DNA of 36,520 bases from positions 333,345 through 369,864 of the forward strand of contig BPGW01000002.1 in assembly GCA_026003235.1 (NCBI GenBank), given 5' to 3'. This DNA is from Bacteroidia bacterium. GTDB taxonomy: Bacteria; Bacteroidota; Bacteroidia; SpSt-205. Position numbers and translations under genes: made by a program. This document shows positions 1 to 36,520 of the stretch, piece after piece (the first letter of the stretch is position 1; each line of letters starts with the position of its first letter). The notes under the pieces were generated by a model that saw only the letters and a program-made list of their open reading frames with translations, had not been told where the DNA came from and did not search any database.

Positions 1-3000
1 CCATCAAAGAGCGGGTAGACAGCGGGGTGGTCGTGCTGCAGACCTTTGGTCATACCGCATCGGACATCTTTGATGTGAGCTTTTACGTGCCGGTGGATTA
101 CGACAACTGGGGCAAGTATCCCTTGGTGATTGTCAATGGCTGCTACCAAGGCGAGTTCGACGGGGTGGGAAATATGGCCCAGATTCACAGCGAACGGTTT
201 TTGGTGGCGCCTGGGCGGGGGTGCCTGTGGTACCTTTCTTTGTCCGGCAGTGGGTTTATTGGTCCACTGGGCAACCAGACCCGCAAGATGTACGAGGTAT
301 GGTTTCGCGACTCTATTGGGCGGCCGGTGGGGGATGGGCTTGTAGAGGTTTTTCGTCGGCTTTTTCCGACGGGCGCCAGCGCTTTTGATTACTACCACAT
401 AGCTGGCCAGCCGCTTTTAGGCGACCCCTGTGTGGCGCTGGCGGGTCCCCGCTATCCAGACTTGGCCATAGGGCCAGGGGACCTCCAGGTACAGCCCGCA
501 GAGCCTACCGCAGAGCAGGGCAGTTTTCGGTTGCGCGTGCGGTATCGGAACTTAGGCCTGGCGGTGTCGGATAGTTTTTGGGTGCAGGTGACGCATCGGA
601 TCGTGGGCAGTGGTCAGTCGTTTTCGTATCTGTACCGGCGAGCTCCTTTTGTGCGGGTAGATAGTTTTGAGGTCGTATTGCCTGTTCCCACAGGCGAATG
701 GGCCGGTCCAAACGAAATCACCGTGTTTGTGGATGCTTACAACGAAGTGCTGGATGAGCTGCGCGAAGACAACAACCAGACCCGCATAGAGTTCTTTGTA
801 CGCTCAGCCCGTCCGCTGCCTTTGTATCCGTGGCCTTTTGCCGTGATCAATAAAGACTCCATAGCGCTTATTGCGGCCACCTACAACCAGTCTGTGGTAG
901 CGCCTCAGGGGTATTACTTTGAGATAGACACGAGCTATAAGTTTGATTCGCCGTTTTTGCGGCAGAGTGGGCTTGTGCAGGGCACGACTACGTTTGGACG
1001 GTGGGTGCTTCCTTTTCGGCTGCAGGACAGCGTGGTCTACTACTGGCGGGTTCGGTTGGAGGGGAGTGGCCCGCAGGAGTGGGCTACGCAGTCTTTCCAG
1101 TACATTGCCGGCTCTCGCGAAGGATGGGGGCAGAGCGCTCGCCCGCAGTTTTTGGAAAACGACCTACGCGGGCTTACCTATGGGGCACCGGCTTTTACCT
1201 GGAACTTTACCCAAGTGCGGGTACGCATAGAAGCCCGAGATACCTACACCCCGGCGGGCGCGCGACGATTTCTTTCCCGGGATGCGGTTCTGCTATCAAA
1301 CGATCTGGCCCATACGCTGACGGCGGGGTGGTGGCACGGGGCGCGTCAGCCAGGCGTGTTCATAGCGCCTTTTGACCCGGCTACTTTTGAGCCGCTGGAA
1401 CGCGACCCTGTTTTTGGGGGTTGGCGGTTTTTCTGCTCGGGGTTTTGCTATCAGCGATGGACGCCGGTGTATCACCAAGTTACGATGAGTGCGGAGGCGA
1501 TGGCCGACTCGCTTTTGGCGGTGCTGGCGCGTGCGCCGGCCGGAGCGCCGGTTGTGCTGCTTTTCACGGCGGGGCACTCCGCCCAGAACTGGCCGGATCG
1601 TATGGCACAGGTTCTTAGTCAAATTGGTGCTACCGCCACCGCCTTGACTTTGACGCCTCGGCAGAAGGCTGTTCTGATTGGGCGCAAGGGGGCTCCTCCG
1701 GGCACAGCCATAGAGGTGTTCTCTCCTGATACGCTTTCTTGTGCGGCGCAGCAGGATTTTCAGGTGGCATTGCCGCTGGGATGGATGCTCTCACCTCGCA
1801 TACCGAGGCCGGTAGCCTGGGAAGACGCCTTTTTCGCTTACACCCCTCTCACGCTGAGCGACACCCTCACCCTCTCCATCTACGGGCTCAGAGCCGATGG
1901 AGGGGTAGACACCTTGTATCGGCAGGTGCCCTCCCAAGGCGTCTACGATCTGCGTCCGTACAATACCGCCACTTATACCGATTTGCGGCTGGAGGGGCGC
2001 TTTCAAGATACGGCGGGGTGGACTGCCCCCCAATTGCGCTACTGGTATGTGCTCTTCCGGCCGTTTCCGGACGTGGCTGTGGATCCGGTGCTGCGATGGG
2101 TCCTGCATCGCGATACCGTGGAAGAGGGCGAGTTTATTGACCTTGAATTGGGGCTGCGAAACCTTTTCTCGGCCGCTACGCCTGATAGCCTGGAGGTGCT
2201 TTATCTCGTGCAGAAAGCCTCGGGCGACTGGGACACGCTGGGACGCCAGCTCTATCGGCCCCTCGGCGGGCTGGATACGATCGTGATCCGATACCGCTTC
2301 TCCACGATAGGGCTGGGTGGGCTGAATCGGCTGCGCATCGTGGCCAACCCACAGCCTCGCTTCGGGGAGCGCACCTTCCTCAACAACCGGTGGGAAGCTT
2401 CCTTCTACGTACATGTCGATCGCATCAACCCCGTGGTAGATGTGCTTTTTGATGGCGTGCGCATCCAGAATGGCGATATCGTCTCGCCTGAGCCGACTAT
2501 TCTGATTGAGGTCAAAGACGAGAATCGCTTTTTGGCGCTGGACGATACGGGTTCGGTGATAGTGCGCCTGCGGCGAGCGGGGGATCGCAGCCTGGGCGAG
2601 CGTATCTACTACAGCTCAGGCAAGCTCACTTTCTTTCCTGCTCGCCTGCCAGACAACCGAGCACGCGTAGAATTCAAGCCTGGTCGTCTGGAAAATGGGG
2701 ACTACATCTTGTCCGTGGAGGCCTATGACAAAAAGCGAAACCGTTCTGGCAGCGAGCCTTATGAAGTGAGTTTTCGCATCATAAACGAAAGCACCATCAG
2801 CTACATCGTGAACTATCCCAACCCTTTTTCTACTTCTACGCGCTTTTACTACGAGCTTACGGGGTCGGTGCTACCTGAGGTGTTTCAGATACACATTTAT
2901 ACCGTCACGGGGCGCCTTGTCAAGGTGATAGACCTTAAGGCGCTGGGGGAGGTTCGGATAGGGCGCCATCTGACGCAGTACGCCTGGGACGGTACCGACG

Positions 3001-3143
3001 AATACGGCGATCGGCTGGCCAATGGCGTGTACTTGTATCGGGTGGTGCTGCAGATGCCGGGGCAGGCCAGCCTGGAGCGCCGAGAAGAGGGTCTGTCGGG
3101 GTACTTCCGGGGTGGGTGGGGGAAGATGGTGCTGATGCGATAG
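1..3143 (+). CDS. PorU2-like T9SS C25 peptidase (5' truncated)
   Basis: The reading frame is open from the first bases of the window, so the gene starts upstream and the GTG at 27 is internal. The visible part begins in the gingipain-like peptidase C25 domain. A His in TFGHTASD (codon at 51) and a Cys in VNGCYQGEFD (codon at 141) match the catalytic His-Cys pair of family C25, followed by the usual SERFLVAPGRG segment. Next come CARDB-like beta domains, a segment resembling the ILEI/FAM3 fold with LIGRKGAPPGTAIE, further Ig-like domains, and a C-terminal NYPNPFS / WDGTDEYGDRLANGVYLYRV module of the T9SS type A / FlgD kind. That order is the one I know from proteins called PorU2, putative second sortases of type IX secretion. 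Expected location is the outer membrane or cell surface. A role in processing T9SS cargo is inferred from family. It appears to end as a single-gene unit, because nuoG has its own promoter 24 nt after its stop. Confidence 0.8.
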   Translation, partial: IKERVDSGVVVLQTFGHTASDIFDVSFYVPVDYDNWGKYPLVIVNGCYQGEFDGVGNMAQIHSERFLVAPGRGCLWYLSLSGSGFIGPLGNQTRKMYEVWFRDSIGRPVGDGLVEVFRRLFPTGASAFDYYHIAGQPLLGDPCVALAGPRYPDLAIGPGDLQVQPAEPTAEQGSFRLRVRYRNLGLAVSDSFWVQVTHRIVGSGQSFSYLYRRAPFVRVDSFEVVLPVPTGEWAGPNEITVFVDAYNEVLDELREDNNQTRIEFFVRSARPLPLYPWPFAVINKDSIALIAATYNQSVVAPQGYYFEIDTSYKFDSPFLRQSGLVQGTTTFGRWVLPFRLQDSVVYYWRVRLEGSGPQEWATQSFQYIAGSREGWGQSARPQFLENDLRGLTYGAPAFTWNFTQVRVRIEARDTYTPAGARRFLSRDAVLLSNDLAHTLTAGWWHGARQPGVFIAPFDPATFEPLERDPVFGGWRFFCSGFCYQRWTPVYHQVTMSAEAMADSLLAVLARAPAGAPVVLLFTAGHSAQNWPDRMAQVLSQIGATATALTLTPRQKAVLIGRKGAPPGTAIEVFSPDTLSCAAQQDFQVALPLGWMLSPRIPRPVAWEDAFFAYTPLTLSDTLTLSIYGLRADGGVDTLYRQVPSQGVYDLRPYNTATYTDLRLEGRFQDTAGWTAPQLRYWYVLFRPFPDVAVDPVLRWVLHRDTVEEGEFIDLELGLRNLFSAATPDSLEVLYLVQKASGDWDTLGRQLYRPLGGLDTIVIRYRFSTIGLGGLNRLRIVANPQPRFGERTFLNNRWEASFYVHVDRINPVVDVLFDGVRIQNGDIVSPEPTILIEVKDENRFLALDDTGSVIVRLRRAGDRSLGERIYYSSGKLTFFPARLPDNRARVEFKPGRLENGDYILSVEAYDKKRNRSGSEPYEVSFRIINESTISYIVNYPNPFSTSTRFYYELTGSVLPEVFQIHIYTVTGRLVKVIDLKALGEVRIGRHLTQYAWDGTDEYGDRLANGVYLYRVVLQMPGQASLERREEGLSGYFRGGWGKMVLMR

Positions 3144-3166
3144 CGTGCGGGCCGCTTATTTCGTTT

Positions 3167-3181
3167 TATGTTTGCGGTATG
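3167..3181 (+). promoter_or_regulatory. -7 promoter element and leaderless start of nuoG
   Basis: TATGTTTG at 3167-3174 matches TAnnTTTG. Four bases (cggt) separate it from the ATG at 3179. This decides the start: the in-frame ATG at 3116 lies upstream of the promoter and inside the previous gene. Confidence 0.75.
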
Positions 3182-4906
3182 CCCACCTTCTACATAGACG
3201 GGCAGCCTTACACCTACGAAGGGGGCGGCAAGCTCCTCCAGTACTGCCTGGACCACGGGATTGAGATTCCCTTCTTTTGCTACCATCCTGCGCTGAGCAT
3301 ACCGGCCAATTGCCGGATGTGTTTGGTGGAGACGGGCCTGCCCCAGAAAGACCGGCAGACCGGTGAGTACCTGCGAGAGCCTGACGGTTCGCTCAAAGTG
3401 GCTTGGGGGCCTAAGCCGGTGCCTGCTTGTACGACCGACCTGGTGCCTGACCTCCATGTACGTACCCATCGCACCTCCCAGACTGTGCGGCAGACGCAAC
3501 AATCCGTGCTGGAATTCATCCTCATCAATCACCCTTTAGACTGCCCTATCTGCGATCAGGCAGGAGAGTGCCCCTTGCAGATTTGGACCTATAAGTACGG
3601 CCCAGAAGGGTCTCGTTTTGAGGAGGAGAAGGTGCACAAGCCTAAGCGCATTCGGCTGGGGCCGCATGTGGTGCTGGACGCCGAACGGTGTATCAACTGT
3701 ACCCGCTGTGTGCGTTTTACCGAGGAGATCTCCCAAAGCCGTCAGCTTACTATCGTGCACCGCGGCAACCTGAATTATCCAGCGACGGCGCAAGGCCAGC
3801 CTTTTGACGACCCGTACTCGCTCAACACCGTAGATATCTGTCCGGTGGGGGCTCTCACCAGCGCTGACCATCGCTTCAAAGCGCGCCCTTGGGAGATGAA
3901 CTACACGCCTACTATTTGTACGGGCTGCGCGCGAGGTTGTAACGCCTACGTATGGGTGCGGGACAACCTTGTCATGCGTCTGACCCCTCGCAAGAACCTG
4001 GCGATCAATCAGTATTGGCTCTGCGATGAAGGGCGGCTGGATTATGCCAAGTACAACGAGCGGCGCGCTTCGGGCCTGCGTCAGGCCGGCGATGTGCCGG
4101 TAGCCTGGGAAGAGGGCTTGGAAGCGCTGGCTCTCTTTATAGAGAAGCACCAGGGTAAGATCCTCTTCGTGGGGTCGGCTTACGCCAGCGTGGAAACCCT
4201 TTATGTGCTGGCGGCGTTTCGGGAGCAAGTTTCGCCCGAAAGCCCCCTTCTGTATGTGCCCCACATCCAGCCAGGCTGGGGAGATCACCTCTTGCGCAAA
4301 GACGATCGTACCCCTAATAGCTACGGTGCGCAGGCTCTGGGGTATCGTCCCGCTGCGGTGAAGGAGATAGCAGCGCTGCTGGAAGGCGGTTCGTATACGC
4401 TCTTGTACTGGGTAGAGGATGACCCAGCGCTGGCGGAGCTTCTTCCTATCCTTCCGGCTGGGGTGGCGGTCGTGGCGCATCTGTATCAGCTTGTGGAGGG
4501 GTATGAGCGGCTTGACTGGGTTCTTCCTGCGGCTACGCACCTGGAGAGCTTTGGGACCTATGTGAATTTTGAGGGGCGAGCGCAGACGGTGCAGCCTGCG
4601 CGCCAGTGGCAGCAAATGAAGCCGGAGGACTGGTTCTATCTGCCGAAAAGCCGCTTAGATGCCGCTGGTCAGGCCGTAGATCGTTGGCGCCATCCTGAGC
4701 ATATCCCCGATTGCCTGCCCAGCTATCAGATGTTGCTCAAGCTGGCCCAGAAACTCCGAAAGCCCCTGGATTGGCCCTCCGATCATCTGCCGATTTGGGA
4801 AAAGCTCAGGGCGACGCTACCCTTTATGGCGGGGGCGGTGTATCCGAAGCTCCTGCGCAAAGAGATGTTTCGCCACAACCAGCTGGAGTTTGCCATCAGG
4901 GTGTAG
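3179..4906 (+). CDS. nuoG: NADH-quinone oxidoreductase subunit G (short form)
   Basis: Iron-sulfur subunit of the complex I electron-input arm; it passes electrons from NADH through a chain of clusters on the cytoplasmic side. Visible ligands, numbered from the ATG at 3179: [2Fe-2S] C34, C45, C48, C84; His-Cys3 cluster H118, C122, C125, C131; [4Fe-4S] C171, C174, C177, C221; and a further four-cysteine set C247, C250, C254, C282 at the entry of the molybdopterin-oxidoreductase-like domain. The remainder is a shortened version of that domain and keeps LPAATHLESFGTYVNFEGRA. At 575 aa it is much shorter than E. coli NuoG (about 900 aa). No other nuo gene is in the window and the gene is monocistronic here: a promoter sits just before it and an opposing gene overlaps its 3' end by 11 bp. 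A different respiratory or hydrogenase-linked diaphorase subunit is possible, but nuoG is the best fit. Confidence 0.85.
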   Translation: MPTFYIDGQPYTYEGGGKLLQYCLDHGIEIPFFCYHPALSIPANCRMCLVETGLPQKDRQTGEYLREPDGSLKVAWGPKPVPACTTDLVPDLHVRTHRTSQTVRQTQQSVLEFILINHPLDCPICDQAGECPLQIWTYKYGPEGSRFEEEKVHKPKRIRLGPHVVLDAERCINCTRCVRFTEEISQSRQLTIVHRGNLNYPATAQGQPFDDPYSLNTVDICPVGALTSADHRFKARPWEMNYTPTICTGCARGCNAYVWVRDNLVMRLTPRKNLAINQYWLCDEGRLDYAKYNERRASGLRQAGDVPVAWEEGLEALALFIEKHQGKILFVGSAYASVETLYVLAAFREQVSPESPLLYVPHIQPGWGDHLLRKDDRTPNSYGAQALGYRPAAVKEIAALLEGGSYTLLYWVEDDPALAELLPILPAGVAVVAHLYQLVEGYERLDWVLPAATHLESFGTYVNFEGRAQTVQPARQWQQMKPEDWFYLPKSRLDAAGQAVDRWRHPEHIPDCLPSYQMLLKLAQKLRKPLDWPSDHLPIWEKLRATLPFMAGAVYPKLLRKEMFRHNQLEFAIRV

Positions 4907-5699
4907 AGAGGAGGCGGGCGACCAGAGCGGATAGCTCATTTAGGCTGGAAAAAGTGCCTGCGGCAGCGCTCGCATAGGGATGATCGTGAGGAACTATCCA
5001 GGGCGGTCCCGCTTCCAAAAAAGGTGCTTCAGGGCAGGCGGAGTCGGTGCAGAGTAAGAGGCTCGCTCGGGTCAAGTAAACCGCCGTCTGCGCCCACGGT
5101 AGCCCCACCTTAAGGTGAAGGCGACTCGGAAAACGATAACTGGCCTGCCTCAACCGAGTAATGGAAGGAGGGCTACCGACCACCCATACGGTGTAACCCT
5201 CCAGCGCCAAGAGCTCCGCTATGTGGGTAGATTCGGCCGGATCTTCTTGCCCAGTGAGTAAGGTCACGATACGGGATGAGACCGGGCTAAGTGGGGCTTC
5301 GTCTACGGGAAGGCGCGCTATTTTTTCCGAAGCAGGCGGAAAGGGGGAATAAACCTGCAAGGAAAAGCGTTTTTTCCATCTCTTAGCCAAAAAAGATCCA
5401 AGCTGACTGGGTGAAGGCTGGAAGGCTGTGGGCTGAAAGCCCTCTTGAGTCCAGAGGGCTTCTATTTCTCGGGCGATTTGGCTGAGGCTCCAATGCCCCC
5501 AGAAGCCGATGTGTCGGCCCCAACCGTGGTAGATTCGGAGGGCGTAGCCGGGCTTCGTGGTGGGCCAGGTGGGGTTCCAGCTCAAGGTCCATAGGGGCTC
5601 TTTTTCGGAGAAGTAAGCTGCGACCTGGGCGTAGGCTTCTCCTCGCCAATCGTAGTGGGTGGTTTCGTGAGCGGGAAGCAGCCAGACCCAGCCGTGCAT
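4896..5699 (-). CDS. Unknown protein, possibly a divergent GT-B glycosyltransferase
   Basis: Protein of 267 aa that I do not recognise with certainty. It has no signal peptide or membrane segment. Two features hint at a GT-B fold of the heptosyltransferase (GT9) kind: a central strand-turn VVGSPPS after a block IVTLLTGQEDPAES, and near the C-terminus LLLCTDSACPEAPFLEAGPP, which resembles the nDSG-type sugar-nucleotide site of GT9 enzymes. Neither is strong. The protein is rich in Trp and Pro. It is the third gene of a pepA-pdxA-unknown operon; its ATG overlaps the pdxA stop as ATGA, so translational coupling is likely. Its stop lies inside the 3' end of nuoG on the other strand. Function is best left as unknown. 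Confidence 0.7.
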   Translation of the reverse strand: MHGWVWLLPAHETTHYDWRGEAYAQVAAYFSEKEPLWTLSWNPTWPTTKPGYALRIYHGWGRHIGFWGHWSLSQIAREIEALWTQEGFQPTAFQPSPSQLGSFLAKRWKKRFSLQVYSPFPPASEKIARLPVDEAPLSPVSSRIVTLLTGQEDPAESTHIAELLALEGYTVWVVGSPPSITRLRQASYRFPSRLHLKVGLPWAQTAVYLTRASLLLCTDSACPEAPFLEAGPPWIVPHDHPYASAAAGTFSSLNELSALVARLLSTP

Positions 5700-6721
5700 C
5701 AGGGGTGTGCTTGTCTACGGTGCCAGATGGCCAGCCCTTCCCAGATAGCGCTGCTTAGGCTGCTTGGGTCGGCCTCCTCGCGGCCTACCTTATCATAGGC
5801 CACGCCATGGTCCGGCGAAGTGCGCACGAAAGGCAGCCCAGCGGTGTACTGAAAGCCTTCCCAGCCTTCCAAGAGCTTGAAGGGGATAAGTCCCTGGTCG
5901 TGGTAAAGAGCCAGGATGCCCTCTACTTGGGTGTACTGGCGGGAGCCGAAGAACCCATCCGCTGCAAAGGGCCCGCCAATGAAGTGGCCCTCTTCCCGGA
6001 ATTTCTCCAGGAGGGGGGCAAGCCAGGTTTTCTCTTCCTTGCCCAGGAGGCCCTCGTCGCCTGCGTGGGGATTGAGCGCCAGGACGGCGATGCGGGGTTT
6101 GGGCACAGCAAAGTCCCGCTTTAGCGCCGCTATAAAAGTGCGAAGGGCCTGCTCAACTTTTTCGGCTGAGAGGGCGGAAGCCACCTCAGCCAAGGGAAGG
6201 TGCTCCGTAACCAGCGCCACGCGTAGGGTTTGGCCTACCATGACCATCAAGGGCGGGGTGTCCGGATACAGGGCGCGAAGGTATTCGGTGTGCCCTCGGT
6301 AGGGAAAGGTCTCTTCTTCGTAGAAGGTGCTTTTATCCACCGGCAGCGAGACGAGCAGGTTGAGGCTACCGGCCTGAGCGGCTTGGACGGCTGCCTGGAA
6401 GGCTTGCCGGGCTAAGCGTCCTCCTTCCGCAGAAGGCTTGCCGATCAAAATGTCCTGCAGGGGCGCGCACTCCATCAGGTTGAGCTGGCCGGGCTGGGCT
6501 TCTTCGGGCCGTGAGATGCGATGGTAACGGAGGGTAGACAGTCCAAGGAAACCCCGCCACCGCTCCACCACGCGGCGGTGGGCAAAAATCACAGGGATGA
6601 AGCGATCTTCCCACCCTTCTTGAGCCAGAAGCTGGAAGAGCAATTGGGGGCCGATGCCGCCTGGCTCTCCTATGGAGAAGCCTACGCGCGGCAGTTCAGC
6701 CGCCGAAGAGCCGTTCTCCAT
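5699..6721 (-). CDS. pdxA: 4-hydroxythreonine-4-phosphate dehydrogenase
   Basis: NAD-dependent enzyme of the DXP-dependent pyridoxal phosphate pathway; it oxidises 4-phosphohydroxy-threonine to a product that decarboxylates to 3-amino-1-hydroxyacetone phosphate. The 340-aa length is typical. The N-terminus carries the family sequence GFSIGEPGGIGPQ. The three metal-binding histidines are visible: H144 in GHTEYLRA, H219 in LNPHAGDEG, H274 in YHDQGLIPFK. The C-terminal TSPDHGVAYD is also characteristic. It is the middle gene of a minus-strand operon; its 5' end overlaps the pepA stop by 26 bp and its stop overlaps the next start (ATGA). A start slightly downstream is possible because the first nine residues are poorly conserved in character. 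Confidence 0.95.
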   Translation of the reverse strand: MENGSSAAELPRVGFSIGEPGGIGPQLLFQLLAQEGWEDRFIPVIFAHRRVVERWRGFLGLSTLRYHRISRPEEAQPGQLNLMECAPLQDILIGKPSAEGGRLARQAFQAAVQAAQAGSLNLLVSLPVDKSTFYEEETFPYRGHTEYLRALYPDTPPLMVMVGQTLRVALVTEHLPLAEVASALSAEKVEQALRTFIAALKRDFAVPKPRIAVLALNPHAGDEGLLGKEEKTWLAPLLEKFREEGHFIGGPFAADGFFGSRQYTQVEGILALYHDQGLIPFKLLEGWEGFQYTAGLPFVRTSPDHGVAYDKVGREEADPSSLSSAIWEGLAIWHRRQAHP

Positions 6722-8186
6722 GCCGCATGAGAAAGGCTACCGTCAGGCGCACGCCCACGCCAGAAGCGTACTTGACTTGGTAATGGCGTGGGAAACCTCG
6801 GTCGGGAGGGGTAGGCTTCGGAAGGAAAGCCGTTCCAGCGATGTCAATGTGAGCCCAAGGATACCGTACAAAGTATTCCAGGAACTTGGCGGCGGTGATG
6901 GCGCCGGCTTGCCGACCTGCGGAGTTTTTGATGGCGGCGATGTCGCTTTTGATGAGGTGCCCGTACTCTTCCCAGAGGGGGAATTCTACCAGCCGTTCGT
7001 AGGTAGCCCAAGCGGCCTCCAGGAGGGCGTCGCGGATGGCTTGTCCAGCGTTGGTAAAAAGCACGGAGGCGTAAGGCCCGACGGCCAAGGCGGCGGCTCC
7101 AGTCAGGGTCGCAAAGTCTAAGACGAAAGCCGGGTTGTATCGCCGGGCGTAAGCCAGCGCATCGGCTAAAATGAGCCGTCCTTCGGCGTCGGTGTTGCGA
7201 ATTTCCACCGGTGTGCCGTCATACAGGTGGATGATGTCGCTGGGGGTGTAGGCGTTTTCCCCCGGGCGGTTGTCGGTGGCGGGCACCAGCGCCACAAGGT
7301 GGAAGGGCAGCTTCAACAGGGCAGCCGCCCGCAGCGCTCCAATCACCGCCGCCGCCCCCGCCATGTCGCACTTCATGTAATCCATGCTATCGGGGGTAGG
7401 CTTGAGGCTTAGCCCTCCTGTGTCAAAGACAAGGCCCTTCCCCACCAGTACAAGAGGCTTACGATTGACCGGGCTTGCAGGACGGTATTCGGCTATGGTG
7501 AACGTGGGGGGATTGAGGCTGCCGCGGTTGACCGCCAGGATCCCCCCCATCTTTTCGGCTTCAATGCGGGCCTTGTCCCAAATCTCTACCGAAAAACCGG
7601 CTTCTTGTCCTGTGGCGGCGATGCGATGGGCCAACTCTTCGGCTGTGAGGACATTAGGGGGTTCGTTGACCCAGTCTCGGGCCATGTTTACGCTTTGGCC
7701 AATGATGAGGCCTCTCTCAATCGCGCTTTTGGCGCTGTCGGGGGCTAAGAGGGTGATCTTTTCTACGGTTTGGGGGGGATCGGGGGCGTACTTCGTGAAG
7801 CGGTACAAGCTCATGTGGGCCATTTCGGCCAGCGCTTGCCAGAAGTCTTCTTCATCGGTGGTGCCGGGGGGCTGGAGCCAAGCTAATTGGACTTCTGCCC
7901 AGCCGACCTCTTCGGCTTTGCGTAGAGCGTAGTATACCCCTCGTCGCAGGTGTTCTACTGTGTAGTGGGGGAGGGTCACCTGCAGCGCTTGGTAGCGGCC
8001 GTCGGCATAAAAGCGGAGCCGTTCGCTGAGCGGAAACTGCCCTGCTTGCAGGCCAAAAGGTTGAAGGGCCTTTTCCCACCACGCAGCTAAGTCAGGCGTC
8101 TGGAGAGGGGGGAGAATCCATAAGATAGGCAAGTGAGGGTTTTGAGGCAGCTGGCCGGGCAGCCAGGATTCCAAGCGTACGTCCAT
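6696..8186 (-). CDS. pepA: Leucyl aminopeptidase (family M17)
   Basis: Cytosolic M17 metallo-aminopeptidase that releases N-terminal residues from peptides with two metal ions. The signature NTDAEGRL is at residues 331-338 counted from the ATG at 8186. The metal ligands expected for the family are in place: K250, D255, D274, D333, E335; the catalytic pair would be K262 and R337. Spacings agree with E. coli PepA. The start is set at 8186 rather than the TTG at 8195 because a perfect TAACTTTG promoter element covers the bases just upstream of the ATG and overlaps the TTG. First gene of the pepA-pdxA-unknown operon and divergent from the amine oxidase gene. The family sometimes also binds DNA, but nothing here tests that. 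Confidence 0.93.
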   Translation of the reverse strand: MDVRLESWLPGQLPQNPHLPILWILPPLQTPDLAAWWEKALQPFGLQAGQFPLSERLRFYADGRYQALQVTLPHYTVEHLRRGVYYALRKAEEVGWAEVQLAWLQPPGTTDEEDFWQALAEMAHMSLYRFTKYAPDPPQTVEKITLLAPDSAKSAIERGLIIGQSVNMARDWVNEPPNVLTAEELAHRIAATGQEAGFSVEIWDKARIEAEKMGGILAVNRGSLNPPTFTIAEYRPASPVNRKPLVLVGKGLVFDTGGLSLKPTPDSMDYMKCDMAGAAAVIGALRAAALLKLPFHLVALVPATDNRPGENAYTPSDIIHLYDGTPVEIRNTDAEGRLILADALAYARRYNPAFVLDFATLTGAAALAVGPYASVLFTNAGQAIRDALLEAAWATYERLVEFPLWEEYGHLIKSDIAAIKNSAGRQAGAITAAKFLEYFVRYPWAHIDIAGTAFLPKPTPPDRGFPRHYQVKYASGVGVRLTVAFLMRHGERLFGG

Positions 8187-8200
8187 GGCCGGCAAAGTTA
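8184..8200 (-). promoter_or_regulatory. -7 promoter element and leaderless start of pepA
   Basis: On the minus strand TAACTTTG (8193-8200), six bases CCGGCC, then ATG (8186-8184). A perfect TAnnTTTG match. It rules out the upstream TTG at 8195, which lies inside the element. Confidence 0.75.
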
Positions 8201-8209
8201 GGCGGTGGG

Positions 8210-8224
8210 TATCTTTGTTGGGTG
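8210..8224 (+). promoter_or_regulatory. -7 promoter element and leaderless GTG start of the amine oxidase gene
   Basis: TATCTTTG at 8210-8217, four bases (ttgg), then GTG at 8222. It lies 9 bp from the oppositely directed pepA element, so the two promoters overlap physically. Confidence 0.75.
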
Positions 8225-9556
8225 TACGATGCGTTGGTGATAGGCGGGGGGGTAAGCGGCTTGTATGCGGCCTACCTTCTACGGCAAGCGGGCCTTTCGG
8301 TTGAGGTGCTTGAAGCGCGCGATCGCCTTGGGGGCCGTCTGCATACGGTGTACACCCCCGATGGCCACCCCGTGGACCTGGGAGGGCAATGGGTAGGGCC
8401 CCAGCATACCCGCGTCTTGCGTTGGGTGGAAGCGCACCGCATTCCCCTTCATCGCACGCATACGGCGGGTAAAAACCTCCTTATCTTGCCTGGGGGGCGG
8501 ATGCGTTCTTACCAGGGTACTATTCCTCGGTTGCCGGTGGGGGCTTTGCTGGATCTGGGGTGGGGCCTGGAGCGCTTCAAGCGCATGGCTAAACAGGTCT
8601 CGGTGACCCACCCCTGGCACTTGACCCGCCCCGCCTGGGAGGAGGAAACCCTGGCTGCTTGGATGCGCAGGCAATTTCGCAGCGAGCTGGCCCGCCAAAC
8701 CTTCTCCGTAGGCCTGGCTACCGTACTGGGATGCGAACCCGAGGAGGTTTCGTTGTGGCATACGCTCTTTTATGTGCAGAGTGCCGGCAGCCTGGAAGCC
8801 CTCATTGAGACCGAAGGCGGCGCTCAGGAACGCAAGTTCACGCAGGGGGCTGCTTCGCTGGTGGCCTCCATAGCCGAAAAAGTGCCGTATCGGCTCTTGA
8901 CGCCGGTACAGCGGGTAACATGGGGACCAGGGGGCGTACAAGTCTCGGTGGCCTCGGGAGAAAAACTTGCAGCCCGTTCGCTCATCGTAGCTATTCCGCC
9001 TGCGCTTCAGCTGAGGATAGAGTGGGATCCGCCCCTTCCGCCTTTGTATGCCCAGCTTTCCCAGCGCATGCCGATGGGCAGCGTGACCAAAGTGGTCGCT
9101 ATCTATGATAAGCCCTATTGGCGTGAAAAAGGCCTAAGCGGACATGTGCTCAGGTTAGAAGGGGCTCTGCGCCTCACTTTTGATACTTCCCCACCCGATG
9201 GCTCGTACGGTCAGATCACCGGCTTTGCCGTAGGGCATTTGGCCCGAAGTTTGCTACATCTCTCCCCAGATGAACGGCTGGCGTTCTTTCAGCGGGAGAT
9301 GGAGGGGCTTTTTGGGAGGGCTCCTCGGTGGCTCTATCAGAAAACCTGGGCAGACGAACCCTATAGCGGCGGTTGCTATGTGGGGTTTTTCGGGCCTGGC
9401 GGGTGGCGGTACGTGGGACGAGCCCTGCGCGAACCCCTCCCACCCATCTATTGGGCAGGCACGGAACGCGCCACGACTTGGATGGGGTACATGGAGGGGG
9501 CTTTTGCCGCCGCCGAAGCCGCTGTGCAATCCCTCGGCGTACGAGTTTCTCCTTAA
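8222..9556 (+). CDS. Flavin-dependent amine oxidase (MAO family)
   Basis: FAD-dependent oxidoreductase of 444 aa. The N-terminal dinucleotide-binding motif VIGGGVSGLYAA is followed by an acidic LEARDRLGGR segment, the standard start of monoamine oxidase / phytoene desaturase-like flavoproteins. The C-terminal IYWAGTERATTWMGYMEGA is the second FAD-contacting motif of the MAO group. A YSGGCY motif places Cys385 where eukaryotic MAO carries the cysteine that can bind FAD covalently, so covalent flavinylation is possible but not shown; some homologues keep the Cys without a bond. It has no signal peptide, so a cytosolic protein. Substrate is unknown: amine, amino acid or another reduced compound. 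It is a single-gene unit read from the divergent promoter shared with pepA. GTG start chosen because it follows the -7 element by four bases and precedes the Rossmann motif directly. Confidence 0.88.
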   Translation: MYDALVIGGGVSGLYAAYLLRQAGLSVEVLEARDRLGGRLHTVYTPDGHPVDLGGQWVGPQHTRVLRWVEAHRIPLHRTHTAGKNLLILPGGRMRSYQGTIPRLPVGALLDLGWGLERFKRMAKQVSVTHPWHLTRPAWEEETLAAWMRRQFRSELARQTFSVGLATVLGCEPEEVSLWHTLFYVQSAGSLEALIETEGGAQERKFTQGAASLVASIAEKVPYRLLTPVQRVTWGPGGVQVSVASGEKLAARSLIVAIPPALQLRIEWDPPLPPLYAQLSQRMPMGSVTKVVAIYDKPYWREKGLSGHVLRLEGALRLTFDTSPPDGSYGQITGFAVGHLARSLLHLSPDERLAFFQREMEGLFGRAPRWLYQKTWADEPYSGGCYVGFFGPGGWRYVGRALREPLPPIYWAGTERATTWMGYMEGAFAAAEAAVQSLGVRVSP

Positions 9557-9582
9557 GCTTTTTGCTACTGCACTGAAAAACC

Positions 9583-9600
9583 TACCTTTGTCTGTCTATG
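9583..9600 (+). promoter_or_regulatory. Full -33/-7 promoter of the TPR gene
   Basis: TACCTTTG at 9583-9590, seven bases, then ATG at 9598. A TTTG at 9561-9564, 18 bp upstream of the -7 element, fits the Bacteroidota -33 element. One of only two clear -33 matches in the window. Confidence 0.75.
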
Positions 9601-10173
9601 CAAACCCCAGCAGATTACCTCAAGCAAAGCCGTCAGCTCAGTGAGGCGGGCTTGCTGCGTGAAGCTTTTGCTCCTCTGCATGTGGGGTTAGGTCTTTTTC
9701 CTACGAGTCCAGAGCTGTGGTACGAAAAGTACCGCCTCTTGAAGCGGCTCGGCAGCAAGGAGGCTTATGCTGCGCTGATAGAGTGCCGGCGGGTGGGGCC
9801 GACCTACTTGCCTGGCCTGCAAGCGTACTACGAGGAGCTTCTGCACCAAAATCGCATTCGGGAGGCGTACCAAGTGCTGGAAGAGATACTCAAGCAGGAT
9901 CCTCAAAATCCCCGCTGGTGGATCCATAAGGGCTTCTGGGCCATGTACTTTGGCCGCCAAGAAGAAGCGGAGGAGGCGATCCAGCGGGCCAGCGAACTGC
10001 CCCACCAAACGCCGGAAGTGCTTTATTATCGGGCGCTTTTTCTGGCGCGTTTGGGGCAGACGACGGAGGCCTCAGCGCTCCTGGAGCGGTGCCTCCAGCT
10101 CAATCCCGATATTCTGAGCGAAGTGGCCGAAGAGCCGCTCTTACAGTCTCTCGTGCCGAGCTCAGCTAAATAA
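9598..10173 (+). CDS. Tetratricopeptide-repeat protein
   Basis: Protein of 191 aa built almost entirely of TPR-like helix pairs: SEAGLLREAFAPLHVGLGLF, then NRIREAYQVLEEILKQDPQN with a typical DPQNP turn, GRQEEAEEAIQRASELP and GQTTEASALLERCLQLNPD. There is no signal peptide or membrane segment, so it is probably cytosolic. TPRs bind other proteins; the partner is not visible. It stands alone between the amine oxidase gene and the convergent rodA, with which it overlaps by 12 bp. No specific function can be assigned. Confidence 0.85.
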   Translation: MQTPADYLKQSRQLSEAGLLREAFAPLHVGLGLFPTSPELWYEKYRLLKRLGSKEAYAALIECRRVGPTYLPGLQAYYEELLHQNRIREAYQVLEEILKQDPQNPRWWIHKGFWAMYFGRQEEAEEAIQRASELPHQTPEVLYYRALFLARLGQTTEASALLERCLQLNPDILSEVAEEPLLQSLVPSSAK

Positions 10174-11397
10174 CCGCAGGCGCCTTTCCCGGTAAAAGCT
10201 CTGCAGAATGCCTATACCCCACGCGGCGGCTACCCACGAAGAGCCCCCATAGCTTAGAAAGACCAGGGGTATCCCCACGATGGGAAAAAGGCCCATGACC
10301 ATGGCGGTGTTGATGATTAGGTGTATCGCCAGAAAGCCAGCCAGCCCGTACCCAAAGAGTAGGCCTACGGGGCTTTGGGTTTTTTCAGCGATATGGATCA
10401 AGCGCCAGAGAAAAACCCCATACCCCAAAAGGTAGCCTACCACCCCCAGCCAACCCCATTCTTCGGCCAGGCCGCAGAAGGCAAAGTCGGTGTGCTTTTT
10501 AGGGATGAAGTTGAGTTTGCTTTGGAGGCCTTTGCCGTAGCCTTGACCGGTGAGGCCCCCCGCCGTAATGGCGATGCGAGCTTGGAGGGCGTTCCACCCT
10601 GCTCCAAGGGGGTCACGCTGGGGATTCAGGAGCACTTCAATGCGTTGGCGCTGATGCGGAGCCAGGACCTTCTGGTAGAGAATACTTGACAGGGCTAACC
10701 AGCTCCACAAAAAAGCCATCCCAATCAGGTGGAGGCCGAGGTATTTCCGACGAAAAACCAGCCCATAAGACAGCAGGCCTGCGACGGTGATGGCCGCTGC
10801 GAGGTAGGTCCACGGCCAAAGTAGGGTGAGAAAAGCCAGCCCCCCTAATAGGAGAGGAATGCCCACTACCCAGCCGGAGAGGCCCCACCGGTACAGAGGA
10901 AGAAAGAGGGCTCCGTAGGTGAGCGCCGTGCCGGTGTCTTTTTGGAGGAGCGTCAGCGCCACCGGCAGGCCGATAAGCCCTGCGACCCCTACTCTGTCGG
11001 AGAAGCGCCGCCAGTCAAAGTCGTACCGATCCAGGAAGGCAGCCAGGGCCAAAGCCGTAAGCACTTTCATGAACTCGGCGGGCTGAAACCGAAAGGGGCC
11101 GATGTCAAGCCAAGCCCGAGCGCCGTTTACCTCGCGGGCGACAAACGCCGTTATCAGCATAGCTGCCGCTCCAAGCCCGTAAAGGAGGTAGGCCAGGTGA
11201 CGCCAGGTTTGGCCTGCGATGAGGGGGCTGACCGAGGCGACCGCTATGGCGATCCCTGTCCAAGCCAGTTGCCGGAAGAAGGGGTTAGACCAGCTGGGTG
11301 AAGGAAAATTTTCAATAGAGTAGAGGTTAGCCAGGCCGATAGCTGTCAGCAGCCCTGCCAGCACGTAAAGCGTCCAGTCCGGCGCGCTAAGTCGCAT
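10162..11397 (-). CDS. rodA: Rod-shape SEDS glycosyltransferase RodA
   Basis: Polytopic inner-membrane protein of the SEDS family (411 aa). RodA polymerises peptidoglycan glycan strands from lipid II for cell elongation, with a partner class B PBP. About ten hydrophobic segments are present. Family landmarks are ARAWLDIGPFRFQPAEFMK in the first half, LLQKDTGTALTY, and the C-terminal block GLAEEWGWLGVVGYL followed by NTAMVMGLFPIVGIPLVFLS and LSYGGSS. FtsW is the alternative, but the short N-terminus and isolated context away from division genes favour RodA. It overlaps the upstream moxR stop by ATGA, so the two are co-transcribed and probably coupled. Its 3' end overlaps the convergent TPR gene by 12 bp, leaving no room for an intrinsic terminator. 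Confidence 0.9.
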   Translation of the reverse strand: MRLSAPDWTLYVLAGLLTAIGLANLYSIENFPSPSWSNPFFRQLAWTGIAIAVASVSPLIAGQTWRHLAYLLYGLGAAAMLITAFVAREVNGARAWLDIGPFRFQPAEFMKVLTALALAAFLDRYDFDWRRFSDRVGVAGLIGLPVALTLLQKDTGTALTYGALFLPLYRWGLSGWVVGIPLLLGGLAFLTLLWPWTYLAAAITVAGLLSYGLVFRRKYLGLHLIGMAFLWSWLALSSILYQKVLAPHQRQRIEVLLNPQRDPLGAGWNALQARIAITAGGLTGQGYGKGLQSKLNFIPKKHTDFAFCGLAEEWGWLGVVGYLLGYGVFLWRLIHIAEKTQSPVGLLFGYGLAGFLAIHLIINTAMVMGLFPIVGIPLVFLSYGGSSWVAAAWGIGILQSFYRERRLRLFS

Positions 11398-12335
11398 CAG
11401 TAAGGCACAGCTTTGAGCAGAGCTTCAATGAAGTGGTCGGTGCGTAGATTTTCGGCCAGAGCGGTGTAGGAGAGAAGGATGCGGTGGCGTAGCACAGCGG
11501 GGGCCACGGCCTTGATGTCTTCAGGGAGGACCGCAGAGCGGTCGTGAAGGCGAGCACGGGCCCGGCTCGCTCGGTGCAGGGCCAGCGCAGCCCTCGGCGA
11601 AGCCCCATACAGAATCTTATCGGCCCACGGTTTTAGCCCTACCCGGGCAGGTTCTCGCGTAGCTCGCACGAGCTGAACCATATACTTTTCCAAGCGAGGG
11701 TGCACTTCTACCTGCGCTGTTTCAGCCTGGTAGTCAAGTACCTTCTTGGGGGAAAGGAGAGGGGGTGGGGGATCAGGGTAGGTTTTTCGGGCCCAACGCC
11801 GCACGATTTCTTCTTCTTCGGGTTCGGTGGGGTAGCCTACCTCCAGCCGAAAGAGGAAGCGGTCAATCTGGGCTTCGGGTAGGGGGTACGTGCCCTCCTG
11901 CTCAATGGGGTTCTGGGTAGCCAGCACCCAAAAAGGTCGGGGCAGAGGGTAGGTCTCTTCTCCCAAGGTAACCTGCCCTTCTTGCATGCATTCCAGGAGG
12001 GCGCTCTGGACTTTGGCGGGCGCGCGGTTCACCTCGTCCGCTAAGAGCACCTGCGTGAAAACGGGACCTTTCTTGACTGAGAAGCGGCCAGGTCCTTCGT
12101 ACACCAGCCCTCCGGTTAGGTCGGAAGGCAGCATGTCCGGCGTGAATTGCACCCGGCGAAACTCCAGCCCCGACAGGTGGGCTATCGTGCTGGCCATGAG
12201 CGTTTTGGCTACCCCAGGCACGCCTTCCAGAAGCACATGCCCCCCCGCCAATAAAGCGCTCCAAAGCAGCTCTATCGTCTCGGCTTGGCCTATCACGACC
12301 TGCTGCGTGGCTGAGCGGAGCTGGTCCAGTAACAC
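11397..12335 (-). CDS. MoxR-family AAA+ ATPase
   Basis: Cytosolic ATPase of 312 aa, the usual MoxR length. Walker A GVPGVAKT is at residues 38-45; Walker B and following block LLADEVNRAPAKVQSALLEC; then the MoxR hallmark LATQNPIEQEGTYPLPEAQ and DRFLF. MoxR proteins act as chaperones that mature or activate partner complexes, often with VWA-domain proteins encoded nearby. No VWA gene is visible; the coupled neighbour is rodA, so a link to cell-wall machinery is conceivable but unproven. GTG start at 12335 chosen from the -7-like element four bases upstream; the residues after it form the normal family N-terminus ending in VVIGQAETIELLWSALLAGG. Confidence 0.9.
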   Translation of the reverse strand: MLLDQLRSATQQVVIGQAETIELLWSALLAGGHVLLEGVPGVAKTLMASTIAHLSGLEFRRVQFTPDMLPSDLTGGLVYEGPGRFSVKKGPVFTQVLLADEVNRAPAKVQSALLECMQEGQVTLGEETYPLPRPFWVLATQNPIEQEGTYPLPEAQIDRFLFRLEVGYPTEPEEEEIVRRWARKTYPDPPPPLLSPKKVLDYQAETAQVEVHPRLEKYMVQLVRATREPARVGLKPWADKILYGASPRAALALHRASRARARLHDRSAVLPEDIKAVAPAVLRHRILLSYTALAENLRTDHFIEALLKAVPY

Positions 12336-12347
12336 CCCGCAAATATG
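12333..12347 (-). promoter_or_regulatory. -7-like element and leaderless GTG start of moxR
   Basis: On the minus strand CATATTTG (12347-12340), one mismatch to TAnnTTTG, then CGGG and GTG (12335-12333). It directly abuts the opposite-strand element of the next gene. Confidence 0.55.
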
Positions 12348-12368
12348 TTACTTTGTAGGTACTCCATG
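12348..12368 (+). promoter_or_regulatory. -7-like element upstream of the T9SS type B protein gene
   Basis: TTACTTTG at 12348-12355, one mismatch to TAnnTTTG, ten bases before ATG at 12366. It decides against the in-frame ATG at 12345, which lies upstream of the element. Confidence 0.55.
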
Positions 12369-15035
12369 CGTGTTCTGCTTGGCGGGATAACCCTGTCGGT
12401 GTTGTGGGCCTCTCATAACCTGGCGGGGCAAATCACCTACGACTACTTGGGCCCTAATCGGTATCGCGTTACCCTGACCACCTACACCGATTCGGCGGCG
12501 GCAGGGGTGGATCGGTGTTTTGCTGATATTGAAGTGTGGAGCGTCATCGGAGGCACGCGCACCCTGGTTCAAACTTATACCAATATCCCCCGAGCGAACG
12601 GCCCCGCAGGGGGTGGTTGTCAGGCTCCAGCCCGGCTGGGCATTCACCTGCGGCCTCGCGTCAAGAAAAACTTTTACATCGTGGAGATTACGCTGCCAGG
12701 CCCCGGTCTATATGAGCTTCGGTATAGTGACTTTGCTCGGGTTGAAAATGTGCGCAATATGAGCAACTCTGGGGCCACTTCCTTCTATGTGGGCACGCTG
12801 CTCAACAACAATCCCTTCATTGGGTCTAACCGTTCTCCCCTTCTGCTCAATGACCCTATAGACGACGCTTGCACAGGCCGTCTGTGGACCCACAATCCGG
12901 GGGCTTATGATCCTGATGGCGACTCGTTGGTCTTTAGCCTCATTCCCTGCCAACAGTATGACCCCGGCACCATGCAAAACCCCATCCCCGTGGGCAACTA
13001 TCAGTATCCCAGCGCTTTTGGGGGCCGCTTCACCATCGATCCGCAGACAGGGCTCGTGACCTGGGACACCCCCCAGCAAGTGGGCGTGTACAACATTTCT
13101 ATCCTGATAGAGGAATACCGCAACGGCCGCAAGATTGGGTATGTGATCCGGGACATGGCGATTTTCGTGGCTCCCTGTGTCAATCGCCCCCCTGTGATTG
13201 AAGCTCCGGCTGAGACCTGCGTTGCGGCGGGGAGCCTGCTCCGTTTTCCTGTGCGAGCGTACGATCCCGATGCAGGCGATAGCCTTTACTTTTATCTAAA
13301 TAACGGGGGCCAAGGCTTCAATGGACCTTTTCAGGCCCAACCGCCGGCCACTATCACCCCCAATACTTTCCCCCTACTGGGTTACCGCCCCCCGGAAGCC
13401 CAAGCTCTTTTCTCTTGGCAAACCACTTGTCAGCACATCCGCTCGCAGTTTTATCAGATTGACTGGTATGCCCATGACAACCTGAGCAACCGCCCACCCC
13501 TTGCTGCTAATCGCATCACGCGCATTTATGTGGTAGGCCCTCCTCCGGGTTCCCTGACCCTTACTCCGGGACCTCGGCAGGTAACGCTGTCCTGGACTGC
13601 GCCGGTGTGCAGGCCGGATTCGTACTTGATTTATCGGGCGCCTGCTGCGCAGCCGTACGCCGATACCCCCTGTTGCCGCAGTCCCCTCACCGGCTACATG
13701 CTGATTGGGCAAGTGTCAGGCGACGATACGGCGTTTACGGACAGAGACCTGGAATTCAGCCCTCGGTACTGCTATAGGGTGCGCGCCTTGTATCGGGGGG
13801 TTTTGAGTTGCCCTTCTCCAGAGGCTTGCATCCAGCTGCCTATCAATTTTCCTCTCATGACGCAGGACAGCGTCCATACCACGGACCCGGCGGCTGGCGC
13901 CATCTGGGTCTCATGGAACGATCCCCTCGTGCTGGATAGCACCTTTTTCCCTCCTCCTTATAGCTACACGCTTGAACGGGCGCCTAATTGGGCTGGGGGA
14001 ACCTTCCAAGTGGTGGCCACAGGCCTCACGACGACGGGCTACTTGGATGGTGGGGGGCTTGCTACGGCTACGCAGCCTTATCGGTACCGTGTGCGCTTGA
14101 TAGACGGAACCGGTCGTGAAGTAGCCTCCAGCAACACCGCCACCAGCATTTTCCTCACCACCCAGCCCAGAGACGGCGCCGTGCTCTTGCAGTGGGAACA
14201 GAATGTGCCCTGGGTGAACGATTCCTTTTACATTTATCGGGCTGATCCGCCTCAGCCAGGGTCTTTTGTCCGGATCGCCGCCGTGCCTGCGCAGGCCACG
14301 GGAAGGGCCGTCTTCACCTACCTGGACGCCGGCCTGACCAACGGCCAGACGTACTGCTATTACGTGCTCAGCAAGGGTTCGTATGGGGTGGCTGGCCTTC
14401 GGGATCCGCTCTGGAACGCTTCTAACAAGGCCTGTGAAATTCCTCGCGACACAGTGCCCCCCTGCTTGCCTGACCCTACCCAGTACACTTACGAAGCGGA
14501 CTGCGAGACCTATCGCGTGCACTTTTCCTGGACCAAGCCCGACAGCAGCTGTGGGGGAGATGTGGGCAGTTACGGTATTTACATAGCGCCTGCTCCGGAG
14601 GGGCCCTATGAGCGGATAGCGTATGTCAGCGAGCCGGTTCGCAGCTACACTTGGCAAGGAAACGGGTCCTTGCTCATCTGTATAGCGCTCACCGCTCGGG
14701 ATACCGCCGGCAACGAGAGTTCCCTCGGCCCTCCTACCTGCTTTGATAATTGCCCTGTCCTCATGCTGCCCAATACTTTCTCGCCCAACGGCGACGGGAT
14801 TAACGACGTCTTTCGGCCTTTCATCTATCGCAACATTCGTTCGGTGCGGTGTTGGATTTACGACCGGTGGGGGGGCCTGATAGCGGAAAGCCGAGACTTA
14901 GATCGGCTTTGGGATGGCCTTCACAATGGTCGCCCTGCCAGAGAAGGCACTTACTTTTACCTCATTGAAGCGGAGCTTGACACGCGAGAAGCGCGCACTT
15001 TTCGCAAAGCGGGCTCCATAACCCTATTGCGATAG
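12366..15035 (+). CDS. Large secreted T9SS type B (gliding-motility C-terminal domain) protein
   Basis: Secreted surface protein of 889 aa from the ATG at 12366. Residues 1-21 form a signal peptide (MRVLLGGITLSVLWASHNLA). After it comes a domain opening with ITYDYLGPNRYRVTLTTYTD, a start shared by many large Bacteroidota surface proteins. Two cadherin-like units follow, marked by DPDGDSLVFSL and DPDAGDSLYFYL. Several fibronectin type III domains come next, for example around PRQVTLSWTAP and GAVLLQWEQN. Residues 800-889 are the CHU_C / T9SS type B sorting domain: LPNTFSPNGDGINDVF, then YDRWGGLI and DGLHNGRPAREGTYFYLIEA. The protein should be exported by Sec, then moved across the outer membrane by T9SS. 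An adhesin or structural role is inferred; no catalytic domain is visible. ribE follows after 2 nt, an odd operon partner. Confidence 0.88.
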   Translation: MRVLLGGITLSVLWASHNLAGQITYDYLGPNRYRVTLTTYTDSAAAGVDRCFADIEVWSVIGGTRTLVQTYTNIPRANGPAGGGCQAPARLGIHLRPRVKKNFYIVEITLPGPGLYELRYSDFARVENVRNMSNSGATSFYVGTLLNNNPFIGSNRSPLLLNDPIDDACTGRLWTHNPGAYDPDGDSLVFSLIPCQQYDPGTMQNPIPVGNYQYPSAFGGRFTIDPQTGLVTWDTPQQVGVYNISILIEEYRNGRKIGYVIRDMAIFVAPCVNRPPVIEAPAETCVAAGSLLRFPVRAYDPDAGDSLYFYLNNGGQGFNGPFQAQPPATITPNTFPLLGYRPPEAQALFSWQTTCQHIRSQFYQIDWYAHDNLSNRPPLAANRITRIYVVGPPPGSLTLTPGPRQVTLSWTAPVCRPDSYLIYRAPAAQPYADTPCCRSPLTGYMLIGQVSGDDTAFTDRDLEFSPRYCYRVRALYRGVLSCPSPEACIQLPINFPLMTQDSVHTTDPAAGAIWVSWNDPLVLDSTFFPPPYSYTLERAPNWAGGTFQVVATGLTTTGYLDGGGLATATQPYRYRVRLIDGTGREVASSNTATSIFLTTQPRDGAVLLQWEQNVPWVNDSFYIYRADPPQPGSFVRIAAVPAQATGRAVFTYLDAGLTNGQTYCYYVLSKGSYGVAGLRDPLWNASNKACEIPRDTVPPCLPDPTQYTYEADCETYRVHFSWTKPDSSCGGDVGSYGIYIAPAPEGPYERIAYVSEPVRSYTWQGNGSLLICIALTARDTAGNESSLGPPTCFDNCPVLMLPNTFSPNGDGINDVFRPFIYRNIRSVRCWIYDRWGGLIAESRDLDRLWDGLHNGRPAREGTYFYLIEAELDTREARTFRKAGSITLLR

Positions 15036-15037
15036 CT

Positions 15038-15658
15038 ATGTTCTCAGGCATCATAGAAGCGGTGGGCACTGTCCAAGCCATTGAGACGACAGCTGGGGGG
15101 CGCCGATTTTGGATTCAGGCGCCTTTTGTAGGGGAGCTCTCGGTAGGCGCCAGCATCGCCCACAATGGCGTTTGCCTTTCGGTGATAGCCATCAAACACC
15201 GCTTTTACTGCGTGGAAGCTGTGCAGGAGACCCTGAGCCGCACCAACTTAGGTGACTTGGAACTGGGGGACCCCGTGAACCTGGAGCGGAGTCTGCCGGT
15301 TACCGCTCGTCTGGAAGGGCACCTCGTGCAGGGGCATGTGGACACGACCCTCGCTGTGCTAGATATGGAGCGGGTAGGGGGGGATAGCTGGTATTACACC
15401 TTTGAGCTGCCGCCAGCATGGGCCCATCTCGTGGTGGAAAAGGGTTCCATCGCTATAGAAGGCGTGAGCCTTACGGTGGCTCAGCTGGAGGAAAAAGCTT
15501 TTCGGGTGGCGGTGATACCGTGGACTTATCAGCACACGCGGTTTTCGGCCCTGCGCCGAGGCCAGCGGGTCAACGTGGAGTTTGACATCCTGGCTAAGTA
15601 CTTCTGGCGGTGGTATCAGCTCTATGGGAAGGCCCCTGCTTTTCAGCGCAGTTCGTAG
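15038..15658 (+). CDS. ribE: Riboflavin synthase, alpha chain
   Basis: Converts two molecules of 6,7-dimethyl-8-ribityllumazine to riboflavin and a pyrimidinedione, the last step of riboflavin synthesis. The 206-aa length is typical. Two lumazine-binding repeats are visible: the first begins MFSGIIEAVGTVQAI and contains ASIAHNGVCLSV, the second starts at LEGHLVQGHVDTT and contains KGSIAIEGVSLTV. The ATG follows the stop of the T9SS type B gene after 2 nt, with no own promoter seen, so it is probably expressed from the same transcript. Its 3' end overlaps the convergent purF by 16 bp. No other rib genes or FMN riboswitch are in the window. Bacterial databases also call this gene ribC in some species. 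Confidence 0.95.
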   Translation: MFSGIIEAVGTVQAIETTAGGRRFWIQAPFVGELSVGASIAHNGVCLSVIAIKHRFYCVEAVQETLSRTNLGDLELGDPVNLERSLPVTARLEGHLVQGHVDTTLAVLDMERVGGDSWYYTFELPPAWAHLVVEKGSIAIEGVSLTVAQLEEKAFRVAVIPWTYQHTRFSALRRGQRVNVEFDILAKYFWRWYQLYGKAPAFQRSS

Positions 15659-17499
15659 GCCCGTTGAGCTACCCGCCCTTCGTAGAACTGCATAAAGGCC
15701 CGATTTACCTGGGCATAGCCGCCGGGGGTGGGGTAATGGCCGGTGAAGTACCAGTCCCCGCGGTGGTTGGGCAGCGCCTTGGACAGGTTCTCAACAGGCT
15801 GGAAGACCAGCGTAAGGGGACATTCCAGTTCGGGGGGCCTGACCAGCTCAGCGATTTTGGCTGCAATCTGCGCTTCCGTAAAGGGCGCATAGATGGCTTT
15901 TACGTAGTTGGTGGTGGTGAAGTCTGGGGTGCCTTCGGCGCTGCGGCACAGCTCGTAGGTGCGAGTGAGCACTTCCTCCATGTGGTATTCTTTCAACAGC
16001 GCTACGGCCGCCTGGAAAGCAATCAGGTCCCCCAGCGAAGCCATGTCTATGCCGTAAAAGTCCGGATACCGGATTTGGGGGGCAGAAGAGGCGATGATGA
16101 GGTGGGCGGGTTGCAGTTGGGCCAGCGTGCGCAAGAGGGTCTGGCGCAGGGTCGTCCCTCGCACAATAGAGTCATCCAAGCATACCAGCGTGTCTTCGCC
16201 CGGGCGCACCACGCCGTAAATCACATCGTAAACATGGCGAGAGAGTTCATTGCGCAGCTCAGGAGCTGAAATAAAAGTACGGCTCTGGGTGTCTTTCCAG
16301 ACTAAATATTCGGCTCGGATACGCTGGCTTAGGATCGCTTTCAGTTCTTCTTCGGTGGGGGTGAAGGACTGGAGTTTTTTGTATTGGCGCAGGACGAGGA
16401 TGTTTTCCAGTTCTTTCAGCAGGCCCCAGAAAGCCGATTGGGAAGTGTTAGGGATGTAAGTGAAGATGACCTTTTCAAAGTTGTAGTCCAGCAGCCGAGC
16501 GATTTCATGGGCCAGCAAGGCGCCGAGGGCTTTGCGTTCCTGGTAGATGTGGGGGGAGTTTCCTCGGGAGAAGTAGATGCGTTCAAAGGCGCAGCGAGTA
16601 GGCTTAGGGGCGGGTTCGGTATAAGGGGTCACTTCCCAGCGGCCTTGGGGGTTTACTGCCAACACATGGCCAGGGGGCAGTTCTTGGACCTGGCTGGGCA
16701 AGACGCCGAATACATTATGGAGGGCGGCTGCTTCCGAGGCCACGGCTATCACTTCGGGTGTGACCAGGTAGTAAGCGGGGCGTATGCCTAGGGGGTCCCG
16801 CATCACGAAACCCCAGCCGTTGCCCAGGAAGCCCGCAATCACGTAGCCGCCATCCCAACGCCGGGCGCTGCGCGCTATCCACTCCACCAGCGGGAAATGC
16901 TCGGTGATGTAGGCTGTAGCTTCGCTTTTGGGCAGGTTCTTTGCTTTGGCCTCTTGGTAAAGGGCCTCCACATAAGCGTCCAGGAAGTGGCCCATCCTTT
17001 CCAGGATGGTGTAGGTGTCACTGCGATAGAGGGGATGCTGGCCCAGTTCCACCAGGCGGTCAAAAAGCTCTTGGGCGTTGGTGAGGTTGAAGTTGCCGGC
17101 TATGGCGAGGGAGCGGGAGGGCCAGCTATTCTGACGAATCACGGGGTGGGTCTCGTCTAAGGTGTAACCCCCAAAGGTGCCATACCTTAGGTGGGCTAAG
17201 TACGCTTCGCCTACAAAGGGAAAGGCATACGGATCAGCGCCTTTTTGCTGGTGCTCCTCCCAGGCTTTCCAGATTTCTTCTACGAGGAATTTCCAGGGTG
17301 GAGCGGGTTCCACGAGCCTTTTGCGGAAAAAGTAGGGGGAACCTGGCGCTGCGTGGGCTTTGTAGGTGAGGAGGCCTGCGCCATCTTGTCCGCGGTTGCG
17401 CTGCTTTTGAAGGAGGAGAGAGACTTGTTTGAGGCCCCAAACAGGAGAAGGGTACGAGGAGAGGGGCTTGAGCAGGCGGAGCCACACCACGCCGCACAT
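15643..17499 (-). CDS. purF: Amidophosphoribosyltransferase, long Bacteroidota form
   Basis: First committed enzyme of de novo purine synthesis: uses glutamine and PRPP to make phosphoribosylamine. Cys2, directly after the initiator Met, is the nucleophile of the class II glutaminase; NRGQDGAG and HLRYGTFGG are glutaminase motifs. The phosphoribosyltransferase half holds CAFERIYFSRGNS (from 303) and the PRPP loop LVCLDDSIVRGTT ending at residue 450. At 618 aa it exceeds classical PurF (about 470-510 aa), with extra segments in the glutaminase half and after the PRPP site. I recall this longer variant from Bacteroidota, and the exact role of the long paralogue is not settled to my knowledge. 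A second, standard purF elsewhere is possible. The start is fixed by MCG and by a -7-like element four bases upstream. Confidence 0.85.
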   Translation of the reverse strand: MCGVVWLRLLKPLSSYPSPVWGLKQVSLLLQKQRNRGQDGAGLLTYKAHAAPGSPYFFRKRLVEPAPPWKFLVEEIWKAWEEHQQKGADPYAFPFVGEAYLAHLRYGTFGGYTLDETHPVIRQNSWPSRSLAIAGNFNLTNAQELFDRLVELGQHPLYRSDTYTILERMGHFLDAYVEALYQEAKAKNLPKSEATAYITEHFPLVEWIARSARRWDGGYVIAGFLGNGWGFVMRDPLGIRPAYYLVTPEVIAVASEAAALHNVFGVLPSQVQELPPGHVLAVNPQGRWEVTPYTEPAPKPTRCAFERIYFSRGNSPHIYQERKALGALLAHEIARLLDYNFEKVIFTYIPNTSQSAFWGLLKELENILVLRQYKKLQSFTPTEEELKAILSQRIRAEYLVWKDTQSRTFISAPELRNELSRHVYDVIYGVVRPGEDTLVCLDDSIVRGTTLRQTLLRTLAQLQPAHLIIASSAPQIRYPDFYGIDMASLGDLIAFQAAVALLKEYHMEEVLTRTYELCRSAEGTPDFTTTNYVKAIYAPFTEAQIAAKIAELVRPPELECPLTLVFQPVENLSKALPNHRGDWYFTGHYPTPGGYAQVNRAFMQFYEGRVAQRAYELR

Positions 17500-17511
17500 A
17501 GGGCGAAGTTA
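17497..17511 (-). promoter_or_regulatory. -7-like element of purF embedded in the preceding stop codon
   Basis: On the minus strand TAACTTCG (17511-17504), one mismatch to TAnnTTTG, then CCCT and ATG. The first three bases, TAA, are also the stop codon of the upstream glycosyltransferase gene. Confidence 0.55.
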
Positions 17512-18690
17512 GGCAAGGTGGGTCGGGTGAAAAAAGGCCTTCTCAAGCTGAGGTACCAGCTCTTGCGCCAGCCGCCGCCGATCAAAAAGCCTCTCGGCCA
17601 AGCGGCGAGCTCGGTCGGCCGCCCTCTCCCAGGCTCGCCGATCCCAATAATAGCGTAAGATGCCCTCAGCAAACCCTTCTGGTGTGCGAGCTGAGAACCC
17701 ACAGCCGGCTTCTTCCAGCAGGGCAGCCTGCCAACCGCCGTAGTTCAGTCCCACCACCAGCCCGGTGGCCAGGTAATCGTAAAACTTGTTAGCGCTATTG
17801 GTCTCCAGCAGGGGAATAGGCAACACCGTAGACACCCCGATGTGACAGAGGGAGAGGTAGTACGGCACTTCTTCTACGGGGACGGGTTTCAGGAAGCGCA
17901 CCCGGGGGAGGTGTTGGGCTTTCTGGAGGAGAAGGGGTTTTTCGGCCCCGTCTCCTATCAGCCAAAATTCTATGGCGGGGTAGTCTTGGAGCCGCTGCGC
18001 CACTTCAAGCAGGAAAGTCAGGTGGTTGACTCGGCCGAAGGTGCCTGCGTACACGACTCGGAAGGGCAAGAAGGGGGGATGGCTTCGCCGGCGAAAGAGG
18101 CTTGGGCGGGTGCCATTGTAGCTAAGGTAAGCCTGCTTCAGACCCAGCGTTTCTCGGATAGAGGGGGAGAGGGCCACACACAGGCTGGCTTCTCGGTAAG
18201 CCAGGCGGCTAAGCCAGCGAAGGGGCCCACGTAAGAGAGCTGGCACAGCGCCCATGGCTTCCGGGATAGCTGGCCAGGCGTCGTACAATTCTACGGCATA
18301 CGGAAGGCCCAAGATCTTCTTACGAAGCCAGGCCAGCCAGACCAAAAACGGCGGGGGTACCGTGGCTATTAGGGCTATTCTTTTTCGGCGCCATCGCCAC
18401 AGCAGCGCCGCACTCCAGAGCGAAAACCGCACCCAATCCAGCACCCTTTCCCCCAAGCGGCGCTTCTGGTGGTAGGGGGTAGGCAGGTAAACCACGGGAA
18501 CGCCCTCGGGCGTGCGAAAGCAGCGCCGACCATGAAGGTGGGCTCTCAGCGCAGGGGGGAAATAAGTGCCCCCAGCAAGAATCCACACCTCCAGCCCTTG
18601 CGCTTGCCAGTAGCGGGCCAGGTCATAACTGCGGCGATTCCCCCAGCCGCCTGGCGGAGTGAAGTAGTATTGCCAGTAGACGAGCCTCAC
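17509..18690 (-). CDS. Glycosyltransferase family 4 protein
   Basis: GT-B glycosyltransferase of 393 aa. The N-terminus YWQYYFTPPGGWGNRRSYDLA is the acceptor-side glycine-rich loop of WbuB-like GT4 enzymes. The C-terminal half has FRVVYAGTFGRVNHLTFLL, a typical start of the donor domain, then FWLIGDGAEKPLL and LLETNSANKFYDYLATGLVV, matching the E-x7-E-like nucleotide-sugar region with NKFYDYLA. It is cytoplasmic or membrane-peripheral. It follows the WecA-like gene with a GTGA overlap of 4 nt, so the pair probably starts and extends an undecaprenyl-linked glycan for O-antigen, capsule or T9SS-linked A-LPS type material. The exact sugar cannot be read from the sequence. GTG start taken from the overlap and the family N-terminus. 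Confidence 0.88.
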   Translation of the reverse strand: MRLVYWQYYFTPPGGWGNRRSYDLARYWQAQGLEVWILAGGTYFPPALRAHLHGRRCFRTPEGVPVVYLPTPYHQKRRLGERVLDWVRFSLWSAALLWRWRRKRIALIATVPPPFLVWLAWLRKKILGLPYAVELYDAWPAIPEAMGAVPALLRGPLRWLSRLAYREASLCVALSPSIRETLGLKQAYLSYNGTRPSLFRRRSHPPFLPFRVVYAGTFGRVNHLTFLLEVAQRLQDYPAIEFWLIGDGAEKPLLLQKAQHLPRVRFLKPVPVEEVPYYLSLCHIGVSTVLPIPLLETNSANKFYDYLATGLVVGLNYGGWQAALLEEAGCGFSARTPEGFAEGILRYYWDRRAWERAADRARRLAERLFDRRRLAQELVPQLEKAFFHPTHLA

Positions 18691-19706
18691 AAGGGGGTGC
18701 GAACCCGAGCCAGCGAGAAGAGCCGCTGCAAATGGCGCAGATGCACATACCCAATGACCAAGCCCACCAGGCCAATCAGAAGGAGGCTACCGAGCCATCC
18801 CTGCGGGTATGGAGCCAGCAAGATAGACACCAGGCCCAGAGTGAGCTGGCTTCCTCCCAGCGCAAGGGGTATCATCGGGACGGCCCAGCCCAGGTGCGCA
18901 AGCCGGTGGGTTAGATGATCGGTTCCTCCATGAAAAGGATGCTGGCTGCGCGCCAGCCGGGAAACGATGACCCAGAAGGTATCTCCTGCCAGGATAGCAA
19001 AAAGGCCCACCAGCCACACCAGCCGCATCCACCCTTCTTGGAAAGGGAGCGCGTGAAAGACCTGCGTGCCCCAGTAAGCCAGCACAAACCCCAGAAACTG
19101 GCTGCCGTTGTCGCCCATGTAGAGGTGAGAGGGGTGCCAGTTGCGCACGAGAAAGGCTGCGAGGGCTCCAGCTATGCCCAGATAGAGTAGGAGGTGGGGT
19201 TCGCCAGGGAGGAGCCAAGGGCTCATCGCAAGCAGGACCAAGGCAAGGCTGCCTGCGACCCCGTCCATGTTGTCCATCATGTTGAAGGCGTTCATCACAG
19301 CGGTGTACCAGAAAAGGGTGAGCGGTAAGGAGAGCCAAGCTGGCTCCACGGAGAGGGTTGGAGCGCCTAAAACCAGGGCGAGCGTGGCGGCGCCTACTTG
19401 CCCCATGAGCTTTAGGAAGGGGATGGCCACAAAGGCGTCATCGGCCAGGCCCGTGAGAAAGGCCACAATACCTCCCGCCAAAAAAGACCGCGTCACACTT
19501 AGGCCTTCGGGCTGCCAAGCGCCCAGCGCTAACGCTAAAATGAAGAAGCTGAGCCCCCCTATGATAGGTTTGCGCTGGCTATTCCACCGGCGTTGGTTCG
19601 GAATGCCTTGGCTGAGAGCCCCTAACCGCCGCGCAAATCGTAAAAAAATCTCGTTCCATGCCCAGGCAGAGAGAAAGCCGACTGCTACTACGCTGAAGAA
19701 AGCCAT
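18687..19706 (-). CDS. WecA/MraY-like undecaprenyl-phosphate glycosyl-1-phosphate transferase
   Basis: Polytopic membrane enzyme of 339 aa that transfers a sugar-1-phosphate (GlcNAc-type in WecA) from a UDP-sugar to undecaprenyl phosphate, starting a surface glycan. Landmarks: PNQRRWNSQRKPIIGGLSFF near the N-terminus, the Asp pair in GLADDAFVAIPFLKL, NAFNMMDNMDGVAGS with the metal Asp residues, and HLYMGDNGSQFLGF. About ten hydrophobic segments. WecA is preferred over MraY because the histidine-rich cytosolic loop is SQHPFHGGTDHLTHRL, the WecA/TagO-like form, and no mur genes are nearby. The start is put at ATG 19706 and not at GTG 19727, because the GTG overlaps the -7 element TATATTTG and could not be in the transcript. 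It is the first gene of a two-gene unit with the GT4 gene. Confidence 0.88.
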   Translation of the reverse strand: MAFFSVVAVGFLSAWAWNEIFLRFARRLGALSQGIPNQRRWNSQRKPIIGGLSFFILALALGAWQPEGLSVTRSFLAGGIVAFLTGLADDAFVAIPFLKLMGQVGAATLALVLGAPTLSVEPAWLSLPLTLFWYTAVMNAFNMMDNMDGVAGSLALVLLAMSPWLLPGEPHLLLYLGIAGALAAFLVRNWHPSHLYMGDNGSQFLGFVLAYWGTQVFHALPFQEGWMRLVWLVGLFAILAGDTFWVIVSRLARSQHPFHGGTDHLTHRLAHLGWAVPMIPLALGGSQLTLGLVSILLAPYPQGWLGSLLLIGLVGLVIGYVHLRHLQRLFSLARVRTPL

Positions 19707-19726
19707 ACAGGAGTCTCGGGCATGCA

Positions 19727-19734
19727 CAAATATA
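19727..19734 (-). promoter_or_regulatory. -7 promoter element of the WecA-like gene
   Basis: TATATTTG on the minus strand (19734-19727), 20 bases before ATG 19706. This is the only element in the window spaced far enough to leave a short 5' leader, roughly 15 nt. Confidence 0.65.
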
Positions 19735-19743
19735 CGGCTTGCT

Positions 19744-19758
19744 TACCTTTGCCTGGTG
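19744..19758 (+). promoter_or_regulatory. -7 promoter element and leaderless GTG start of gcvT
   Basis: TACCTTTG at 19744-19751, four bases (cctg), GTG at 19756. It lies 9 bp from the divergent WecA-gene element. It excludes the long in-frame upstream extension to 19267. Confidence 0.75.
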
Positions 19759-20874
19759 CACAAAGCAACCCCACTTTTGGATTTACACCGGTCCCTGGGG
19801 GCGCAAGTCACGGTTTTCGGGGGATGGGAGATGCCCCTTCGCTACCGGGGCGAGATCAAAGAACATCAAGCTGTACGGGAGAAGGTCGGACTTTTTGACC
19901 TCTCACACATGGGGGAGTTTCTGGTACGGGGCCGTAGGGCAGCGGAGTACCTCCAGCGCCTCCTGACAAACGATGTAGCTCGCCTTGCCCCAGGCCGAGC
20001 GCAGTACTCGTTTCTCCTGAACCCTCAGGGCGGTGTCTTGGACGACCTGATTGTGTACCAGCTGGAGCCGGAGCTTTTTCTCCTCGTCGTGAACGCCGCT
20101 AACACCGAAAAAGACTGGGCCTGGCTCCAAGATAACCCCCCTCCCCCTGGAGTAGAACTCCAAAACATCTCCGAGGAGACGGTGCTGCTGGCCCTCTCAG
20201 GGCCGGACAGTACGGCGGTTCTGGCACCTCTTACGGACGCTGAGGCGGTGTCTGCGCTTCCTTACTATGGCTGCTATAAGGGCATGGTCGCCGGCATTCC
20301 TCATGTGCTGGTGGCTACGACGGGCTACACCGGCGAATGGACCTACGAGCTTTTTGTGCGGCGGGAAGAGGGCCCTCGCCTCTGGGAGGCCTTGATGGAG
20401 CAAGGAGGGGTGCAACCGGCTGGCCTGGCGGCCCGCAACACCCTCCGGCTGGAAATGGGCTACCTCCTCTGTGGGCAGGATATGGACGAGGAGACGACCC
20501 CCTTGGAAGCCGGGGCCGGCTGGGCGGTCAAGCTGGACAAAGGCGATTTTATCGGACGCCAAGCCCTCCTGCAGCAAAAGGCTCAGGGGCTTTCCCGCAA
20601 ACTCGTGGGCCTGATGAGCGAATCTCCCCGAGCTATCCCTCGTGATGGAATGGCCCTGCTTTCCGAAGCCGGCGAGCCCCTCGGCCGTATCACTTCAGGC
20701 TCGCTTTCCCCCACCCTTCAGCGAGGGGTGGCCCTGGGCTATGTCCCTCCCTCCGTCGCGCTCGGGCAGAAGGTGTGGATAGAGCTGCGCAGAGAGCGGG
20801 TGCCTCTCACGATCACGCGTCCGCCTTTTGTGTCGGATACCTCCCTGCTGCGTCGCACAAAGGTTCGGCTATGA
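19756..20874 (+). CDS. gcvT: Glycine cleavage system T protein (aminomethyltransferase)
   Basis: Tetrahydrofolate-dependent enzyme that takes the aminomethyl group from the lipoylated H protein, releasing ammonia and 5,10-methylene-THF. From GTG 19756 the product is 372 aa, the family norm, and starts HKATPLLDLHRSLGAQVTVF as T proteins do. Further landmarks are GWEMPLRY, GLFDLSHMGEFLVRG, LLTNDVARLAPGRAQYSFLL, GYTGEWTYELFV, LRLEMGYLLCGQDMDEETTP and the C-terminal barrel with GRITSGSLSPTLQRGVALGY. The related YgfZ and dimethylglycine oxidase families fit less well. It heads the gcvT-comB-rlmI unit and ends with an ATGA overlap to comB. gcvH and gcvP are not in the window. Confidence 0.95.
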   Translation: MHKATPLLDLHRSLGAQVTVFGGWEMPLRYRGEIKEHQAVREKVGLFDLSHMGEFLVRGRRAAEYLQRLLTNDVARLAPGRAQYSFLLNPQGGVLDDLIVYQLEPELFLLVVNAANTEKDWAWLQDNPPPPGVELQNISEETVLLALSGPDSTAVLAPLTDAEAVSALPYYGCYKGMVAGIPHVLVATTGYTGEWTYELFVRREEGPRLWEALMEQGGVQPAGLAARNTLRLEMGYLLCGQDMDEETTPLEAGAGWAVKLDKGDFIGRQALLQQKAQGLSRKLVGLMSESPRAIPRDGMALLSEAGEPLGRITSGSLSPTLQRGVALGYVPPSVALGQKVWIELRRERVPLTITRPPFVSDTSLLRRTKVRL

Positions 20875-21599
20875 GGGTTCGGCCGCTTGTACGGGTGTGC
20901 CTTTCCACGGCGCTTATCCCCACCTTCAAGGTGGAAGAGTACATTGTGGTGGTGATTGATATTTTGCGGGCTACGACCAGCTTTTGTGTGGCGTTGGATA
21001 GGGGCGCGAAGGAGATTCGGCCGGTCTCTTCGCTGCGGGCCTGTCGCCGGCTCAAAAAAGAAGGCTACCTCACGGCCGCCGAACGAGGAGCCCAGAAAGT
21101 GCCTGGCTTTGACTTTGGCAATTCCCCGCACGAGTTTCTGGAGGCGGACCTGCAAGGCCAAAAGCTTGCCTTCACCACGACCAACGGCACACGAGCCCTT
21201 CAGGCTGTGCGCCGAGCTAAAAAGGTCGTAGCAGGCGCCTTCGTCAATATGTCGGTTCTCCTGGACTGGCTGCGCGCCCAAGACGAGCCCGTGCTCTTGG
21301 TCTGCTCAGGTTGGAAAGACCATGTCAACCTGGAGGATACCCTTTTCGCCGGGGCCTTGGCGACCGAACTGGAGGGAGACTTCCGCGTCAACGACGACGC
21401 TACCCTCATCGCCATGAGCCTGTACCAGATGGCGGACCACCGGAAAAAGTACTACCTTGAGCACTCGGCCCACTTTGAGCGGCTGGTTGAGCTGGGCATG
21501 CAACGGGATGTGAAGTACTGCTTGCGGCGGGACTTGCATCCAGTTTTGCCTTATTACCAGGACGGGGTGTTGGTTCCGCTTCTTGCTGTGCAGGCGTGA
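20871..21599 (+). CDS. comB: 2-phosphosulfolactate phosphatase (ComB family)
   Basis: Mg-dependent phosphatase family named for the archaeal coenzyme M enzyme that converts 2-phosphosulfolactate to sulfolactate. From ATG 20871 the product is 242 aa, the usual length; an in-frame GTG at 20775 is inside gcvT and is rejected. Recognisable segments are VVVIDILRATTSFCVALDRG, GFDFGNSPHEF, LAFTTTNGTRAL, LLVCSGWKDHVNLEDTLFAG and DVKYCLRRDLHPVLPYYQDG. Bacteria do not generally make coenzyme M, and ComB homologues are frequent in Bacteroidota; a link to sulfonate metabolism such as sulfonolipid precursors is speculative. It sits between gcvT (ATGA overlap) and rlmI (adjacent stop and start), so it is translated from one operon. 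Confidence 0.9.
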   Translation: MRVRPLVRVCLSTALIPTFKVEEYIVVVIDILRATTSFCVALDRGAKEIRPVSSLRACRRLKKEGYLTAAERGAQKVPGFDFGNSPHEFLEADLQGQKLAFTTTNGTRALQAVRRAKKVVAGAFVNMSVLLDWLRAQDEPVLLVCSGWKDHVNLEDTLFAGALATELEGDFRVNDDATLIAMSLYQMADHRKKYYLEHSAHFERLVELGMQRDVKYCLRRDLHPVLPYYQDGVLVPLLAVQA

Positions 21600-22766
21600 A
21601 TGGCTCGCCTTCGCAAGGTTCGCCTACGGCCAGGTAAAGCGGCTAAAATCCGCCAGCAGCGGCACCCCTGGCTTTTTTCAGGGGCTTTTGCCCCAGAGGC
21701 TACGGCGGAGGCCGGCGACATCGTCTTGGTCTGTGATGAGCATGGCAACCCCCTTGCGTATGGGCACTGGGACCCTGAGAGCCCGATTCGGTGCCGGGTA
21801 TTTGCCTGGACAGACCAGAAGCTTGTTCCCAACGAGCGGTTTTGGCAGGAGCGCTTAGCGCAGGCGCTGGCTTGGCGCCGCAGCTTGCCTGACCTTCAGG
21901 TCACCAACGCCTATCGCCTCCTCAACAGCGAGGGAGACCACCTTCCGGGCCTCATCGTGGATGTGTATGACACCGTAGCGGTCCTTCAGCTTCGCACGCC
22001 GGGGGCCGAGCGCCTTCGGGCTCCGTTGGTGCGTTTTCTGACTGAGCAGCTGTCCCTTACAGGCATTTACTTGCGCCGAGAAAGCCTGGCTCAGTCCGCG
22101 TGGATTTGGGGAACCCCCACACCGGAGGTGACTATTGAGGAACACGGGCTTCGGTTCGTCGTGTCTATTGAGCGCGGGCAGAAGACAGGCTTTTTCCTGG
22201 ACCAGCGGGCTAACCGCCAGCTTTTGCGCCAGTATGCCCGAGGGAAGCGGGTAGCCAACTTTTTTGCGTATACGGGAGGGTTTACCGTGTATGCGGCAGC
22301 GGGAGGGGCTACCCAGCTCCTGTCTGTGGAAATCATGTCCGAGCCGGCTGCGCTGATTGAGAAAAACCTGGCCCTCAATGGCCTTTCGCAGGTGCCGCAC
22401 GCCCTGTGGGTGGCCGATGCCTTTGAGGCCCTGGAAAGGTTGGAGCCGGGGGCTTGGGATATTATTGTGTTGGATCCGCCGGCCTTTACCCATCATCAGG
22501 ACGCCTTACCCCAGGCGCTACGAGGCTACCGGGAAATCAATCGTCGTGCGCTTCGGCTGCTGCCGCCAGGCGGCCTGCTTTTTACCTTTTCGTGTTCTGG
22601 GCATGTCACGCCTTCGCTGTTTCGGGATGTGCTTTTCCAGGCCGCCATGGACGCCGACAGGGCGGTGCAGCTGCTGGGGGTGCTCCATGCCCCCGCCGAC
22701 CACCCCATTGACCTGTATCATCCCCAAGGAGAGTACCTGAAGGGGCTGGTGTTGCGGGTTGAGTAG
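21600..22766 (+). CDS. rlmI: 23S rRNA m5C methyltransferase, RlmI-like
   Basis: SAM-dependent RNA methyltransferase of 388 aa. E. coli RlmI methylates C1962 of 23S rRNA; the exact target here is inferred. An N-terminal PUA domain spans roughly residues 1-75 (LRKVRLRPGKAAKIRQQRHP, then WLFSGAF). A middle domain carries LLNSEGDHLPGLIVDVY, a strong RlmI-family motif. The Rossmann methyltransferase domain has GFFLDQRANRQLL, then VANFFAYTGGFTVYAAAGGA (SAM loop) and DIIVLDPPAF (catalytic region), with FTFSCSGHV near the end, whose Cys matches the family SCS motif. Its ATG follows the comB stop directly. The TRAM/RlmD group lacks the PUA start, so RlmI is preferred. Confidence 0.9.
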   Translation: MARLRKVRLRPGKAAKIRQQRHPWLFSGAFAPEATAEAGDIVLVCDEHGNPLAYGHWDPESPIRCRVFAWTDQKLVPNERFWQERLAQALAWRRSLPDLQVTNAYRLLNSEGDHLPGLIVDVYDTVAVLQLRTPGAERLRAPLVRFLTEQLSLTGIYLRRESLAQSAWIWGTPTPEVTIEEHGLRFVVSIERGQKTGFFLDQRANRQLLRQYARGKRVANFFAYTGGFTVYAAAGGATQLLSVEIMSEPAALIEKNLALNGLSQVPHALWVADAFEALERLEPGAWDIIVLDPPAFTHHQDALPQALRGYREINRRALRLLPPGGLLFTFSCSGHVTPSLFRDVLFQAAMDADRAVQLLGVLHAPADHPIDLYHPQGEYLKGLVLRVE

Positions 22767-22769
22767 GGC

Positions 22770-22798
22770 TTGCAGATGTCAGAAAAGTCGTATCTTTG
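22770..22798 (+). promoter_or_regulatory. Full -33/-7 promoter of the tRNA-Gly/tRNA-Leu unit
   Basis: TTG at 22770-22772, 18 bp, then TATCTTTG at 22791-22798. The mature tRNA-Gly begins 8 nt further on, so transcription must start within those 8 bases. This calibrates the element-to-start distance for the protein genes. Confidence 0.8.
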
Positions 22799-22806
22799 CC
22801 CTGCTT

Positions 22807-22879
22807 GCGGCAGTAGCTCAGCTGGTAGAGCGCAACCTTGCCAAGGTTGAGGTCGCGGGTTCGAGTCCCGTCTGCCGCT
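22807..22879 (+). tRNA. tRNA-Gly (anticodon GCC)
   Basis: A 73-nt cloverleaf. The acceptor stem GCGGCAG (22807-22813) pairs with CTGCCGC (22872-22878) and the discriminator is T. The anticodon stem CAACCTTGCCAAGGTTG presents GCC, reading GGC and GGT. The T arm GCGGGTTCGAGTCCCGT is canonical. CCA is not encoded. Confidence 0.97.
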
Positions 22880-22891
22880 CCCCTTAGCTTA

Positions 22892-22978
22892 GCCGAGGTG
22901 GTGGAATCGGTAGACACGCAGGACTTAAAATCCTGTCGCCTGAAAAAGGCGGTACGGGTTCGAGTCCCGTCCTCGGCA
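22892..22978 (+). tRNA. tRNA-Leu (anticodon TAA)
   Basis: An 87-nt class II tRNA with a long variable arm. The acceptor GCCGAGG pairs with CCTCGGC (22971-22977) and the discriminator is A22978. The anticodon loop CTTAAAA within the CAGGA/TCCTG stem gives TAA. The variable arm stem is formed by CGCCT and AGGCG. CCA is not encoded, so the 3' end must be cut after A22978 and CCA added. It lies 12 nt after tRNA-Gly and 4 nt before the ATG of the next gene. Confidence 0.97.
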
Positions 22979-22982
22979 TAGC

Positions 22983-23183
22983 ATGGACGAAGCCTTTGAG
23001 GCGTTCCTGCGAGAAAAGCGCATCCATCCTAAAAAGTGGGCAGAAGGACTTCCAGAGGCGGAGAGGGCAATACACCTTGAGGCTTTTCGTGTCCTTGGGC
23101 GTAAGGCTTACGAGCAGCGGTATTTGTTTTACTTCAACGCGTGGCGAAAGCTGTATCCGCTTTCCGAGGAGTTGTCGGCCTGA
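22983..23183 (+). CDS. Small conserved-looking protein of unknown function (66 aa)
   Basis: A 66-aa soluble protein with an evenly acidic/basic, helical composition: FEAFLREKRIHPKKWAEGLP, then YEQRYLFYFNAWRKLYPL at the C-terminus. I recall short Bacteroidota proteins with the same plan (FL-SKKI- start, W/F in the middle, RRKYPL-like end), but cannot name the family. No signal peptide or membrane segment. The ATG lies only 4 nt after the 3' end of tRNA-Leu, and no separate promoter is present, so it is expected on the tRNA transcript and freed by tRNA processing. The 3' end overlaps the following permease frame by 43 nt if that gene starts at GTG 23141. Confidence 0.75.
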   Translation: MDEAFEAFLREKRIHPKKWAEGLPEAERAIHLEAFRVLGRKAYEQRYLFYFNAWRKLYPLSEELSA

Positions 23184-24358
23184 GTAAGCTCTCCTGGCGG
23201 CTGATGTGGGGGCTGGGGCTGCGCCGTCAGCGCGTGATCTTTTTCCTTCAGGTGGGCCTGGTGGCGTGTTCGGTAGCCGGCACGGTGCTGCTCGTGGGCC
23301 TTTCGCAGGCCTTCCGCGAAGCGATCACCCAGCGCCTCTACCAGTACATGGGCCGCTTCTGGGTGCGTTACTATGGAGAAGAGCAGGAAAGTCGGCCCCT
23401 CCCGATTGATAGGTCCTCTCTACAAAAGCTGGATTCTATACAAGGCGTCGTAACGGTACCTGCTATCCATTTGCCTGTGCTGATTGAAAGCGCGGCGCGT
23501 CGGTACGAGGGGCTAACCCTGCTGGCGGTAGCTCCCACCTGGTGGCAAAAGACCGCTTGGAAAAACCTCTTGACGCAGCAAGGCATGCCCCTAGAAGGGG
23601 ATACGGTGGTCGTGCTTTCGCAAACGCTGGCCCAGCGGCTGGGCGTCCAGATAGGCGAACGGGTTACCTTGCTATGGCTAAGCGATGAGCGGCCCCGCCT
23701 CAGGCGGCTGCAGGTGGCCGCTCTCTACCAGGCCCACATTGAAGAAATAGATCGGCACGTGGGGTTCGTCTCGCTCTCCATGGGGCAGAAGCTGCTTGGA
23801 TGGGACACCAGTCAGGTTCAGGTAGGGCACGTGTTTGCCTCTGGAAACGCCTCAGCGGAGGAGCTGGCTGAAGGCCTACCCGTCTTTTACGAGATACTTC
23901 CGATTGAGAGCCTGTATCCGGATATTTTTGACTGGCTGGGCCTGATTGAGCAGAATCTCCAGGTGATTCTGGGGATTGTGCTGGCGCTGGCTTTTTTTTC
24001 GGTGGCTTCGGCGTTTCTGGTGCTTCAGTTTGCACAGCGGCTGCGGTATGAAGTTCTGTGGGCGTTGGGGGCGCGGCCTCGTCAGCTTCTGGGTATTACG
24101 CTCTGGCAGGCGGTTTTTTCGGTGGGGGTGGGTACGCTGTTGGGGGAAGGCATAGCCGCGCTGCTCATGGCTGGGCAGGACCGATGGGCCTGGATCAAGT
24201 TGGACGCCGAAAACTACCTTTTGCCTGTCCTGCCGGTTTCGTGGGAGGCCAAACCGTTCTTAGGGGTGGCTGCGGTGGCCTTGAGCTTGGCTGGCGTGCT
24301 CAGTGTCCTGGCTTATCCCCGCAGACGGCAGGTGAGGCTCCTGGCTCAAGCTGAGTAG
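23141..24358 (+). CDS. ABC transporter permease of the FtsX/LolE type
   Basis: Membrane protein of 405 aa with the MacB/FtsX/LolC-E topology: one N-terminal membrane helix (FFLQVGLVACSVAGTVLLVG), a long periplasmic domain, then three C-terminal helices (LGIVLALAFFSVASAFLVLQ, QAVFSVGVGTLLGEGIAALL, LGVAAVALSLAGVLSVLAY). The segment LRYEVLWALGARPRQLLGIT is the cytoplasmic coupling motif that contacts the ATPase. LolE-like lipoprotein release or mechanotransmission are family options; no ATPase gene is adjacent. Start uncertain: GTG 23141 keeps LSKLSWRLMWG, which looks like the family N-terminus; ATG 23204 would avoid overlap with the small gene. It ends two bases before the promoter element of the next gene. 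Confidence 0.82.
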   Translation: MAKAVSAFRGVVGLSKLSWRLMWGLGLRRQRVIFFLQVGLVACSVAGTVLLVGLSQAFREAITQRLYQYMGRFWVRYYGEEQESRPLPIDRSSLQKLDSIQGVVTVPAIHLPVLIESAARRYEGLTLLAVAPTWWQKTAWKNLLTQQGMPLEGDTVVVLSQTLAQRLGVQIGERVTLLWLSDERPRLRRLQVAALYQAHIEEIDRHVGFVSLSMGQKLLGWDTSQVQVGHVFASGNASAEELAEGLPVFYEILPIESLYPDIFDWLGLIEQNLQVILGIVLALAFFSVASAFLVLQFAQRLRYEVLWALGARPRQLLGITLWQAVFSVGVGTLLGEGIAALLMAGQDRWAWIKLDAENYLLPVLPVSWEAKPFLGVAAVALSLAGVLSVLAYPRRRQVRLLAQAE

Positions 24359-24360
24359 GG

Positions 24361-24376
24361 TAACTTTGCACCCGTG
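24361..24376 (+). promoter_or_regulatory. -7 promoter element and leaderless GTG start of the OmpA-family gene
   Basis: TAACTTTG at 24361-24368, five bases (caccc), GTG at 24374. It starts two bases after the stop codon of the permease gene. Confidence 0.75.
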
Positions 24377-25876
24377 CGAACCCTCTCTGCGGGGCTTTTC
24401 TTGCTGGTGTGGGCCCAGCGGGTGCCCTTGCCGTCCGGTATCAATACCCCCCTCCACGAAAGCGCGCCTGTCCTGTCGGCCGATGGAAGGCAGCTTTTTT
24501 TCTGGCGCCTGGACGATCCTGCTGGCTATGGGGCCCAGGATATTTTTTATGCCGTCTGGGACGATTCGCTGGGGGACTTCGGGCCTGCTGTACACTTGGG
24601 AGGCGGCCTAAATGACCCTCGCGGCAATATCCCCTTCGGTATCACCCCCGATGGGCAGTACCTGCTTGTCTACAAGGAATTTCGCAATCCCCAAAACCCC
24701 TGCGAGTTGGGCTTTGCTCGGCGGCTTGCGGGTGATGTATGGACAGCCCCTGTGCAGTTGCGCGTGCAAAACTTTTCCAGCCGCAGCGGGAGTTCCCTCA
24801 CGGCGGGGCTGGGCTGGGATGGTCGCACCTTGCTCCTCTCCATGAACGGCCCCGGCTCCTTGGGTGGGGAAGACCTATATGTGAGCTTTTACGACCCTGA
24901 AAAGCGCCTCTGGAGCGAACCCCGTTGGCTGGGGCCTACGATCAATTCGCCTGCCGATGAGGTAACCCCTTTTCTGGCACCCGATGGGGTCACGCTTTAC
25001 TTTTCCACCAACGGCCGTCCCGACAGCAAAGGCCAAGACATCTATTTGACCCGGCGGCTTGATGACAGCTGGCAGCGATGGACTACCCCCCAACGCTTGC
25101 CTGAACCTATCAACTCCAGCGCGGACGATTATTACTTCAAGTTTGCTGCGCTGCATCCTGAGGTGGCTTATCTGGTCTCTACGGATTCGGTCGGGGAGTG
25201 GGGGCGTCAGCTGTACCGCGTGCCCTTACCCGAAGCCTACCGCCCCAGGCCCGTCGTGGTGGTAGAAGGCCAGGTTTTGGAGCAGGGGAGCCGACGGCCC
25301 ATAGGAGGGGCAGAAATCCGTTATTACGACCTGGCCCAGAACACCCTGGAAGGCACCGCCTTCTCGGACCCCACGACCGGGGAGTATCGGGTTCTTTTGC
25401 CCTTGGGCGCGCTCTATGGCATCCTCGTGCAAAATCCCGGTTATTTCAGCCTCAGCGAGTACATCGATCTCAGGCAAGCGCCGCCCAGGGCTTCTATCAA
25501 GAAGGACATTGAAGTGGCGCCCCTTCTGGTAGGCACGGTGATTCGTCTCAATGGGCTTTTTTTTGCCAGTGGGGACAGCACCCTGCAGCCGGAGAGTCGG
25601 CTGGAGCTGGAGCGGCTTGCTTGGCTGCTGAGCGACCGGCCTACCATGCGCATTGAGATTTTGGGGCATACCGACAGCACAGGGCTCTTTGAGAAAAACA
25701 TGGAGCTTTCTTGGCGGCGGGCGCATGCCGTGGCTCAATATCTGGAGGCGCGGGGGGTGTCGGCCGACCGGTTGCGCATCCGGGCCTTAGGGCCTACCCA
25801 GCCCGTAGCCGACAACCGGACGCCTGAAGGACGCGCCCGAAACCGACGCGTGGAATTTCGCATCCTGTCCTTGTAG
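24374..25876 (+). CDS. OmpA-family outer-membrane protein with PD40 repeats
   Basis: Exported protein of 500 aa. An N-terminal signal peptide (RTLSAGLFLLVWAQ after the GTG start) is followed by PD40/WD40-like beta-propeller blades: SAPVLSADGRQLFFWR, GNIPFGITPDGQYLLVYK and TPFLAPDGVTLYFSTNGR. A carboxypeptidase-regulatory-like fold follows at VEGQVLEQGSRRPIGGAEIR. The last 120 residues are an OmpA peptidoglycan-binding domain: FFASGDSTLQPES, the hallmark IEILGHTDSTG, and NRTPEGRARNRRVEFRI. This order, PD40 then CarboxypepD_reg then OmpA, recalls the T9SS core protein PorE, which anchors the machinery to peptidoglycan, but PorE-like proteins are numerous and identity is not proven. Single-gene unit by its own promoter and the promoter inside its stop codon. 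Confidence 0.88.
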   Translation: MRTLSAGLFLLVWAQRVPLPSGINTPLHESAPVLSADGRQLFFWRLDDPAGYGAQDIFYAVWDDSLGDFGPAVHLGGGLNDPRGNIPFGITPDGQYLLVYKEFRNPQNPCELGFARRLAGDVWTAPVQLRVQNFSSRSGSSLTAGLGWDGRTLLLSMNGPGSLGGEDLYVSFYDPEKRLWSEPRWLGPTINSPADEVTPFLAPDGVTLYFSTNGRPDSKGQDIYLTRRLDDSWQRWTTPQRLPEPINSSADDYYFKFAALHPEVAYLVSTDSVGEWGRQLYRVPLPEAYRPRPVVVVEGQVLEQGSRRPIGGAEIRYYDLAQNTLEGTAFSDPTTGEYRVLLPLGALYGILVQNPGYFSLSEYIDLRQAPPRASIKKDIEVAPLLVGTVIRLNGLFFASGDSTLQPESRLELERLAWLLSDRPTMRIEILGHTDSTGLFEKNMELSWRRAHAVAQYLEARGVSADRLRIRALGPTQPVADNRTPEGRARNRRVEFRILSL

Positions 25877-25889
25877 CTTTGCCCGCATG
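25874..25889 (+). promoter_or_regulatory. -7 promoter element of the Nudix gene, starting in the preceding stop codon
   Basis: TAGCTTTG at 25874-25881, five bases (cccgc), ATG at 25887. The TAG at 25874-25876 is also the stop codon of the OmpA-family gene. Confidence 0.75.
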
Positions 25890-26453
25890 GAAAAGAACCC
25901 TTGGCAGACGCTGTCTTCCCGGCAGGTCTACGATAACCCCTGGATAGCTGTCCGCGAAGACCAAGTCCTCACCCCTGCCGGTCAGCCCGGCATCTACGGC
26001 GTGGTCCACTATAAGCATCGGGCCTTGGGCGTGATACCGATCGATGAAGAAGGCCACACTTACCTCGTAGGGCAGTACCGCTACCCCTTGCAGGCTTACT
26101 CTTGGGAGATACCCGAAGGGGGAGGCAAGCTTGACCGCGACCCGCTGTCCGAAATCCAGCGAGAACTGGCCGAGGAAACCGGCCTCATCGCCCGCCGCTG
26201 GCGCCTGCTTTTGCGCATGCACCTCTCCAATAGCGTCTCCGATGAAGAGGCGCTCCTCTACTTAGCGTGGGACCTTCGTCGGGGCACGCCCCACCCCGAA
26301 GGAACCGAACAACTCCGCCTCTGGCGCTTGCCCCTCCACGAAGCCATAGAACGCCTCCACGCGGGCCAATTCACGGATTCCCTTACCGTCGCGGGGCTTC
26401 TGTATGTAGAGACCCTCCTTCATCGGAAAGCCTTAACTTTGCCCCCCACATGA
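25887..26453 (+). CDS. Nudix hydrolase, ADP-ribose pyrophosphatase-like
   Basis: Cytosolic hydrolase of 188 aa, probably cutting ADP-ribose or another nucleoside diphosphate derivative. The N-terminal half has DNPWIAVREDQV and VGQYRYPLQAYSWEIPEGGG as in the ADP-ribose pyrophosphatase group. The Nudix box spans residues 78-100, with RELAEETGL carrying the metal-binding glutamates. Residue 84, where the textbook box has Glu, is Arg; I recall related Bacteroidota enzymes with other residues at this place, so it is not necessarily inactive. First gene before secDF, whose -7 element and start lie within the last 20 bases of this gene; the genes overlap by ATGA. Confidence 0.9.
   Translation: MEKNPWQTLSSRQVYDNPWIAVREDQVLTPAGQPGIYGVVHYKHRALGVIPIDEEGHTYLVGQYRYPLQAYSWEIPEGGGKLDRDPLSEIQRELAEETGLIARRWRLLLRMHLSNSVSDEEALLYLAWDLRRGTPHPEGTEQLRLWRLPLHEAIERLHAGQFTDSLTVAGLLYVETLLHRKALTLPPT
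26434..26452 (+). promoter_or_regulatory. -7 promoter element of secDF inside the Nudix gene
   Basis: TAACTTTG at 26434-26441, eight bases (ccccccac), ATG at 26450. The element is inside the 3' coding end of the Nudix gene and rejects the in-frame upstream start at 26267. Confidence 0.7.
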
Positions 26454-28678
26454 TCCGGCACAAGCCCTTCATTCTGACCCTCCTGGGCATTTTTTTTGCC
26501 ATAGTCCTGTACAACCTCTACTGGGTATTTGAGCGCTTTCGCCTGGAGGCTAAGCTTTCGGCTCTTACGCCTGAAGCCCGTAGCGCCTGGTTCAAAGACC
26601 CCGACAACTACAAGTACTATCGCCGGGCCGTAGAGAACTCTTTTTCCCTGGGCCTGGACCTGCAAGGGGGCATGTACGTCACGCTGGAAGTGGGGGTAGA
26701 AGACCTCCTGCGGGGTTTGAGCGAAGTGCCCAACGATACGGTTTTCCAAGCTGTACTGAATGAAGCTGTCGCCAGGTATCGCCGAGGAGAAGGCAATCTG
26801 GTGGATCTTTTTGCTGAAACGCTCAAGCGGCGCAGCCCGGGCACTTCGCTGGCGCAGTTTTTCGCAGGGCCCAAGCTGGGCTTGGCTTACAACGCTTCCG
26901 ATGCCGAAGTGCTGCGCAAGCTCCGCCAGGAAGTGGAAGATGCGGTGGAACGCACCTACAAGATCCTTCGCGTGCGGATAGACCAGTTTGGGGTGGTCTC
27001 GCCCAATATCCAGCGTCAGCCCGGCACAGGGCGGATTCTCCTTGAGCTGCCAGGCGTAAAAGACAGCGAACGGGTAAGGCGCCTCCTGCGTACCACCGCC
27101 CAGCTGGAGTTCTGGCCTACCTATACAATAAAAGAGGTCTTCCCCCTCCTCCAGAAGGCCAACGAGAAGCTTGCGGCGATGGCTTCTGCCCAGAAGGGGC
27201 AGGATACCCTGCGCGCCGATACCCTCGCCGCCTCAGACACCACCTCTAAGGGGGGAGAGCTTTCTACCGAAGAGCTGCTCTTAGGCAAAAAGAAACCAGG
27301 CGGACCAAGCGATACAGCCAAAAAGGATACCGCTGCCCTCTCGGAAGAGGAAAAGCGCAAGAAATTTGAAAAAGAGAACCCGCTGTTTGCGGTCCTGATT
27401 CCGCCGCAGAACGCCTCGGAAAACAGCCCTGTTGTGGGCTATGCTCGGATTGCGGATACTGCCACGGTGGGCCAGTACTTGCGCCGGCCGGAAATCAGGG
27501 CCCTTTTCCCAGACAACCTGGCTTTTGCCTGGACGGTCAAGCCCGAACAAGAAGGAACCGACGCTTTGACGCTTATTGCGCTGCGGGTCAACCCTGCGCG
27601 TCAGGCTCCGCTTACGGGAGAGGCCATAGAGGATGCCCGGCAGGACTTCAATCCGGACGATGGCAGCCCTATGGTCACGATGCGCATGAACGCCGAAGGC
27701 GCCCGCATCTGGAAACGGCTCACCACTGATTACCTGGGCAAATCCATCGCGGTCGTCTTGGATGGGTATGTCTACACCTACCCCGTGGTGCAGAGCGTCA
27801 TCGCCAACGGAAACTCCCAGATCACCGGCAACTTCACCGTAGAGGAAGCCAAAGACCTGGCCAATGTGCTCAAGGCGGGCCGCCTCCCCGCAGCGATTCG
27901 GATAGAGGCCGAGGAGATCGTAGGCCCTTCGCTGGGTGAAGTGGCAATCCGGCAAGGGGTGATAGCCCTGGTGCTGGCCTTCGCTTCTATCCTGCTGGTG
28001 ATGTGGGCTATCTACAGTACCGCAGGACTCATCGCAAACCTCGCACTGTTTATTCTCCTCCTCTTCATTGCGGGGGTCATGGCCGCCATGAATGTGGTCT
28101 TGACCTTGCCCGGTATCGCCGGTATCGTGCTCACGCTGGGTATGGCGGTAGACGTTAACATCCTGATTTATGAGCGCGTGCTGGAAGAGCTGCATGCCGG
28201 CAAGTCCTTGAAAGGAGCTATTGAAAACGGCTTCAATCGGGCGCTCTCCGCTATCACCGACTCCAATGTAACCACCTTGCTGACGGGCATCATCCTATAT
28301 GCGTTTGGGATTGGACCCATTCGGGGCTTTGCCGTGACGCTGATCATTGGGATTACCGGCACTTTCCTTACAGGTGTGCTGATTACTCGCCTTCTCGTAG
28401 AGGCTGTGTACAATTCCCCTCGCTGGTCTTCTAAGCTGCGGTTCCGTACTGCCTTTGCGGAAAAGCTCCTCAGCAAAATCCCTCCGATTCCTTTCCATCG
28501 CCATTACCGTACCCTGCGCTGGGTCATGTGGGGTCTGGCGCTGGCTGGGGCAGCGGCGCTGATAGGGGTAGGCATTCGGCCGGGGCTGGAGTTCACGGGG
28601 GGGCTATCAGTTCCAGGTGGCGTTGACTCGTCCCGCCTCCCTGGACCAGGTCCAGGAAGACCTCACCGCCGCCTTTGA
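26450..28678 (+). CDS. secDF: SecDF translocase, SecD part (frame runs out after a frameshift)
   Basis: Proton-driven component of the Sec system that pulls exported proteins from the periplasmic side. A first membrane helix (residues 7-27) is followed by the SecD motif GLDLQGG at 68-74, the large periplasmic P1 domain and the five further SecD helices, with TLGMAVDVNILIYERVLEEL. P1 contains a Lys/Ser/Thr-rich insert around TAKKDTAALSEEEKRKKFEK. The frame continues through the first SecF helix (MWGLALAGAAALIGVGI) and ends meaninglessly after the second conserved motif GLEFTGG: a run of seven G at 28597-28603 puts the ribosome out of frame. With six G the protein would continue into the SecF frame and give about 992 aa, the normal fused SecDF of Bacteroidota. 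Residues after 28603 in this frame (about 25 codons) are spurious. Confidence 0.9.
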   Translation: MIRHKPFILTLLGIFFAIVLYNLYWVFERFRLEAKLSALTPEARSAWFKDPDNYKYYRRAVENSFSLGLDLQGGMYVTLEVGVEDLLRGLSEVPNDTVFQAVLNEAVARYRRGEGNLVDLFAETLKRRSPGTSLAQFFAGPKLGLAYNASDAEVLRKLRQEVEDAVERTYKILRVRIDQFGVVSPNIQRQPGTGRILLELPGVKDSERVRRLLRTTAQLEFWPTYTIKEVFPLLQKANEKLAAMASAQKGQDTLRADTLAASDTTSKGGELSTEELLLGKKKPGGPSDTAKKDTAALSEEEKRKKFEKENPLFAVLIPPQNASENSPVVGYARIADTATVGQYLRRPEIRALFPDNLAFAWTVKPEQEGTDALTLIALRVNPARQAPLTGEAIEDARQDFNPDDGSPMVTMRMNAEGARIWKRLTTDYLGKSIAVVLDGYVYTYPVVQSVIANGNSQITGNFTVEEAKDLANVLKAGRLPAAIRIEAEEIVGPSLGEVAIRQGVIALVLAFASILLVMWAIYSTAGLIANLALFILLLFIAGVMAAMNVVLTLPGIAGIVLTLGMAVDVNILIYERVLEELHAGKSLKGAIENGFNRALSAITDSNVTTLLTGIILYAFGIGPIRGFAVTLIIGITGTFLTGVLITRLLVEAVYNSPRWSSKLRFRTAFAEKLLSKIPPIPFHRHYRTLRWVMWGLALAGAAALIGVGIRPGLEFTGGLSVPGGVDSSRLPGPGPGRPHRRL
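28597..28603 (+). other. Apparent +1 frameshift in secDF at a run of seven G
   Basis: Seven G follow AC in the codons for the conserved FTGG motif. Reading acg ggg ggc tat cag (one G fewer) gives TGGYQFQVALTRPAS and joins the SecD frame to the SecF frame without any loss. As written, the frame changes to a nonsense tail ending at 28678. Confidence 0.85.
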
Positions 28679-29429
28679 GGGGACCGTGCCCGTCATCAAA
28701 ACCGTAGGAGCTAAAAACGACCTTCTGATTAGCACAAGCTACCTTTACGACCAGCCTAATCGCCAGGCCGATGTGGAAAAAGCCCTCATGGAGGGCCTGC
28801 GCAAGCGGCACGCTGACGCCAACCCGCAGATTGTGCGTTCGGCGCTCGTGGGGCCCAGCGTCGCAGAAGATATTCGCTCCAGCGCCGTCATCTCCGTGAC
28901 CTTGGGCATCTTGGTGATTGCGCTATACCTGCTCTTGCGCTTCCGGAGTTTTGCTTATTCGCTGGGGAGTGCGGCTTCGCTGCTGGTGACGACGCTGGTT
29001 ATCCTGGGTATTTACGGGCTTCTGAGCTGGTCTGACCTCCTACCTTTCTCGCTGGAGGCTAATCAGGACACCATAGCCGCCGCCCTTACGGTGATTGGCT
29101 TTGTGGTGCACGACTCCGTGATTCTCTTTGACCGCATTCGGGAGGAGCGCAAGCGACCCGGAGCCGAGGCCCTGCCCGCCGCCGAACTGCACAGCCAGAG
29201 CGTGAACCTGGTCTTTATCCGGACCTTGTTGACCACCCTTACCGTCGTACAGGTGGTGGTGATCCTGCTCCTGATAGGAGGGGAAAGCACCAAGGGGTTC
29301 TCCCTACTGATGCTGCTGGGCTTCCTCTTTGGCGTCATTTCTACCATTTATGTGGCCAGCGATGTGTCGGCTCTCCTACTTGAGCGTTTTCGTCGGCGCT
29401 CTCCTGCGGCGGCCCCTTCGTCTCGCTGA
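28617..29429 (+). CDS. secF: SecDF translocase, SecF part (continuation after the frameshift)
   Basis: Second half of the Sec accessory motor. The frame is open from just after the G7 run; the GTG at 28617 is only the first start-like codon and is probably not a true start, because the first SecF membrane helix and the GLEFTGG motif lie upstream in the SecD frame. The remainder is intact: periplasmic P4-like domain (LDQVQEDLTAAFEGTVPVIK), GPSVAEDIRSSAVISVTLGI, the helix pair LIVIALYLLLRF-like, and TVIGFVVHDSVILFDRIREE with the conserved Asp/Arg region. A separately translated SecF lacking its first helix would be abnormal. Read together with the preceding part it forms one SecDF of about 992 aa. 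Confidence 0.9.
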   Translation: MALTRPASLDQVQEDLTAAFEGTVPVIKTVGAKNDLLISTSYLYDQPNRQADVEKALMEGLRKRHADANPQIVRSALVGPSVAEDIRSSAVISVTLGILVIALYLLLRFRSFAYSLGSAASLLVTTLVILGIYGLLSWSDLLPFSLEANQDTIAAALTVIGFVVHDSVILFDRIREERKRPGAEALPAAELHSQSVNLVFIRTLLTTLTVVQVVVILLLIGGESTKGFSLLMLLGFLFGVISTIYVASDVSALLLERFRRRSPAAAPSSR

Positions 29430-30333
29430 AGGGCTTTGGCTGATAGGCCTGTGGGCTTGCAGCAGCCCGGATAAAGCCGCCCAGCCAGAAGATACCCCCA
29501 CCAGCGGGCACATTCGCATAGCGGCGGACCTGTCGCTGCGACCCGCTTTGGACCCTTTGCTGGAACAGTTTCACCGCACTTATCCCCGTGCGCACATAGA
29601 AGTGCGCTATCTACCGGAGGCGGAAGCGGTGGCAGGTTTGCTTTCGGACAGCTTCCGCGTGGTGGTGGTGGCGAGGCCTTTCACGCCAGAGGACTCGGCG
29701 CAGCTGGCTAGCCAGCGCATCCGCCCCAAGCAAACGCGCCTGGTGCGAGAAGGCATTGCCGTAATCGGGCATCCTAACCGGAAGGATAGCCTCCTGCGGA
29801 TAGATACCCTTCTGGCTTGGCTGACGAACCCCCGAAGCCCCTACATTTTTGTGGTAGAGGGAGGGTCAGGTTCGGGTATTTTGCGCTACCTCAAGGATTC
29901 CCTTCTCAAGGGGGCGGAAATCCGGGCACCTCTTTACCGGGCCGATTCGGCGCCGGCGGCTATCGCCTACGTCCAACAGAACCCTCGCGCCATAGGGCTA
30001 ATTGGGGTGGCTTGGGTCTGTGACCGGGAAGATTCCACCACGCAAAAGTTTCTCCAGAGCGTGCGGCTTTTTGCCCTGGCTCCTTCCGGAGGGGATGCGT
30101 ACTACTACCCCTATGCGGGCTACCTAAGGCCGGGCTTTTATCCTCTGGCCCGAGATGTGTATGCCCTCAGTCGGGAACCTCGCCTGGGGCTTGGCTCGGG
30201 CTTTATCAGCTACGCTGCTGGACCGGACGGTCAGCGCCTCCTCCTGAAGTCTGAACTCTTACCGGCCCAGGCCCCTGTACGCATCGTTGAGCTGAAAGAA
30301 GAGGCTTTTACCATAGAGCGCGAAAAGCGGTAG
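29362..30333 (+). CDS. PstS-like phosphate-binding lipoprotein
   Basis: Periplasmic binding-protein-like lipoprotein. A signal peptide ends in the lipobox LWAC (Cys codon at 29458), so the mature protein should be lipid-anchored. The domain begins GHIRIAADLSLRPALDPLLE and shows the PBP-like (PstS) layout with AEAVAGLLSDSFRVVVVARP, EGIAVIGHPNRKDS and the anion-binding loop VVEGGSGSGILRYL, then YVQQNPRAIGLIGVAWV. Free PstS-like proteins without a transporter are common in Bacteroidota. No pstCAB is near, so phosphate as ligand is inferred. The start is uncertain: ATG 29362 is used, TTG 29380 or ATG 29329 are alternatives; all overlap the secF 3' end. It is likely co-transcribed with the secDF gene. 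Confidence 0.75.
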   Translation: MCRLSYLSVFVGALLRRPLRLAEGLWLIGLWACSSPDKAAQPEDTPTSGHIRIAADLSLRPALDPLLEQFHRTYPRAHIEVRYLPEAEAVAGLLSDSFRVVVVARPFTPEDSAQLASQRIRPKQTRLVREGIAVIGHPNRKDSLLRIDTLLAWLTNPRSPYIFVVEGGSGSGILRYLKDSLLKGAEIRAPLYRADSAPAAIAYVQQNPRAIGLIGVAWVCDREDSTTQKFLQSVRLFALAPSGGDAYYYPYAGYLRPGFYPLARDVYALSREPRLGLGSGFISYAAGPDGQRLLLKSELLPAQAPVRIVELKEEAFTIEREKR

Positions 30334-30345
30334 AGCCCTCTCCTC

Positions 30346-30360
30346 TATCTTTGCCCCGTG
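30346..30360 (+). promoter_or_regulatory. -7 promoter element and leaderless GTG start of yidC
   Basis: TATCTTTG at 30346-30353, four bases (cccc), GTG at 30358. The preceding gene stops at 30333. Confidence 0.75.
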
Positions 30361-32133
30361 CAACGACACACCTGGATAGGCCTTTTCCTCCTCACGCTGC
30401 TGATGTTCTTGTGGACCTTTTGGATGGCGCGCACCAGCCTGCCTTCTGCGCCGAGCGCAGATACCCTCACCACCCCGACCCTCTCGGAGAGAGACACCAC
30501 GGCAGCCCTTCAGCCGCCTTCGGCTGGCAAGGGAATGGATTCTTCAGCGCGGGCTGCTCGGTACGGCGCCTACGCCCCCTTTACGCAAGGAAAGGATAGC
30601 CTGTTTTCTGTAGAGACGCCTTACGCTCGCTGGGTCTTTGGCACACGAGGGGCTCGCCTCGTGGCATACACCCTTCCGGGCTTCCGTACGGCAGAAGGTA
30701 AGCCTGTGGTTCTCTGGGACTCCTCCCAGGTGCAGCGGTTCCTTTTTGCCGAAGGGCGTACCATCTTGGCCTCCGATGAATTGTACTTTACCCTTGTCCA
30801 CGCTCCCCGCACAAAAGTAACAGGCCAAGACAGCGTAGTCTTTCGGTTGGCTTTTTCGCCGGATACTTTCATTCAGGTGGTGTATCGCCTTTCGGGTGCC
30901 GATTACCGGGCCGGGTGGGAAGTGCGATTTGTGGGCCTGGCCGGAAGGCTCCGCAACCCCTATTTGCTGCATAGCTTCCGGTATCGTACGCCTCTTACGG
31001 AGGCTTCAGCCGAGCTTATGCGTCCCCATTGCGCCTTTTATTACAAGCAAAGCGAGGAAGTGGCTTCGCTTACGCCTGATGACGAGGAGATGGTTCAGCA
31101 AGCCTTACAAGGACGTATACGCTGGGTATCGGCTAAGGGGCAGTTTTTCTGTACGCTCTTTCAAGGGGAGGAGGCCTTTTCCGATGTGGTCCTTCGCTCT
31201 TTGCCTTATGGAGACGGGCTTCCTGTGTATGAGGCTGAGCTTCAACTTCCTTTGGTAGACGGCAAAGCGCAGGAAACCTGGTATTTTGGCCCCACGCGCT
31301 ACACGCTCCTGCGGCAGTACGGCGAAGGCTACGAAAAACAACTCAACCTGGGCTGGAGCTTCATCCGGTACATCAACACGGCTTTTATCATTCCGGTCTT
31401 CGGTTTGCTGGAGAAGTTTATCCCTTCTTACGGCCTCATCATCACCATCCTGGCTTTTCTGGTGAAGGTTATCCTGTCGCCTCTAACCTGGCGCAGTTAT
31501 CTGGTGGGGGTGCGGATGCAGGTGATTCAAGAACTTCCTGAGGTCAAGGCCCTGGAAGAGAAGTACAAGGACCAGCCCGACAAGCTCATGATTGAGCGCA
31601 GTTTACTTTTCCAGCAGCTGGGCGTGAATCCCCTCAGTGGATGCGTACCCCTTCTGCTGCAGATACCCATATTTTTTGCGATGACGAGCTTTTTCCCCAA
31701 TGCTTTTGAGCTTCGGCAGCAGAGTTTTCTTTGGGCGTCCGATTTGTCTTCTTATGACGCAGTCTTGCGATGGGGTTTTCATATACCATTGCTTGGGGAT
31801 CATTTGAGTTTGTTTGCTTTGCTTACGGCGCTCTCTACGCTGGCTTATACCTACTTCACGCAGCAGGCGCAACCTACTGCGAATCCCTCGCTCAAGTGGC
31901 TGCCTTATCTGACGCCTGCGATTTTCTTTTTGTTTCTAAACTCGTACTCGGCTGCGCTAAGCTGGTATTATTTCGTGCTAAATGTGCTCACGATAGCGCA
32001 GACGCTGGTCATGAAGCGCTTCGTAGATAAAGAGGCGCTGGTTCGCAAGCTGCGGGAAGTGCAAAGGAAAAAGCAAAATAAGGCCGAGATAGCTCAGAAG
32101 CGAGCCCGCATGCAGCGATGGTTTCGGCGCTAA
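30358..32133 (+). CDS. yidC: Membrane protein insertase YidC
   Basis: Inner-membrane insertase and chaperone that works alone or with SecYEG-SecDF. Length 591 aa, the Gram-negative form. The N-terminal membrane anchor IGLFLLTLLMFLWTFWMA is followed by a low-complexity Ser/Thr/Pro linker and the large periplasmic beta domain (from about residue 80: VETPYARWVFGTRGARLVAY). The conserved YidC/Oxa1 core begins near FGLLEKFIPSYGLIITILAF and holds the hydrophilic-groove Arg in SPLTWRSYLVGVRMQ, the coiled segment MIERSLLFQQLGVNPLSGCV and IPIFFAMTSFFPNAFELRQQ. The C-terminus is strongly basic (QKRARMQRWFRR), as for ribosome binding. It lies near secDF, which suits a shared role. The following small TPR gene starts within its last 16 bases. 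Confidence 0.95.
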   Translation: MQRHTWIGLFLLTLLMFLWTFWMARTSLPSAPSADTLTTPTLSERDTTAALQPPSAGKGMDSSARAARYGAYAPFTQGKDSLFSVETPYARWVFGTRGARLVAYTLPGFRTAEGKPVVLWDSSQVQRFLFAEGRTILASDELYFTLVHAPRTKVTGQDSVVFRLAFSPDTFIQVVYRLSGADYRAGWEVRFVGLAGRLRNPYLLHSFRYRTPLTEASAELMRPHCAFYYKQSEEVASLTPDDEEMVQQALQGRIRWVSAKGQFFCTLFQGEEAFSDVVLRSLPYGDGLPVYEAELQLPLVDGKAQETWYFGPTRYTLLRQYGEGYEKQLNLGWSFIRYINTAFIIPVFGLLEKFIPSYGLIITILAFLVKVILSPLTWRSYLVGVRMQVIQELPEVKALEEKYKDQPDKLMIERSLLFQQLGVNPLSGCVPLLLQIPIFFAMTSFFPNAFELRQQSFLWASDLSSYDAVLRWGFHIPLLGDHLSLFALLTALSTLAYTYFTQQAQPTANPSLKWLPYLTPAIFFLFLNSYSAALSWYYFVLNVLTIAQTLVMKRFVDKEALVRKLREVQRKKQNKAEIAQKRARMQRWFRR

Positions 32134-32588
32134 GGTGGGTGGGCCTGGTGGGGCTGCTTGCAGGCCAGGGGCTTTCCCGCAAGCTTGCTTACCAGAAGGC
32201 CCAGGATCACACTCGCCTGGGGCAGTGGGAAGCGGCCGTGGCCGCTTGGCGTAGCCTTCTGTGGAGCGAACGCGACTCCACAGCCCGCGCCCTTATCTGT
32301 CAGCAATTGGGGTACATTGCCCTTCGGCGGGGCGACAGCAGCGAAGCCCTTTACCTTTGGGAGCAGAGCCTTCGGTATCGGCCTGCTTATCCCGTCGCCC
32401 TGACGAATTACCAGTGGCTGCGTCTGCGCCTCAAGCGCCCCCCCCAAGCACCGCCTCCCCACATCTCGCAGTATATGCCTTATCCCCCTCTTTCGGAGGA
32501 GGCTCCGCCTGTCTGGGGGGAAGGCCCCCTTCAATTCACTGAGCCTTCTTCCCTACGATGGTGGTGCGTTCGCCGCTTGCAAGAATGA
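32118..32588 (+). CDS. Small exported TPR-like protein
   Basis: Protein of 156 aa. The first 20 residues (MVSALRWVGLVGLLAGQGLS) form a probable signal peptide. Two TPR-like helix pairs follow: YQKAQDHTRLGQWEAAVAAW and LGYIALRRGDSSEALYLWEQ with the turn SLRYRPAYPVAL. The C-terminal third is Pro-rich and disordered (PPQAPPPHISQYMPYPPLSE). It probably binds other envelope proteins. The start overlaps the yidC 3' end by 16 bp, so the genes are co-transcribed; no separate promoter is seen. Function unknown. Confidence 0.75.
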   Translation: MVSALRWVGLVGLLAGQGLSRKLAYQKAQDHTRLGQWEAAVAAWRSLLWSERDSTARALICQQLGYIALRRGDSSEALYLWEQSLRYRPAYPVALTNYQWLRLRLKRPPQAPPPHISQYMPYPPLSEEAPPVWGEGPLQFTEPSSLRWWCVRRLQE

Positions 32589-32597
32589 GGTTTGCGC

Positions 32598-32612
32598 TAT
32601 CTTTGCGGTATG
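32598..32612 (+). promoter_or_regulatory. -7 promoter element and leaderless ATG of the T9SS propeller gene
   Basis: TATCTTTG at 32598-32605, four bases (cggt), ATG at 32610. Spacing and spacer are the same as for nuoG. It marks the real start of a gene whose first 180 bases are broken by frameshifts. Confidence 0.7.
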
Positions 32613-35380
32613 CGCCGATTTTTGGGTTTGAGGTGGTGCCCTCGTCTTGCTGGCACTTGCGCTCGGATGGCGTCCCACCCCTACGCAGCTCCGAGTTTCC
32701 GGTAGCTACTTCCCTTGGGAACCGGTAGGGCCCGTGAATCTGGGGCATAATTTGACTCACGGGTGTCCGCGTCGGCAATACCCTCTATGTGGGGTCCGCC
32801 TTTGGGGGACTTTTCCGCTCTACCGACAATGGCCGTTCCTGGGAAGTGGTCCCGGGCTTTACGCTCAACCAAAATGGCGAAGCTGTGTACCGCTGCCCTT
32901 CGGTGACGGCCCTGGCTACGGATGGCACCCGGCTCTATGTCGGAACAGGGGCCATTGTCCAGTATAACCCTGCTGGCATAAGCCCGTCTGCGGTGGCGAC
33001 TACCGCTCCCGGTCTGATAGGTGCCTTTGGCCGGCCAGGTATGGGGGTCTTTGTCTCTACCGACGGCGGTAACACCTTCTCAAACCAGAATGCCACCTGG
33101 AAGCTCTCTTATCCTGCGCTCTCTTACGCAAACGACTACACGAATACCGGCGTCATCAATGTGGTAGACATAGCTGTGAACGGCGATAAGGTGGCCGTCC
33201 TGACTCCTGATACGCTTTTGCTTTCTCTTGATGGGCTGGCTACCCTTCAGGGGGTAGGGCGCATTGCGGGGGGCAAGCGTCTTCGGAGCGTGGCCTGGGG
33301 AGCCAACGATGCGCTCTTCGTGACAACCGCCGACTCGCTCTACCGATCCACGGATGGAGGACAGACTTTTGTGCCGGTCTCGGGTATCCAGCTTCCTTCG
33401 GGCCTCACGGGCGTCTCGGGGATAGGAGGGGGGAACGCCATCGTGCGAGCAGCACCCTCCAACTCGTCTACCTTGTACTTGGCCAGCGCTAAAAGCGACG
33501 GCACCCTGGTAGGAGTTTGGGCTTCGCCGGATAATGGAGACACCTGGACTCGCATCGCCAACCAGGAAAACCCTTCCTTTGCTGTGCTGGGAGGTCAGGG
33601 TACAAGCGCTCTGGCGCTTAGGGTAGACCCCACCGATCCAACCCACCTCCTTCTTGGCGGGGCCACTCTGTGGGAGTTCAGCCCTGCTGAAGGCTGGCAG
33701 CGGATCAATCCTTCCAATCAAGACCCTCTTATTTTGCGACTGCCGACGGTTATGCGTGATTTTGTCTTCCTGTCCAGGGATGAATGGCTGGTGATTGGGG
33801 ACGGACGGCTTGTGCGTATCACCCAAGGTGGCGCTCGTATTGAAGACGCCAACCGAGGCCTCCAAGCTAACCGCATTTTATCTGTCGCTGTCTCAGCGAA
33901 GGGCGATGTGTATGCCTCAGGGCCCTCGCCGGTGCTTATCACTTCTCGGCGAGAAGAAGATCCAGCCGGGCTTTTCCGGCTTGTCCCTCTTGGAACCTTT
34001 CCTGTTCCTTCTCCAGCTGGGCCAGTGGCGGTGAGCAGCATAGACCCGGATATTTCGTTCTTCTCCTATCAGAGTGGGCGTCTGCGCGTCTCCCAAGACA
34101 GAGGCCAGACCTACGTTTCTTTCTATACTGCGCCTTTGGCTTTTTCCTGGGATACTACCCTCATCCAATCTGCCTCTGCAGCCGTTTCTGGGGATAGACC
34201 GGATGCCTTTGGGCCTTTGTATCCGCCTTTTGCGCTGGTGGAGAAGTTTGGGCAAAAAGTCCTCAATAGCGATGGGACGCGCCTCGGCACAAGCTATCTC
34301 TTCATTGCCACAGGAAGGGGCTTGTGGACGATCACCAACCCTATCTCTACCAACCCCGATACCATCCCTCATTGGAATCGTGTGAGTGGGACCACCCCTA
34401 TTGGCCTAAATGCCGATGTAAGCTACGCCAGTTATTTGAGCTCCTCTAATGGCATTCCTACTGCTTTGGCGGCGGATTCGGCGTATACGGTGTGGATCGG
34501 CACCTCCAACGGCCGACTCCTACGGGTCAAAAATGCGCATGATGTTACAATCGACCGTAGTGCGCAAGATGGAGTAGAGGATCTTACCTCAGCCATTTCG
34601 GGGGTGGGGGGCCGCTACATCAGTGCGGTAGCTGTGCACCCTAAGAATCCAGATCTCTTGGCTGTAGCGGTGGGAAGCTATGCCGGGCCGGCGGATCGGA
34701 TCTTCCTCTCCACAAACGCCACCGACCCTAACCCCACATTTACCTCTATTTCTACCGGTCTGCCCGACGTGCCGGTGTATAGTCTCTTCTTCTATCCGGA
34801 CTCGTCCTACTTGCTCTTTGCGGGTACCGAGTGGGGGCTCTGGCGCTGCATGGACGTCCGAGCGCCTACTTGGGAGGAAATGACCGGCCAGGTTGTGGGC
34901 CGGGTGCCGGTGACGTCCATCACTTGGAAACCTTATCGGTATCGGATAGACACGGTAGGGGGTACACCTGACCTGCCCCAGGTAGAGGGGTTCTTGGAGG
35001 AGGACCCGGAAAAGCCCCTCTACATTGCCACCTGGGGCCGAGGCGTATGGAAGCTCAATAGTCGCTTCGCTACAAGCCTCTCCGGGTCAAGCGCGCTCCC
35101 ACGGGGCCTCATCGTCTCGGTGTATCCGAACCCCTTCCAGTCCCAGCTTTTCCTGGAGGTGCGTTTACCTGAAGGGGCTCGCCAGTTGAGTTACCGGCTT
35201 TATACCCTTGATGGCCGCTGTGTAGCGGCGGAGGCTTATCCTTCGTCGCTCTCCCCAGGTCAGCATACCCTGGTGTGGCAGGTGCCAGCCTTGCCCGCGG
35301 GCCTGTACCTCCTACAAGTAGAGGGGGCCGATGGGGCCGGCCGCAAGTTTGCCGCGTCGCTGAAGCTCCTCCATCCGTAG
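32610..35380 (+). CDS. Secreted T9SS type A beta-propeller protein (two apparent frameshifts near the 5' end)
   Basis: Large surface or secreted protein of about 920 aa. Starting at the promoter-adjacent ATG 32610, the frame gives MRRFLGLR; a +1 shift near 32634 continues as GALVLLALALGWRPT, completing a normal signal peptide; a second +1 shift at 32761-32763 joins VGPVNLGHNLTHG to VRVGNTLYVGSAFGGLFRST. From there 863 codons (from GTG 32789) are intact. The body has BNR/sortilin-like propeller blades with Asp-box motifs: STDNGRSWEVV, STDGGNTFS, STDGGQTFVPV, SPDNGDTWTRI, SQDRGQTYVSF. The last 85 residues are a type A sorting domain: YPNPFQSQLFLEV and LPAGLYLLQVEG. Such proteins resemble secreted glycosidases and adhesins; no activity is shown. 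An intrinsic terminator follows at once. If the indels are real the gene is a pseudogene. Confidence 0.82.
32631..32640 (+). other. Apparent +1 frameshift in the signal peptide of the T9SS propeller gene
   Basis: From ATG 32610 the frame reads MRRFLGLR and then loses its signal peptide. Skipping one base near 32634 restores GALVLLALALGW, a hydrophobic core right after two arginines. The next frame has a stop at 32629, so the core needs an upstream start from the other frame. Confidence 0.6.
32761..32763 (+). other. Apparent +1 frameshift at GGG in the T9SS propeller gene
   Basis: cac ggg tgt ccg runs into a wrong frame. Reading cac ggt gtc cgc gtc ggc (one G fewer) gives THGVRVGNTLYVGS and joins the N-terminus to the intact body. 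The body frame has a stop at 32753-32755 just upstream. Confidence 0.7.
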
Positions 35381-35400
35381 TAGTACGCTCCCGCCTTTTT

Positions 35401-35438
35401 AGCCCGGGGAAGCATCCTGCTTCTCCGGGCTTCTTTTT
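35401..35438 (+). terminator. Intrinsic terminator after the T9SS propeller gene
   Basis: A 14-bp stem (35401-35414 with 35418-35431), one G-T wobble, 3-base loop TCC, followed by TCTTTTT. It begins 20 bases after the stop. Its last T (35438) is the first base of the rplU -7 element. It is the only clear intrinsic terminator I found in the window. Confidence 0.9.
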
Positions 35439-35456
35439 ACCTTTGCACCCGCCATG
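35438..35456 (+). promoter_or_regulatory. -7 promoter element of rplU-rpmA
   Basis: TACCTTTG at 35438-35445, eight bases (cacccgcc), ATG at 35454. Because it lies downstream of the hairpin, the hairpin is not in the rplU transcript. Confidence 0.75.
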
Positions 35457-35756
35457 TTTGCTGTGATAGAACTGGGAGGCCAGCAGTGGAAGGTCTCCCC
35501 AGGCACTCGCCTGGCCCTTAACCGCCTGCCTTACGAAGAAGGGACGGTTTTTACCCTGGACAAAGCCCTACTTATTGAAAAAGATGGCCAAACGCAGATA
35601 GGTACGCCTTACGTTCCTGCGGCCGTGCAGGTGAAGGTAGAGAAGCACTTTCGCGGCCCTAAAGTGATTGTCTTCAAGAAGAAGCGCCGCAAAGGCTACA
35701 AGCGTAAACGCGGCCATCGTCAGGAAATGACCCTCGTAACCATTCAATCGTTATAA
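35454..35756 (+). CDS. rplU: 50S ribosomal protein L21
   Basis: Large-subunit ribosomal protein, 100 aa, usual length. It begins MFAVIELGGQQWKVSPGTRL, the standard L21 N-terminus (family form: YAVIetGGkQykV). The C-terminal basic region VIVFKKKRRKGYKRKRGHRQ carries the conserved F-K-KRRK-YRRK-GHRQ signature. It is the first gene of the rplU-rpmA unit; rpmA follows after 3 nt. The usual neighbour obgE is not within the window. Confidence 0.98.
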   Translation: MFAVIELGGQQWKVSPGTRLALNRLPYEEGTVFTLDKALLIEKDGQTQIGTPYVPAAVQVKVEKHFRGPKVIVFKKKRRKGYKRKRGHRQEMTLVTIQSL

Positions 35757-35759
35757 GCT

Positions 35760-36017
35760 ATGGCGCATAAAAAGGGCCTGGGTAGCAGTCGCAATGGACG
35801 CGAGTCTGAAAGCAAGCGTCTGGGTGTCAAGCTGTTTGGTGGGCAGCTGGCTCGGCCAGGCAATATTATTGTGCGGCAAAGAGGCACTCGGTTCTGGCCT
35901 GGCAAGGGGGTGGGCATGGGAAAAGACCATACCCTTTTTGCCCTGGTGGAGGGGGTGGTGCACTTTAGGGAGCGTAAGGGGCGCCGCTTCGTTGAAGTGC
36001 AGCCTCTTTCGGCCTAA
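35760..36017 (+). CDS. rpmA: 50S ribosomal protein L27
   Basis: Large-subunit ribosomal protein near the peptidyl transferase centre, 85 aa. It starts [20 protein letters not shown], the conserved L27 N-terminus with no cleaved leader of the Firmicutes type, and contains [32 protein letters not shown], of which the RQRGT and HTLFAL blocks are diagnostic. It follows rplU by 3 nt. Its stop codon TAA shares bases with the TAG of the convergent LD-carboxypeptidase gene (36014-36017). Confidence 0.98.
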
Positions 36018-36520
36018 GCCAGCCAGAGGGTAGCCTCGCTTTCGGTGGCTTCTATCTCGTGGAGGGCGCCGAGGACGAGAGGCCAGTTCCGCTCGCTATG
36101 GCCGACAGGTAGTCCCATCAGCAGGGGTCCTGGGATGCTCGCTGCGCTCTCCGACAAGATCTCCGAGGGAGACTTGCCGAAGGGTGTGTCTTCCTCGTCC
36201 CGCAAGAGGGTCAATTCTCCCACGAGCAGCGCCTTGCTGTAATTGTACCAGCCTGCGTTCCGCAGGTGCCAGCTCATCCGATCCAGCCTGTATAGGTATT
36301 CGCCCACTTCTTCCCAGAATAGCAAAGGGGGTTTTGCCCACTTTCTGAGGTCCAACGGAGTTCCGCAAAGGGTTTGCAAAAGGGTCAAGTTGCCTCCCAG
36401 AAGGGGGCCTTGGGCCTGGCCGCTGCGCCAGGCATACCAGGGTTGGCGCGTCCAGCGGAGGGTATAGGTGGGTTTAGAGGAACGGAGGATATCCAAACAC
36501 CGGTTCACGGCTTCGATGTG
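36014..36520 (-). CDS. LD-carboxypeptidase, family S66 (5' truncated)
   Basis: The C-terminal 169 codons of a serine peptidase of the LdcA/MccF family, cut by the right window edge; the frame stays open to base 36520, so the GTG at 36508 is internal. The family cleaves the terminal D-Ala from tetrapeptides in murein recycling. Visible motifs are [35 protein letters not shown] with the catalytic Glu region, and [20 protein letters not shown] with the catalytic His in GHS. The nucleophile Ser is off the window. It overlaps rpmA tail-to-tail by 4 bp. MccF-type self-immunity peptidases share this layout, so the exact substrate is open. Confidence 0.88.

Follow-up and report, generated by a model that had tools for sequence, protein, structure and literature searches.

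In the Bacteroidia family to which the window belongs (the window being the whole stretch of DNA analysed, 36,520 nucleotides), the promoter element TAHHTTTG stands at a fixed short distance from the start codon, the arrangement expected of leaderless mRNAs. The spacing pattern was confirmed to be real, genome-wide and conserved. Taken as a whole, the DNA makes family-wide leaderless or near-leaderless expression from an abutting housekeeping promoter very probable, and so supports the first-pass annotation, which had predicted that most mRNAs are leaderless or nearly so.

In the mechanism that we propose, TAHHTTTG would act as the -7 element of the housekeeping promoter usual in Bacteroidota. 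RNA polymerase would generally start at about the fifth base past the element. With a gap of 4 nt this base is the first of the start codon itself, A or G, and with gaps of 5–8 nt it lies 1–4 bases upstream of the start codon. Most first genes of transcription units would then be translated from leaderless or nearly leaderless mRNAs, on which ribosomes presumably recognise a 5'-terminal AUG or GUG without Shine-Dalgarno (SD) pairing. Genes close behind a neighbour, which mostly have no element, are probably reached by coupling or reinitiation.

Elements and start codons in the window

Twenty candidate protein starts and one tRNA gene were checked for TAnnTTTG in the adjoining 40 nt, a single mismatch being allowed. 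The home-made ORF caller used in the analysis over-extends some starts; the secD ORF, for instance, was first called from 26267, its conserved start being 26450. An element was found before 13 of the 20 protein starts, exact in 11, at distances of 4, 6, 4, 7, 4, 4, 20, 4, 5, 5, 8, 4 and 8 nt. The earlier reading had counted 15 protein units and one tRNA unit, with 13 of the 15 distances at 4–8 nt, seven at exactly 4 nt and exceptions at 10 and 20 nt. The tRNA, the predominance of 4–8 nt (12 of 13) and the exception at 20 nt were recovered, whereas the exact tallies were not: six cases lie at 4 nt (four exact, two with a mismatch), and an exception at 10 nt was not identified among the 20 starts.

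On the forward strand, TATGTTTG (3167..3174) ends 4 nt before the ATG at 3179 of a NuoG-like gene (NuoG match), as in the orthologue of the relative KatS3mg025. Orthologues retain the element, and in most of them its gap differs by no more than one base. On the reverse strand, TAACTTTG (8193..8200) lies 6 nt before the ATG at 8186 of a leucyl aminopeptidase gene (match; 7 nt in the orthologue). It is followed on the forward strand by TATCTTTG (8210..8217), 4 nt before the GTG at 8222 of an amine oxidase gene (Pfam; 3 nt and ATG in the orthologue), and by TACCTTTG (9583..9590), 7 nt before the ATG at 9598 of a TPR protein gene (Pfam; 7 nt in the orthologue). Two reverse-strand elements with one mismatch lie 4 nt from their starts: CATATTTG (12340..12347) before the GTG at 12335 of a MoxR-type AAA ATPase gene (Pfam; AATATTTG, 3 nt and GTG in the orthologue), and TAACTTCG (17504..17511) before the ATG at 17499 of a PurF-like gene, whose orthologue has an exact TACCTTTG at 7 nt.

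The remaining elements with short gaps are on the forward strand. TACCTTTG (19744..19751) lies 4 nt before the GTG at 19756 of a GcvT gene (Pfam; 4 nt and ATG in the orthologue), and TATCTTTG (22791..22798) 8 nt before the mature 5' end (22807) of tRNA-Gly, a distance that agrees on recounting with the earlier one and is 7 nt in KatS3mg025. At 5 nt are TAACTTTG (24361..24368), before the GTG at 24374 of a PD40/OmpA protein gene (Pfam; relatives have related elements at other gaps), and TAGCTTTG (25874..25881), before the ATG at 25887 of a NUDIX gene (Pfam; its start region varies among relatives). For SecD, TAACTTTG (26434..26441) lies 8 nt before the ATG at 26450; TAACTTTG or TAATTTTG is found 7–8 nt before the ATG at 11 secD loci of 10 family records (two of the loci are those of KatS3mg025), and is absent from both outgroup loci, L052 and L054. 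Finally, TATCTTTG (30346..30353) lies 4 nt before the GTG at 30358 of the YidC gene (TATCTTTG, 5 nt and GTG in the orthologue), and TACCTTTG (35438..35445) 8 nt before the ATG at 35454 of the gene of ribosomal protein bL21, with the same element and distance in two relatives.

The leadered exception is a glycosyltransferase family 4 gene (Pfam) on the reverse strand, with TATATTTG (19727..19734) 20 nt before its ATG at 19706 (23 nt in the orthologue). An ATG 3 nt past TATATTTG opens an 11-codon ORF in a different frame.

At seven of the 20 starts no element was found within 40 nt with up to one mismatch. Those at 12345 and 15038 look like unit heads; those at 20775, 23141, 29329, 32118 and 32789 may be operon-internal or mis-set. 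Counted from the element side, 11 of the 22 TAnnTTTG occurrences in the window lie 3–8 nt before an ATG or GTG that begins an ORF of 100 codons or more (one of them, at 1001 inside another gene, is probably spurious); putting these six letters into the 29 alternative orders gives a mean of 0.52 and a maximum of 3.

Spacing across the genome and its relatives

The genome of the window (G000) is GC-rich and incomplete, with 2.06 Mb in 11 contigs and 82% completeness. Distance profiles were computed over 830 kb of it and over 800 kb of the single-contig KatS3mg025. The genome-wide distribution, which the first-pass annotation expected to peak at 4–8 nt, has in G000 a single sharp TAHHTTTG-to-ATG spike of 68 cases at precisely 4 nt (background, 4.0 per distance), flanked by a shoulder from 3 to 8 nt; in KatS3mg025 the count at 4 nt is 75 against 5.7. 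GTG likewise peaks at 4 nt (26 against 5.7 in G000 and 26 against 6.6 in KatS3mg025). Over the entire 2.06 Mb, TAHHTTTG-N4-ATG occurs 168 times and the reversed pattern never. When starts were picked without promoter information, 67 of 173 elements in the 0–50 nt range ended exactly 4 nt upstream, and 124 at 3–9 nt.

The proposed comparison with other Bacteroidota was also made: all 12 sampled family genomes have the excess at 4 nt (105–190, against 0–14 for the reversed pattern), and eight comparator genomes have only a small bump there, with 100-kb pieces that make per-genome tests weak. In f90, a different family of Bacteroidia, the raw counts equal or exceed these. The trait is graded across Bacteroidia, f90 being as extreme by raw count as the window's family, and the idea that the family is unique in it was dropped after these counts. 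A seeming count outlier, G041 (108 against 15), has no clear 4-nt peak in its 100 kb.

An orthologue footprint of G000 against KatS3mg025, based on our own gene calls, comprised 61 reciprocal pairs, of which 31 share the start, 21 of these being head pairs (an earlier run had 29 pairs); identity rises around -12 to -5. As regards rRNA, 16S was found in 2 of 18 genomes with Rfam and in 3 of 23 with a short conserved pattern. An archaeal best match for a 23S stretch was discarded as an effect of model choice, the stretch being 98.7% identical to KatS3mg025 over 3.3 kb.

Promoter identity and alternative readings

The two free positions of the element are G in 8% and 4% of cases (n = 269), and A/T content rises at about -18 from the inferred start; both features are on record for F. 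johnsoniae (PMC6847099). No classical -33 TTTG was evident upstream of the elements; a -33 element is likewise much less evident in the available part of Baez 2019 (PMC6847099). At gap 5, a G directly precedes the start codon in 51%; at gap 7, the fifth position holds G in 57%, and C or T directly precedes the start in 97%. No fifth-base purine is evident where the gap is 6 or 8. Of three Sigma70_r2 matches in the incomplete G000, none was singled out as the primary sigma factor.

The main question is how general leaderless expression would be. Perhaps half of the promoter-proximal genes are leaderless and the others have ordinary leaders, a reading to which we give tentative, minority credence. 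An exact element at 3–8 nt is present in no more than 45 of the 119 divergent genes of G000, or in 70 with one mismatch (8–10 and 14–15 in control windows), and an exact one is rarer among same-strand genes whose upstream stretch is 40 nt or longer, 16 of 93 (32 of 80 in KatS3mg025). Moreover, among the 21 shared-start head pairs an exact element within 20 nt is present in both species for 7, in one for 2 and in neither for 12, and the leadered glycosyltransferase gene is kept in both. The earlier wording that nearly every unit has this architecture is too strong, since 59–82% of divergent genes fit with one mismatch, before subtracting a 12–18% background. Predominantly leaderless expression is favoured by KatS3mg025, where 86 of 105 divergent genes have the element with one mismatch allowed (14–19 in control windows), and by the lack of a comparable second peak beyond 10 nt, the largest count in G000 being 11 at 19 nt against 85 at 4 nt.

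It is highly unlikely that the promoter is real but the nearby ATG or GTG merely initial transcribed sequence, with true starts downstream, leadered mRNAs and mis-set annotation. Transcription might preferentially begin on a purine with TG behind it, and the glycosyltransferase gene has such an arrangement. Nevertheless, of the 94 ATG/GTG at gap 4 in G000, 85 begin an ORF of 100 codons or more, compared with about half at 15–30 nt; homology to KatS3mg025 proteins begins at the predicted start residue for nuoG, secD, yidC, bL21 and purF; and the L21 model match begins at residue 2 of bL21.

A shade less probable still is that the TTTG stretch serves translation, as a Kozak-like or S1-binding signal within longer leaders whose promoters lie further upstream. 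Bacteroidota lack SD and rely on bases near the start codon, according to passages of PMC6847099, and an S1 gene match is present in 11 of the 12 family genomes. This reading was rejected on the tRNA genes and on the contrast between unit heads and close-behind genes; besides, letters and spacing fit the known -7 element. An exact element lies within 45 nt of 30 of 42 tRNA calls, in 27 of these 4–11 nt before the mature 5' end, and 11 of the 12 element-less calls directly follow another tRNA. Since tRNA genes carry the element at the same range, it is a promoter and not a ribosome signal: TAnnTTTG also drives stable RNAs. Three tRNA elements stand at exactly 4 nt, which places the transcription start at the fifth base at the latest. 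Close-behind genes, whose need for translation signals is just as great, rarely have an exact element 3–8 nt before an in-frame start: 6 of 95 against 70 of 105 divergent genes in KatS3mg025, and 15 of 161 against the 45 of 119 in G000. A separate count gave 4 of 99 against 59 of 90 (KatS3mg025, 400 kb) and 18 of 236 against 70 of 170 (G000).

GGAG/GAGG-type words form no peak upstream of 170 divergent genes. In 162 same-strand genes whose upstream stretch is 40 nt or longer, they rise slightly at 1–2 nt (8 and 7), a spacing unlike that of SD sites. The CCTCC anti-SD core of the KatS3mg025 16S rRNA is intact, and S1-like and bS21 genes are kept. Relaxed 5' folding as an aid to leaderless starts was not seen (mean -7.13 kcal/mol at the 5' end and -6.82 in the interior, p = 0.87). 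The chance that the pattern is an artefact, due to the composition or assembly of a single incomplete and GC-rich genome in 11 contigs, is practically negligible; this reading was rejected on reversed, rearranged, altered and shifted controls, which give little, and on the agreement of 12 of 12 genomes, KatS3mg025 included.

Implications and relation to known systems

Leaderless expression and the Bacteroidota promoter are both known already; what is new is the promoter abutting start codons across an uncultured Bacteroidia family, a layout reported as rare in well-studied Bacteroidota. The layout bears on how Bacteroidota choose start codons without SD. Should entire families prove leaderless and others of the class leadered with the same promoter element, the phylum offers a natural series for studying shifts in ribosome and promoter mode. 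In addition, TAHHTTTG offers an anchor for annotating gene starts in such genomes; surveys seeking Pribnow-like boxes alone would miss it. We find the grounds evenly balanced for a more far-reaching picture, in which the family would be nearly without 5' leaders at promoter-proximal genes, the housekeeping promoter would serve as translation-start address, GUG would serve as start mainly where it lies at the 5' end or a single base away, riboswitches in leaders would have disappeared, and leader length would vary gradually, from leadered to leaderless, between families of one class that have the promoter and a hardly used anti-SD in common.

The closest known system is the sigma-ABfr housekeeping promoter of Bacteroidota (TTTG/TAnnTTTG), with the same -7 letters, avoidance of G at the free positions and an A/T-rich region around -18. 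In the available part of the Flavobacterium report, transcription starts 4–5 nt downstream of the element (PMC6847099); the same start, inferred here, predicts leaders of 0–4 nt. The difference lies in the distance to the gene, as the element here abuts the start codon and, in the parts of the reports at our disposal, the model species are normally leadered: F. johnsoniae has leaders of more than 10 nt in 87% of transcripts with a probable promoter, leaderless mRNA having been set aside there as an answer to SD-less start choice (PMC6847099), 5.5% of F. psychrophilum mRNAs are leaderless (PMC9723704), and about 3.7% of B. thetaiotaomicron 5' UTRs are shorter than 10 nt (PMC7366714). These figures bear out the earlier remark that the mode is little described for the phylum, with the reservation that leaderless mRNA is mentioned in general terms for Bacteroidetes or Flavobacteriia (PMC5397173, PMC10783764). 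The family resembles SD-scarce Bacteroidota with an intact anti-SD in that divergent genes have no SD peak and KatS3mg025 keeps the CCTCC core; it differs in that those are described with A/T-rich initiation regions in passages of PMC3155529 and PMC9581028. The accessible part of a survey of 37 Bacteroidetes/Chlorobi genomes gives leaderless genes in one of them, at 2.4%, with a method that saw Pribnow-like promoters only (PMC3160421). In the leaderless expression of Actinobacteria and Deinococcus-Thermus, as far as the same source goes, a promoter element likewise replaces the SD signal; it is of the -10 type there, so that both element and phylum differ from those described here.

Spacing of the element in the window and along the genome

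With at most one mismatch, the TAnnTTTG element was found before 13 of the 20 protein starts examined in the window, and in 12 of these 13 the gap to the start codon is 4–8 nt, six being exactly 4; the tRNA-Gly gene has its element 8 nt before. This rule is fitted by 11 of 22 window elements, whereas 29 motifs made by rearranging the letters averaged 0.52 fits and never exceeded 3. The first-pass annotation, which had placed the element before 15 protein units, seven times at a gap of exactly 4, was right about the spacing and the tRNA and too generous in both counts.

That annotation had also proposed a genome-wide distance count. For 660 genes called on 830 kb of the window's genome (G000), with starts set by codon usage alone and promoter information unused, 173 TAnnTTTG lie 0–50 nt upstream of called starts, 67 of them at exactly 4 nt and 124 at 3–9 nt; nine altered motifs gave at most 3 at any single distance of 0–20 nt. 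Independently of gene calls, ATG after TAHHTTTG is most frequent at 4 nt in G000 (68, background 4.0), and the count at this distance is 75 (background 5.7) in KatS3mg025, a single-contig relative of the same family, and 22 (background 9.5) when eight comparators are pooled to 800 kb. ATG or GTG codons at 3–8 nt that begin an ORF of 100 codons or more number 159 per 327 elements in G000 and 37 per 520 in the comparators, where a single element may score at several distances. Gene heads carry the element at 3–9 nt in 85/305 cases (G000), 74/161 (KatS3mg025) and 21/378 (pooled comparators, with 19 each at 13–19 and 23–29 nt). The peak at 4 nt is sharp in G000 and KatS3mg025 and only small in the comparators.

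The G000 assembly comprises 2.06 Mb in 11 contigs and is 82% complete, and the G+C content of the window is about 59%. The window SecDF has counterparts of 72–81% identity in ten genomes, all labelled as uncultured 'Bacteroidia bacterium' (KatS3mg025, SKW103, SKW77, SKYB7, SKYB87, SKYB95, SKYB116, SKYG57, SKYG92 and one N1_Bin record); more distant are another N1_Bin and an R1_Bin record (46–48%) and Flavobacterium beibuense (37%). The names 'KatS3mg' and 'SKY' probably denote geothermal metagenomes. A hot spring called SKY is described in PMC8857248, and the SKY records may or may not come from it. SecDF itself occupies two overlapping frames (26450–29429) and is a single frame of 992–1014 codons in six relatives; as a run of G lies close to the break, the split is probably an assembly slip. 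Elsewhere on contig 2 (locus L033, 12501–15833), the 23S gene is followed by two 5S rRNA copies with one ORF between them, and 3.3 kb of this rDNA are 98.7% identical to KatS3mg025, while orthologous proteins of the pair average 67%; rDNA transfer, conversion or chimeric assembly are the alternatives.

Promoter or ribosome signal

The element is a promoter and not a ribosome signal. Among in-frame starts, it precedes 59/90 divergent genes versus 4/99 genes that lie no more than 12 nt from a neighbour on the same strand (close-behind) in the first 400 kb of KatS3mg025, and 70/170 versus 18/236 in G000. A second comparison, gene-score filtered and extended to 800 kb of KatS3mg025, gave there 70/105 versus 6/95 for the exact element and 86/105 versus 12/95 with one mismatch (control windows of divergent genes: 7 exact, 14–19 with one mismatch); the G000 values were 45/119 versus 15/161 and 70/119 versus 29/161 (controls 8–10 and 14–15). 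The exact element is rarer before same-strand genes with at least 40 nt upstream (G000 16/93, KatS3mg025 32/80). GGAG/GAGG-type words form no Shine-Dalgarno (SD) peak before divergent genes of G000, and rise slightly, 1–2 nt from the start, only in that same-strand class. The 16S rRNA of KatS3mg025 ends in GGATTACCTCCTTTCT, so the anti-SD is retained. bS21 is present in 11/12 family genomes and 8/8 others, as is an S1 match, only 1/20 passing the strict model cut-off; the S1 product of rpsA scores 481–510 bits in 11 family genomes versus 527–577 in eight other Bacteroidota.

Exact elements lie within 45 nt of 30/42 tRNA calls, 27 at 4–11 nt and three at 15, 18 and 23; of the 12 calls lacking one, 11 stand directly behind another tRNA and one is isolated. 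Before three tRNAs the gap is exactly 4 nt, so transcription starts there at or before the fifth base. In F. johnsoniae the start is 4–5 nt after its element (PMC6847099), and together with the tRNA spacing this predicts that an mRNA would have no leader at gap 4 and one of about 4 nt at gap 8.

TPP and cobalamin riboswitches were each detected in 0/12 family genomes and 5/8 others, and at least one of the two in 7/8 comparators. Since the 12 genomes count as one lineage and only part of the first-look candidates was scored, this absence is only consistent with missing leaders, and it may instead reflect loss of the vitamin pathways. An Rfam search of 409,864 bases of G000 (5,000 N) returned nothing beyond tRNAs and rRNAs.

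Fine structure and conservation of the starts

In 269 starts, gaps of 3 to 9 nt occur 18, 134, 47, 18, 28, 17 and 7 times (the gap nearest 4 was counted where several fit), with TTG as start codon in two. The fifth base is visibly biased to purine for gaps of 5 and 7 nt, and no such bias is apparent for 6 and 8. GTG starts number 53/189 at gaps 4–5 versus 6/67 at gaps 6–8 (Fisher p=0.0012), a preference that is only suggestive because GTG is also in some excess at gaps 6–8 when KatS3mg025 is profiled raw and without regard to frame. In the genomes G000 and G403, 47% of gap-4 genes versus 23% of close-behind genes have C as the first base of the second codon, and arginine is the most frequent second residue; this may reflect either a translational effect or the type of protein.

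Between the window and KatS3mg025, the gap is identical for nuoG and gcvT (4), a TPR gene (7) and bL21 (8, also in SKW103), and it shifts for amine oxidase (4/3), yidC (4/5, GTG in both), aminopeptidase (6/7) and PurF-like (4/7). At secD, TAACTTTG or TAATTTTG stands 7–8 nt before ATG in 11/11 family loci from ten records, and is absent from both outgroup loci. The PD40 and NUDIX elements vary among relatives, and ribE and the 12345 gene have none upstream in the window or KatS3mg025. A genome-scale set of 21 orthologous head pairs weighs against conservation: an exact element lies no more than 20 nt away in both species for seven pairs, in a single species for two and in neither for 12. The promoter architecture of the family is real and conserved.

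The glycosyltransferase element lies 20 nt (window) and 23 nt (KatS3mg025) away. An ATG 3 nt after this promoter opens an 11-codon ORF in another frame (19688–19723, minus strand) that overlaps the real start and is possibly a leaderless leader peptide; at the KatS3mg025 locus, GTGs lie 4 and 6 nt after the element, both out of frame.

Spread across Bacteroidia and relation to known leaderless systems

Each of the 12 family genomes sampled has 105–190 occurrences of TAHHTTTG-N4-ATG (control 0–14); the order contains one other family, and its only genome has 32 versus 26. In a phylum sample of 395, G000 had the highest count, 168, followed by a 4.2-Mb genome with 146 (control 52). A class sample of 247 genomes changed this picture: the top raw counts belong to family f90 (G445, G478, G505; 317 vs 47, 234 vs 47, 249 vs 53), with further values in f97 (164 vs 43, 162 vs 39), f72 (108 vs 17, 106 vs 16), genus g10 of f7 (108 vs 15, 127 vs 29, 98 vs 11) and one f82 genome (141 vs 24). 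The excess per Mb is about 81 in G000, 79 in KatS3mg025 and 93, 64 and 65 in the f90 genomes. The 83 kb examined of G445 have a G+C content of about 34%, and the gap-4 spike there is present yet modest (6 ORFs per 145 elements). The GTG version reaches 66 vs 2, 64 vs 7, 58 vs 4 and 53 vs 4 in four family genomes; counts in 11 others fall anywhere between less than the control and roughly double its value (top count 54 vs 27). Close element-to-start spacing is a graded trait in the class.

Leaderless expression, which the first-pass annotation had extended to nearly every unit, is predicted by this architecture for much of the family's promoter-proximal genes, probably most of them; "nearly every" goes too far. 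PMC9581028 states that, for 21.6% of bacterial species, GeneMarkS-2 predicted transcription of the leaderless kind, but it characterises the FCB group by A/T-rich non-canonical sites. The published work consulted was PMC6847099, PMC3160421, PMC9723704, PMC7366714, PMC5397173, PMC9581028, PMC10783764 and PMC3155529, and a literature search covering few subscription journals turned up no account of family-wide leaderless expression in Bacteroidia. The chemistry is already known; the system stands apart by its phylum, its promoter and how far the layout extends.
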